In this document: in pieces, positions 1-64,000 of the stretch | Layout: the number at the start of each line of letters is the position of its first letter | Numbering within the stretch: position 1 is the first letter of the stretch | Program-made: the position numbers and the translations under genes | The notes under the pieces: generated by a model | What the model was told of the DNA's origin: nothing | Databases searched by the model: none | What the model saw: only the letters and a program-made list of their open reading frames with translations | Source of the DNA: Clytia hemisphaerica | Lineage: Eukaryota; Cnidaria; Hydrozoa; Leptothecata; Clytiidae | Assembly (NCBI GenBank): GCA_902728285.1 | Contig: CACVBU010001134.1 | Span: 124,001-188,000 of the forward strand | DNA: 64,000 nt | Direction: 5' to 3'

Positions 1-917
1 GTCCTTACCTTGCCTACTCACCATTACATAAACGCACGACTGTAAAGATTTGGCTAGCTGTATTCTGCTGCTGCACGACTTCAGCCACTTCTATCAAAAC
101 CATTGATGACTACTCAACTGTCATTTATCAGATTCTCCAACAACCATGGCTTCCCAAAGCGACTATTTTGCGACAGCGGCAGCCAAATTATCAAAGGATG
201 TGACCAGATGCGTCTTGATTTTAACGACATTCAACATCAACTTCACAAGCGTGTATCCGTTGACTTCACTGTTTGCCCGGTTGGCGGACACAACATGAAT
301 GGCAAAGCTGAAAAAAAGATTCGAGAGATCAACAAATCCATCGAGCGAAGCGTCCACAAAGAAAGATTGTCCATCCTTCAATGGGAAACATTAGCCTCAA
401 TCATTGCCAATAGCATCAACGACTTGCCAATCAACATTGGAAGCAAATCGGAGAGGAAAATCTTGATCTTATCACTCCAAACAGGCTTCTTCTTGGAAGG
501 AGCAATCACAGAAGTCCAACAGGTGAAATAGTTACTTGTGACAACCCACAAAAGCTGTTAAAAGCAAACACAAAAATCTTCAATGCATGGTTTGAGAATT
601 GGCTACTCAATCATGTACCAAAATTAATGGAACATCCACAATGGTTTAAAGGAGACAAGAACCTTCAAGTTTGAGATATCGTACTCTTCACCAAAACTGA
701 CTCTCCAATCTCGACAACATATCAGTATGGTATTATCACTGAAATCGAACCTTCCAAAGATGGCATTGTTCGAAAAGTACGCGACAAGTACACCAATGCC
801 AATGAATCGTCAAGTCGTGAAATCTTCCGCTCAGTCAGAAACCTTGTTCTGATACAATCAATTGACGAAATGGATTTCTCAGAGGAGACACACGACAACA
901 ACACTCAAACCGACTAG
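1..917 (+). pseudogene. BEL/Pao LTR-retrotransposon pol, 3' part (integrase core and C-terminal domain), decayed
   Basis: This is the end of a Pao-type pol polyprotein and continues to the left of the window. Translation gives an integrase core with the blocks FCDSGSQI (second catalytic Asp) and NGKAEKKIREINKSIE (the catalytic Glu region). A Pao-type C-terminal stretch follows, with NHVPKLMEHPQWF, TTYQYGIITEIEPSKDG and RSVRNLVLIQSIDE, ending at a stop at 915-917. The frame breaks near 103, where KRTTVKIWLAV in one frame passes to the frame starting at 103, and again near 480. There is an in-frame stop near 671 (QV*DIVLF). These breaks make it a dead copy. Family assignment rests on remembered Pao integrase motifs. 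Confidence 0.8.
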
Positions 918-1694
918 CACAATATTATTCACTCGAATGCCCGCGACACGCTTTCCGTATTGATACGCTTTGTTCACGATACGTAATGGTTGGTTATGCT
1001 TATACATTATGGTCGATATAGACCGGTACGAGCCAGGGAGTATCTTATCCATTTGGTGGACTAACTTTCTTGGGGTTTTTCTTGTTCCTTATGGTAATAA
1101 GAATATTTTAAGCTTCTGGGCCACCTGGATTTCTCACCTGGGTATCCATAATGGCGGATTTTTGGTCATGTGACCCCCGTAGGCAAAACTGAAAATTCTT
1201 CCAACCCAAATATAGGCATATCAAATATCAATCGATCGGAAATTTGATACTGATTAATTTTGAGATACAAAGTTGGGTCTGTAAACTTTCCTATATCGAG
1301 ATATAAATCACTTTCGTTTTCTCAGGTTTGGCTGCAGTTGTAGGCGGGCTTTCATGGAGTGAGGCAATTCTTTTAGTCATATCTCAAGAAATATGCTTTT
1401 AAACATATCAAAACTTTATGTGCTCCTAGAAAAGGCATTAAAAATCACGTGACTGAAGTGCCTATTTAAAATTGTTTGTGTAAATTTTCAAAAATTTTAC
1501 AGTAAAAATATGTATTTTACAGACCAGAGTACAATTTCCTTACTATACTGTTATAATTTACATTTATAACACTCGCTTCAGCTTTTCAAAGCTAAATCAA
1601 AACTAAAATTGTAATATGTAATAATAGTAATAGCATATAACGTAATATTAAAATATGTTTACTACCGTCCCGGAAAAAAACCGAACATTTACGG
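918..1694. other. Gene-free stretch; possible BEL 3' LTR or flank
   Basis: No coding region is recognisable. Its position just after the pol stop suggests that it holds the 3' untranslated part or LTR of the BEL element. No paired LTR lies in the window, so the LTR limits cannot be set. The RLE retrotransposon is inserted at its right edge. Confidence 0.35.
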
Positions 1695-1707
1695 AAGAGA
1701 CTAACTA
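1695..1707. repeat. Target-site duplication, left copy
   Basis: The 13-bp AAGAGACTAACTA here recurs at 5561-5573, directly after the A-rich tail of the retrotransposon. Because the right copy follows an A-run, the certain part of the match is GAGACTAACTA. Confidence 0.85.
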
Positions 1708-1876
1708 ATTTCGTTAAGAAAAGATGGCGGACGGTCGTTAAGTTCAGCGCTCCGGTAATATTGTAGAAAACCGAGCAAAAAAGAAGATAAACAGATACAA
1801 AAAGCAGACCAAATTTGCAACAAAAGGTGATTGTCTTCTGTAAAGATTCTTTCGCAGCCGGTTTTAACGTATCAAA

Positions 1877-4855
1877 ATGCCAAACGAAGCTGATCCGACC
1901 GAAAATGCTGAAAACCGAATCAATCGAACAAACGTGAACAATCTGGTGGCGTGCGAAAGGTGTGGACAGCAAAGATTTCGTTCACAACGCGGCGTCTTAC
2001 AACATCTTCCATTTTGCAATGGACCCGTTCAACCACTTCCAGTTCCACCACCACCCAGACCACCGGATCCTCCACCTCAAGAACCCATGGTACAACATCA
2101 TTTCATGTGGGGCCAACTCAACTGCGATCAAGCAACTCACGAACTGAAACAATGCTATGAAAAGATAGTGTACTGGAGGAAGAACATCTTTATGCTGCCG
2201 AAAGGTTCGACCGGAAAAGACTACATCAAAGAAACTACCCGATTGATCAACGAATGGTTAGCCGACAGCCCGATTAAAGAATGTGCGATGTACGCAGTAC
2301 ATATCATGCCAGCGCTTCTATTGCAAAAACCGGCCAAGAACTCCAAGAGTAAGCATCATGTCGATGCACTAAATCGAAGGCTCAAACTCTGGCAGCAAGG
2401 AGAATTTGACCAGCTGTTTCGAGAAGCAGACACCCTTCAAAAGAGACTACCAAAAGTTGATAAAAGGAAAAACATCAACGTCATTTCTCGAAAATTTCGC
2501 GAGCACGTATCAAAAGGAAACTTGAACTCAGCTATCAAGCTTCTGTCGAACAATATGGAAGGGGGAATCCTACCACTGAATGATCAAACGAAAGATCTAC
2601 TAAAAGTCAAACATCCAGAAGGACGTAAAGCTGAAGAAGACGTCAAATTGCAAGGTCCACTTCAAACCGTCGAAAATGTAATATTTGACGTCATTGACGA
2701 CAAGATGGTGTACGAAGCTGCAAAGATCACTCGTGGTGGTTCTGGACCCTCGGGCTTGGATGCGGACGGATGGAGACGAGTCCTCGTATCAAGAGACTAC
2801 GGAGACACGGGTACAGACCTCCGAAAATCAGTTGCAGTGCTCATCAGAAAGAGATGCTCCATCGATGTGAAGGATTCAACGTTAGCACCACTTTTTGCTT
2901 CACGTCTTGTACCTCTCAACAAGAACCCTGGACTTAGACCGATAGGTGTTGGAGAAGTCCTCCGACGAATCATGGGGAAAGTTGTGATGGCCGCATTCTC
3001 TGAAGACGTTGTACGTGGTTCATCGGACGCGCAAATGTGCGGACGAAGTTCCGGGAGCGAGGGTGCAATCCACGCCATGAGACGGATGTATACCAACGAA
3101 AGAACAGACGCTGTCATCCTTGTCGACGCAGCCAACGCCTTCAACAACATCAATCGAGAAGCCCTGATCCACAATATCAAGTATATCTGTCCCGAAATCG
3201 CAACATATGTTACGAACTGCTACTCCAGCCCAGCTAGACTTTTCGTCGTTGGAGGTCTAGAAATCAAATCCCAAGAAGGAACCACTCAAGGAGATCCACT
3301 CGGTATGGCTATCTACGCTCTGGGTGTTACACCGATGCTTAACATCCTCCTCATTGGTATAGGCAACAACCACAACCGAATGGTCGCCTTCGCCGACGAT
3401 ATCACAGCAGCTGGGTCCTTGGACGCACTGAAGAAATGGTGGGATCATCTCCTCGAGATCGGTCCATCCTATGGTTATTATCCACAACCAACAAAATCTT
3501 GGCTGATTGTTAAACCCGACCAACTCGAACAAGCACAGGAAAAGTTTGCTGGCACCGAGATCAAAATAACATCCGATGGTGAACGGCACCTCGGGGCGGT
3601 GATTGGTACGGATGAAAACAAAAGTCAGTACATCAACCAAAAGATCGACGAATGGACCCAGGAGATTAATCTTCTTGCTGAAATCGCAGCAACCTATCCA
3701 CAAGCAGCCTACTCAGCCTACGTCAGCAGCTACCAACATAAGCTGACGTACTTCCTACGCACCATCCCAACGATCAATGACGAGCTGAAAAGAGTCGACG
3801 AAGCTGTGCGGCACCGACTGATTCCATCACTAACTGGTGGACGCATCATCAACGACCAGGAAAGAATAATGCTTTCCTTACCTCCACGTCTCGGCGGAAT
3901 GGGACTGAAAATCTACGCCGAAGAATCGAGCCACGATCACAGAGACTCGATGAGTGCAACCGTGGCACTGCAGAATCAAATCCTTCAAACAAATGACGGT
4001 GCACCCGAAGCGAAATCCAAGTCTCGTCTTCACAACGAACGGCAGCAACGTCACCAGGAAAAGCTACGAGCTTTCTTGGAGACAGCCGACATCAACACCA
4101 AACGAACGATGGAGACGCTCAATCAAAAAGGTGTTTCAAATTGGCTGACATCCATCCCTTTGAATGAACAAGGTTTCGAGCTGACCAAGCAAGAGTTTTG
4201 GGATGCCATCAGAATTCGATACAACTGGCCTCTCGACCGACTACCATCAACTTGCGCGTGCGGATCATCGTTCGATCTAGCACACGCGCTCTCGTGCAAG
4301 AAGGGAGGATTCGTGTCTTTGAGACACAATGAAATTAGAGACATTACGTCCAAATTGCTAAGAGAAGTGTGCGTAGATGTAAGAACTGAACCCCTATTAA
4401 ACGAACTTAATAACGAAGATCTACCAAGACATGCAAATGTCTCACGCGAGGCGAGACTGGATATAAGCGCTCTCAGTTTTTGGACTGCTGGCCAAAGAGC
4501 ATTTTTTGATGTGAGGGTTTTCAACCCGTTTGCTCGAAGGTACACCAATTCAAAAATTGAGAACTGCTTATCATCCAATGAACGCGAAAAGAAGAGACAA
4601 TATGGTGAACGTATTTTGCAAGCCGAAAATGGGACTTTTTCTCCGCTTGTTTTTGCGGCAAATGGGGCGATGGGACGTGAATGTACGTTATTTTACAAGC
4701 GTCTAGCTGAAATGATAGCAGACAAAAGACATGAAACTTTCTCAAAAGTTACTAACAGCATTAGAACTATCATATGCTTCTCGCTCGTTAGATCTACAGT
4801 GAGATGCATCCGTGGATCGAGAGGTAGAGTACGACTCCCTCAAGATGAAGTTTAA
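1877..4855 (+). CDS. Reverse transcriptase with N-terminal zinc finger and C-terminal restriction-like endonuclease (992 aa)
   Basis: This protein would nick target DNA and prime reverse transcription of the element RNA. It has no internal stop. Visible parts are: a CxxC...H...C finger at about residues 26-46 (CERCGQ...HLPFC); a proline-rich linker at about 50-70; and RT blocks GPSGLDADGWRR (about 289-300), LRPIGVGEVLRRIMGK, DAANAFNNINR (first catalytic Asp, about 416), TTQGDPLGMAIY and AFADDITAAG (catalytic Asp pair, about 504-509). Next come a CCHC motif, CACGSSFDLAHALSC at about 793-807, then RHNEIRD, and finally RLDISAL...FFDVRVFNP (about 860-882), which fits a PD-(D/E)xK-type nuclease. 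The length is near that of R2 proteins. The ATG at 1877 has a good AAAATGC context and comes before the finger. The exact clade is not resolved. Confidence 0.88.
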   Translation: MPNEADPTENAENRINRTNVNNLVACERCGQQRFRSQRGVLQHLPFCNGPVQPLPVPPPPRPPDPPPQEPMVQHHFMWGQLNCDQATHELKQCYEKIVYWRKNIFMLPKGSTGKDYIKETTRLINEWLADSPIKECAMYAVHIMPALLLQKPAKNSKSKHHVDALNRRLKLWQQGEFDQLFREADTLQKRLPKVDKRKNINVISRKFREHVSKGNLNSAIKLLSNNMEGGILPLNDQTKDLLKVKHPEGRKAEEDVKLQGPLQTVENVIFDVIDDKMVYEAAKITRGGSGPSGLDADGWRRVLVSRDYGDTGTDLRKSVAVLIRKRCSIDVKDSTLAPLFASRLVPLNKNPGLRPIGVGEVLRRIMGKVVMAAFSEDVVRGSSDAQMCGRSSGSEGAIHAMRRMYTNERTDAVILVDAANAFNNINREALIHNIKYICPEIATYVTNCYSSPARLFVVGGLEIKSQEGTTQGDPLGMAIYALGVTPMLNILLIGIGNNHNRMVAFADDITAAGSLDALKKWWDHLLEIGPSYGYYPQPTKSWLIVKPDQLEQAQEKFAGTEIKITSDGERHLGAVIGTDENKSQYINQKIDEWTQEINLLAEIAATYPQAAYSAYVSSYQHKLTYFLRTIPTINDELKRVDEAVRHRLIPSLTGGRIINDQERIMLSLPPRLGGMGLKIYAEESSHDHRDSMSATVALQNQILQTNDGAPEAKSKSRLHNERQQRHQEKLRAFLETADINTKRTMETLNQKGVSNWLTSIPLNEQGFELTKQEFWDAIRIRYNWPLDRLPSTCACGSSFDLAHALSCKKGGFVSLRHNEIRDITSKLLREVCVDVRTEPLLNELNNEDLPRHANVSREARLDISALSFWTAGQRAFFDVRVFNPFARRYTNSKIENCLSSNEREKKRQYGERILQAENGTFSPLVFAANGAMGRECTLFYKRLAEMIADKRHETFSKVTNSIRTIICFSLVRSTVRCIRGSRGRVRLPQDEV

Positions 4856-4992
4856 TTTTTTTTTTCCTTTCTTATACACAATCCATAATTCTAGTAGAAT
4901 TTTATTTAAATCGAAAAGATCCATGCCGGGACAGGCTCCGGTATATAGTATATTTTATATTTTTCAATACCGACTTGTATTTAATTTTTCTA

Positions 4993-5475
4993 GACTAGTA
5001 AACTAGTCGGTTATTTATTACTTATAACCTTATAATAAAACTGTCAATCAAATAATGTAAACACTAATTAAATATTCAGCGCGCGTGATAGAAAAGGAAA
5101 ATAACCGACTAGAAGCTACTTCCAACGCCTTTTTTTCTTCACCTAAAATCGTAAGGAGAGACATACAGATTTCTGTATGTCTGACCCGTGCGGGATTGCA
5201 TTTATTTTTCTTTCTGTTTATTGCGTTTTTAGAAATGCTCATTTATTTATATGTTCCCATGTTTAATGTTACTATGAAATATCATTTAGTCAAAAAAGTT
5301 GGATGGATTCTCAAAAACCTAAAAAAAGTTGTAAAATTAAACAACGTTTTTTGAGGGAAGTAGCTTCTAGTCGTTGAAATTCAGAAAAGAGACGCAACTT
5401 CACCCCTTCGATTCTTTTTATTTGAAGCTTGATTTTTTGTATATGGGTCTATTTTCAACGACTAGTTTACTAGTC
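4993..5475. mobile_element. GACTAG-family MITE, copy 1 (inside the retrotransposon 3' UTR)
   Basis: TIRs GACTAGTAAACTAGTCG (left) and CGACTAGTTTACTAGTC (right) are flanked by TA on both sides (4991-4992 and 5476-5477), as in Tc1/mariner-type insertion. A second pair of inverted arms lies inside (CGACTAGAAGCTACTTCC near 5093 and its complement near 5355). The sequence is nearly the reverse complement of 18961-19429. Open frames here are non-coding shadows repeated in both copies. No transposase is present. Confidence 0.85.
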
Positions 5476-5560
5476 TAAATTTTTCTAGTATATTACGTTC
5501 CGAAAATGCTTGAACGAAAAAAAAAAAAAAAAAAAAAAAAAAAAGTGTGGAAAAAAAAAA

Positions 5561-5573
5561 AAGAGACTAACTA
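5561..5573. repeat. Target-site duplication, right copy
   Basis: AAGAGACTAACTA matches 1695-1707 and closes the non-LTR retrotransposon. Confidence 0.85.
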
Positions 5574-6477
5574 CGGGGATGCTTGGGCGACAAAACAAAC
5601 GCAACAAAATTTCGAGATTCCAGTCCAATATCTATGCGTGAAACTATGAGTGCCTCCTCGTCGCTACGCTCCTGCGGGGGCAAAAAAACCCCCGCGAACT
5701 TTAAGTGTGAATGCGCGCATGTCGTGTGCTGTTTTCGGGGTGTTATCCGAAGCCGAAAAAGGTACGTGATACGTTTCTCACGCCACATACGTTACGTTAC
5801 TAAATGTCATGATCCGATATTTTTACTTTCGATTTCGATTTCAACAGAAGTAGGAAAGGTCACATGATATCAAAGCCAAAGGTATATTCCATAATTTAAA
5901 TTTGTCTCTGCTGAGTGGTATGTATTGATATTGTATCTTCATGTTCACGTTTATGTGTACCTGAAACATCAATCAACTCTCTGGTTTCAAGATTTTTTGT
6001 TTGCCTGTGTGCCCTGTTGCCGTTAAGCCTTCTTTCTTTTGATCTATGTATGGTCGTCTGGAGTTTTCCAGAGTTTCTGAACCTTTAGGATGTTTTTAAG
6101 TTGGACTCAGGCGGATCTTTAAAAATTGTTTGGTTCCCGTCATTTCGACTTTAAAAAGTGGGTTGGTCGGTCGGTTGGACGGTCGAAAATATTTTTGTAC
6201 ATACATACCATCGAAGGTACCTGCATTGTGAGCCACATAATCATCATGCAACACTCTCTATAATTCTAGTCCTCATTTTCAGGCTGAAAATGCTTGCCAA
6301 AGTATGAAAAGTAAAAAATAATAACTTTAATGAAAGAATTAATTTCAGAGAGTAGCACCATTGGATTTCTCAGGTATTTTCTGATAATATGGAAAGTTTC
6401 ACTGTCTGAACATTTATTCCTCCGCAGCGCTTTGAAATCAAAGATGAGTTGTGAAATTTTTTGTGTCCCGCAGATCT
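5574..6477. other. Gene-free stretch
   Basis: No gene is recognised. A GC-richer patch near 5640-5700 (TGCGTGAAACTATGAGTGCC, then a CGGGGGC...CCCCCG hairpin) resembles 19838-19880, where TGCGTGAAGCTATGAATGCC occurs, so both may be pieces of one repeat family. Confidence 0.4.
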
Positions 6478-6664
6478 AATAGACCTTTTTTCAAAAAGGA
6501 CGTCCTGTTGAGTAATTATGTAGTCCAGCCATAAAAACAATGATAGAGCCATGCATAATTACTGTATCATGCATATTGTAATAATTATGCGTAGTTTTAT
6601 CATTGTTTTTCTGCTGGACTACATAATTATTCAACAGGGTGGCCTCTTTGAAAAAAGGTCTATC
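6478..6664. mobile_element. Foldback MITE with TAGACCTTTT tips
   Basis: A near-complete inverted repeat: the left arm reads AATAGACCTTTTTTCAAA...GTCCAGC, and the right arm is its complement ending in TTTGAAAAAAGGTCTAT. The arms are about 55 bp around an AT-rich loop. A foldback at 17874-18084 shares the TAGACCTTTT tip but not the interior. Confidence 0.75.
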
Positions 6665-6666
6665 AT

Positions 6667-7095
6667 AGTGTCCTCCTGGGTTGGTTCCCCCCACCATATT
6701 TCAAAATTTTTCGGTTCCCCCCTCTTTTTTGAATTCCCCCAGCTATTTGAAGATTTTGCGGTTCCCCATATGGCTAACATAAAAATGCCTTAAATCAAGT
6801 TTGAAATTTTGGAAAGATTGAAAAAATAGCCTTGAAAGTGCTGGAAAAATGAAATTGTATTGAAAAGTTGGTTTATCCCAAAAGATAAATTGCTGATTTT
6901 ATTGCTTAAACAGGTTTTGCAACAAGATCACCTTGAGATCAGTGAAGTTCCCCCAGTCAAAATCTCCTAAATTTATGTTTTTCCCCCCTCTTTATTTTCC
7001 CCCAGCAAATTTCAAATTTTTCATTTTCCCCCATACTTTAAAAAAAGGGCCAAAATCAGAATCCCCCCCTTTTATAAAGGGGGGGGGAGGACACT
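6667..7095. mobile_element. Punctuated TIR element, TTCCCCC motif
   Basis: The ends are AGTGTCCTCCTGGG (left) and the complement of GGGGAGGACACT (right). The interior repeats TTCCCCC/TTCCCCCC roughly every 20-40 bp (for example at about 6683, 6713, 6735, 6762, 6947, 6982, 7005 and 7027), mainly in the left and right thirds, with dissimilar AT-rich sequence between. It directly abuts the foldback at 6478-6664. No coding capacity. Confidence 0.65.
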
Positions 7096-8666
7096 TTGTC
7101 TAATTTTTTTAAAAATGGCCTTAGTTGAAACGAATTTTTAGACAAAAGTGTAGAATATTACACCTGTATATTATATATGGTTGGAATGCTAAAAGAAAGC
7201 TCTAAATTACTCAAAAATAATTAATTTTATAGCTCAACTACACAAAGAACAATTCCTTGTCAAAGTTTGACCTAAAATTGAAGATTTTGATAAGCATCAA
7301 ATAAAAAACAAGCAAACCTGGAATGGCTAACTGAGCGCGCAGAGGTTGACAATTAGGAATCCAGACGTGGCAAAAGGGGTCTCCTACTCTCCGACTCTAA
7401 CTTCAGAGTAAAAATCAGGGTCGGTCGGATCGGATGACGGGAACCAAACAATTTTTAGAGATCCGCCTTATATATAGTCTTGATACCGTCAACTGTTCTA
7501 ACTTGGGGCGATTGGTCGAAACATGGGACTGGTTGATATCTGGTCTGTATTTTCACTTACTGTTAAATCTCTTTGACAACAACATAGGATCCACCCCCCC
7601 CCAGAGATTTGGGGGTACTTAAAAAAAAAAAATTGTTAAAAAAGCCAGGTACAGAAATACAAAATTTTTCCCACTGCGTGGGATACAAACATCAGTGAAT
7701 TAAATGAGGAAACATATTTTTTGAACCTCTGAGATTCAAGGGGATATTCCTAGCTCATTCTTAAGGCATTTGTTTACCCTTTAACCTGTTAAGTGCCACT
7801 GGAGTTATATGAGATTGGCAGGTCTAGGTGATAGAATGGGAGTTTTAACAAGTTGACAGAGTATTTTGCTTCTCTTACCTTCCTCATTATGTAAATTAAA
7901 GAGATGTAAAGAGTTGGACCATTTAGGTTTTTGTTTTTGAGGTTTTGTCATAGTTAGCAAAGTTTATTCCCCTGAGGTATATCATCAAAATCCATTGTTT
8001 CATTTTATGATTTCAACGAGGCGGCAACAAAGCTAGCAGTGCTATCTTCAAAAAATACAAAGGAGATGGATGTCCAGTCATTTATATGTTCATGGCAGAC
8101 TAAGCGCGCAAATTATTTTTATCACGTGTCTCAAGACAGGTGTAATAAAGTTGTAAAATTTTAATGGTGGGCACAAGAAAGTTTGCATGCCTTTCATATG
8201 TTGTGTAACATAGCTTCAACCAGGTTTCTAGCTTCCCCCAACAAAGTAAGGTCCCCCTCAACAATTTAGCTCCCTCCAAAAAATTGCCTTGTGCTAGGTC
8301 CCCTAACATTGTTCTCCATAATAACATTCAAGGTTTGTTTTGATTATTTTACAGATCCGGTGTTGACTTTAAAGGAGGGGTGTTGATATTAGACGATTCT
8401 ATGGTAGTTGTTTGGGAGAATGTGACAGTCCTTTGAATAACTAATTACTCCAGCAGATATTTTTTTAATGATAACGTCATATAATCCATCTGTCTTTTAC
8501 AACAAAGCTGTTACAGGTAAGATAATTCATCATGTTTGGGTGGAGTAATTTATCATTCATTATCATCATCCCATTCTCCCAACGAATATCCAATCAATTG
8601 AATGTTTACTTACATCAAATGAACACAATTGAAGAACACAATTTAATAATTGCTTTTCGATTGTCT
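7096..8666. other. Gene-free stretch with interspersed-repeat fragments
   Basis: No gene is recognised. 7585-7845 is a diverged partial copy of the repeat at 50905-51400: TAGGATCC, a C-run, GAGATTTGGGG, GTTAAAAAAGCCAGGTAC, and later TATGAGATTGGCAGGTCT are shared in the same order. 8210-8330 has several GCTTCCCCCAA-like motifs and may be a decayed punctuated element. Confidence 0.5.
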
Positions 8667-8920
8667 CGGGGGGAGGGGTACTTAGGCAAATGGAGGGTAC
8701 GGTATGTGCCGCCCTTAAGGGTACCATTTTTAGACTTCCAAAGTCCTGCTAAGGGTCAGAAAAATCAGAAAATCAAATTTCAGTCCCACTAAAGGTCGGA
8801 AAAATAGGAAAATTTCAACTTTTATAGAAATTTGGTCCAAATTGGTCAAATTTTCCTTTGTTTTCTCCTTTTTAGTCCCGGTAAGGGTCCAAAGTTCGAA
8901 AGTTGGGCGGCACCCCCCGT
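8667..8920. mobile_element. Punctuated TIR element, AAGGGTC motif, copy 1
   Basis: It starts CTCGGGGGGAGGGGTAC and ends with CACCCCCCGT, so G-rich and C-rich ends face each other. GTGCCGCCC near the left end is mirrored by GGGCGGCAC near the right end. AAGGGTM/AAAGGTC motifs recur between (8716, 8752, 8793 and 8882 areas). 23005-23290 is a related copy. Confidence 0.6.
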
Positions 8921-8942
8921 CAGCTTGCAACCCTAATACGCT

Positions 8943-9109
8943 AATAGACGATATCGGCTTAACGTGAAAACTCAGATTTGATCCCGGAATATTGCCCACA
9001 ATGCTTTGTGCAGAAAAAATTTCACCGTGAATTTTTTTCCGCGCAAAGCATTGTGGGCAATATTCGGGGATCAAATCTGAGTTTTAACGTTAAGCCAATA
9101 TCGTCTAAT
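8943..9109. mobile_element. Foldback MITE, AATAGACGATATCGGC family, copy 1
   Basis: An almost perfect hairpin. The left arm starts AATAGACGATATCGGCTTAA and the right arm ends TTAAGCCAATATCGTCTAA. The inner arms carry ATTGCCCACAATGCTTTG and its complement. The family recurs at 22131-22287 with the same outer about 22 bp but a different inner arm sequence. Confidence 0.8.
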
Positions 9110-9922
9110 GTAATCAAATTTTACCCAGGATTTTCTGTTCGATTGCTTTGTTTACGCTCTATCGTATTGCATATGTTCGATTATGTTCAATTGATTCAAC
9201 TGTATTTGATTGCATTTATCGCTATTGTCTGATGAGATACTTACGCGCTTGTTTTAATCTGATTTTCCAATGGCAGATTTGAGGCACCCCACGCTAAAGA
9301 TCTAAAACTCGAGAGGAGTCTTATTGAATATTATTGTTATCGACCTAATCCAACATAATCCAATATCAATCAAACGCAATCAAACACAGAAATCGGTCAT
9401 TTGATTGATTAGATTGCGTTTGACAATTGAATTGCAATTATTTGCTCGCATTGGATAATATTCAATTGTTTCGATCTCAATTTTCAAACTATTCTGCTTC
9501 AGACCATTGATTAAAATTTTCTTTTAAATCGTTTTGCAATGTGTAACCAACCTTGTTGCCTTGTGTTTTAAAATGGAATTGTCTTAGAAGTATAGTTAAA
9601 AAAAGCTAAATGACAAGTTTATGATGTATGAAAAAATCCTAGAATTGTTCTTAACAGAATGAAATTCAAACTTGCCATTCATGTTACAAAATTGCTGAGA
9701 ATCTAGTTCACCTTTGACTGATTTTGTATTAGTGAATCTGTAAAATCTTGCTTTGTCCAAAGAATTTTTGATGCCATTCATTGAGTATTCTTTTACCTTA
9801 CCTTACCTTAATGCATTTAACTATTAAAGCAAAGGGTCGTTATACAAAACTTGAAAAATTTGTCAAACTTATGCTTGAATATGTAGATTTTTCCTTTTTT
9901 CACTGTTGCAGAAAATACTACA
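9110..9922. other. Upstream region and probable 5' UTR acceptor of the receptor gene
   Basis: No coding exon is recognised. A strong polypyrimidine tract and CAG at 9909-9911 stand 11 bp before the start ATG, so the start codon probably lies in the second exon, with one or more 5' UTR exons further upstream. Promoter elements cannot be identified by eye. 9350-9480 is rich in short ATTCAAT/CAATCAA words. Confidence 0.4.
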
Positions 9923-12900
9923 ATGATTTATATACAAAAGGCTTTCACGTTGCTTGCCTTGATACACAACTTTGGATCTTTGACTTATGGGGCAAAAATT
10001 TGTAAACCAGTGGATCAGTGTTCATGTAATTTGGAAGGAGAAGGAGAGGTTTCTTTACATGCTATTGATCAACGCAATTCACCACTGTAAGTGATAGAGA
10101 TAATGTTTGTTTCTTGATTTTTTGTATTATGTTCATTATTGCGCCATTCCATTTTATATCCATACAGGGGAGTGGATGAACATTTCCAGAGGGTAATCCA
10201 AGAGAAATTTCCAGTTTTTCTTTTTTCCAAGGGGGTAAAAAGCTTTTCTAAAATTTCCAGGGGATAAAAGACTGATTTTAGTTCGTCCACCATCACTTTA
10301 TGGTATGAAATTTTACTATTTTCTAGGGGATATCCACTCATTTTCAATATTTTTTTTGACTTGAAAAGGTTATTTCATCCCCCGGTATGGGTTTTTAATG
10401 TAACAGCCCATTGCTGTAATAAATTTGCTTATTGCTTATTGCTCATTATATTCTAAAGTTTCCTGGATATCTCATTTGTAATATCGAATTTCTAAAAAGT
10501 ATTTAAAATTTGCTCTTTTTGTATACACGTTTTTTTCATATTAGAGCAAACTATACAAGAAAATTAAGCTACTAAAATATTAAGAACAAGTTATGAGCAT
10601 TTTGAGGCTTTGGGGACTCTAAAACACCTAATTTCTTAGAAAAATGGAAAAAATAACTCAATAAATAATAAAAGTTTTCCGACTTTCGGTCACTAATTAT
10701 TTTACTTTCACGAACCTGCTAAACTTGAATTCTTATAAATATATCTACCACGATCTATCTATCAATCTGTTTATCTATAGATATCGATATTTAGCTTCTT
10801 TTAGATTGCTTGTTTCCATAAATAACGTGCTCTACTTCTGGCAGATTTCGTTTTATTGTTCCATCCATATAAAATCGTTCATTATTTATTTTACAGGTTT
10901 CCAGATATTCCTCAAAGTTCAGGGTCCACATTTTTAATCAGTTACAATCCTTGCACCACATTCACCAAAGAAGATAATTGTAATAATGTCTTGGTAAGAA
11001 TTACGAATTGATAGAAAAATCAATTATAATTTGATTCCAAAAAAACTTAATTATTTTGAATCTTTTGTATTGGGCTCTTCCAGAAAAAAATTGAATATAG
11101 GGGGTGGAGGCTAACATTTTTTGGAAATTTAGTCCCCGAACATTGGGACTTTTGATCCCCCGGACAGTAGGTATAATCCCCCGGACAAGCATCAGTTGAC
11201 CCCCTGGACATTCTAAATTACCCTCAAACAGAGCAAAGTTACCCAAAAATAAAGCAATTTTACCCCTTGGACAAGACAAATTTTGTAGATTTTTCACTAC
11301 CCCCGGACACTATATTCTTTCCCCCCGTGTACAAAGGTTTTCTAGAAGAGCCCATTGCAAAATCAATCCGCGACAAACAACCGCTTCTCTCAAATAAAGA
11401 GTTTACTTTATCTAAGACGCTGCATATATATATATATCTGTATCTTTTATGTCGTAGTCACTTCCTTCTTCTCCATTTAAAATTTGGAAATAATTTACAG
11501 CTGCTTTACTTACAGAAACACATACCTCTTATTACTTCAGGCTTGTCAATATGCATCAGGTGACCCAACACAAACTTTCCCATTGGCAAAACCAGCTACA
11601 CGTGTCTTCACATACGATGAAACCAACCAACAAGTTGTTTTTACTTATACTGCTACCTCAAGTGACCTCGCTAAAAGGTTAACTTGTTTATTATCGAGTC
11701 CAGTCCCAGAACGTTATCACAAGTGAAAATTGACCTTTTTAAATACAGTAGACTTCCTGTTATTCGAATCTTTCTAAAAACTTTTTCCGCGATGGAGGTT
11801 CTTTCTAAGTTATTCACAATATTCAAGCGATTCTTGAAATTAGCTTAATGTTTTCATAACCAAAATGCCTCAATTTCTTAATGAAAACTCAACTTTAAAA
11901 AAGTTAAGTTGAAAGTTCTTTCGGAAAAGGTTTCAATTATTGGAACTAGAAATTCCGGTAGTTATACTGTAGCTACCAACAATGAAAGATACTTTCGGAA
12001 AAAACTACACATTTCTTTTATAAGCAAGCGAGCTGCTAAGGATCCAGCCCTGAGAATTGCCAAAAAATTAAACAAATTGGCCTTATTAACCTAGCCCTGA
12101 AACTGAGCTCATATCTAGAAAGCAACCAAAAATACCTAAAAAAGAGGCATTTTCGGCATTATTTGACTTGGTATGAAAATGTGTACCAATTGTATTTGAA
12201 TACCACATTTGAGGTATTTTGGATACAAAATGAGATACAAAGCAAATAATTTGCTAGGCATTTTTGGCTGAAAATCCATAAGCAACTTTTTGGCTGAAAT
12301 CCAAAAAATCCTTAGCAACTGCCGCCCTGAGCCGAAAATTGGGGTTACTTATAAAAAAAATGTGTATACCAGAATTCACAATGTAACATTACCCCTGTAA
12401 CTCATACCGGGTGACCCACGAAAAAGTTCAGACGTTTCCCGACATCTTGAGGCCGAAAAAATGTCCCAAGGTGCTTGAAGTTTTGATATTTAGAAAGTAG
12501 ATATCCTAACTTAAAATTTGAGCTATCATTTTTTAAATTTGACCGACTTGTTCTCTACTTATGAGCTTTTAAAGTCAAAATTCACTTTTCGGAAAGTGTA
12601 AAAAACACGTAAAAAAGAGGTATTAAATTTATGCAATCAATTAGAAAATCACTTACAAATTGACTTATTTAACGAGTTTTATGACATTAATAATTAATAA
12701 AAACACCTTTAAAAGTAATTTTTGCTTAAAACAAGACTAGTTTTTATAAAAATTGGCGCTTTTGTAGATTTTTCAGATTTTTTTCAAAAACTGTATATCA
12801 AAAGCGTCTAAAAATACCAAATTTGATACCCCTTTTTTACGTGTTTTTTACACTTTCCGAAAAGTGAATTTTGACTTTAAAAGCTCGTAAGTAGAGAACA

Positions 12901-15173
12901 AATTGGTCAAATTTAAAAAGTGATAGCTCAAATTTTAAGTTAGGATATCTACTTTCTAAATATCTAAATTCCAAGCACTTTGGGACATTTGTTCGGCCTC
13001 AAGATGTCGAGAAACGTCTGAACTTTTTCGTGGGTCACCCGGTATATGCGGCCGTTTCAATAAATTTATGGTCTTAGACCGGTGAACTTTTTTGGGTTTT
13101 CATTTTCTTAAAATTTCTTTTCCACATAGGACGTTTAATGTTGGTTTGAAATGTGACAAAACTGTGGAAAAACCCAGTACATCTGGTATCCTTGAAGCTC
13201 CCACAAACACTTATGTGAGTTAGAGCTACCTTATAACACGAAAATAAGGAGACATGTATTTAACACGAACTAAAATATTTCTTGTTTATTAAAAACCTCT
13301 TTAATCTAAACCATCCGTGTCGTACTTGACGAAGAAAAATGAAATTATTTTTAAATACATGATTACCTACTTTCATGTAATTGTAATAATAAGGTTATCT
13401 CAATTTGTAGAAATGGAAGTGATCATGTACATGCTACTTGCTCTTGGATATTTACAGTGCATCTATTTTTATATCGCCTAAAAACCGTCAAGAAAAAACC
13501 TTTTGAAATTGATATTAATTTAATCTATATGGATGTTAAATTTTTATTACTATCACTATCCATCTATGGTTCGTGGCTTTGAATTTTAATTTCCGTTTTA
13601 GACAATGACGCTAACGCATAAGTGTGCATGTCCTGGTGTTTGTGCATCAGATGCTCCTGCAAGTGACAGTGGAAAGAATCTTAGCGTGGGAAGTTTGCTC
13701 TGTATTCTGTAAGTCTTTTTATGCCATTGGTAAAATGTCTTAGTGGTGTATCACACTGTTTTTATAACATACATCGAAATAGTTTCTGGTTGAGCTGGCT
13801 TATTCATGATGATATGCACCATTCTAATGTCTTCAACGGACCTCTTCAGGTGACGTAAAATCAGTCAATACGTCACTTACAACCAATCAGCTATTGGGTC
13901 CGTGATGTATGCAACGGTGCATATCTTGAATTAAAAAATAAACCAAAATCTTCAATTAGGGGTTATCGAATGATAAATAAAATCAATCTGCCGTCCTCAG
14001 CAAGAGCTCCAATTAGTTTTTGAAACAAACGATGAGATTCGAAAATTTGAATTCATTTTTATCGTTCTCTACATACGCAAGCTATGGTTGTATTTATCTA
14101 GTCATCCCTTTAAAGTAATACATCTGAACTGCTTGAAACTGCATTTTCTTCTTGTCCTTAATTTCACATTGTACTTCCCGACCTTGATTTGTGTTAGTGA
14201 TCGTACGACTTTGAGGGCAATTTTCGGAAACATTTTTTGAAATTGCCTGAAAGAAAGTGAACTCGGAACTTTTTCACTAAATCATATACGATTTCACATT
14301 GCAATGTCTACATTTCATTTTGATTCAGGTTAGTTGTGTTCGTTATTATTTATCTAATTGGTGGGATTTTATTCTTGAAATATTATAAGAAAGAAGAAGG
14401 GAGTGACGTCATCCCTCATCGAGAATTTTGGACGGATTTTCCATCGAAAGTTAAGGTGAGTTTAAGAGAATTGACGATGACCTCCATTTTTAATTTGATG
14501 ACACAGGAATATTAATTTGATGTGTCTTTGTCCTTCTATTGGTTTATAGATGTTTTTCATGTTTTCTTAAGTTACGTAATTTCCGCCATTATGAAAGCAA
14601 TATATAGAGGCAATCCCTTACGCAAATCAAACGTTTACTTTCATAATGGTGGAAATTGATATAATTGTGTAACTTTAGAAAACATGAAAAACCTCTACTC
14701 CAGAAATAAATATCTACCTTCATGTTAAGGTCTTTTTTGCAAGGTCAATTCCACTGGGTTTTCTACAATTTGAGATGGCATTTTACAATTTTTTTAAGGT
14801 ACCCCGTTAGATTTTCATCTAAATTTCAGAGACCTCTCCTGGAACTTCCCGGTTTTTGAGGAAATTTGACCTCCTCAATTTTAGGGTAAAATTCTTCCTT
14901 GGAACAACCCATTCTAAGTCGGCTTCTTATTGTAGGATTATGCTAACTTTACTTCACTTTTTTATCAAGCAATTCTTACTTCTGCGATGGAATCATGAAT
15001 TAGTCTACCACGTTAATATTGTTCATAAATTTAGCTTGTTTTTGTCCGTTGAATTTTCGGTTAGGTGGAATTTAATAAACACTTTTGATCATTTAATTCA
15101 ATTTGTTTTTCAGGATGGTTTCAAATTTACCGTCAGTAAAGTTCGCAAGAAGGACGAATACGAATCCATTTAA
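9923..15173 (+). CDS. Mannose-6-phosphate-receptor-like type I membrane protein, 7 coding exons, 258 aa
   Basis: Coding exons: 9923-10086, 10897-10993, 11541-11677, 13130-13214, 13602-13708, 14329-14455 and 15114-15173. All junctions are GT-AG and phases join without a break to 777 nt. The start MIYIQKAFTLLALI is a signal peptide to about residue 24. A cysteine-rich MRH-like lumenal domain follows (CKPVDQCSC, FLISYNPCTTF, ACQYASG, NVGLKCDKT, THKCACPGVC). A membrane segment (LLCILLVVFVIIYLIGG) spans about 193-212. The cytosolic tail has HREFWTDFPSKVKDGFKF, which resembles the cation-dependent mannose-6-phosphate receptor tail (FW.D...V.DG..F), and ends DEYESI. A Gln (ACQ), Arg (PATR), Glu (ILEAP) and Tyr (TNTY) occur in the order of the known sugar contacts Q-R-E-Y. 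In that family the role is sorting lysosomal enzymes between Golgi and endosome. Length fits (human 277 aa). Sugar binding is inferred. Another MRH membrane protein, such as an ATG27-like one, is possible. Confidence 0.85.
10166..10340. mobile_element. Punctuated TIR element, TTTCCAGGGG motif (receptor intron 1)
   Basis: GGAGTGGATGAACATTTCC at the left faces GGATATCCACTCA at the right (shared GAGTGGAT tip). TTTCCA(G/A)RGGG-type motifs recur at about 10182, 10208, 10226, 10254 and 10320. It lies wholly within the first coding-gene intron (10087-10896). Confidence 0.6.
11071..11354. mobile_element. Punctuated TIR element, CCCCGGACA motif (receptor intron 2)
   Basis: The TIRs are TGGGCTCTTCCAGAAAA (11071-11087) and TTTTCTAGAAGAGCCCA (11338-11354). 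The interior repeats CCCCGGACA/CCCCTGGACA-like motifs at about 11134, 11157, 11180, 11201, 11264 and 11301, separated by unrelated 15-60-bp spacers. No coding capacity. It fills about half of intron 2. Confidence 0.7.
11746..11969. mobile_element. pogo/Mariner-like MITE (receptor intron 3)
   Basis: The ends read TA-CAGTAGACTTCC and GGTAGTTATACTG-TA, imperfect TIRs starting CAGT and flanked by TA, as known for pogo/Tc1-type MITEs. The interior has no long ORF. Confidence 0.45.
12407..13042. mobile_element. 636-bp foldback element with about 220-bp inverted arms (receptor intron 3)
   Basis: The arms begin CCGGGTGACCCACGAAAAAG and end with the exact complement CTTTTTCGTGGGTCACCCGG. Each side is flanked by TA (12405-12406 and 13043-13044). 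Homology of the arms runs to about 12625 and from about 12825, for example TAAAGTCAAAATTCACTTTT and its complement. The central 200 bp is AT-rich and unpaired. There is no transposase, so this is a non-autonomous element with very long TIRs and a mariner-like TA target. Confidence 0.85.
13802..13931. mobile_element. ATGATATGCACC MITE, copy 1 (receptor intron 5)
   Basis: The left end ATTCATGATGATATGCACC faces the right end GGTGCATATCTTGAAT. The interior holds an ACGTCA-rich patch and TATTGGGT, shared with the copy at 45104-45262, which has perfect 21-bp TIRs. Confidence 0.7.
14548..14696. mobile_element. Foldback MITE (receptor intron 6)
   Basis: The left arm AGATGTTTTTCATGTTTTC...CCATTATGAAAG pairs with the right arm CTTTCATAATGG...GAAAACATGAAAAACCTCT. 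Arms are about 50 bp with several mismatches. Confidence 0.65.
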
Positions 15174-17398
15174 ATCGTTGGATATCACATGTTTAGTACC
15201 GTTTAGAAAATATCTTTCAGACTACTGACGATTACGTTTGTCGTGTTTTTTGGTTAAAGTTTGCAGAACATATTTTGTGATCAAATATTACTGAAAGTGG
15301 AATATGCATGTCTTTGATTTTATCAATGTAAACAGGCTCTTAAAGAATTTGGACACATATAACTTTTCATTGAAATCAGATTAGAAATAACGCTTAAGGT
15401 TTGTTTTTTGAGCCTACCGTAAAGAGGTCCTCTAAATTAACTTTTGTGTGTCCGTCCGTCCGACGGTTTGTTATGAGCTTTTCTCGGGATTTGTTCATTC
15501 GACTTCTCTGATTTTTGCACAATGATGCGAAATGGTAATTCCCAAAATGTGACGGGGCCAGATTTTCAAGAAACATATCCAGATCCGGAAATATCCCGGA
15601 GAAAGCGGTTTTTAGGATTTCACCGAGATTAAATCATAAGTTTTTCCTGATTTTTTTGTATGTAAATACGTATTAGTACTGCCATCAATCTGTCGAAAAC
15701 TGTTTTCCGAAAAAAACAATTTCGGTCTGTAAAACAGGAACTATGCCGGAAATCGCAGTTCGTTTAGTTTTATTAGCGATCATTCTTTCAACCCGAAACT
15801 TTTAAAAAAACACCGGAACAGTCGAAAAATAAGCATATAATGAGTTTCGTTCATTTTTTCGAGTTTCACTCGATAGATTTTCATGATTTTTGCATAATGA
15901 AACAAAATGATAATTAGTGATAGCAAAAACATGCAGATGAGATGGAGTTTCTAAAGATACTTTAATAATTGGTCATTTGAAGTAATAAAAATGACGCGTT
16001 CTTTAGAAAAAGTAACAAGATTGTTTTATTACTGGCTAACGACCAACCAAATCAGGTACAAAGCTTGTATAAACTCCTACTCGTCCCAAAACGTGAGGGA
16101 GCACAATTTTTGTTAAGAATCCTCTCCAAGTAACCTGAGGTCAGATTGTGAGTGTTTTCTGCACACCACGCTGAAGCTCTAATGGGATGTGTGAAAACAT
16201 AACAATCTGACGAATATGCAATCTCGAAATCGTAAGGACCATGTTCGTCTAAAAGGACTAGGAACGACAACAAAGTTGCGTGATTGGGCTTATAAATAGG
16301 GCGCCGTATCAGTTTTTAGCTTTCCGGCGCACAACAAGATTCTTTTTATAGAATTTCCCGCGGAGGACCATTTTTCTCAGATGTATAATTTTCAAGCGCC
16401 TTCAGAGGTTTACCGTGCGCGTAAGAAAATTATCTCCAAGGAACTTTAAAAAAATAAAACTGTTTTATTAAAGTTCTTTGGTCTCTTGCGATCCGGAAAT
16501 GTTTTTTTGGATTTTCTTGATAGTTTTTCTTTTTTTTATTTTGAATTTAATTTATATTAAAATAACCGTAGTTTTCTATTACGCCGTTAAATCATCTTTT
16601 GAATTTTATGTCAAATGAAAAGGGTAGATATTACGGTCTGTGAATTCTTCCAAATTTCAAAACTCTGGAAATTGAAAGATAACAAGGATTTATACTTTTA
16701 GAAATGAAAATTATGCACTTTACAATTACAATTTCGATGTTAATTTATATGTTAATTATTTTTAATAACGCATTTAAAAAATAAAAATTTCAAATTGAAA
16801 TTTACTTAATATTTTTTTCTTAAAACTTTATGTAGTATTTTTTTTGGTAATCTTTTTTATTCTTATTTAGATGACAAAATATTTTGATAAAATAATATTA
16901 ATGAAAAACTCAAAATCTTTCCAAAATCTTTAAATTTCGATCTCAGCACTGAAAGTTTGAACGGTTCTTTTTAGTACCATCAAAGGTACCACACCTTATA
17001 CATTTGGTTTAGTCATTAAAGTCTGTTCCAAACAAGTTCACAGTACATTTTTTTGGAACATTTTTTTCGGTGGAGAAAATATGACTAAATTCACATTTAT
17101 ACCTTGAAGGAATGAAAATTTTAATTTCAAACTTTTCTAAAATTGAATATTTTTTCATATCTTTTTGGATCAAAAAATTGCAGCCCTTCAAAAAAAGAAT
17201 TTGATAAATTGACAAGAATGGTCGAAATGGACGTATTTCAAGGGGCTCTAACTTTTATTTTGTTAGTAAAAGCTGTCTCTGGACATCAAACCAAAAAACT
17301 CCTATCTTGTTCCACTTCATATCTCCACTTCCTCTTTTTACTGCAATAACTCTCATTCAATGACAACTTTCCGAAAGCACTTAGCCTAAACAATTACC
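15174..17398. other. Receptor 3' region and gene-free stretch
   Basis: The 3' UTR of the receptor gene begins here. I see no clear polyadenylation signal that I would commit to. 15420-15580 (GTCCGTCC, then AGCTTTTCTCGGGATTTG and CTGATTTTTGCACAA) resembles 61995-62110 (CGTCCG, then CTTTTCTCAAGATTGGC and CTGATTTTGGCACAA), so both are pieces of one old repeat. 16000-17398 has no recognisable gene. Confidence 0.45.
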
Positions 17399-17612
17399 TT
17401 AGGGAAGAAATTTTCGCGTAATTTAATTTCGCGGGCCACAAATCAAAATTCGGAAGTTTTGCGGAATTTAATTTCGCGGTGGAGAGGAATTTTTTTTTAA
17501 AATATGGCTTATTTTGCCCACAAAACACCAATTCTATAGGTGATTCTTTAAATCATGAGAATATTCTTGTTTCGTGGATTTGTCAAAAAACCGCGAAAAT
17601 TTCTTCCCTTAA
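17399..17612. mobile_element. Punctuated TIR element, TTTCGCGG motif, copy 1
   Basis: The TIRs are TTAGGGAAGAAATTTTCGCG and CGCGAAAATTTCTTCCCTTAA. Internal AATTTAATTTCGCGG words occur at about 17418 and 17465. The block CACCAATTCTATAGGTGATT and TCGTGGATTTGTCAA matches the copy at 49746-49933 in order. Right-end fragments of the family occur at 23338-23402 and 56818-56882. Confidence 0.7.
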
Positions 17613-17873
17613 TGAAACATTACCGAGTTTATGTATCGGAGGATATCGAGGGCGACGGTAAGTGAAATCGATACAAACAAAGTCGATAGTTGATGTACAG
17701 CTCTATATCGCCTTTATTCACCTAAACAGACGATGGTATTTTGTTGTTTTTACCGTCGAATTCGAAGACATGTCAACTTTGCTTTATACCACCCCCCTCG
17801 ATTTATCTCGAATGCATATATCTTTTGGAGACGCAAGCGACCTCTTGCTATCGTCCACAAGAATCTTTTCATG

Positions 17874-18084
17874 GTAGACCTTTTCATAAATTACGTCACG
17901 AACATCACTTGCCTCGTATTCAAACAATTACCATGATGATTATGTCTCTTGAGACAGAGACATGAAATGAATTTTTTATGAATAGGAAGTAGTTTTAATA
18001 AAATCCGCAGGGAGTTAATCACCATGGCAATAATTTCAAAACAAGGCAAGCGATGTTAGTAACGTAATTCATGAAAAGGTCTAT
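17874..18084. mobile_element. Foldback MITE with TAGACCTTTTCAT tips
   Basis: The left arm TAGACCTTTTCATAAATTAC...CTTGCCT pairs with the right arm AGGCAAG...GTAATTCATGAAAAGGTCTA. A second inner pair is TTACCATGATGATT and AATCACCATGGCAA. Only the tip is shared with the foldback at 6478-6664. Confidence 0.7.
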
Positions 18085-18960
18085 TATGAAAAGAATTTTT
18101 AAATGCAGAAAGTAGCTGGCAAAATTATACCTTGAAAGTTATATTTTTGATTGTATCTTTGGGGCTTTGGAACATCTGTGACCTTAGGGTAACGAATTCG
18201 TGCCTTTAAAGGTAACTTCGAAAGTAGTTCATTAAAGATATGAGGCATTTAAGACTTTTTTATACCGTCTTTGATTTTTTTCCTAAACGCGACTATGGGG
18301 CTTAGCAACCTCTGCCGAATACGACGAATGACAAATTATGATGAAATTGACGTACGTTGAGGTACTATTTTTTAAACTAGCCATAACTTTCATTAAGGTG
18401 CCACCGCAGCAAAACGAACATATAGAGTTGAATTTGCGTTCAATAGGAATGATCTTAGCCCTACAGTAATTTTTGTTAAGAGTGACCTCTCATCTGAGAC
18501 AAAATTCTTTCAAATGCTAATAAATGTGTAGACTATAATGTGTCAAGGGAGTGATTTACAGTCATTTAGAGTGATCCGTGCCTTGTCTTACACGTTTTTT
18601 ATAAGAACAATTTCATAAGAATACGAGGCTGAAATTTGGCCGAAACCTAAGAACAAATTAAGAATAATCTGAACCTCAGATTTCAGAAATTACTGAGAAG
18701 TACATGTTTCCATTTTAATTAATATTGACATTTAAGGCTGAAAAACTCATATAAATTTAAGAGCAGCCCAGCCAGAATCATATGACTTACTGGTTGTTCC
18801 TATAAAAAGCGTATGTATCTGAAGAAACTGCTCTTAATATGTTATTTTACTAATGTACACGTTTAGCAACATAACTGTTCGAATACTTTGAGTAGAGTAA
18901 TATTTTTAACCTATGAAGAGCGCTTAATAACTACCTGTGATATAAAAAGGGAATTCCCTA
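18085..18960. other. Gene-free stretch
   Basis: Nothing recognisable as a gene or a bounded repeat. The last 12 bases (GGGAATTCCCTA) form, with the sequence after the next MITE, a palindrome-like empty site GGGAATTCCC-TA-GGAATTCCCC. Confidence 0.5.
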
Positions 18961-19429
18961 GACTAGTAAACTAGTCGTTGAAAAGAGACCTATTATACAA
19001 AAAATCAAGCTCCAAATAGAAGTTGCGTCTCTTTTCTGAATTTCAACGACTAGAAGCTACTTCCCTCAAAAAACGTTGTTTAATTTTACAACTTTTTTTA
19101 GGTTTTTGAGAATCCATGCAACTTTTTTGACTAAATATAAATAATATTTCATAGTAACATTGAACATGGGAACATATAAATAAATGAGCATTTCTAAAAA
19201 CGCAATAAACAGAAAGAAAAATAAATGCAATCCCGCACGGGTCAGACATACAGAAATCTGTATGTCTCTCCTTACGATTTTAGGTGAAGAAAAAAAGGCG
19301 TTGGAAGTAGCTTCTAGTCGGTTATTTTCCTTTTCTCTCACGCGCGCTGAATATTTAATTAGTGTTTACATTATTTGATTGACAGTTTTATTATAAGGTT
19401 ATAAGTAATAACCGACTAGTTTACTAGTC
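18961..19429. mobile_element. GACTAG-family MITE, copy 2
   Basis: The TIRs are GACTAGTAAACTAGTCG (left) and CGACTAGTTTACTAGTC (right), with TA at 18959-18960 and 19430-19431. It has the same inner arms as copy 1 (4993-5475) but lies in the opposite orientation. It is inserted in the middle of the GGGAATTCCC palindrome. Confidence 0.88.
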
Positions 19430-20043
19430 TAGGAATTCCCCAGAAAGGGAATTTCCTTAGATTCATTCAATTCTCCAGGGATAAGAAAAAGACACACTGA
19501 CATTTCAAAATGAGTAATCAGATCAACATAACTCCGAAAAAGTCTTTTTGATGATGATAAAACAATAGAGAGACCGTAAGATAAGAATGCTATCGTTAAG
19601 CGGAACTAAAATACTGAAAAACGCGCAAAATTACACGTTTTTTTTGGAGACTTAAAAACATGCAATTTCTTAAGAAATTACATCAAAATGCTCAAAAAAT
19701 GCTGAAAATAAGAACATTTTAAGAACATTTTTAGGCTTCAAATCCAAAAAACTAAGAACATCCGAAGGCTTCGAAAATTTTTGACGTTCTTATAAAATAA
19801 AAAACGTGTATGAAATGTTTGCCCAACTTCCTTATGCGTGAAGCTATGAATGCCATCCTCAGAAGTTTTAGGCTTCCTCCGGTGGCAATAAACCTCGGAT
19901 GGAGAATATTATGAGGGTATGAGAGAATACAATAAAATCATACTATCGATGATCATACTTCTTGGTTATAACCTCCCTTGAAAAAAACTAATTCCTTCAA
20001 ACGTTTGGCCGAAACCAACAACCCCCTGCTTTCAAAAGATATA
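19430..20043. other. Gene-free stretch
   Basis: No coding region is recognised. 19838-19880 shares a short block with 5630-5660 (see the 5574-6477 entry). Confidence 0.4.
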
Positions 20044-20737
20044 CAGTTGAACTCATGTAATTCGAACTCCTATAATTCGAATACTCACCTAATTCGAACA
20101 GATTCTGTGGTCCCCTCATAATTTACCTCGAAAACCTTACAAGAAAACTCCTTTAATACACCCCTGTCTCAGTGACCCAGTGGACTCTGAAAGTTCACCG
20201 GGTTGACTTTCAAAAAAATAAATTTTCACTGGGTTGACTTTCATGAGCAAAAAATACACCGGGCTCAAAAATTTTGACTTACTTTTCTCTGGGGTGAATA
20301 CAAATTATAAGCGATTTTTTCTATTTTCAGCAGGAAATTACACTTTAACGATCCTTTGATAACCTCATTATTCTTCTTATTAGCGTAAAAAATTAAGAGT
20401 CGATAGCCTAAAATCTCCTAAAATCTCCACCAGCAACTCCTTCTGTTCAGGAGTAGATTTAGGATGTTTAAAAAAGGGTGGTGTATATTTGCTATTATGA
20501 CGTAACGGCTACATCAGTGTGTGAGGAGGCGCCACCTATTGGCGCCGACGGTGAAGAAAATTTTTGAAAATAGGACCCTCTAGATGGGCTAAAAACGGCC
20601 TCAAATTTCAAATTGTTGAAAGTAAAACAGCAGTTTTTTTGGTCGTAATATAGCAAGATTTCATTCTTTTCAGAGTGGAAAAAGAAAAAAATGGGTTTCC
20701 TTATTCAAAAAATTTTTCATCCTTAGGTTTAGGGTTC

Positions 20738-21031
20738 TTAAAGGCCTAAGCCAACCTGCTTTTTTGGCCATTTTGAGGCCTGAGCCCTTCACTGCGTTGC
20801 ATATAAAAAGTGTGTAGCTAAAAAGTTATGATAGAAGAAGAAAAGATCCCACAATTTCTTTTAAAATCCATTGACTTTTTGAATGAATAGGCATCCATCT
20901 TACTAACTACAATAATAATGTCCACAGTTTTTCTTTTAAAAACATGAAACCATCCAAGCCTCACAAAGGGGGAGAATAAAACAACGTGTTGTTTTTGATT
21001 TTTTGAAGAAATATACATTTTTGATGGAAAC
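20738..21031. repeat. 294-bp direct repeat, copy 1
   Basis: TTAAAGGCCTAAGCC to TTTTTGATGGAAAC, apparently identical by eye to 21514-21807 with a constant offset of 776 bp. The open frame inside it is present in both copies and looks non-coding. Confidence 0.9.
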
Positions 21032-21513
21032 TCTTTGCAGCCTTATCAGAAGCCTTAACTTGGGTTTCGGTGACGGTCGATGACGGCCGACAAGCCTCCA
21101 GTCCTCACCCTTAATGTACCGTCATACTAAAGAATAAGGAGGCAGAAACTTACCTCAAACACTGACTAAACTACAAACAAGCAATACATAACATCTCCAA
21201 CCAATAAAACAAACCATTTTCCACTAAATAAACATAAAAATTTAGTTACAGCAGTCAATAAGCTCATAATTTCCAAAAGAATATTTTGCCTGATTTTCCA
21301 GTTTGCTTTGACAGTTAAAATCGAAAGTAGGTGGTTTCAAACTATTGAAAATAGTTTGTTTACATTTTCTCTCCGTCATATAAGACATTTCCCGGGATTT
21401 AAAGGCGTCTTTAAGGCGGTAGGGCGGCTTTTCTTAACACCCCATGAAAAACGTATATTTACGGCCTCGGCTATATATTAGAACGTAAATTTACGGCCTC
21501 GGCGTGGTAAAGG

Positions 21514-21807
21514 TTAAAGGCCTAAGCCAACCTGCTTTTTTGGCCATTTTGAGGCCTGAGCCCTTCACTGCGTTGCATATAAAAAGTGTGTAGCTAAAAA
21601 GTTATGATAGAAGAAGAAAAGATCCCACAATTTCTTTTAAAATCCATTGACTTTTTGAATGAATAGGCATCCATCTTACTAACTACAATAATAATGTCCA
21701 CAGTTTTTCTTTTAAAAACATGAAACCATCCAAGCCTCACAAAGGGGGAGAATAAAACAACGTGTTGTTTTTGATTTTTTGAAGAAATATACATTTTTGA
21801 TGGAAAC
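21514..21807. repeat. 294-bp direct repeat, copy 2
   Basis: Second copy of 20738-21031, with 482 bp between them. The layout resembles two terminal direct repeats around a short core, or a tandem duplication of 776 bp in which only the repeat is complete. No LTR-type TG...CA ends were seen. Confidence 0.9.
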
Positions 21808-22130
21808 ATTTAACATTTCCCAGGGTATTAACTATTAGGTCGGGGGGCACTGACCAGGGTATCAAGCAAATGAATTCTTGGCAGTGTCACATTGTTTTAA
21901 ATCATAGCTTGGGTTTCTTGGTATCTTTACTTCGTACATACATTGCATGTCAGCTCAGGATGATAGCCGAATCTAGGGATATAATCCATCAAAAATGAAT
22001 TTAAAACATTATATATTCCCAAGCTAGTTCAAGAAACGTCGTTTGAGCTCTGAGTTTGGGAAGAAGCAAAGCACATCAAATTATCCCTAAACATTAACCG
22101 ATTCATAATTTTGATAACAAAAACCACATT

Positions 22131-22287
22131 AATAGACGATATCGGCTTAACGAAATTCTCCCCGAATGATTACCCATGATGCATTGCGCAAAAAAATTCA
22201 GTAAGTCAATATTGTCCGTGAATTTTTTTGCGCAATGCATCATGGGTAATCATTCGGGGAGAATTCGTAAAGTCGATATCGTCTATT
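22131..22287. mobile_element. Foldback MITE, AATAGACGATATCGGC family, copy 2
   Basis: The left arm AATAGACGATATCGGCTTAA and the right arm TCGATATCGTCTATT share tips with 8943-9109. The inner arms ATGATTACCCATGATGCATT and their complement differ from copy 1. Total arm length is about 70 bp, so most of the element can form a hairpin. Confidence 0.8.
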
Positions 22288-22854
22288 GCATGATCTTGAA
22301 AGTCGGTTTATACATGTATACTGTATTTGAATTGATTCAACAATTTCAGTGGTCACTAGAAAACCCATATCATGTGCTTCTGCTGCTGTCGTATTTTGCG
22401 GGCCATGGGACATGCAGCATCTGGGCAAAATGAATTATCCAAAAATTCCTCACAACATATACAACCATGCAGGCGTCGCGGCTCGACATTTTAAGTGGTG
22501 TCTAAGGAGGCGCCACCATGGTTGGCGCCGACGGGCTAGAAAATTTTGCGAATTTCACTCCTCTAGATTGGTTAAAAAAGGTTCTTGAAGAAGATAAAGC
22601 TCATAAAGTGCTTGAATATCATGCGCAAGGTAATGTTTTTATCTTGCAAGAAAGCAAAAAATGGAAAAAAGAAAATAGAAATACAAACAAAAAGAGAAAT
22701 TTAAACAATTAGATTAGATTTAGGCGTGAACGTCATAGTTCAATTTATTTTTCTAACTGACTTTTCAAAACATTTGAAAAATTAATTTTTTACTTCAAAA
22801 AAATTTTTTACTCTGAAAAAAAGTGGTCGGGCCTACCGCTGCCGCGGCGCCTGC
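22288..22854. other. Gene-free stretch
   Basis: No gene is supported. The open frames near 22349-22712 lack any recognisable motif. GGAGGCGCCAC with TTGGCGCCGACG at 22506-22532 also occurs at 20527-20551, so it is part of a repeat. Confidence 0.4.
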
Positions 22855-22964
22855 CATGGTCTGAAAATTTCGCAACCAAGAGATACGAAGTACTTTCGTT
22901 TTCTAAGTTTTGAAAACGAAAGTGCTTCATAGCTCGAGATTGCAAAATTTTGAGACCATGATAT
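22855..22964. repeat. 110-bp foldback
   Basis: CATGGTCTGAAAATTTCGCAA at the left pairs with TTGCAAAATTTTGAGACCATG at the right. The centre TTTCGTTTTC/GAAAACGAAA is also inverted. Confidence 0.7.
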
Positions 22965-23004
22965 TGCAGCATTGACCTTTTTCTTAATCTTAAATCAGCA
23001 TAAA

Positions 23005-23290
23005 GTTTCCCCGGGGGGGGGGGCACTCAAGGTAAGTGACCTACCAGACGTGCGGCCCTTAAGGGTAGGTTTTTTGGATTTTGGAATTGTGCACTGTAAG
23101 GGTCGATTTTTGAGCAAGTGGGAAAAAATGCACTATAAGGCTGTAAAATTTGGAAACATTCCAAATTTTCAGGCAAGATTTGAGAAATTTGCCCTGAAAA
23201 GGGCAAAAATTTTAGAAAAATTGCACTGTAAGGGTCGATTTTCAGCCAAATTTTTCCTGCACGGTAAGGGTCTGATTTTAGAGACCTGAT
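23005..23290. mobile_element. Punctuated element, AAGGGTC motif, copy 2 (right end not set)
   Basis: It starts with a C/G run and GCACTCAAGGTAAGTGACC, then GTGCGGCCCTTAAGGGTAGG, like 8700-8730. CTGTAAGGGTCGATTTT recurs at about 23094 and 23225, with variants at 23130 and 23262. The right TIR is not clear. Confidence 0.5.
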
Positions 23291-23337
23291 TTTTGGGAAA
23301 GTTTCTGATCGATTATGTAGTATATAATATGCAGGTT

Positions 23338-23402
23338 TTTAGCTCAAATCGCAACGCCCAAATTAGTTCCCGCCAAAATAAGTGTTCCCTTAAGGTATAT
23401 AT
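23338..23402. repeat. Right-end fragment of the TTTCGCGG family
   Basis: AATTAGTTCCCGCCAAAATA and TGTTCCCTTAAGGTAT match the right end of 49746-49933 and the fragment at 56818-56882. Confidence 0.5.
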
Positions 23403-23938
23403 ACTAGGTCACTCATAGTGTGGAAATCATACTGAAACAACCGCCGGCATCGCTTTTAGCCATCTGAAGTTACTAATGTTTTATTATAAGAAAATACCGA
23501 GATAGTAAAAAAAAAAGAACAACTCAATCAAAAAGTTCTAATAAAAGACAGAGAAAAACAGACAGAAAAAATAGAATGAAAATTTCCCGCGCTTTTTCTA
23601 GAATAATGGAAGGTACTACTAAATTATTCATGACGTTTAAAGTAAACTTGATTGAAGAGAGAGAGCAAAAACCTTTTTTTCAGAATCCAATGTGTAATAT
23701 GCTCGGGAACATAATACACTTTTCCTTTCTAAGAATATTTTGTTGAGAGAGTTTTGAGTTTTGTTATTCTTTTTTATTTGAGCTTGCCTGTAAGAATATT
23801 CAATTGCCGCGCGAACTGCACGCAATCAAAATGTTCCAAAAAATGGCCGCCATAAACTCTAAGTATCGAGGGCGGTTAAACTTAGGTAAATACACGCAAG
23901 ATGGTAGCTCAGTTACATAGTTTGTTTACATTTTTTTG

Positions 23939-24205
23939 GAAAGAGTTACATCGGATCACCCAAAGTACCTTCATGTTTTTATTTTATTTTCTTATCTCTG
24001 ATCCTGTCTTTCTCTTTTCTGACTGTCTGAGTTTCTGAGTTTCTGAGACTTACTTTCTCATTTCTGACTGAGTTTTCATACCTGTCAATCATTTGTCCAT
24101 CAATTTCGACCAACCTAATTTTCGACCCGAGCGGGATTCGAACCACCACCAAAGAAAAACCTACAGATTCGGAAGCCAGCGCTCTATCCATTACACCGGA
24201 AAAAA
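23939..24205 (-). mobile_element. tRNA-derived SINE
   Basis: On the minus strand a tRNA-like head runs from about 24200 to 24124, with an A-box-like TGTAATGGATAGAGCGC and a consensus B box GGTTCGAATCC. The anticodon stem does not pair, so this is not a working tRNA. A short body follows and then a tail ATGAAGGTACTTTGGGTGATC, which recurs on the plus strand at about 29191-29212 without a tRNA head. Confidence 0.7.
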
Positions 24206-25344
24206 TGCACGCTCGCCACCCTGAACGGGGGAAAAGAAGTTAAAAGGGGGAAAAAAGAAGTTGCGCAACCACGAGCAGAGATGATTGATTTTAATTAAAT
24301 TCGTCTTTGTTTTGGAGGCGCGAAAGAAGGCAAAATGGTAGCGCGAGAAGGCTTTTCTCTGTGTATGCCGAGATACGCTATATCATTAACGAAATCCCGG
24401 CGTACCAGCACATACATATCCCCTGTCAAGAATATGTAAATGCCTGGATTTTCGCGTGTCGAGGAAAAGTTACCTCAGAGAGAGGGTACTTCTTGCCAAA
24501 TATCTACTTGTGGTTCACATGTCACATAAAAAAACAACGTATCGGCTTTTTATCTCGGCTTTTTTATTTGTATTATATTCATGCGTATTACTACTTTGAA
24601 TACGGTGATAGTAGAGTAAATTGGTAGTAAATTAAACTTTTTGAAAACATTTAAGCACTTTGAGACATAGGGAAAAAACATACTAATAACTTGCAACAAC
24701 AGTTTATGTTTTCTTATAATAATAAATCGAAAGGATAAAACGAAATAACTCAGCAATTGAATTTTGAAAGATTGCTCCACAACGGAGTTTTATTTGATAT
24801 AAGTGAAATATGAGGCAAATCTGGTTTAGATATTTGAGAGAATTCTATATGGTGGGGTGTAAAAAACATCAGAGAAAGAGTTTGTCATTGTATTGTAGGA
24901 GTACTATTTTCTAAAACATTAAATAAATGAGAAGAAACATGTTTCTATAAAGTGTTATACCCTAACATACAGAATAAAGTATCCCAAAGAAGAGATTTTT
25001 TAGGTTAAAAGTCAGTCTAAAAATATTCATGGTAAGTTTTCATGATGACACTCTTTTAAGTCAAAATTTTAATATATCATTCTCTAAGAGTTTATTACAA
25101 AGCACAATAGAGTAGGCTACCGGTCCCCAGAGATGTTTCCCTGAATTAGCCGCTCAAGACGGGTTATCACACATGCCAAAGTGCTCATTGTTGTCGGCTT
25201 TCCAACAATTCCTACTGAAATTGAAAAATAAAAAATATATATTTTAGATTAATTTCATGTGTGATTATACGATATAGGATATATTATTGGCACAATTTTA
25301 CCCACAATTGTTTTTAATTATATTATAGTAAAGAGTCAAAGTGA
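24206..25344. other. Gene-free stretch
   Basis: No gene or bounded repeat is recognised. Confidence 0.4.
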
Positions 25345-26300
25345 CAGCGCAGTAGACAGCCGACTTAAGCAAGAAAATCGACCAACTCCAGTGATTTACA
25401 ATTTATCATTTTGGCAATGCCTTTATGAAAAATATACCAATATTTACAAAGTTTCTGCAGAAGCTACATTAAAGTATGCTTGATTGAGTCTTAGTAAAGG
25501 TTTTTTCTGAATGAATATGTGTCTATACTCCATTTTATAAAAACCACAGTTGTCGGGCGGGCACCGGTCAAGCACAAAACAAGGGAAATGGTAAACGGCT
25601 AACACCTGCAACGGGCCATAACCTTATGAAAAATGAGTCAATTTCTCCCAAATTTCTGCATAAGCTTTACTGAAGTATAAGCTTAATAAAGTTTCAGTAA
25701 AGGTTTCTTCCTACTTGTACATTATTCAAAATGACAATGTCCGCCGGAACAAGCATGATAACTCTAGCCATACTCCACGGTACCAATTCATTCCTTTAGG
25801 CCATAACTTTATGAAAATTTAGTCAATATTTTCCAAATTTCTACAGGAACTGTATTGATGTATACTGAACCTAATTCTAATAAAGGTTTCTTCTAAATAA
25901 ATCTGTATCCATGATGTAAAATAAAGGTGATGACCGTCAAAAGCACGGTTGAGATTGTTGAAGTCCAGTTTGCCCTAATACTTCATGAAAAATTGACAAA
26001 TGTTTCCCAAATTTATACAGGAGCTGCACTGAAGTATGCTGAGTCAAGTTCCAAAAGAAGTTTGTTCTACATAAGTCTGTGTCAGAAATGTAAAATCAAA
26101 GTAATAGCCGGTACAATCATGAACATTGGCTGTCTCCAGCGGTGCATCATTTTGGGTCATAACTCCTTCAAAAATGGAGCAATCTGTCTCAAGTTTTTAC
26201 AGGAGCTGTAATGAAGTATGCTCAATCGAAATCCAGTTGAGTTTTCTTCTGAATAAAATCGTGTCCATGATGTAAAATCAAAGTGACCAACCAACCAAGT
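25345..26300. repeat. Diverged tandem array, unit about 190 bp, about 5 copies
   Basis: Each unit has the same order of words: a CATAAC(C/T)TTATGAAAAA-like start, CCCAAATTTCTACAGGAGCT, CACTGAAGTATGCT, AAAGGTTTCTTCT, and a GTCCATGATGTAAAATCAAA-like end. Units start near 25400, 25610, 25800, 25970 and 26155. The array at 46190-46990 shares ACACAGGAGCTGCACTTTAA, so both belong to one satellite-like family. Confidence 0.75.
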
Positions 26301-26555
26301 ACAAGAAATCAGTTCCTGCATCAAACATTCAAATTCCACAGCAAAAAGAACAAAAAAACTCCCAGTAAATTGGGATTAGAGAAACCAACTACTCTATCAC
26401 AATTTTTAATACTTTTCATGTTCTTATATCGTTGATTTGGTAGTATATTTCATAGAAAATGAAGAAATTTCAGTCAAAAATTCTGCTTGAAGCTGTGAAG
26501 GCTTATCCACTTCGGCAGACATCTTGTTTTGATTTTTTTAACAAATCAGATCACT

Positions 26556-26667
26556 AGAATTCTCTAATTTTGCCGTGAACCAATCAAAACGCGGGATTTC
26601 AAAATAAAGCAATATGATTGGTCAAAATAGAGAAATAGAGAATTCTTTTGTCGGAAAATAGAGAAAA
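26556..26667. repeat. AGAATTCTCTA inverted-repeat sequence interrupted by the dimer
   Basis: AGAATTCTCTAATTTTGCCG starts here, and AATAGAGAAATAGAGAATTC lies at 26625-26644. Matching sequence resumes at 28764 (ATAGAGAATTCCCGTGAAGT and TTAGAATTCTCTATTTTTCT), so an older small element appears split by 26668-28763. Confidence 0.45.
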
Positions 26668-28763
26668 CTAGCCGTCACCCGGCGTCGCACCCGCCGAGTA
26701 GAGTGTTGTTGAACACATCAAAAGCCCTTTGGATGGTGGGGGAGTATCAAAAGATCTGATTTGTATATTGTAAGCCCAAAGAACGAAATATTACCACTTT
26801 TCACTGATCAAAACTCGGAAAACCGCATATTTCATGTTTGGTTACGTCATTTTGGCCCTAAGTGACGTCATGGAAAGGGTAATAAACTGTTTACTTCACT
26901 GAAATCAATTTGTCGTTCATCCAAACGATTCTCTTGATGATTTCCGATCCAATGAGGGGTCAATCATTGCATAAATCCTTCTCAAACTCGAGATATTGTA
27001 TTTTTTAGGTTTTGATGACGTCATCGGACCCAAAATGCCTCAATTTGAATATATTTATTTTCTAAAGTTTCTATATACCCGCTTTTACCCCTCCCAACTT
27101 ATTCTACATTCAATTCCCGATCCAATGAGGGGTCAATGACCTTCAAACTCCTTTCCAATCTCGAGATATCGCATTTTTTCTGTTTTGATGACGTCATCAT
27201 CTGAAAACACCTAAAAATTCAGCCAAATTTTAAAGTCACACTCAAGCCATATAAACCCTTCCATCGTATTCTCCATAAAATTCTCGATCCAATGAGGGGT
27301 CACCGACCTCCCAACTCCTTTTCAAACTCGAGATATCGCATTTTCAAGTTTTTCCCAAATCTGTGACGTCATTGGGTCTCTTTACCCCTAATGTTATTAA
27401 CGGTCAATTCGCGAATTTTGAAATTTTTGCGGTCAACGGGTAGCTTATGCCCCAAGGGTCCCAAAAAACCAAAAAACGTCAATTATTTCCACGGGAAAGT
27501 GGGTTTTTAAATTTGCGAAAGATTTGCACTGCAACGACTTCTTTAAAAAAACGCTAATTTTCACACTCTTCCCCTGACCACTTTCGCTTTCGTTTTCAGC
27601 CACTCAGCCACCCAGCCACCCATCCAAACAGTCGGTCACGTAACTCTGGAACCCCCATCTCAAAAATCCATAATGGCCACCCCACGGCTCATAGAGAATT
27701 AGACTTTTAGTATATAGACTAGCCGTCACCCGGCGTCGCACCCGCCGAGGAGTAGATAAGCTGAACACATCAAAAGCCCTTTGGATGGTGGGGGAGGGTA
27801 AAAAGATCTGATTTGTATATTGTAAGCCCAAAAAACGAAATATTACCACTTATCAATGATTGAAGGTTAAAAAATCGCATATTTTATGTTTGGTGACGTC
27901 ATTTGGGACCTAAGTGACGTCATCGAAAGAGTAATAAACTTTTCACTCCTCTGAAAGTATTTCTTCATTGACTGAAAAGATTCTCTTGAGGATTTCCGAT
28001 CCAATGAGGGATCGACCATTGCTTAAATCCTTATCAAACTCGAGATATTGTATTTTTAAGGTTTTGATGACGTCATCGGACCGAAAGAGCCTCAATTTGA
28101 ATATATTTATTTTTGAAAGTTTCTATATACCCACTCTTACTCTTCCAAATTATTCGCAATTAATTTTCCGATCCAATTAGGGGTCAACCATCTCATAACT
28201 CCTTTCCAATCCCGAGATATCGCATTTTTTCTGTTTTGATGACGTCATGAAATGAAAACGCCTAAAAATTCAGCCAAATTTTAAAGTCACACCCAAGCCT
28301 CATAACCCCTACCATCTTATTCTCCATAAAATTCTCGATCCAATGAGGGGTCACCGACCTCCCAACTCCTTTTCAAACTCGAGATATCGCATTTTCAATT
28401 TTTTCCCAAATCTGTGACGTCATTGGGTCCCTTTACCCCTAATGTTGTCAACGGTCAATTCGCGAATTTTGAAATTTTTGCGGTCAACGGGTAGCTTATG
28501 CCCCAAGGGTCCCAAAAAACTAAAAAACGTCAATTATTTCCATGGGAAAGTGGGTTTTTAAATTTGCGAAAGATTTGCACTGCAACGACTTCTTACAAAA
28601 ACGCTAATTTTCACACTCTTCCCCTGACCACTTTCGCTTTCGTTTTCAACCACCCACCCAACCATCCAACCAAAAAATCGGTCACGTAACTCTCGAACCC
28701 CCATCCAAAAAATCCATAATGGCCACCCCACGGCTCATAGAAAATTAGACTTTTAGTATATAG
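26668..28763. repeat. Tandem dimer of a 1.05-kb non-autonomous element
   Basis: Unit 1 is 26668-27717 and unit 2 is 27718-28763. They are collinear and highly similar throughout. Each starts ACTAGCCGTCACCCGGCGTC and ends AGACTTTTAGTATATAG. ATAGAGAA flanks the pair (26659-26666 and 28764-28771) as a possible duplication. Each unit holds three sub-repeats of about 170 bp with GATCCAATGAGGGGTC, CTCGAGATAT and TGACGTCA. No ORF longer than about 80 codons. Confidence 0.85.
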
Positions 28764-28849
28764 ATAGAGAATTCCCGTGAAGTGATTGGTTAGAATTCTC
28801 TATTTTTCTCTATTTCAACAAAAGGCCTATTGTTCAAATTCTCTATTTT

Positions 28850-29330
28850 TGATGGAATCCCGAGTGCTTTCCTTTACACCATCGCCGCACATCAAATCCA
28901 CACAATTCATAACATATTATACCGAACTGGCAAAAGACGGGGGTAATGTTATTATAATATGGGTAAAAGTACCCCTTTTTTAAACCTGACTGAAATTCGA
29001 GCCGTTACTAGCAACCCTGCGGGGCCCAAGGCGCCGAGTATGCACCCGGCACAGTGACAAGCCGTTACTAGCAACCCTGACCCTACCTAACTGTTAGTTA
29101 ATCAATTCCAAACAACAAAACCCCCGGAAAGGTGACTATCAGCGATCCGTGGATAAAAAAATAAAAAAATGAAAAATAAAAAAATGAAGGTAACTTTGGG
29201 TGATCCGATATAACTCTCTCCCATTCTTTTCAAACTGGATGGAACACAGTAAGTTTTTAGCTCAAGTTTTACTTTTCTATTTCATACATTTTCTATTTTT
29301 TAAGATTTCTACTTTTTAATTTCAACGGCG
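28850..29330. other. Gene-free stretch with a short direct repeat
   Basis: AGCCGTTACTAGCAACCCTG occurs at 29000 and again at 29060. The SINE-like tail without its head lies at about 29180-29225. Nothing coding is recognised. Confidence 0.5.
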
Positions 29331-29965
29331 GGGTAACCCAAGCTTTCCTTGATTTCAACCGGGGGAATCAAAATTTTCAGTATTTCCAGCGGGGTAAACA
29401 GAAACTTTCATGCCTCAGCCCGGGTTTCCAAAACCTTTTGCCTTTTTGCCCGGGTTGACTTATTTTCCAGCGGGGGCTTAATTTTGGGCTGTTTTTGAGC
29501 ATTTTTTTCACCGGGCTACTCACCGGGGCTGATCTGACCGGGCCACTGACCCAGGGGTGTTTTAATTCGAACCCATGTAATTCGAAAATTAATTAAATCG
29601 AACAGATTTTAAGGTCCCATCAAGAAATTGTAATCATGTATAATTCGAATTTTCGAATTTTCCGATTCAGAAGATCTCTGAGGAGAATTCCGAGAAGCGA
29701 GAGCAGAAAATGAAACAATCGACAATCAAAGACTTTTTTGAAAAATTATGAATTGACTTTTAAATTCCAAAAACTGTCCGTGTCGATTTATACTAGTATT
29801 TCACTTTTCTAGCTCGAAAATACAAAAATTGTTCAAAAGTAAACATGTGAAAGTCTTTTTTCGTCAATTCAGGTAAAAAATATAAAAACTAATTTAGTTC
29901 GAAACTCATGTATATCGAACAAAATTCTTGGTCCCTTGAGAATTCGAATTACACGAGTTAAACTG

Positions 29966-31529
29966 TATTGCCCTCTAGCTCATTCACTCTCTGTCACTCA
30001 TTCTGACTGGTCGAAATGCTAATCATTCGAGTCCTTCGAGAATTTTATCATTGTGTTATGATTTATTATCTAGCGTCATAAATAAAGTCGAAGACAAATC
30101 ATGCTTTTACTCGAAATTTTTATGTACTTTTTACATGACATTTATTTCTGATTGGTTCGAATTTATTGGCACTAATAAAGTTATCAGCTGTAAGTTGTAA
30201 AGCAAGTAACATGGGAATAAAATCACGTGAACATTTTCGAGTAATCGCATGTATGACTACATTGATAGTAGAGGTATAAAGAAAGACAGGAGATGAATTT
30301 GTCGGTAATTGGTCGTTAAAGTCTTTTGATTTCTTTTATGTAATAAATCAAAAGAAACTCTAGGCTCGCCCGATGAAATACGACTTTTTAGTAGAACTCA
30401 AGTTTGCTCTGAACATTCTTACTATCAGCATCGAAGATTTCCAGCCTTCTAATATACGAGAATAAGATAAAATTTAGCTCCACGAAATAAGTTTGTGTTC
30501 AATTTTGTCATCCATTAAATTTTGTTTTGAAAAGATATTTTCTCAAGCCAGAAAATGAAAAGTTCTTTATAAGCACACACAATTTCAGACCCAATTTGTA
30601 GACAAAAAGTCGCTCGAGAATTTTGGAGGAAAGTATTAAGCAATAGAGTTCACCTTGAAGAAAATGTTGATCGAAAAATCTTGTCATTTGATGAAGGATT
30701 GCAAAGTTTACAGGCCCTTTATTAATCCAAATATTTTCTTACACCAATGTCAGAAACAATGAATCTCGTCCCATCTTATTTCCAACACTTAAGTTAGCCA
30801 ATAAGATTTCACCTATAAACAAAAGAGCTCATTAAAAATGCACGATATATGAGATTATGAGCATGCATACCTCGTAATATTTTTGATCGTAGGGCGAGCA
30901 TGGTTACAATAGCATACTTCTCCTGTTTCTTTATACCTCCATGACATGATATAATCTTGCAACCCGTGTATCAAAACCTCTCAGAAATGTCCCGGGAAAA
31001 TATGCGCTCTACTGTTTATATATAAAATTGTTTTGGAGGTGAAATAACGCTTGCGAGGGGTTAAAGTCGGTTTTCAGGGCGTGGTATAATATCATGAATA
31101 GAAAATTAAAATACTAATACTAGATAGAAAAATAGAAAATACTAAAATTTGAGAGGATTTTGTTCAACATAATTTAAGAAAAGCTCTAAAAACCAACTTT
31201 CCCTAAGGAAACGCAGGCAAAAACGACTTTATTTACCTTCACAGACCAAACGGCGGAGAGCAACAAAATAATTCACGTGCATCTGTTTTGCGAATTACGG
31301 GAAAGGTGTATTGTCTGGTAAAGGAGTTTGCATAGACAATGCACCGTTAAATGTTATCCTTGCTTCTTCTTTTCTTGGTATAATGTTATCATAAGCACAC
31401 TTGGTCAATTAGAGGGTGCTGATTCAGAACTTGAAGGTTATCAAGCTTGAAAACTCGCAGTTTTTGCCATACCAGGCAAAAGTCTATGGTCATAAAAATG
31501 ATTTTGAGATGAGGGGTCTTCAAAATAAA
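29966..31529. other. Gene-free stretch
   Basis: No gene is recognised. AGGTATAAAGAAAGACAGGAG at about 30271 and an inverted partner CTCCTGTTTCTTTATACCT at about 30919-30938 could be arms of a roughly 670-bp element, but the ends could not be set. Confidence 0.35.
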
Positions 31530-31803
31530 AAAATTGACACTGGAACCCCTTCCCACTGGAAAAAATGACCAAAATATTGTGCCAATTGGAAAATTATCCT
31601 CCAATTTTTATCCCCACTGAAAATAATTAAATAAACTAATTTTTTCTGTAAAACATTCTACTACTTCTTTCTATTCCCACTGATTTTTTCTGACTTGAAA
31701 ATAATGGAATTCAAATCCCCAGACATAAAAAACATGGAAATACCTATCCCCATCAAGTTTTACTTCCAGTGGCTAGAAAGATTCCACCAGGTCTGTAAGA
31801 AGG
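31530..31803. mobile_element. Punctuated element, CCCACTG motif, copy 2 (left end missing)
   Basis: It is collinear with 49991-50275: CTTCCCACTGGAAAAAATG, CCAAAATATTGT, ATCCCCACTGAAAATAATT, the shared CATAAAAAACATGG block and CACCAGGTCTGTAAGAAGGG. The left TIR CTTCTCACAGACC is not found. Confidence 0.65.
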
Positions 31804-32418
31804 GGGTGTACGTGAAAGAGCTCTTCAAACTAGTACATAATGTAGTAAACTTTATTCAAATTTTGTGTTTCGATATTTATACGCAGTGGGGCGGCGATTT
31901 GCACATTTATTTCGGCGCTGTGTATGCGGTGTTTCGCTATTAGAAATTGTGTATTATAAATCTTTTGCAAATCGTAGGAGTTGGAGTTGTTTCTGTCAAA
32001 AACAGCCTTCGTGGCTTCGGCGCAGCAGCGAAATAAATTGCACAGTGCAAGTCTTTTGCGTATGGTATGAGTTATCTTATATGTCTTAATCAGCCTTCGC
32101 GGCTTCGGCGCAGCGGCGAAACATATCGCGCAGCATACAACTTTGTTTCCTCATTTGACGTAATAACAACTGCTCATTCATGTGCAGAGGTGAATTTATT
32201 TACGGTTTCGTAGAAAATCAAATCAGGAAAAGGTAAGGGGCGTTCTTTTTAGACCGGGCGGTTTTTCGTATTCGGGAATTTTATCGTTCTGTAAATTATA
32301 GCTTTTCGGACTTTCTGCGTGGTCAAAATGGTAGATTTCAAGGAGTGCATCACACGTCGTTCAAATCTGTTCAAGTCGTATTCTAGAAAGGAGGATGTTT
32401 AAGAAAATCAAAAGCATT
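31804..32418. other. Gene-free stretch with GC-rich direct repeats
   Basis: CAGCCTTCGTGGCTTCGGCGCAG at about 32008 recurs as CAGCCTTCGCGGCTTCGGCG at about 32092. Both are followed by a CAGCGAAA-like stretch. No gene is recognised. Confidence 0.4.
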
Positions 32419-32559
32419 ATGGCACCAAACAGGAAAAGAAAACTTCAAAATGCATCAGAGAAGAACACGAGGCAGAAACGATCTAATCTCGGTAGAAGAC
32501 CAGGAACTCGACAATATATTAACCTTTTGGACCCGAATGCCGTACATATACGTCTTTGA
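32419..32559 (+). other. Small basic open frame, 46 codons, uncertain
   Basis: MAPNRKRKLQNASEKNTRQK continues with a basic RRPGTRQY stretch and LLDPN. Its composition looks more coding-like than its neighbours. The end overlaps a twice-repeated word AATGCCGTACATATACG (about 32535 and 32570). TTAACC at 32519 could be a piggyBac target and tip. I do not recognise the protein. Confidence 0.25.
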
Positions 32560-32797
32560 TACGTTCCCAATGCCGTACATATACGCATTTGTAGTATACC
32601 TTAAATTCGGTCTCGTAACTTTTACTGAGCTGATCTAGAAGGTTTCACACCAGGTGAAGTAGTTTTTTTGAAAACTAGATAAAATTTCTGATCCAACGGT
32701 ATATAATATGTCATCATTGGAACAGTAACGATGAAACATTACGTCATGCTTTTATGCTAATTTTTACAACCGCGCTACTTTGTTCATATCTTACAAA

Positions 32798-35442
32798 ATG
32801 GAGGACGAGAATAGGCGGTTCAGAACCCCAGAGGAGATAGGAAACTTTATGAACGATTTGAAGTCTGATTTTGAAGATTCTTTTACTGAAAGTGATAGTG
32901 ATGAATCTGAAGTTGTTAAGAATGTATAAATTTTGTCTAGTTTTAGAATTTTTGTAGTTTTTGTCTCTAATTCAGCCCCCAAACCTTTTGTCCTTTTTTT
33001 GTTTTGGTTTTGGATGGAGAAAGTGGGAGTAAAATCAAAAGTTTACTGAAAGGTTCTGAAGAAGATTTTCCCTACCCTTTATTTTTAGAACTACCTGAGG
33101 CTGATCGACCCTTTGAGGATATAGCGGTGCCTGCTTACTGCCATCATGATGAATCAAATTCAGAATCATCATCATACCAATCCAATAACGGCGATTTGAA
33201 TAAACTAAATTCCCCCACTCAAACGGGCTCGGGTACGAGGTGGACCGGTCTTTTGAGGGGGTTTTGCAACGCGTAGCGGTCGTCGCATTCGTACCCGTGG
33301 TGGTCAAAATTTCTTGTCAAGTAATAATGAAAGCAATGGTAGTGCAGGCGGTGGCGGTGAAAGTGACAGTGGTCCTCCCCCATTTGATCCTGATCAAGCT
33401 GGACCTTCAATCAGTGGTAATTCTTCACCTATCCAATCACCTGTTCGTAATGCTTTTCGTGGTCGTCGTGGTACTTGTGGTGCTAGTAGAGGTAGTAGAC
33501 GCGTTGGTGGTCAAGTTGCCCGAGTCCTTGTTGAAGAAAATGTTGAAGATGATGAAGCACAAAGAGACAATGAAGTAATTGACGCGCCTGAGGTGAAACG
33601 CGGTGTGAGAAGAGCTGGACGCAAAAGAGCAGGACGTGGAAGAGCTGGACGCAAAAGAGCAGGACATGGAAGAGCAGGACGTGGAAGAGCAGGACGTGGC
33701 AGAGCAGGACGCGGGAGAGCTGGGCGCGGGAGAGCAAGGCGTGGGAGAGCGGGACGTGGAAGAGGCAGGGGTGATGGTGGCAGAGATGGTGGCGGCGGAG
33801 ACGGCAACGGTGAAGGAGATAGTGGGGATGAACCAGAGGATCCATGGACGGCTGAAGGAAGAAATCAAAGAAGGAGGTTTCCCTTCACTGGTAGTCCAGG
33901 CGTTAAAAACTTTCCTGAGGATGAATGCACACCAATTGAAGTATTCAAGCTATTTTTTTCCGATGAACTTTTTCAGTACATAGTTGAAGCTACAAATAGT
34001 TATGCTGAAATAATGATAAACACCCCTGAGATCCAGGAGAGAATTGAAAACACACAGAGAAGCTTGTTTCGTCTCTGGAGCCCGGTCACACTAGACGAAA
34101 TGTGGACTTACATTGCAATTCTAATGCTTATGGGGGTGATAGAAAAGCCAGAATATAACTTATATTGGTCCACACGACATTTGCTTTCGACCCCAATTTT
34201 TCCAAGACTTATGCGCAGAGATCGTTTTGAAGCAATTCGTAAAATGATTAACTTTCACCAAACCAGATGATGAAGTGGAAGATGACTCATTCGAAAACTA
34301 CGCGTGACAATGGAGTACCTCGTTGGAAAATTTCGTGCAAATTACGTACCGCAGGAGGCATTGGCTATCGATGAGTATCTTTCGTTATGGAAGGGCCGCC
34401 TATCTTTTCGAGTTTATATACCAAATAAAAGAGAGCTGTATGGCGTGAAATTATACATGCTTTGTGAAAGCTCTAGTGGGTATCTTTGGAACTTATTTAC
34501 ACTGGGGTAACAACTAATTATACTGAGCCTGCTGAACAACCTGCCAACAATCCATTTATCTTTGAGGACCTAAAGAGTCCTTCAAAAGTTGTCCTTAGCC
34601 TACTGTCTGATCTTCTTGGGAAAGGCTATAGCGTAACCCTGGATAATTATTATACATCCCCAGAAATAGCAGAAATTCTTCTCAATTACAACACTGATTG
34701 TTGCGGTACCTTGCGAGCGAAAACAAATCTGCCATACGACTTCTGGTATTGGCGTCCGGTAAGAGGCAATCCACCAGAAAAAAAATTCAACGGAGATTTG
34801 ACGGTCCTTAGGTGGAATGATGTGACCAAAACAAAGAAAGAAAAAGTGGTGTCAATGTTATCCACGATTCATACTGGCCAACTCATTGATTCAGGAAAGA
34901 GAAATTTCCGTACCGGAGAGGCAGTATACAAACCTGATGTCATTGTCGATTACAATTCCACAATGGGTGGGGTAGATCTTTTGAGCAGAGTTGTAATCAC
35001 CTACTCATCCAAGAGAAGAGGGGTGAAATGGAACCGTAAGCTGGCGGAATTATTTATTGATATTGCTATGTACAACAGCTATCTTGTGTACAAGAAAGTT
35101 TCTATCGATGACGTGATCGACACCCACCTGAAATTCAAAATTAATGTCATCGAAGAATTGATAACCAGACATCATCACGGTGCCGCAACTCCAAATCGAG
35201 GCCCCAATGCAGGACCATACCTTCTTCGACTGGTTGAACGTCATTTTCTTGCTTTCCTTCCTGCAACCGATAAGAAACAAAACGCGCAAAAAAGGTGTCA
35301 CAGATGCACCAAACGCAAAATCCGTAAGAATACACGTTACTATTGCCCAGACTGCAATGTTCCGTTATGCTTTGAGCCATGCTTCAAAATTTATCATACA
35401 AAAAGAGACTACACTAAAGGATACAGAAGTCTCATCAAATAA
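32798..35442 (+). pseudogene. piggyBac transposase, multiply frameshifted
   Basis: This is a decayed DDE/D transposase of the cut-and-paste piggyBac superfamily. Collinear pieces: an acidic N-terminus (MEDENRRFRTPEEIGNFMND, 32798-32930); EEDFPYPLFLELPEADRPFE (about 33058-33220); 33314-34270 with an Arg/Gly-rich repeat and PWTAEGRNQ...FPFTGSPGVKNF; 34304-34510 with AIDEYLSLWKGRLSFR (first catalytic Asp); and 34486-35442 with SVTLDNYYTSPEIAEIL (second Asp) and VDYNSTMGGVDLLSRVV (third Asp). The C-terminus is a cysteine-rich finger (CHRCTKRKI, YYCPDCNVPLCFEPC). Frame changes fall near 33245, 34255, 34300 and 34495. A true intron between the first pieces is possible. The catalytic triad is still readable, but no single frame joins it. 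Confidence 0.88.
33610..33775 (+). repeat. 15-bp minisatellite inside the piggyBac N-terminus
   Basis: About 11 copies of AGAGC(A/T)GGACGTGGA-like units encode repeats of AGRGR/AGRKR. All three frames stay open across it, so the long open frames on the other strand and frames here are artefacts of the repeat. Confidence 0.85.
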
Positions 35443-35682
35443 TAGTTTTGATTGAGCCATAAAAACTGATTATTATTAATATTTCCCGCTTTATGGGGGA
35501 AATGTTTTTAAAATCGGCTTTTTAGGGAGGTTCGATGTAAACTTTTGAAAGCGGTCGCGCGATCTGAAAGCGTGTGATAATAGAATGAATAAGTGTCAGT
35601 AGCTAGTCTTTCCAAAGCTTTGGCGTATGCTATTTTATTACTATTGAGGTAAAAACAATATTAAGAAAGGATATGGAAAACT

Positions 35683-35943
35683 GTGGAAGTTTTGAGCAAT
35701 GTTCGTTTACATGAAATATGTGGTACGAAAAATGTTAGTGTTTTTATTAGAAATCAGCAACGTAGTTATTTGGCACATATTATTCGCATGAATGTTCACA
35801 GAAATGTGAAAAAGCTCACGTTCAATGATGATATATATACAAGGAGAGGGCGTCCCGTTAAGTCGTTGGTTGATTTAATTATTGAAAATGAAAATGTCAC
35901 TCTTGATAGATTTTGCAATCTTGCGTTGCAAAGAAAACGTTAA
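35683..35943 (+). pseudogene. C-terminal relic of a non-LTR retrotransposon ORF2 (tentative)
   Basis: 86 codons with RNQQRSYLAHIIRM, LTFNDDIYTRRGRP and an ALQRKR end. The pattern R.QQ..YLAH..R followed by FNDD...RGRP resembles the extreme C-terminus of some invertebrate non-LTR reverse transcriptases. Nothing of the RT domain lies upstream, as expected for a severe 5' truncation. Assignment is from memory only. Confidence 0.4.
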
Positions 35944-36294
35944 TGGAAATGTGATGGATTAATATTATTTAATATTATTTATGAGAGACTGGGTTACCCA
36001 GGTTTTTATTCTATTTATTTGACGAGAGTTCGGTGTGAAGATGTTTCGGTTCACCGAGACGGATTCACACCCTATTCGACCTAGGAATAGGGAATAGTAA
36101 AATCTTATATATATTATCTCCCTAGTATTCTTGAAATGAGAGACACATTTTAATTGTCAAACTAATTACCCAGTAAGCTTTGCGTTCACGTTTGGTTTTT
36201 ATGCTCTGTGTTGCTCTAGATTGAAAGAGTTGGTTGAAAGTGTCGTCCAGAGTCCAGTTTCCCCTTCAGATAACTTTTATAGTGAATCTGAGGT

Positions 36295-37600
36295 TTGTGT
36301 ATGCAATATTTTATCATATTTTTAGTTTTTTTCTTTTCTACGTGCCAGACTGAGCAGGTGTGTAATAGAGCATTTACTCCAAGAGTGAGTAATAATTGCT
36401 TGATCACCGATATAAAAGTTCAGTGCAAAAATATACTTGCAGATACTGGCATAAATAGACCATTGTATATCAATGAATTGCCTGCACAAATTATGATTGA
36501 AAACTGTCGTTTTGATATTACTATTGTCAGACAAACCGATGGGTACATAGATACGTTATCAGATGGTAGTAGAGTACATGTTGATGCTTTTCTTGATGAA
36601 AATTTGTTTTTTAAAGAAAACGTCACTGGAAGTTATACTATTTATTGAAGGTTATTGTATTGCAATTCTGAAAGACAACCAGAATAAATGTTATTTGTTT
36701 GATTCTCACAGTCGTAATTCTGAAGGAAATATAGTTGACAGTGAAATTGGCAAATCTATTTTATTGAAATTGTCATCTGTTAAAGATATTCCTGAATATA
36801 TTTTTGCTATGTATGGTTTGCATGCTTATCAACTTGCATACATCCATGTGAAAGTGATGGGAAACAAAACTGAATTGACGAAGTTTTTGAATAACTTTAG
36901 GAGAACAAAACTATATTCTGAGCATCTTGAAAGCAATAAGAGTAAAGAAATAAATGATAAAACAAAAGAAATCCGCAAACGACACTACTCAAAACATTCT
37001 GATGTGATTAAGAAAAAGATGAAAATATATAGACAAGAAAATTCAGAATTTATTAAAGAAAACATGAAAAAATATAGAGAAGAAAATTCTGAATCAATTA
37101 ACAAAAGCAAGAAAGAATATTATCAGAGTAATAAAACTGCAATAAAAGAAAAGTCAGCCAAAATTAAAATTGATTCTAATAATCGAAATCAAAGAATAAT
37201 AAGATTTAAAGACAGAATTAAGGAAGGACCATTCTACATTTGTGTTTGCTGTCACAGATGTCTTTACAAAAGATCAGTATTATGCTTTAGGGAAGAGAAA
37301 TATAGAAAAGATGGTTTTGATGTGGACTTTGAGCTTGTTTGTAGCTTTGATAACTTATTTTATATTTGTAAAACCTGTGATAAAAAACTCTTAAAGAAGG
37401 AAATCCCATGTCAAAGTGTAAAAAATAAACTTGAATTGTATGATCTTCCAAATCATTTACAGAATATCAATAAAATTGAACGTGCGGTGATATCACAGCG
37501 AATTTTATTTTCAAAAATTAAAATTATGCCTAAAGGTCAATTTCCTAAAATTAAAGGTATTGTTTGTAATATACCAATTGAAAACAGAAGAAGTTTGTAA
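36295..37600 (+). pseudogene. Helentron N-terminal region: cysteine-protease-like domain and Cys fingers
   Basis: Two frames joined near 36645 (…GSYTIY to IEGYCIAILKDNQNKCYLFD). FDSHSRNSEGNIVDSEIGKS resembles the His/Asp part of the tegument-type/OTU-like cysteine protease domain known at the N-terminus of animal Helitron proteins. A long charged linker with repeated KYREENSE-type words follows (about 36930-37200). Then CVCCHRCLYKRSVLC and ICKTCDKKLLKKEIPCQ give a Cys-rich finger region. The protease assignment is an inference from the local motif. Confidence 0.6.
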
Positions 37601-39036
37601 TGTTTTGCCAAGAACCCTTGATAATAGTAATGTTATCTTTATGAAATTAAAGCGAAAATTATGTTATAATGGCCATGTTATGGCAGAATCGGTAAGACCA
37701 GAGATAGTATTTTCAATCCTAAATCATCTCAAAAATGTTAATCCGTTATATTCTCATATAAATGTACAAGACATAGTTTCTGATAATGCTTTTGATATAA
37801 GGTTTATTGATGACAGAGATGTAGACTTTACTATCAATAATGAATCAGCAGATTCTTCTACAACTGTGATCCTTAAATTTATTGATGACAAAGATGTTTC
37901 ACAGATAATAAACTATGGAGAACATGATGAGTTTGAAAATGAGGATCCAATGGATGATCATCGGTTAAATTGTGTTGAAACTACACTGATATCTAAATGT
38001 CCCCATGTTATTGCAGATGACGAAAATATTGTAGTCGCTCCAGGAGAAGGAAAGGCACCTTTGAATATTTTGAAAGACCCTAATGCTGAAGTCTTGGCTT
38101 TCCCTGATTTATTCCCAACAGGAAAGTTTGGCTATACTGCAACTAGAGATGTAAAACTTACTCATACAAAGTATTTCAATCAGCGCTTGTTAAATTATAC
38201 ACAGAAATTTGCCTCTGATACAGATTACATATTTTTTGGCAACTTTGTTTCCCAGCAAACAAACTTGAAAAACCAAATGAATGTTGCAATGCGCAAAGTG
38301 TCAGGTAGGAATATCAACGCTGGCATGTTGAGTGACAATTTCAAAGAAACTGTAAAAAAATTTTATCGTTAACCAGCAAGCTCATAACTTCATGAACACT
38401 GTCAAAGGTTCTTCAGCTTACTGGAAAAATATGCTTTCTGACGTTTTAGCTATGGTGAAACAGCTAGGAATTCCATCATTTTTTATGACTTTATCTTGTG
38501 CTGATTTAAGATGGCTGGAATTGCCATTCATCATATCTCGGCTCAAAGGTAAAGAATTATCAGATGAGGAAATAAGTGCATTGTCTTATTTTGAAAGATG
38601 TGAGCTACTCAATAGCAATCCAGTACTTTTAGCAAGACACTTCAATTACCGTGTTGAGGTTTTCTACAAAGAAATAGTACTTAATGGTCCACTTGGTAAA
38701 GTTAAATATCATGTCATTAGAATTGAATTTCAATTTAGAGGATCACCGCATGCACATTGTTTAATATGGGTTGAAAATATGCCTACCCTAAGTTTAGAAA
38801 CCATTGATGAGTATACTGAATTTTTAGATTCTATCATTTCTGCAAACATACCTACTGAACCTTCAAGGCTGAAAGAGCTTGTTGAGAAATATCAGGTACA
38901 TAGCCACTCTAAAACTTGCACTAAATACAATAATAAAGAATGTCGTTTTGGATTTGGATTTGGAAGTTTTTCACGCATAGAACGATTATTGCAAAACCAA
39001 TCCCATCAGATAATCCCAATAAGAATCAAATTTTAG
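37560..39036 (+). pseudogene. Helentron Rep (HUH nuclease) region
   Basis: Frames 37560-38372 and 38392-39036 are collinear with Helitron Rep proteins: NVLPRTLDNSNVI, LAFPDLFPTGKFGYTATR, KGSSAYWKNMLSDVLAMVKQ, IPSFFMTLSCADLRWLE and the HUH motif EFQFRGSPHAHCLIWVEN. The catalytic Tyr motif (YMCSYFSK) lies further on in the next frame at about 39354. A stop and frame change at about 38370 and an overlap with the next frame at 38940-39036 show decay. Confidence 0.85.
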
Positions 39037-42000
39037 CAAAGCAAAAGGAAGTTTTATCAAAAGTGAAGCAATATATTGACAAGTGTTTGAATCCTAAAAA
39101 GAGGAATTTTTTATACCCTGAAAAGCCAAACTTTGAAGAAATTCCAAACATTGACCAGGTCCTAGAATCTTTGGGTATTTCCCTTGCTGATTATGAAGAT
39201 GCTTTATCAGTTTCAAGAGATGATGACTTTCAAGTTCATTTAAAAAGGGGTACAAATTCATGCTTTGTAAACAATTATTTTGAAGAAGGTCTTCTTGCTT
39301 GGGAAGCAAATATTGACTTGCAACCAGTATTAAATCATTATAAAGCTGTACAATACATGTGTTCTTATTTTTCCAAAAGTGAAACCTCTAGTTCAGAAGC
39401 CATGAAAGAGGCATTAGCAGAATGCAAAGAACTTGATAAAGACAAGTATGAAACTATGAAAAAAGTAGCTCAAGCATATAGTGACAATAGAGAATGTTCT
39501 GTTCAAGAAGCAGTCTATCAACTAATGCCTGAGTTGTGGCTACGTAAGGGTTATCCTCAAGTTACCTTTGTCAATACTAACTTGCCTGAAGACCGCTTTC
39601 ATATGTTTAAATCAGAAGAGGAATTGGCTGAACTTCCTGAAGACAGTGAAAATGTTTTCAAAAAAAATATCTTTGATATTTATATTGATCGACCAAACCA
39701 AAATTTTAAAAATGGCAGATTTGAAGTAATCAATGACCTGTGTTATGCACAATTTTGTAGTAATAATGAACAAAATAAAAAAATTGATTATGAAGAATTG
39801 ATAAATGACAATCAACCTGATGTACTAAATGACTCAGTTGTTGAAGAAAATCATGAAGAAAATACACTCCCAAAAAGAATTCCCTTAATGTCCTCAAAAG
39901 AATGTATGAGATGCAGGAAAGTGAGAAAGGTTCTTAGAACGTATACACCAAATCGTCATTTGTATCCAGAAAAGTATGCACACCATCTCTTAATGCTATT
40001 TTACCCTTTTCGGAAAGAAGAAGAAGACCTTAAGTTGAACAATTCTTATATGTCCAAGCTAGCTGATCCTGATGTTTTACAGATTGTTAATAGGAACAAA
40101 GAGATATTTGAACCAAATTCTGAACTAGTTGAAGTAGCCTTGCAAAACTACAGAAATGACTTACATACAAACCAAAATTCTTTTGCCCAACAGGAAAATG
40201 ATGAAGTTTTGGATCTTTTAAATGATCAATTAATTAACAGCAATGAAGCTGAGGGTGAACCTCTGAACGAAGAGGAAGAACTTCTAGACAATTTACCCCC
40301 TGCCACTGTTCATCAAACAGCTATTTCTGATGAAGAACTAAACTCAAGCATAGAATCATTGAATGAAAAGCAACGAAAAATATTTGATGTGGTTTATACA
40401 TGGGCGAAAAGTTTTGTCCAAAATAGAAACTTGGAAAAGCCTGAGCTATTGCAACCATTACATATTTTTTTAACAGCAGCCGGTGGATGTGGAAAAAGCT
40501 ATTTGGTGAAATGTCTTTATAATACTCTGAATAAACTTCTTTCTCGAAAAGGTGATACATCAAAAGCTAAGATAATGCTGTTGGCACCAACTGGTGTTGC
40601 TGCAATTAACATTGATGGTACAACTATTCATACCGGTCTTGGCATTCCTTGTAAAAATTTTATACCGCTTAGTGACAAACAGAGAACCAATCTTAGACTC
40701 AAACTTCAAGAAGTCAGTGTCATTTTTATAGATGAGATATCAATGGTTAGTCCTAAGCTTTTATTACAAATTCATCAACGCCTTTGTGAAATATTTGGTG
40801 TATCTGACCGCATACCATTTGCTAATAAGACTATTATTGTCAGCGGAGATTTGTATCAATTGCCACCTGTAAGAGCAAAGCAAGTGTTTTCCCTTGATGG
40901 ATTTATAATAAGTTTGCTAAAGCTTTGGCGTAACTTTCAATTTGCAGAACTTGATAAAGTCATGCGTCAACAGGGTGACAACACATTTATTGATTTATTA
41001 AATAACGTAAGAATTGGAAGATTAACAGAGGATGAAGAAAAAATCCTGCAGTCAAGATTTGTTTCACCAGAGAATCCAGATTATCCTTGGGATGCTCTTC
41101 ACTTGTTTGCTGAGAATAGTCTTGTAAAAATTCACAATGAAAGAATGCTCAACACTTTGTCTACTCCTTTAGTCAATATTTTTGCACTAGAAGAATATCC
41201 TCATGGACTTGCTCCAAGTAAAATTAGAGAAATCAGGGATAAAAATTATACTGATACAGGTGGTCTTGTATATAATCTTGGAATTAAAGTTGGTGCACGA
41301 ATCATGTTAACTGCGAATATGGACATAAGCGATAGACTTGTAAATGGTCAGCTTGGTACTGTGAAACACCTGACTATTTTAAATGGAAAGTGTGAAAAAA
41401 TCTACATCCTTTTTGATGATGTTAAAGCTGGTAATGTAAAGAAAGATAGTGACAATTTTGCACGTCGCCATGGATATGTTCCAGTTGAAAGAACTGAAAC
41501 CAAGTTTGGAGTTTCTAATAAAAAATCAACTCTTATGATAACATGGACACAATTTCCTATTGTTCCATCCTATGCATGTACAGTTCATAAAGTACAAGGC
41601 TTGACTCTTGAAAAAATCGTTGTCAGTTTTCAGTTGAATAAACAAACTTATTTTAATCCAGGTCAAATCTATGTGGCTTTGAGCCGCGTGACTTCTTTAA
41701 ATGGATTGTATCTTACTGGCAACTATACATCTTCTGCTATTAAAGCAAATGCTAGTGCAGAAAAAGAATATCAAAGACTAAGATCTGCAGAAAACTTACT
41801 GGAACCCTTACTTTCAATTGTTCCTACCAACTCTAACTTGGTTCTGACTTTATTAAATATCAGATCCCTGAGGATAAAGTCAGCCTCAATCAGACACTAC
41901 AAAGAACTTATTGATTCTGATGTTATATTCTTTACTGAAACACAGATTTCCTATGACTCAAGTGTTGATGAAATTGAATACAACATAAGACCTTTCCAAA

Positions 42001-42101
42001 TAGTCTTCAATAATGATGAAGACAAGTTCAAAAGCTTAGCTGTTGGTTACAAAGAATCTGTCTCGATTTCAGAAATTCATTTACANAAACTGAGGTTTTA
42101 A
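38940..42101 (+). pseudogene. Helentron Rep Tyr motif, PIF1-like helicase and truncated endonuclease (1053 codons)
   Basis: The rest of Rep is here, with YMCSYFSK (two Tyr three residues apart, about residues 139-143). Next comes a superfamily 1 helicase: AGGCGKSYLVKCLYN (Walker A), LAPTGVAAINIDGTTIHTGL, FIDEISMVSPKLL (Walker B), VSGDLYQLPPVRA, VVSFQLN and YVALSRVTSLNGLYL. After the helicase, LTLLNIRSL and SDVIFFTETQ match the start of an AP-endonuclease-like (EEP) domain. The remaining catalytic motifs are absent. The frame ends just past an undetermined base at 42086. Long and open, but joined to its own Rep start only by frameshift. Confidence 0.88.
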
Positions 42102-42112
42102 TAAAACAATAG

Positions 42113-42500
42113 GGTATATGTACTGCAAAACCCACACTAAATTTCTGACCTAAATAATTATTTTTTGGGCTGCCTTTATCAAGAAAATTGTTTGATGGTG
42201 CGAGGAGTCCCATGAAAAGAGTTCTTCCTGATATTTTTCAATGATATATGTTAGATTGTTTTTATATCATTGCTTTTTAAAATTTTCACTTTTTTGGAAT
42301 ACGTACCTCAAAACCCACATTTATATTATTGACAATATCTTTAAGTCCACTTGGTCAATCAAGGTAAAAATTTGCACCTGTACATCTAGGTAAGTTTGTT
42401 GTAGAACTATTCATATATTGATAAATTAGTCTCAATAGAATTACCTATTACACCACAGAACCCACAATAGATGTACCTCAAAACCCACAGGGAGTTTTGC
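42113..42500. repeat. AACCCACA-punctuated stretch 3' of the Helentron
   Basis: TACTGCAAAACCCACACT (about 42120), TACCTCAAAACCCACATT (about 42305), CCACAGAACCCACAATAG (about 42456) and TACCTCAAAACCCACAGG (about 42474) are spaced irregularly in AT-rich sequence. No TIR was found. It may be the 3' non-coding part of the Helentron or a separate element. Confidence 0.5.
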
Positions 42501-42894
42501 AAATTAATTCTCCCCTCATTATATTTCTACCTGAAACTTTTTGACAATTGATTTTGTATTTCTCTATAGGTATTTTGTATGTAAAAATTAAGGCTTACAT
42601 GTTTTTCTAATTGTGTTGAAATTATTTTTGAAACTGCATTGACTATTGTTAGCACTCAAGAAAGTTACAAAACATCCGTACATAGTTATTTATTGCAAAT
42701 GATAGAAACTTTTTTGCATTGTCTGGATAGGGAATCAAACTGATTTAGGCATTAATTGAAGCAAATGAAACTATTATTTACTATGAAAAGAAGACTTTGC
42801 AAAGCATTTGAGGTTGTTGAAATTACAGTGCAATTACAGTTAAATCTCCACCATGAATATCGAAAAGCTTTTTTGATCCTGTAAAACATAAATC

Positions 42895-44078
42895 GTGATG
42901 ACTACCTTGGGAGAGATATGGTCTAAATGGGCAGATAAAGATACATTAGTTTCATGTGCCAAGGGGGTTGGAATAACATCAAGTGGATTGAGCGTAAACT
43001 TCATGCAGCAAGATAAATTTGACAGAGCAGTAGCATGTATACAAGAAGAAATCCCTCCATCAACATCTACATCGACTCCAGACTCACTCATCATGTCTCC
43101 TTCTGACAAAAGAAAAGCTTCTCGTGATTATTAGAAGGCTAAATTTGACCAGGCTCAGTCCCTAATAAGGGAGATGGCAGAAAGAAGCATCCAACTGGAG
43201 GAAATTCCTGGCCTTCTGACAATAAAAAAGGTTAAGCCAAATGAAGAAAAGAAAGCAACCACAACTACAAGGGTGACTCAGGTACACAACTCAATGAGGG
43301 CTAAAGATGTACATGTAGCAACCAAGGTCAAAGAAATCAGGCATGAGAAACTGAAGAAGAAAACTGAAAAAGAAGAAGCAAAGAAGAAGTGAGAGGAGAT
43401 CAGAGAAACATTCATCAAATGCAAAAACTTAATGTATCTGTTTACAACAAAAATGCTTGGCTTTGGGATTAAAGCAGTTCCCAGTATGTCTATGTTCTTC
43501 GTTCAGTTTGCAGCAAAGCAAGCTATAAAGTTAATGGAATCAAACCACTGATGATATTACCAACCAAACAACATTCAATCTCTAAACGATTGTTTGAGGA
43601 GGATTCGTCATCAGATGAGGAAGGTGAGGAATTTGAATCTGAAGGATGCGAAATGTCCGAAGATGAAACTGATGATGAAAGCAACATCCAAAAACTCAAG
43701 AATTGCTGGAAAGACCTGGCACCGCCAACAAAAGAGACTGGTAGATGGTATGCTGCCATCTACACCACCAAGAAAACAAAAAGTTTGTTGTATATTGGTC
43801 GTTTGTTGAAGAGATTCTTAAAAGATGAAGATGGCGCTGTTGACTCAATTCAGTTACACTGTCTAAAGCCTAAAGTTAGGAGTGGCACTGTTCTTGAAAA
43901 CACCCCAGACCATCTTCCAGATATAAGCATTTTCCCAGTTTATGACATCATAGCTGGGCCATTAAAGGTCATTCCCATTCGAGGAAAAAAAATTAAAATT
44001 CCAGATTATGATTTAATTGAAAATATGTTTAACAAAGTATCAGGACTAAACCGTCTAGCTTTAGTAAATATGATGTAA
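42895..44078 (+). pseudogene. C-terminal part of a pogo/Tigger-type transposase-like protein, decayed (tentative)
   Basis: Three collinear open pieces. 42895-43134: IWSKWADKDTLVSCAKGVGI, GLSVNFMQQDKFDRAV. 43174-43392: lysine-rich, ends in KKK before a TGA that may be a mutated Trp. 43551-44078: acidic SDEEGEEFESEG, then WKDLAPPTKETGRWYAAIY, LLYIGRLLKRFLKDEDGAVD, ISIFPVYDIIAGPLKVIP. Between them LRSVCSKAS suggests a lost Cys-rich motif. The first block resembles tails of pogo-family DDE transposases. No DDE catalytic domain lies upstream. The last block I do not recognise. It may be a fragment carried next to the Helentron. Confidence 0.45.
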
Positions 44079-44639
44079 TATCCATACTTTTTTAAGCTTT
44101 TGAGTTATATAATATGCTAAACATTATTGTTGTATTTTTGCATAGTTTTTCTTGAAAATGTTTCACAAAATAGTATTCCAGAAGTATGTTTGAGAAATAG
44201 ATAAATATTTTTGTCCAAAATTGGAGGAGCCCCCCTGTGGGTACTGATTCGCATTACAGGCAAAAATTGGAAAAAATGGCATTTTCTGACCTTTTCAGGC
44301 CTGTAAATATGTCAAAACTATTGCAAATCTTAATCTTTTCATTTGCTGTACTAACTTTTATGAAGAAACAACAAAATAATCATATTGGATTGAAAATTTT
44401 GCCCATTGGAGCCCTAAACGAGCCGTTTTAAGCCAATTTTGGGTAGCAAAATGCTTTTTAAGGCAATTTTGCAAGTTCATAAACTTTAAACTGATTGATT
44501 CACACGCCTGAAATTTTCAGAGATCTTTTTTCAAAAATTCATAATGGCGTCTTTAAAAATCGCTTTTTAGCAACAAAAAAAATCATATTTATCAAAAAAA
44601 TAGCATTTTTTGAGGCAAGCTTCTACAAACTGAGTTTAA

Positions 44640-45070
44640 ATGCTGACTGAAATTTTTTTTGCAGTGATAGTATTCCGGAGATACTCCAGGGAAATCAAAA
44701 CCATTTGGGTCTGGGATGCGTCTATGTCCGCCATTATGGAAATGAAATCCCTACTAAATGCAATTTTCCAGGCAAAAACACAAATTTGGACTGAAAAAAT
44801 CTCTAAAATGACAATAGACTTGGGCCCAAATTTTCTTGCAGTGATAGTCTTCTGGAAATACTCCAGGGAACTCAAAATCATTTGGGTTTAGGATTTGGGT
44901 ATATCCGCCATTATGGAATTGAAATCTGTTCTAAAACTGGCTAAATTACAACATTTCGAGTAATAGCCCAATTTTTGACTAAAAACCTCTCTAAAATGGC
45001 AATAGTTTTTGACTCAAAATCTTTTTGCAGTGATAGTGTTCTGTAAATACTCTAGGGGTAAAAACTATTC
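44640..45070. repeat. Tandem repeat, unit about 180 bp, about 2.5-3 copies
   Basis: GCAGTGATAGT followed by a TTC(C/T)G-rich word and ATACTCYAGGG occurs at about 44663, 44840 and 45028. TCCGCCATTATGGAA and CTCTAAAATGRCAATAG recur in step. Diverged units of a small satellite-like array. The open frames inside are not protein-like. Confidence 0.7.
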
Positions 45071-45103
45071 AGGTATAAGATGCTTCTGGGACCGCAATTT
45101 TTG

Positions 45104-45262
45104 AATTCATGATATGCACCACTGGAGAGTCTTCTGAGAACTTTTAAAATTTTCCACCCAATACGTCACTCAAACAATAGAAAAAGTGACGTATTGGGTG
45201 GAACAAAAACAGAAAATTTGCATAATTTCGTGAAGTCATTGCAGTGGTGCATATCATGAATT
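45104..45262. mobile_element. ATGATATGCACC MITE, copy 2
   Basis: It has perfect 21-bp TIRs, AATTCATGATATGCACCACT+G at the left and its complement at 45242-45262. The interior includes CACCCAATACGTCACT and its inverted partner AGTGACGTATTGGGTG, so it is a double foldback. Related to 13802-13931 in the receptor intron. Confidence 0.85.
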
Positions 45263-46189
45263 GAAGCCAGTTTTAAAATGTATATAATGTTTCAAGCAAA
45301 AATTCAATCTTTTTTTGACAGAACAAGTCTTGAGAATGGAAATGTGCTATAAAGAATTGCTTAGTGAAATAGGATTTTTATTATAATTTATTTCAACTAA
45401 TTTCTAAATTAAAGGATTGTGAATTCATATTCTTTGTTTAATATATGAAAAATAAACCAGCTGCGCTGGAAGGTCAGCCTAAATTGCTTGATATGATTAG
45501 AAAGATATGTTGTTAAAAATTGATATGATTTACTAAGACGAGAGTAAAAAAATCATCAAATTTACGTTTGTACACAATATGGATTAACGAAAATATGCCA
45601 TGTTACAATCTGTATGACAGAATAATTATTCGTCTCTTAATTAGGATAGATATTTAGATATATAGATGAACAGCAACAAAAGACTACATCAACAACAGAT
45701 TCAAGAAAATAAAAATCCTTGCAAGGAAGTTAAATGCAAGTACTTATCAAAAATCACAAAAAATTTATACACTTAATATTTTTTACTAAGCTTAGACTTA
45801 AAATTATATTCAAGCTCAAGCTGGACAAAAAATCAAAAAAGTTTCAAAAACAAAGATGCTGTAAATCAGTAAAAGTTAAAATGGTGTCATTCTTATTCAT
45901 CTTAACTGCAGAAAAATAGTTTAGCTTAAAACTACATGTTTTTCAAAATTCAAAATAAGGTTTACACTGACATCTAAAATTTATTCAAATTTAAAGTTTT
46001 ATGATTAGCATACCCGGTGTCGTCCCAGAAAGACTGTAATTATTGTACTGTATTTTCCCTAACCTGAGCCTAAATATATATGCTTAAACGTGCAATATTT
46101 ATCTATTAAAAAATATTTAATCCATTTATATACATTTATTATTTATTATTATTAGTCCAGAATGTATAAATGTCCGCCATCAAATCACA
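45263..46189. other. Gene-free AT-rich stretch
   Basis: No gene or bounded repeat is recognised. Confidence 0.45.
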
Positions 46190-46990
46190 GTGGAAAAATG
46201 CAAGTCTAGAAAAACATAATTTTTGTCAATAATTTGATGAAGAATACTTCAGCCCTTTCTGAAATTTACACAGGAGCTGCACTTTAAATAATACTTGATT
46301 AATTTCCATTACGCTTGATCCTAATTATCTCCAAGTCAAAAAGAACAAATGCAAGTGTCTGCTTTCAAATCGCAGTGAAAACTTAAGTCTAGAAAAAATA
46401 ATTTTTTGCGTCAATATAATTTGATGAAGAACTTCGGTCTTTCTCGATTCACATAGGAGCGGTACTTTAATATACTTGATCAATTTCCATTTACGCTTTA
46501 TAATAATTATCTCCAAGTCGGTCCAAAAAATTAAACGTAACTACCAGTGAAAAACGCAAGTCTAGAAAAAAATCATATTTGCGTCAATATAATTTGATGA
46601 AGAACTTCGGTCTTTCTCGATTCACATAGGAGCGGGTACTTTTAATATACTTGATCAATTTCCCATTTACGCTTTATAATAATTATCTCCAAGTCGGTCC
46701 AAAAAAAAAACAAAGTATATAACTGCCATTAAAAAACGCAAGTCTAGAAAAAATCATTTTTGCGTCAATATAATTTGATAAAGAACTTCGTTCCTTCTCA
46801 AATTTACATAGGAGCTGTACTTTAATATACTTGAACAATTTCCATTTACGCTTTATCAATATTATCTCCAATTGTCCAGAAGAACAAGCATATGAAATGT
46901 CTATAAATGTATCAAATAAAAAAAACACTCAAGTTCGAGAAAACATTATTTTTGTGAATAATCAGATAATTAAGCTGTGAACTGTAATAT
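46190..46990. repeat. Tandem array, unit about 175 bp, 4-5 copies
   Basis: Each unit carries GCAAGTCTAGAAAAAATCAT, TGCGTCAATATAATTTGATG, AAGAACTTCGGTCTTTCTC, CACATAGGAGCGGTACTTTA, TTGATCAATTTCCATTTACG and ATTATCTCCAAGTCGGTCC. Units start near 46198, 46378, 46556, 46737 and 46928 (last diverged). The first unit keeps ACACAGGAGCTGCACTTTAA, which links this array to 25345-26300. Confidence 0.85.
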
Positions 46991-48000
46991 ATATACACTC
47001 CATCAAATTCCAGCAATTGTTGGTGGTTATTCTATATTCAAGTCCAAAATGAAAAAATATGTTTTCATGCTACAAAATAATGAGGTCTAGCAGGTAAAAG
47101 AATAACTCACAATTCAGGAAAAAACTTGAGCAAATAAGTTAAAATCTTCATACTTTAAAGAAAAGAACATCCTAATAATCTAACTCCAGTGTTGTATCTT
47201 CCTTAGTTATAAGTTTAAAAGCCACTTCAACAAAATATAATGATTGTATATAAAATAAAAGCTGGCAAGAGATAAACAACGAACGAACGAAAAAGCACCG
47301 CTTTGGCAGCCATATTGAATTGTTTTTAACACATATCGGGAAACCAAACTTAGCCCGATTGGATGAATTGAAAGCGTATCCCAACCGGAACACTGCCCTA
47401 AAAAAGCTTGAGAGTAAATACACAGATCGGGAGACCAAACTTAACCCGATCGGATAAAAACTTTAGAAATCGGAATAAAAAAACCAAACTCTTAAGCGGC
47501 GGCTGGAAAAAAGGGATTTGAAGGGTCATCGGGGCTGACCAAATATTTAGTCAATTAATTATGATGTATCGGATGGAAATATTTAACATTTTAACAGAAA
47601 TTTCATTTCCATAATGGTGGATGTAAACAAATCCCATACTGAAATGATTTTGTTTTCCAACCCCCCCCCCCCCGTTTATTTGGAACCTAAGAGTAATCAT
47701 TTATCTTGTCTGATCCTGTGATGAGGAGTAAATACCCATTTATTCATTTGATATAATTTTTATTAAGTTACTTCAGCTGATTGTTAGATTTTGAGATGGT
47801 TTGGAATTCTAGAGCATACTTTATCGAAATTTTCTAACAGCAATGTTATTGTACAAGTATTTTATCTATTTTATCATTTTATTATTTTATTTATTTATTT
47901 ATTTATTAAAAAGAAACATTCATTGAAATTACATAGTTAAACTCAAACCCTATAACTTGAATCTCCTTAACCCAGATGATTTTTGATCCCTTCAGAACAA
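46991..48000. other. Gene-free stretch
   Basis: No gene is recognised. CCAAACTTAGCCCGAT... at about 47343 and CCAAACTTAACCCGATCGG at about 47435 are short direct repeats. A 15-base C-run lies at about 47661. Confidence 0.4.
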
Positions 48001-48229
48001 AATGTTAGTTTAAAAAAATGATAACTTTCCGAAAGCCTTTAAGATTTTAGGAATGACAAAAGCAACAGAAATATTATGAATTTGTTTAAAAAATATATAT
48101 TTCAGCCTGATTCCAATCTTATTTTATTTTTTCTAACAATAATTGAAATCAATTTCGACTATCTTGACTATAACCCGAATCAAAAGCTTAGCAATTTTGT
48201 ACATTGGCAAAGCACGTGTTACACTGTTA
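48001..48229. repeat. 229-bp direct repeat, copy 1
   Basis: AATGTTAGTTTAAAAAAATG to CACGTGTTACACTGTTA is repeated at 48648-48877 with only a few differences. 418 bp lie between the copies. The layout is like that of 20738/21514. Confidence 0.9.
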
Positions 48230-48647
48230 AGCTTTTCGTCTTTCAACTTTTTCAAAATTTTAAGCTCTTTAAGTATTGTTTATTCAGGCAACCTTCCAGC
48301 GCAGCTGGTTTTTTTTTTTACTTAGCAATCAGAGAAGAAAAAATATTTCGTCTATAAGTGATCCCAACCTTCCTATTATTTTAATCTCTAAAGAACATGC
48401 ATAGCCTTCAAATGAATGACCTGGCTGGTCATTAAAATACAAAGTTAAATCAAAACAAAAATGGTAGAGTAGAGCTGCGAGCAGAACTGTGTAGTTCGTT
48501 TGTTTTTTAATTTTGCTGCTTTGATTGGTCAGTCATTTGATGGCTATGCAAGTTTCCCTCCACTGATGCAAGTTACCTGACTTCACGTTACGTACCAGAA
48601 GATCATTTTTGCCTGTGAAAATTTAGGCTATTCTCACCTATATCCCT

Positions 48648-48877
48648 AATGTTAGTTTAAAAAAATGATAACTTTCTGAAAGCCTTTAAGATTTTAAGAA
48701 TGACAAAAGCAACAGAAATATTATGAATTTGTTTAAAAAAATATATATTTCAGCCTGATTCCAATCTTATTTTATTTTTTCTAACAATAATTGAAATCAA
48801 TTTCGACCATCTTGACTATAACCCGAATCAAAAGCTTAGCGATTTTGTACATTCGCAAAGCACGTGTTACACTGTTA
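48648..48877. repeat. 230-bp direct repeat, copy 2
   Basis: Second copy of 48001-48229, with one extra A in an A-run. The flanks differ on both sides. Confidence 0.9.
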
Positions 48878-49745
48878 TTGCGCAGAATGCCTCACAATAG
48901 GTTAAATTTTCATAAAAAAACACTACATCTTGAATTTTCTGGCTTTGCCCCAAAAATGACTGTTGACGCCCTACCCTACCTAAGACAAGAGAACCTTAAT
49001 TTTACTTGGCCGATGGGAAAGATTAAATTTGACAATTTGCCCTTAAGTAGGAAATATTTCGGAAAAGAAAACAATAATATTAAAAACAAAATGTAAAGAC
49101 TAAAACAAAAGACCACTTGTAGCAAGACACAAAAATACCATAAGAGGATTATTTTTAGCATGAACTTTATTTGGCAATTTTTGCCAAATTTCTAAATGCT
49201 CGGAAAATATGACGAAAAATCTGAACTCAAAAAATATATCCCATATTGTACTCTGTACAGTGCAATAACTATTACTTATTCCTCTGTGACCACTAAGCAA
49301 AGAAAAACTATTTTGACCTTTTTATCAATTTCAGCTGATAAAAAAGGTGTCAGAATTAGATGAGGGATGTCGACATTAGACTAAGTTTCTCTACCCTGAT
49401 TAAAAGTCAACTCAAAGAATGAATTCAATTTTTCAAACATCTTTACAAGAAATTCTGACTAGCATGTGATTTTTTTTGGTTACAGATACATTAAAATACT
49501 AATAGTCACATTTTATTTACAATAACAATAACACAATCCAGCTAAAATTCCAAATGCTATAATGAAAATATGCTTTTATTTATGTATTGCCTGTAATGAA
49601 AGACTAAAGAACAACTTACTTTATTTAAATAAAAAAGATTGTTTGAAATTCTTGATAATTGTGTGGGTGTTTCTGATTGATAGGAAAAAATATTTAAACA
49701 TGACTTAAAAATATATCAAGAATCAATACTTTTTTCATCATACCA
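48878..49745. other. Gene-free stretch
   Basis: No gene is recognised. The first exon of the J-protein gene (a 40-50-residue N-terminus in the family) could lie here or further left, but I could not find it. Confidence 0.4.
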
Positions 49746-49933
49746 TAAGGGAACAAATGTTCGTGGGAAGAAATTTTTTGGGCAAATTTTCTGTTTACAA
49801 TGGCCTTTTTTGCCCTAAAATACCAATTTTAGAGGTGATTTTCAAAATCTTTACAATTTAATTTTGTGGATTTGTAAATAAACTGCTAAATTAAATTTTG
49901 CAAAAATTTGTTCCGCAAAAATTTGTTCCCTTA
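49746..49933. mobile_element. Punctuated TIR element, TTTCGCGG family, copy 2
   Basis: The TIRs are TAAGGGAACAAATGTTCG and GCAAAAATTTGTTCCCTTA. TACCAATTTTAGAGGTGATT and TTGTGGATTTGTAAA match the interior of 17399-17612. TTTTGCAAAAATTTGTTCC is repeated at the right end. Confidence 0.7.
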
Positions 49934-49990
49934 TTAAGGTATAGATAGGGCCAATGGAATAAATATAATCTTAAGTTTACACGACACTTT

Positions 49991-50275
49991 CTTCTCACAG
50001 ACCCACTGGGAACCATTCCCATTGGAAAGATTGGCCAAAATATTGTCCCCAGTTAAAATTATAATCTAATTTTTTTTCCCACTGAAAAAAATCAGATAAG
50101 CAAATCCTCACTGCAAAATGTTGTGCTTTTCCATCTCCACTGAACTTTCTGGCAAGAAAACAATGGAACTCATATCCCAAGCCATAAAAAACATGGGAAT
50201 ATCAATCCGTTTTGAGTTTTATTCCGTTATTTTTACCCCCACTAGCTGATAAAATCCCACCGGGTCTGTGAGAAG
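49991..50275. mobile_element. Punctuated TIR element, CCCACTG motif, copy 1
   Basis: The TIRs are CTTCTCACAGACCCACTGGG and CCCACCGGGTCTGTGAGAAG. The internal motif CCCA(C/T)TGRRA recurs at about 50018, 50078, 50108, 50136 and 50236, about every 30-60 bp, with unrelated spacers. Copies at 31530-31803 and 62306-62517. It ends 78 bp before the first recognised J-protein exon. Confidence 0.78.
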
Positions 50276-50352
50276 GGGGTGTTACATGACAGCACCATGA
50301 AGGGTGAAGTTAAGGGTGTACATACATTCAAATCTTTTTGTTTTTATTTCAG

Positions 50353-53300
50353 AGCTTCTAGGGAAGATAAATTCTGATCAAGCCAGCCCCAATGGTTCTG
50401 CTGGTTCCCACGATCATGTGAGAAGGCGGAGGCGGACAAATAGTGGACGAAAAGAAGAAGAAGCAAAAGCAGAAACCAAAGAAAAGAATTACACACCTGA
50501 ACAAGTAGAAGATGTTGAAAAGTATGCCAACAAATGAGTTTCTCACCTTGCTTGCCTTCCTTTCTTATTTTGTTAATGATATATAGTTTTGATATAGTTT
50601 GCCTTTTCCGTCAGCGGATGCAGACCTGATTTAGCAGGTTGAAGACCTGAATTAACGTTCAAAGACCTGAATTAAAGGCCAGAGACCTGAATTAACGGCC
50701 AAAGGCCTGAATTAACGGCCAAAGACCTGGTTTAACGGCCGAAGACCTGATTTAGCAAGTCACTGGCCAAAGACCTGATAGATAAGTTAGGGTCAGTTAA
50801 AGTAGCTAGAACCACTCGGCGAGGCATCAGTTGCGATGGTCCAGTGGTTAGTGCAGTGGTATCGAAGACGAAAGATGTGTTTGAGAGTTTGAGTTATTGG
50901 TATTATAGGATCCAGCCCCCCCTCGGAGATTTGGGGTACCTAAAAAAAAAAGTGTTAAAAAAGCCAGGTACCTGGAAGTATTCTTAAATTTAGGGAGTAC
51001 CTGATATGTTTGGGGTACCTGCATTTTCATTAGTGGGGGCGGGGGCTGTTGTTTTTGTATGAAGTCATCACCCTTGAATTCCTTGAAACCCTTGAAACAG
51101 TCAATATTATTTTGGGGACGCTTGAAATGCAAGATTTATACCCTTGAAACCCTTGAAATGCCAAATTTTGTGGCCATTTTCAGCCATTTTAACTTTCAGA
51201 AATACAAAATTTTTCCCATTGCGTGGGATACAAACATCGCAGTGACTTAAAAATGAGAAAACATACTTTTGGAACCCCTGAGACTCAAGGGGATATTCAA
51301 CGCTCATTCTTAGGGGGTTTACCTTTTAAACCCGTTAAGTGCCACTGGAATTATATGAGATTGGCAGGTCTGGGTGATAGAATGGGTGGTTGTAAAATTA
51401 TCAATTATCAGCCAATTTAAGGGCCCTCCTTTACACAAAAATTGAATATTTATAAACCTTTCTCCTTTTGTCGACTGATTTCCTTGAAATCTTTGAAAAC
51501 TAGCAAAGATCAACTAAAAACCCTAGAAACCCTTGAAAGTTTGTGGTTTATAAAAATCTCTTGAAACCCTAGAAAATCATAGTCAAAAATGACACCCTTG
51601 AATTTGTTGAAAAGGAAGTGATGGCTGCCATGGAAGTATTTTCCCAGGAATGACAAAATAGCAAAAAATCCCTTTTTGTATTTTTAACAATAAAAAAATT
51701 AAAAATGGGGTAACTCAAAGTTGGGGGGTTACTTTTGAATTCTAAAAATTTTGGGGGTACCAAAATGATTAGGGGTACCTAAATTTTTTGGGGGTACCTG
51801 AACCCTGGAGGACCCTATGGCATTTTCATTCTTTTTAGTTTAAAATATTTAAACTTAATTTGTTTTCAATACTAATTCCTATTGAAACATCATATAAAAA
51901 TCTTGATTGAATTTATAAAAAAGGTTTAAAAAATAACAAATTTCCACAATTCATTATCTCCAGGTCTTCCGCCGATAAAAAAGGTATTCGACCGCTGCAT
52001 CAAGTCTTCAGTTTCTAATTCAGGTCTTCGACTGCTAATTCAGGTCTGCATCCGTTGACGGAAAAAAAATCTGCGCCACGGATACAAAATGTTGTTTTTT
52101 AACAATTTTTGATAATCTTTCAAGAGGTAAATCCTTCTAACGTTCCTAAAGTCATGATACCACTATTTCTTTTTTTTAGAATAAAAAAATGTAAAGATTT
52201 TTACGAAGTACTTAGTGTTTCGAAATCACCATCAGAGGCAGACCTGAAGAAATCGTACAGAAAATTAGCATTAAAATTTCATCCTGATAAAAATCAAGCA
52301 CCTGGAGCTGCGGAGGCATTTAAAAGTATTATTTTTTTTCAAGGCAAATGTTTGCAATATCCATGGTTTATTGTTTAGTTAAAATGTTAAGGATTATATG
52401 AACTTTTTAAGGATAATGATGAAATTTTAGTCATTATGTTGACTATGTGTTATTTTTTGATAATTGATAATAAAAAAATCGACAGATTTTTATGATATTT
52501 TTTATACTTATGGAAAGTGAAATTTTTGTCTCCTGTCGGTATTTTAGATTGAATTAAATTTAATTTTTCAAAGGAATTGCTGCAGCATTTGAAACACTAG
52601 GAGATCCAGAGAAAAAGCGAAAGTATGATACTTATGGAGAAAATGCTGGACCAACCACTCGACGCACTCGTAGAAACTATCACGAGGAAGAATTTGAAGG
52701 TAACTCAACTATTTCTCCTTCTTTCAAAGGCCGGTCTCCACTTTCGCGCGAAATTGGCGACAGTTTTTTCATAACCTTTTTTGCCTGAAGAAAAGATTAC
52801 GTCATAAAAAAGTTTCGCGCGAAAAAAAAATAAAGTTGAAGGAAGTTACTTTTTTTATCCGTTACGTCAATTTCAACCAATTGAGCAGAATGGAATCGCT
52901 TCATTTTTCAACCGACCAATAACCTTACGAAAACGTAAAAAGGTTTTCGCTCGTGTCGCGCGAAAGTGGAGACTGACCTTAACTTTTCATTGTTTATCTA
53001 TGAAAGTCTTTAAAAACAGCCTGAATCATCCGAGGCGTGCGATAGCACGTGCACGCCTCCACGCAACCAGAATTTTTTATTTGTGCGATCAGCCTTACCA
53101 CACGCCATAAATTTCTTGTAAAAATGGTGGTTAGCATTGTCTTATCACATGTCTAGAATCTCAGATTTAGGTGATTGACCTCACACATGGAGTTTTCAAA
53201 TGACAAAACCTGTAAAAGTATAATTATAGAACTAAAACCTGAATAATATCTTTATTCGTAAGGTTTTTCATCACAGCTGAAGGCCGGTGAGATTGTTGAC

Positions 53301-56300
53301 CAGTTGAAGCTAGTGTTTATGTATATCATTTCTATCCTCATCACCACAACCTTCTTCTTCTGTTTTAGATATTTCACCGGAAGATATTTTCAATATGTTT
53401 TTCGGCGGAGGGTTTCCCGATGGTAAGATAAACAAAGTTTTTGTCAACAACTTGCTTTTTTTTGTAATACCAGGAAATTGTTTATCCTACGAATGTATAA
53501 TGAATGAAAAAATAGTTTTTCACCACAATTTCCATATTCAAAATTAGATCAGTCCTGTCAGTAACAAGTAAATTTGCTTGATTTGTATATTATTTACTTA
53601 AACCATACTATACAAGCTGAAACATGTTGGAAATTTGCTTTTAATGGTTTCTTGTCCGGAGCATCTTTCCAATACATGGAAAAAGACGCGCAAGCGATCT
53701 AAATATCGTTTTAAGAAAAATGTCTTCTGTTTAATTTTGATTTGGCTACACATCATTACAATGCTTTTTATGTTTCACTTTCCAATATATTGTAATATAT
53801 TGTATTTTACTTTTTGATCACATCCCGTTAGGCCGAGTTCATGTTCGAAGAGGACGTAGAGGTCAACAAACATATTTTCGTCAAAACACACATTCTCATA
53901 ACAACAACCATCATCAAAACGAAGTAAGCATTGAAAATAAGTAATGTCTTTGAAAACCTAAATAAATCAAAAGATCTGCGAAATGATTAAAAGTTTTGTG
54001 TCCGCTGTAAAATATAATTTTGTCCCGGATTTATTTTTTGCAAAAAAACTAATCCAGACATTGGTTAAAATTAATAAAAACTTTTTGTTTTGTTAGCGAT
54101 AGAGGGCGAAAATCAGCGATGAAAAATGAAAATGTTTTGTCCTACATTGTTTGTTATTTTCTATCCCAAAAAAGAACAATAAACTTTTAATTCCTCACAT
54201 GTCTAAATTCTTCGTACAGGTATTGGCGCTGGAAATTATTTTTTTTCTGCAGACACCTAGTCATAACACACAGTCATACCAGTCTCTTTCTATCATTTAG
54301 TGATAGTGGTTTGAGTCTGGCACAATGTTTCAAAATTCTGTAGAGTTAGGAGGAATTTCTGTGATATTTTATCTTAAGAGGGTGAATCTCTTTCTGGCGG
54401 GTGCTTGCCACTATGTTTTACAAAAGTAATTCATCCAATTTCTGTTTTTTTCTTCAGAACGTATCTTCACTGTATCCTTTGGTGCAGATTCTACCTGTTC
54501 TTCTTATCATCCTCTTCTCGATGCTCAGTAGTTTCCTTATTCCCGAACCAATATTCAGCTTTCAACCTACATCGTAAGTATATTACAATACACATTTTCG
54601 ACTGTACCTGTCTATTCAGGGGAGGGGGGGTCGGTAGTAAAATATCAGACATATATGAGTAATAAAAGGATTTTTACGAATTTTTACATACCACCACCCA
54701 GACTTTTGGAAGAGGTATTTTACTACCCTGGTAGTAAAAGTTTTTGGGACAATTTGTCATAAAGACCACCTATTTTTTGGTTGCTTTTCGGACTGATTTT
54801 ACAAAAAAAGCTAAACAATGATTATTTCTGTGACACATTTTTCACTTTGTGCAAAAATAAATGTTTTTCCCTTAAAATTTAAGTCTTTTCTATATTGACA
54901 AAATATCTCGAGAATTTTTTGTTTGCAGCAAACAACTTTCCAACAGAAGATTTTTTCAAGTTATTAAAATTTTCAGATTTTTTCAGAAAAGTCATCCAAA
55001 AAATTAAAAGAATTACAAAAATAGCTAAAATTTGCTAATTTTACCAGTTTTAACTACCCAGGTAGTAAAACTTTTTCAACATTTAACACATAAATACCAC
55101 CCATTTTAGTATTTAACTACCCTGGGTAGTAAATCTTTTTTCGATTTTTCGTCACACCACCACCGTAGTAAACGTCATTATGTGTGAGATTTTACTACCG
55201 ACCCCCCCCCTGGTCTATTGCTACCCTAAAACCGCCCCAGTCTTTTTTTTTGCGCTTAAAGGAAATAGAAAAAAGTGTAAAAAAAGATTGGATCGAGTTT
55301 AGGGTGTGAAATTAAATAATAAAGTGGCACACGTCTGACTTGTGCGACTACGGTCGAAAAGTTGTATTCAGCAGTATTCAGAACTTTGTGAAATATTATG
55401 CTATAAGTATACTGAATGATAGTAAGAAGCAATTCAATAGGTAAAAGTGTGCTATTGAGATTTATTAACCTTGAGATGATGTAATATTGAGTTGAATATA
55501 CATCACCCAGTGTTAATAAATCCAACAACCAACTTTTACCTATTTATTTAATACCTGCCTATTATAATAAAATATAGAATTAAGGTCGAAACATTAAACT
55601 AGTAAAAATAAACAATGAAATAAATACATTTTCTGGTCATAGGAAAGTGTTTGCTCTCTCTATTTGAATTAGTTGCTTCCCCATTTAACTTTCATTAACC
55701 CAGAAGTGTGTGGTACCTTGAATACTGAAGCCTGATCTCAACTGAATCAAGATAAGAAGATCAGTAGAAAATAAGACTTTGTTAACCACATGTGCCAATT
55801 TAATTTTTATTTCCAAAGTAACATTTTTCTCTTCACAGACAATATCGATATCCAATGACAACATTCAAACTTGGTATAAAATACTATGTTAAGGTGAGTA
55901 TATTATTAATAACAATAGATTGTTTAACAGTTCTGACATTAGTCGTAGTATAAGTAGATGGTTTTGAATCGAACTCCAGATTTCAAGATCTTGAAGAGAG
56001 AAAAAATTACATAGTTTCTACCCCCCCTACATTCAGGGGGGTCTTGGGTTTTGATGAACCAAAAGCAAAGGGGTGTTAAAAGTATGACTTTCCTAAGGGG
56101 GGTTGCCAGTTAAGGGGGAATCTTCCTTGAATTATGCGAAATTTCAATTTTTTTCTTTTCCAATAAAGTTAAAGGGGGTGTGAAATTTTAAATTAATTTC
56201 CTAAAGGGGGGTTAGCACTTAAGGTGGGGGTTCTCTTACCTATGGGGGGGGGTCTTGACCCCTCTAGAAGCTATGGTTGATTCGACCTTACAGCTTATCA

Positions 56301-57156
56301 CAACAATACCATAACAACTAAAATTTACAAAAATTATTTTGTTTCAGGACCGGCATGTACGGCAAAAACATGAAGATTACAATTCTATAGAACTTAAAAT
56401 CGAACGTGAATTTATAGAAACACTTCAAGTTAGATGTTATCGTGAAAGACAATACAGTAAGCTTTCATGTTCTTTCGTTTCGTAAATCCTCAAAGTTCTT
56501 CTTTTCGCACGGAATAACCATGCGGTTTTGAGCCGTGACCTTTCAATTTTGAAACTCAAAGCCCCGCAGCAAGTCAGGGCGGGATGGGTGGAGCAAGGAG
56601 TCAACTAAGGCGGAGGGAAAAATTGCCGACTTTCATCACGTGACCAGTCATTTTTCTCATAAGCAATTCTGCATAATTTATCAAAATTACAAGAACATGC
56701 ACTAATATGTACTAAAAAGTCCATTTTCCATCTCAGACGAAAAACATTGCTTTCACCACTAGTCTATTGTCCACATTTTTTCATTTTCCTATGAATTTTT
56801 CAACTTTTTTGATGAAAAAGGCCAAATTTGTAAACTCGAAAGCAAAAATTGGTTCCCGCGAAAATAAGTTCCTTTAAGGTATCACTAATTCTAACTGATT
56901 GGTTGTACAGGATTTCCAGATCTGGAAATATATACATTTTCATAGCCTAGGAAATGAAATTTTTTTCCCTGTGATGAAAGATATATCATTTGATCTGTTT
57001 ACTAATTCTTCTTTCATTTTTCTTCTTATTACAGAGGCAGAATTACGGCAGCAAGGCCACATGTGGGGAAGTCGTGAACTACTTGAAAAGGCGGATAATT
57101 ATCATCCTGAGTCATGTGACAAGCTGAAAGAATTACAAGGTCGTGTTCATGATTAA
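50353..57156 (+). CDS. DNAJB12/DNAJB14-type J-protein, 9 exons seen, 5' exon missing
   Basis: Exons: 50353-50521, 52180-52325, 52574-52699, 53369-53422, 53832-53923, 54458-54573, 55839-55893, 56348-56456 and 57035-57156. All are GT-AG and phases join to 328 codons plus stop. The family is an ER-membrane Hsp40 whose J domain faces the cytosol and drives Hsp70 in quality control. Seen: a linker ending [17 protein letters not shown]; a J domain from [20 protein letters not shown] with the key LKFHPDKN (HPD) and [37 protein letters not shown]; a His/Asn/Gln-rich stretch; a membrane segment [20 protein letters not shown]; and a C-terminal domain ([40 protein letters not shown]) as in DUF1977. The human proteins are about 375-410 aa, so about 45-50 residues are missing at the start. 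The first exon here begins in phase 1 behind a clear acceptor, and its upstream partner was not found. Confidence 0.9.
50604..52064. mobile_element. TIR element with AGACCTGA subterminal repeats, filling J-protein intron
   Basis: The left end TTTTCCGTCAGCGGATGCAG and the right end CTGCATCCGTTGACGGAAAA are complementary with one mismatch. Next to the left end AGACCTGAATTAACGGCCAA-type units repeat 7-8 times at about 20 bp (50630-50780). At the right end the complement TCAGGTCTTC recurs 3-4 times (51963-52050). Removing it leaves an intron of only about 200 bp. A second element (50905-51818) is nested inside. Confidence 0.8.
50905..51818. mobile_element. Punctuated TIR element, GGGGTACC and CCCTTGAAA motifs
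   Basis: The left end ATAGGATCCAGCCCCC and the right end GGAGGACCCTAT face each other. GGGGTACC(T) recurs near both ends (50932, 51012, 51755, 51771, 51790), and CCCTTGAAA/CTTGAAATG words fill the middle (51070-51160 and 51480-51600). 51195-51390 is shared with 7660-7845. No coding capacity. It lies inside 50604-52064. Confidence 0.65.
52727..52980. mobile_element. Punctuated TIR element, TCGCGCGAAA motif (J-protein intron)
   Basis: The left tip GTCTCCACTTTCGCGCGAAA and the right tip TCGCGCGAAAGTGGAGAC are complementary. TTTCGCGCGAAAA occurs again at about 52817. The outer few bases are AAGGCCG and CTGACCTT. It starts 27 bp after the 52574-52699 exon. Confidence 0.75.
54617..55212. mobile_element. 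Punctuated TIR element, TACTACCCTGGTAGTAAAA motif (J-protein intron)
   Basis: The left end CAGGGGAGGGGGGGTCGGTA followed by GTAAAATAT faces the right end ATTTTACTACCGACC and a C-run plus TG. The tip word GGTAGTAAAA and its complement recur as TTTACTACCCTGGTAGTAAA (54717), AACTACCCAGGTAGTAAAA (55051), TTAACTACCCTGGGTAGTAA (55112) and CCACCGTAGTAAA (55161). The internal units are themselves small palindromes. Confidence 0.8.
56010..56275. mobile_element. Punctuated TIR element, AAGGGGGGT motif (J-protein intron)
   Basis: The left end CATAGTTTCTACCCC and the right end CCCTCTAGAAGCTATG are complementary except for a few bases. AAGGGG(G)GT(T/G) words occur at about 56068, 56095, 56114, 56166, 56204 and 56221. 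Both ends carry GGGGGGTCTTG. Confidence 0.65.
56818..56882. repeat. Right-end fragment of the TTTCGCGG family
   Basis: AAAAATTGGTTCCCGCGAAA and AAGTTCCTTTAAGGTATC match the right ends of 49746-49933 and 23338-23402. Confidence 0.5.
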
Positions 57157-57528
57157 AAGAGAAGAGAAAAGTGGCGGGTAGATGATTCTCTTTATCAATT
57201 AAATTGAGATGTGAATTACCAAGTTATTGTCCTTCATTTTGGATTGGAAGATTGAAAGTCTCTAAATTTTCCCAAAGGAAATATGGATGTAATGGTTTTT
57301 CATTACCGCCAACCAGAGTATCAATCGATATGTCTTCAAGATAGAAAAAAGAATGTTGTTGTTTTTTACAAGTTAATTAAGGTCACAGTTACATGAAAAT
57401 GGGCACTTGTAACTAAGAAATTTAAGTAGTTCCAAAATGGTTTGAATGACAATGACTAAATTTATGATGCTGCCTTGACAGTTACAATTGGAAAAGTTTG
57501 GAAATTGTTTTTCCTGGATATTTAGACC

Positions 57529-57785
57529 ATGTTCACGTGTTACTGTTCCGTTTCGTTCCGATATGGTTTTCGTTATGGATCGAGTGTGTTCATATTGGTT
57601 TCGGAACGTTTCGGTGTAAGAAAACGGAGCAGTCCCATTCTGATAAAAAAAGTGGTGCGAAACCGTTTCGATCTGTTTTGCTTTGTAACGTCTTGTTTTT
57701 GACATTTCAAATTTTGACTTTCACACTTGTTTTGGAACCGTTTCGGAACGGAACGGAACGGAACGGAACCGTAACGTCTGAACAT
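57529..57785. mobile_element. Punctuated TIR element, GGAACG/TTTCGG motif (J-protein 3' region)
   Basis: The left end ATGTTCACGTGTTACTGTTCC and the right end GGAACCGTAACGTCTGAACAT are imperfect TIRs. TTTCG/GGAACG words fill the interior (57550-57630 and 57660-57760), ending in four tandem GGAAC units. It lies about 370 bp after the J-protein stop, so it may be transcribed in the 3' UTR. Confidence 0.7.
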
Positions 57786-60084
57786 TGAAGACGAGAAGAA
57801 AATCTGGAAATTTTCATTACTGGCTTGTTTTAAATTATCAAAATTTATATATATAATGCTGAATTAACGTTTATTTTTGATCTTTTTTTTTTTTTTGTGT
57901 TTAGAAAGTGATTTTGTTTATATGATTTTCTTTTAGTTTTGTGCGTATATTGTATTATAATGAATTTTTTTTTAATACAACATACAAATCGAATTTGATA
58001 TTATTCAGAATTCCAAAAATTAGAGATACTATTATTAAAAATTGATAAATGATCAATATTAGTCGAAAAAGATAGAAGATAGAAATTAGAAATTAGATTC
58101 GAGACCTGTTCAAAACTATTGAATTTTTCAGCAATTAATAAATTTACGGTTGAATATTTTCCATCAAATGCAATTTTATAGTATATGTATTTGTATTTTG
58201 AGTATTTTTTGTCTGGATATAGAATAAGTATGAAATCCTTTAAGATAATAATTTTATGGAAGAAAAAGTAATTTTATTTATTAGACACTCATATCGATTC
58301 AAAGAAATGAAATTCCGTATTTTCTCGGATTTATCAAATCGTGCTCTTAATGCTTCTGCAGAAGATTATGGATATGCTTAAAGAATTTAATATTAACTTA
58401 ATTAAACCATCGATTGTTTTCTTCGCTTTTAGATATTCTTGAAAATCACAAACTAATAGAATCGATGAAATGGTAATACTGAATAATAAAAGAAGTTTAT
58501 TTAACAGAATTTGTTTCTGGTGCATATTTGGCAGTATGGATCTCAAGAATAGAACAGTGGAAAAAAGACTTAATATAATCTGAAGAACCTAAAGATATGA
58601 AAATGAAAAGAGTTACAAAAAGTGAAGATGCTTTGATGTTTGGAGATGCATTTATGGAACGACCATCCAGCTCCTTTCCACCCTGATTTATAATGCTATA
58701 TTTGCTCTACACGCTATCGAGCCAGCTCTTAAATGATGTTCAACAACAATATAAATAATGATATATTGGTTGATAAATCTATATTGATAGCACCTGAATG
58801 GAGCGTATCTTTCAATAAAAGTGAAATTCAAAGACTGGACAATTCGTGTCAATCCATCAATGGAGATGCGCGTGTTTTGGTACTTATCGTGGAAGAATAA
58901 ACATTGAACGGATGATTGTTAGTTCTAATCAACGCAAAAGCCTGGATAATATCCTTGATGGGTAAAATATGGGTAAATGGGTAAAATATTGGAATAATAT
59001 GGAAATTTAAAATATATCAATATACAGCGAACGGAGCTTTTGCTTTTAATATAAATACCTTGATGCTTACAATTATTGATGATGGCTGGGATGCACAAGT
59101 TGGAAAGTTGAAAAGTCAAAATGTTAGTTTGTTGTATAAATTCATCAACACGAAAGAAAATTAATACACAAAAGTTGTCAGCTGGAACTGCATTCTGGTA
59201 TAAATACATCAACACAAAATCATCATAACTTGAAAATGTTGAAAACCACGTGACATGAGAAATGTTCAAAATGTTTTGGATCAAGCAACAAATATCATCA
59301 ACAGATGTGAAGTAAGTCATTTCATCTTCGACTCCATTACGATTTTCTTTTTATATATAACAAGACGCCTTAGCGGCGTGAAGGCCCAGCGATTGTCTTC
59401 TTATTCCATGTTGTTTACGCTTATGGGAATAACGCTTGTAATTTTTTTATCTGCCTGTGTTTAATTTATAAACTAATAATTGTGAGGTACATTTTGTCTG
59501 AATCTGATATTGGACGCTTTTTGTACTATTTTTCCTGTTACAACTACCATATATATAAGCAGTGTAGACCTAACTCTTCATACAAAAATTACGGGAAACG
59601 CATATTTGGACTTTGTACCCTATGCTGCACTCAAGCACTTGGGCCAAAATCCCGCAAAGGCGGGACAAAAATCAGTTTTTTGAAGTTTGCAAAAAAACGC
59701 CACATAGAAGATCTTTCAAATTCAGTATGTGAATAGAGCAGTAAAAAATACAACTTTTCTATTTTTCCTTTTTTTTGCAAAAGTTCTATTCTAGGAATGA
59801 AAATAAAGGGATAATGATAATTGAATACTATCCATTGATGATCCGCGGCATTATCGTAAAGCTAGAATCGCTTGTTGGAATGTTTATAAGGCTCTTGACA
59901 GAATATTGTTTGTTTTATTGTCAATGATGACAGTGCCGTTATAAATTTTGTTAGATCTGACAAATTGATGTTTGTAAGTGCACTTTATAGTTTTGATTCC
60001 CATTGAAGAATCATATTCTGGTTTTCATGTTATTAGATGCTGTTTTAGAGCTTTAGAGCTACACTGATAAGTAGTAAGTCTGCG
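57786..60084. other. Gene-free AT-rich stretch
   Basis: No protein, RNA gene or clearly bounded repeat is recognised. The open frames at 58334-58546, 58925-59320 and 59482-59736 have no motif I know. Confidence 0.45.
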
Positions 60085-60335
60085 ACCGCAGTCGGAGGCG
60101 ACCCGAAGGCTCCTCTCTTTCGATAGCTATCTACCCGAAGGTAGGGGAGGGCGCCACTCTTTCTCCCTGGATTTCTCCACTTACCCTTGATCCTTCTCTT
60201 AGTTGCTGAGCATCAAGCAGAGAGGCATCAGCAAGTACCATTTTGGGAATCTTTGGTATGACCCGGCTGGGGGTTGAACCCACAACCTTGCGAACCGTAG
60301 CCGGATGCTCTACCACTGTACTACGGTCGACCATA
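60085..60335 (-). mobile_element. tRNA-derived SINE with a conserved central domain
   Basis: On the minus strand the head (about 60332-60261) has an A-box-like TAGTACAGTGGTAGAGC and a B box GGGTTCAACCC. The acceptor and anticodon arms do not pair well, so it is not a functional tRNA. The body has GGTACTTGCTGATGCC and CTGCTTGATGCTCAGCAA, which resembles a conserved central domain reported for widespread metazoan SINE superfamilies, then CTGGATTTCTCC on the opposite strand. The 67-codon open frame here is incidental. Confidence 0.7.
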
Positions 60336-61441
60336 TATATAGAGGTTTAAAATTTGAACTAATGATAAAGGCACTTATAAAAGGGATTCAATTATTTCGC
60401 TATTTTGGTATACACAGGGGAAAAACTACTAAAATAATGTTTTTCCTTTGAAGAGATAATTATTTGGATGAGGGTGTTTGGAGTTTAAATCTCATAGTAG
60501 ATCTTTATAACAAGGGAACTCATAGAACTGACAATCCAAAAAAATAATACTACATATATACAGCTGCATAAACGACGCTTAAAAAAATCATAAAAATTGA
60601 ATTATAGTTTACAAAACGCACCATAATAAACAATCCTTTAATTTTTCATTAAATATTAATCATATTGTTTTATTTGTTGAAAATAGCCAACATTTATTAG
60701 ACGATGACAGTTATAAATGCTCTGTTCCTACCCCCTAAACATATTATTTTCTTTGTATATATTTTGTTTATTTTTTATGTCCTATATTCCGCTTCTTTTT
60801 AAAACTGTACATATTATATACCTAACTACTTTGGGTGATAAAAGAGATATATATATAGTCTAGAAGTATAAAACCTTCAACTACTTAAAATGGAAACAAT
60901 AAAGACAAAAACCCACAAAACAAAAAGACAATACAAATACAACAAAAATCTAGAATGAACATTCACAGAAAATCAATCAGGTTGGAGTAGAAAAGGAAAA
61001 TATGATGACATAGAAATCCGTCAATGTAAAACTAGTGATCTAAAATGACTTTAAGGAAGAAAGTAACTCAATATGAGTTAAGGTGGAAAGAAGTAACTCA
61101 ATATGAGTCAAAAAATATTTCAAGAAAACACATTATCTGTTCCTCAGTTTTCGACCTACACAGGATTTCGGCCATTTGTGAAAATATCCTCCTATATGAT
61201 GGAAATAGGGTTGTGTAGGTAGGCCAAGCAGTGTTAATTAGACACCACCACAGATAAAAGATAGTAAAAAGATGTGTTTATTGAAAGTATAAAACGCGCG
61301 CAATAATATAAAATAAACTAAAACGTAACACGGAACCAGCCGAAGAAACTAAAATTACAATGAGAAAGGAAGTATACTTTCTACTAGACAAAGTTGCCAC
61401 ACCTTTGACACGTTTCTGCCACAACGTTGTAGAAAGCATAC
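60336..61441. other. Gene-free stretch
   Basis: No gene is recognised. AAGTAACTCAATATGAGT occurs twice (61063 and 61090), a local tandem duplication. Confidence 0.45.
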
Positions 61442-63193
61442 ACTACTAACCCGATCACCATTCCTCACGGACATCTCCATTCCTCACTATTCCTCTTCTA
61501 TTCCTCACCATTCCTCAGCGTTCCTCGAACGTTCCTCAGGAATGGATATTTCAAAACTTTGTTTTTAGCATTCCTCATCTATTCCTCGAACGTTCCTGAG
61601 GAATGGACATTTTATGACGTTATTCTTAAGCGTTCATCACTCGTTCCTCGAATGTTCCTCAGGAACGGACATTTATGACGTTAATTTTAGGCGTTCCTCA
61701 CTCATTCCTCAAACATTCCTCAGGAATGGAGATATTTCTTCTTCACTTTATCGTTCCTCATCTTTTCCTCGAACGTGCCTGAAGAATGGGCTTTCATGAC
61801 GTTATTTAAAAGTGTTCCTCGTTTGTTCCTCAGGAAAATATATTTTCGGAGCATTTAATACATTTTCATGGATAAGATATTCAATATCAAAAACTTTTAT
61901 GTCGTTTAAAATTTCAGGCTCTGCCTCCAGAGAAAGAGAGAGGGCTAAAGAAATACTTTTGTCCTTTAGAACACATTAGTAACGGAAGCTAAATTAACCC
62001 ATATTCGTGCGTCCGTTTGTTACCAACTTTTCTCAAGATTGGCTCATTCAAAGTTTCTGATTTTGGCACAAAGGTGCATGACTAACAAACCCTCGAATGT
62101 GACAGAGCCCGATTGGATCATTAGTTCTTTCACTTTTTTGCATGAAAGTAGGGTATTATCGTAGGTAAAAGATGGCTGAAGCAGATTTTTGCAAAAAAGA
62201 TTTTTCAGCTCAAAAAACGCATCTTTATCTATAAGAACCGCTATTAATAAGCATACATCAATGTTCTTAGCCAAATTACTCAATTTTTTTATGAGATAGA
62301 TGTTTCACAGCCCCGGTGGAACTTTTTCCTCAATGGGAATAGGAATTTTATTGTTCCAAGGTGGAACAAAAATCCAGTGGGGATGGTTTTGGAGTGCAAT
62401 TCTTAAACATTGAATCTCGAATGGGGATGAAAATCCAGGGTATTTTCCCACCAGGGAAGAATTTTTGCAAAATTTTCCAGTAGTGATGAGGTCTCAGAGG
62501 GTCTGTGGCACAGGATCTTATTTGTGTTTGAGCATGAAGTTTTGGTTTCTAAACTCGTTTTTTCGGCTGCAAATACAATGATTTTTTTTGACGTTTCAAA
62601 AAATCTTTCACGTGTCTAATTATAATTATAATTTGAATAATTGCAAAAGAATTAACCAAAAATTGTATTGGGCATAATATAATACGTCAAAGTGATGAAC
62701 ACTTTACATGAATGTCCATTCCTGAGGAACGTTCGAGGAATAGATGACTCTCTATGAGGAACAATAAAGTGAAAAAGAAATATCTCCATTCCTGAGGAAC
62801 GTTCGAGGAACGAGTGAGGAACGCTTAAAAATAACGTCATGAAACTCCATTTCTGAGGAACGTTCGAGGAACGTTCGAGGAACGAGTGAGGAACGTTTAA
62901 AAATAACGTCAGAAATGTCCATTCCTGAGGAACGAGTGAGGGATGCTTGAAAATAACGTCATGAAAGTCCATTCCTGAGGAATGTTCGAGGAACGAGTGA
63001 GGAACACCTAAAAATAACGTCATAAATGTCCATTCCTCAGGAACGTTCGAGGAATAGATGAGGAATGCTAAAACAAAGTTTTGAAATATCCATTCCTGAG
63101 GAACTTTCGAGGAACGCTGAGGAATGGTGAGGAATAGAAGAGGAATATTGAGGAATGGAGATGTCCGTGAGGAATGGTGATCGGGTTAGTAGT
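61442..63193. mobile_element. 1.75-kb element with long inverted repeats built from GAGGAACG units
   Basis: The ends ACTACTAACCCGATCACCAT and ATGGTGATCGGGTTAGTAGT are exact complements. Inverted similarity runs about 400 bp inward on the left and about 490 bp on the right. Both arms consist of units of about 60-75 bp with ATTCCTGAGGAACGTTCGAG, GAACGAGTGAGGAACG and AAAATAACGTCATGAAAGTC (right arm orientation). The centre (61860-62690) is unrelated and holds a nested CCCACTG-type element. Weak CATAC/GATAC flanks are a possible duplication. Open frames in the arms are repeat artefacts. Confidence 0.85.
62306..62517. mobile_element. Punctuated element, CCCACTG family, copy 3 (diverged, nested)
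   Basis: The left end CACAGCCCCGGTGGAAC and the right end GAGGGTCTGTG recall the CACAGACCCACTGGGAAC tip of 49991-50275. Internal GGTGGAAC, CAGTGGGG, CCACCAGGG and CCAGTAG words are spaced 20-50 bp. It sits inside the core of 61442-63193. Confidence 0.5.
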
Positions 63194-63356
63194 GATACTA
63201 GATGGGAAGGAACTGGGATTGGATTGCCACTATCCAACCCTGTGGCTCTCACACACATTTTACAGTTCAAAGAATAAGATGGAAAGAGTGGGGAAAGAAT
63301 GAGAATTTAAAAAATCGGACTATAACCCGGTTCGAAGCCCCGTACACCGTGACCGC

Positions 63357-63821
63357 TCACCGCAAGAGCTGGCGAACGAGTGAATCTTGAGAGAGTTGAA
63401 ATCTTGAAAATTCTGAAAAATGACGAACTATACCCCGTCGAAGACTGCAATCTAACTTTGCGTTTTCAGCACCTTGACATCGCATTCTTTGTATAAAAAC
63501 TTTGGCTTTAACTTTCAAGTCCTCGAAAAGTAACGTAGAACGAGCAATCCTGAGAAGTTCACCAACAAAAGAAGAATAAAAAATCGATTCTGGCAAGTTG
63601 CTATCTTTATGTGGCATTCGGACTATGGAAAAAGGAAATGCATCCCGTTTATCAAACAACTTATAAATAAATATCCCGTCTTTGATGGTAATATCCAGGT
63701 TTAAAAAAGAAGCATGATTACCAGAGTGCTCAATTTTGAGTTCAAGCTCATCTGGATAGATATCTCTATATACAGACTGAAACAAGTATATATATCTACC
63801 GAGAAATTTCAATGTTGACAA
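63357..63821 (-). pseudogene. Reverse-transcriptase relic (Penelope-like or related), partial
   Basis: 154 codons on the minus strand with KFLGRYIYLFQSV, YPDELELKIEHSGNHASFLN, LDITIKDGIFIYKLFDKRDA, FPFSIVRMPHKDSNLPESIF and ELLRIARSTLLFEDLKVKAK. This is the palm-to-thumb region of a reverse transcriptase. RYIYL seems to be a decayed YxDD box, so catalysis would be lost. The N-terminal RT motifs would lie at higher coordinates (63822-64000 and beyond) and are not seen in frame. The family is recalled, not searched. Confidence 0.55.
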
Positions 63822-64000
63822 TTTGGACAGAATTCACAAAAAAAGTATGGCATTCTAATTTTGTTTAAGATTTCAATTAATAGTATATTAAGAAAGGTAG
63901 TCAAAAGATTTCCCACAAACAGTTAGTCACATTAGCATCCTACCGAAATGCGTATCAAAGATTAATGCTGCCATTTTGCACTATATCGGTTACTTGAAGC
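63822..64000. other. Window end, no gene recognised
   Basis: AT-rich. No continuation of the reverse-transcriptase frame is visible. Confidence 0.4.

Follow-up and report, generated by a model that had tools for sequence, protein, structure and literature searches.

The window analyzed here, a 64,000-nucleotide stretch of the Clytia hemisphaerica genome (contig CACVBU010001134.1, positions 124,001 to 188,000), harbors many short, non-coding mobile DNA elements; instead of forming one new class, they fall into several distinct transposon groups. The elements occur as dispersed copies with conserved tips, their target duplications differ in length, and short words are repeated within them. With moderate confidence, we interpret them as MITEs and foldback-like elements, ordinary non-autonomous DNA transposons of several superfamilies in which putative subterminal transposase-binding sites have been multiplied. 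The initial annotation had described more than a dozen unrelated elements with terminal inverted repeats (TIRs) and repeated internal words, which is borne out for most entries tested; taken as a whole that observation is partly confirmed, while its unifying idea is not.

Seven of the 15 entries, here named by their start positions (all except 8667, 10166, 17399, 49746, 50604, 50905, 56010, and 61442), were searched for in the 417-Mb assembly, and all seven are dispersed families with conserved ends; 6667, 11071, 49991, 52727, 54617, and 57529 are MITE families. The counts are first-look candidates, not confirmed copies, with 40 scored per search, and range from 80 (29317-29560) to 3,417 (49991 family), with 355 for 6667, 2187 for 11071, 1127 for 52727 and 1614 for its sister L021, 819 for 54617, and 939 for 57529. 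Relatives of 8667, 50604, 50905, and 61442 occur as pieces in the flanks of the first 38 loci, where no piece related to 10166 or 56010 was found.

The 6667 family copy (6664..7098; tip CATAGTGTCCTCC) carries the word TTCCCCCC in degenerate tandem units with the same direction at both ends, and a 5-bp target duplication is found in other copies and none in the window copy. The repeat at 8667..8940, with unsure borders, carries TAAGGGTC and is related to pieces of loci L002 and L059, and a candidate small element at 10166..10340, with no second copy among the 38 loci, carries TTTCCAGGGG in one direction. The 11071 family (11072..11353; tip GGGCTCTTCCAG, duplication ATT/AAT) has six copies of CCCCCGGACA in its consensus, in a single direction, and small elements lie at 17402..17608 (tip GGGAAGAAATTTTCGCG, duplication TTA, word TTTCGCGG) and 49747..49932 (tip AAGGGAACAAAT). 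The 49991 family (49984..50282; tip ACACCCCCTTCTCACAGACC, 6-bp duplication) has nine consensus copies of CCCCACTG (at most two mismatches), again in a single direction; an older relative (71%) at 31538..31818 had not been annotated. A foldback-like element at 50604..52065, built of 20-bp tandem units with AGACCTGA, is interrupted by a nested element at 50905..51818 (word GGGGTACC, 18-19-bp tandem units), which has a shorter relative at window positions 7584-7840 (the same copy in L001). These two had been listed as separate entries; the second sits inside the first, and a copy lacking the insert is present at about L019:2450-2900. Subfamily A of the 52727 family (52728..52979; tip AGGCCGGTCTCCAC, TTA/TAA duplications in relatives) has CGCGCG at three sites. 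The 54617 element (54617..55212; tip CAGGGG, flanked in the window copy only by the 7-bp GTCTATT) carries GGTAGTAAA in both directions, as does the 57529 element (57525..57788, right end approximate; tip GACCATGTTCAC, duplication TTA or TCA in two relatives) its word of the CGTTTCG type. A CACTA-tipped element at 61441..63194 has the duplication ATA in the window copy and long inverted arms of ∼61-bp tandem units with GTTCCTCA. The weakest entry is a G-run array at 56010..56275, which has neither a firm border nor a good duplication, and several of the ends first assigned were off by 1-7 bp.

Target duplications were counted in flanking sequences. Exact 6-bp duplications were found in 7 of 22 flank pairs of the 49991 family, 3-bp ATT/AAT duplications in 7/9 for 11071, exact 3-bp duplications in 15/20 for 52727 subfamily A (14 TTA/TAA, one CTA) and in 12/15 for subfamily B (all TTA/TAA), and 5-bp duplications in 4/6 for 6667; single copies give ATA with the CACTA tip (61441) and 7 bp (54617). 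Mispaired flanks, the control, agree at 0.00 in the 5- and 6-bp cases versus 0.35 to 0.44 in the 3-bp families, in which few triplets are used. Because a difference in duplication length indicates a difference in transposase group, the four or more kinds of duplication imply a minimum of three superfamilies of transposase (with PIF and Pangu counted as one), and their number is probably five.

CACTA (En/Spm) transposons have a CACTA tip, a 2-3-bp duplication, and subterminal repeat arrays. The element at 61441-63194 is alike in all three, with CACTACTAACC and ATA on both sides (one copy), and differs in its arms of 61-bp units and the lack of an inner open reading frame of at least 150 aa. In that scan an alternative placing of this element, flanked by GATC, had a marginally better score. 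Transib transposons create 5-bp target duplications, as found in the 6667 family, and we take CATAGTG to resemble the Transib heptamer. The 3-bp TWA duplication that defines PIF/Harbinger membership in PMC4482050 is present in the 52727 family, and the ANT duplication and AG or GG tip given there for Pangu correspond to ATT/AAT and GGGCTC in the 11071 family. The likeness to these PIF/Harbinger and Pangu (PHIS) MITEs covers TTA/TAA in 52727 and 17402 and ATT/AAT with a GG tip in 11071; the term "subterminal" is absent from the main text of PMC4482050. The 6-bp duplications of 49991 and of the long element at 20158-29560 (TTTAAT) match IS3EU/GingerRoot, but the TA..TA (or TG..CA) termini of that group (PMC10045372) were not found in these two families: the element starts ACACCCC, and at L035 a copy flanked by the 6-bp duplication ATTCAC lacks a T in front of its tip. 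Dada, which has a fixed insertion target in small-RNA genes and no TIRs (PMC3706591), does not fit the 49991 family, whose copies have differing duplications and a TIR ∼20 bp long.

Word repetition was assessed for any 8-mer (at most one mismatch, both strands) against 200 dinucleotide shuffles, in 13 window elements (all but 50604 and 50905), using the family consensus for 49991, 11071, 6667, and 52727 and the left arm only for 61442. A repeated 8-bp word exceeds shuffles in 10 of the 13 (p ≤ 0.015, uncorrected), and repetition was not above shuffles for 8667 (p 0.46), 52727 (p 0.53; 0.65 for sister B), and 49746 (p 0.19). As background, 21 of 334 flank pieces have at least six word copies, although these pieces (280 bp) are not length-matched to the elements. 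That the inner words derive from the tips, as first proposed, is supported for a subset: exact tip 8-mers exceed shuffles (p < 0.05) by total count in 9/16 (8667, 10166, 17399, 50604, 50905, 52727, 54617, 57529, and 61442) and by the stricter count of the best tip 8-mer in 5/16 (10166, 50604, 54617, 57529, and 61442), and not in the rest.

If the words are, as we infer, subterminal transposase-binding sites, the short length of the elements (a few hundred bp) would bring the two subterminal zones together, leaving sites along the entire body. The site may be multiplied by slippage or unequal exchange, and site-rich copies may outcompete others for limited transposase; together, multiplication and competition could bring different families independently to the same layout. 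Several observations count against the binding-site reading. Summed over ten of the scored families, 54 inner words point one way and 1 the other, whereas sites for two mirrored ends should mirror; the long 20158 element has the same word direction at both ends; 11071 and L011:2904-3198 differ in their words despite like tips and the shared duplication ATT; words are not consistently better conserved than spacers; and the two DDE_Tnp_4 loci read, of 152 matches, gave no transposase linked to a tip.

The two 52727 subfamilies support this reading and suggest a variant of it. Between A and B, the tips are kept (19/20 and 23/26 identical) and the core is 111/139 identical, while the subterminal blocks at both ends are 24/60 identical (Fisher 1.3e-7 for the contrast, with blocks picked after viewing the alignment). 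The two arms within each subfamily agree (21/26 and 24/26), and matching arms with differing A and B blocks would be expected if the blocks carry specificity. At each of the three CGCGCG sites, the inner one included, the neighboring bases shift from T..A to G..C; the joint chance of the two inner-site changes, 0.0016, is a rough guide only because its rates include those two sites. A search of this family for other word states with a strict pattern (exact tips, a different base at both ends) gave one element, L085, apparently a relative of A that has decayed, leaving two states under that pattern. That two versions differ in matching subterminal blocks stays surprising. We tentatively suggest that such blocks may be exchangeable specificity modules that switch jointly at the two ends and the inner CGCGCG, and that, separately, MITEs of several groups may carry one-direction module arrays read by a polarity sensor. 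Coral CMITEs are similar in that families share an interior while outer parts differ, but according to PMC2872659 their TIRs vary and the interior is kept, whereas in the 52727 family the variation lies in the subterminal blocks, and both tips and interior are retained. The A/B pair offers a short block that is directly testable for transposase choice.

The arrays could instead be by-products of slippage or template switching, i.e., degenerate minisatellites in which the words have no role and GC-rich runs are merely conspicuous in AT-rich DNA; we consider this unlikely, though several features are consistent with it. Tandem units were detected (TRF) in seven entries (11071, 29320, 49746, 50604, 50905, 57529, and 61442), the words are mostly one-directional, and sequence up to 8 bases from the word is alike in 14/15 sequences (p ≤ 0.05). 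Conservation among copies is not consistently higher in words than in spacers (word/spacer 0.896/0.930, 0.942/0.911, 0.935/0.967, and 0.989/0.990 in four comparisons), being higher only in 11071; post-insertion drift of copies would also lead to such a lack of difference. At 4-14 bases from the word, likeness is seen in 6667, 61442, 50905, 50604, and L003 and is borderline (p 0.083) in 8667, 17399, and 54617, but no likeness was detected at this distance in 49991, 11071, 56010, 20158+29317, L011P, and 10166 (p 0.14 to 0.81), so that in these a short core persisted and its surroundings were lost; moreover, shuffles fail to give the pattern in the five of these six that were shuffle-tested (all except L011P). 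The spacers, first described as unrelated, are therefore related in 6667, 61442, 50905, and 50604, and the description holds, 4-14 bases out, for 49991, 11071, 10166, 56010, and 20158+29317. The proposed repair or template-switch process stands as a means of multiplying sites, as indicated by the tandem units and by L018, a relative of 11071 in which ∼58 bp of the array are missing.

The one-direction arrays remain surprising, as mirrored binding arrays would not give them. Five of the ten one-direction families are not significant singly (8667, 10166, 17399, L011P, and 50905), and directions are mixed in 54617, L003, and 57529 with its relative L016; the palindromic CGCGCG of 52727 has no direction. 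The 8667 repeat is counted among the ten though its word is not above shuffles. The one-direction words are often G-runs on one strand, and runs of at least four G lie 57 to 4 on one strand in eight families chosen for holding them. Some arrays might act via a strand-specific host factor (e.g., one binding G-runs in RNA or single-stranded DNA) rather than a transposase, as might also be read from the direction of the words and from 11071 and L011:2904-3198, which share like tips and the duplication ATT and differ in word. We regard this as improbable: the inner part of 14 sequences has no four-run quadruplex pattern, the context shared around G-runs, examined for splice-like signals, is weak, and other families have no G-runs.

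That low-complexity DNA creates only the appearance of such a pattern is very improbable; three of the 13 elements do not exceed shuffles and 56010 lacks a border, but the other ten exceed shuffles and the searched families are dispersed with conserved ends, which contradicts this reading for most entries tested. The initial proposal that one transposase class mobilizes all of the elements, prompted by their shared general layout and co-location, is hardly tenable given unrelated tips and duplications that measure 3, 5, or 6 bp among counted copies and 7 bp in one copy.

Repeated sites inside an element have precedent, which weakens the earlier claim of novelty: PMC4079207 cites reports that the foldback-type Galileo carries additional transposase-binding sites within its internal tandem repeats, and suggests that separate lineages acquired the foldback layout independently. 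As in some elements here, Galileo and Tetris have tandem repeats inside inverted ends; in contrast to them as described there, only 61441-63194 and 50604-52065, whose inverted arms consist of tandem repeats, have long or tandem-built arms, while most elements here are short and carry words along their whole length, mostly in one direction. Should the words be binding sites, this genome would represent a natural experiment on non-autonomous elements competing for transposases: several groups coexist, each with candidate copies in the hundreds to thousands, and the number of sites varies. The one-direction arrays do not fit the usual picture of mirrored ends.

The genome contains 152 matches to DDE_Tnp_4; the two of these loci that were read, over a span short of the element ends, hold one 12-base, one-mismatch match to a MITE tip and no other tip, and no transposase was linked to any tip within these 2 of 152 loci. 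L086 encodes a PIF-type transposase beside a Myb/SANT protein gene, and L087 a PIF-type transposase with THAP, both with no MITE-tip link and with element ends not captured. The segments at 20158-20300 and 29320-29560, paired in the initial annotation, are the ends of one long TIR element (20158-23937 + 29222-29560) flanked by TTTAAT and interrupted at 23938-29221, with the word CACCGGG mostly in one direction. We rejected the idea that this 9.4-kb element is an autonomous partner encoding a known transposase, as a six-frame scan of 20300-29322 (E 0.1) gave no Pfam domain and the 5.3-kb inner part is an insertion. That insertion (23938..29221), with ∼60-bp inverted ends, is absent from copies L089 and L090, and a second nested element (22470..22853; tip CAGGCG, flanks CCATG) is absent from L090. 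The right end of the long element has 17 full matches among the 40 scored of 80 candidates, window included.

The small TIR elements of the window are ordinary in kind and unusual in abundance, and their common layout is best read as the repeated, independent multiplication of subterminal sites across different transposon groups. The initial annotation listed 15 entries, one being a pair of halves, which are named here by their start positions. Their mobility is borne out in the 417-Mb assembly (951 contigs) of which the window is part: all seven entries put to a genome-wide search, of the 15 listed, are mobile families, with 80 to 3417 first-look matches each. These totals are candidates rather than confirmed copies, with 40 scored per search: 355 for 6667, 3417 for 49991, 2187 for 11071, 1127 for 52727, 819 for 54617, 939 for 57529, and 80 for 20158-29560 (right end as query), as well as 1614 for the sister of 52727 at L021 (L-numbers denote loci elsewhere in the genome). 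Relatives of 8667, 50604, 50905, and 61442 are present as pieces in the flanks of the first 38 loci; those flanks held no related piece for 10166 and 56010.

A single transposase class for all elements, as first proposed, is contradicted by their differing target duplications. Scored as exact matches at the tips (inverted terminal ends) in distinct flank pairs only, the duplication is 6 bp in 7/22 pairs of the 49991 family, or ACACCCC group (14/36 hits dropped, tip or flank missing), 5 bp in 4/6 for 6667 (2/8 dropped), and 3 bp, ATT or AAT, in 7/9 for 11071 (1/10 dropped); it is also 3 bp in 15/20 for 52727 (version A) and 12/15 for its L021-type sister (version B; 1/17 dropped, one locus repeated). 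With mispaired flanks as a control, agreement was 0.00 for the 5- and 6-bp duplications and 0.35 to 0.44 for the 3-bp families, the latter being high because few triplets are in use; the evidence for these families is therefore the left/right agreement within each copy. The four counted duplication groups amount to at least three superfamilies, since PIF/Harbinger (TWA duplication) and Pangu (ANT) are united as PHIS in PMC4482050. Superfamilies probably number five once two single-copy cases are added. Among single copies, 61441-63194 (tip CACTACTAACC) has ATA at both sides, 17402-17608 a TTA duplication, and 54617-55212 GTCTATT flanks; two relatives of 57529 have TTA and TCA, respectively. 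CACTA elements typically have a CACTA tip and 2-3-bp duplications, Transib elements 5-bp ones. Neither IS3EU (usually 6-bp duplications, TA..TA ends; PMC10045372) nor Dada, whose U6 and U1 families have 6-7 bp duplications and subterminal instead of terminal inverted repeats (PMC3706591), fits the ACACCCC group.

To compare the word (a 6-12-bp motif recurring inside an element) with chance, 200 dinucleotide shuffles served as the control, and any 8-mer was counted on both strands at ≤1 mismatch. Ten of 13 window elements (50604 and 50905 left out) exceeded the shuffles at p ≤ 0.015, uncorrected, and 8667, 52727, 49746, and sister B showed no 8-mer excess. In the flanks, at least six copies of an 8-mer occurred in 21 of 334 pieces of 280 bp, which are unmatched in length to the elements and in part include others of like kind. 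For exact tip words, the total 8-mer count was above shuffles in 9/16 and the best-word count in 5/16; the claim that every element repeats a word taken from its ends is thus too strong. The highest word count was seen at L003:194-742, an element with tip CCAGACGGTG and a 6-bp flanking repeat (TTACCT) in which CAATCGAA recurs ∼29 times, in both orientations. At L081:791-1720, inverted arms are built from many TTTTTGCGTGGGTCA copies.

The spacers, initially called unrelated, are not so in several elements. At 4-14 bases from the word, sequence is related among word copies in 6667, 61442, 50905, 50604, and L003, which marks these as degenerate tandem units; no likeness was detectable at this distance in 49991, 11071, 56010, 20158+29317, L011P, and 10166, and it was borderline (p 0.083) in 8667, 17399, and 54617. 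Within 8 bases, likeness at p ≤ 0.05 was found in 14/15 sequences, so the true unit is slightly longer than the word. Within families, words showed no consistent extra conservation relative to spacers. PMC4079207 cites Galileo as an element whose internal tandem repeats provide additional transposase-binding sites, along with the suggestion that foldback layouts originate independently.

Two features deserve specialist attention: word direction and the exchange of blocks between versions A and B. Inner words run one way/the other in 49991 (7/0), 11071 (6/0), 6667 (9/0), 56010 (6/0), 20158 (8/0), 8667 (4/0), 10166 (2/0), 17399 (3/0), L011P (4/0), and 50905 (5/1), or 54 to 1 over ten families (five significant alone), a sum omitting 61442 and 50604, whose rows span one arm only. 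Direction is mixed in 54617 (4/3), L003 (13/13), and 57529 with its relative L016. Runs of ≥4 G number 57 vs. 4 between strands in eight families chosen for having them (18 rows examined), the flank rates being 1.4 and 1.5 per kb. A second element with ATT flanks, L011:2904-3198, resembles 11071 at the tip but carries another word, of TTCCNNGGGGG type.

Consensus A (20 copies of 52727) and consensus B (17 L021-type hits, one place counted twice) are identical at 177/245 aligned positions: 19/20 at positions 1-20, 23/26 at 221-246, 111/139 in the middle (51-190), and 24/60 at 21-50 plus 191-220 (Fisher 1.3e-7 vs. the middle, blocks picked post-alignment). Arms agree at 21/26 positions within A and 24/26 within B, and the neighbors of CGCGCG switch from T..A to G..C at all three sites. 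This pattern is consistent with subterminal specificity blocks having been exchanged symmetrically, possibly through one arm being copied over the other. When additional states were sought with a pattern requiring exact tips, one decayed element was recovered. MITEs with a kept interior and less conserved ends are described in PMC2872659.

Candidate partner enzymes include 152 DDE_Tnp_4 matches in the genome, many within open frames; of the two loci examined, L086 encodes proteins of 423 aa (DDE_Tnp_4) and 171 aa (Myb/SANT), and L087 one of 562 aa combining THAP and DDE_Tnp_4. Likeness to MITE tips at these two loci, whose element ends lie outside the captured sequence, went no further than one 12-base, one-mismatch match, so that the word-to-enzyme link is only putative.

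The long element 20158-29560 has TTTAAT at both flanks, no Pfam domain in a six-frame scan, and its word pointing one way at the left and right ends alike, except for one in the left tip. Copies L089 and L090 run from window 23.9 kb directly into 29222; 23938-29221, which has inverted ends of its own, is therefore an insertion. This 5.3-kb nested element carries two 1-kb tandem copies (26667-28764, 90% alike). A smaller insertion, 22470-22853, has CCATG flanks and is absent from L090.

The window also carries a reverse transcriptase ORF (RVT_1), a piggyBac-type transposase (DDE_Tnp_1_7; 33314-35442) divided between two ORFs, and a Helitron, with Helitron_like_N and PIF1-like helicase domains in ORFs at 36563-42101. 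Units of ∼180 bp lie in tandem at 46182-46871, in almost four copies. Additionally, a TIR element absent from the initial list (tip TAGACTAGTAAACTAGTCG, flanking repeats 8-9 bp) occurs twice, at 4991-5477 and 18959-19431, the copies being 93% alike.
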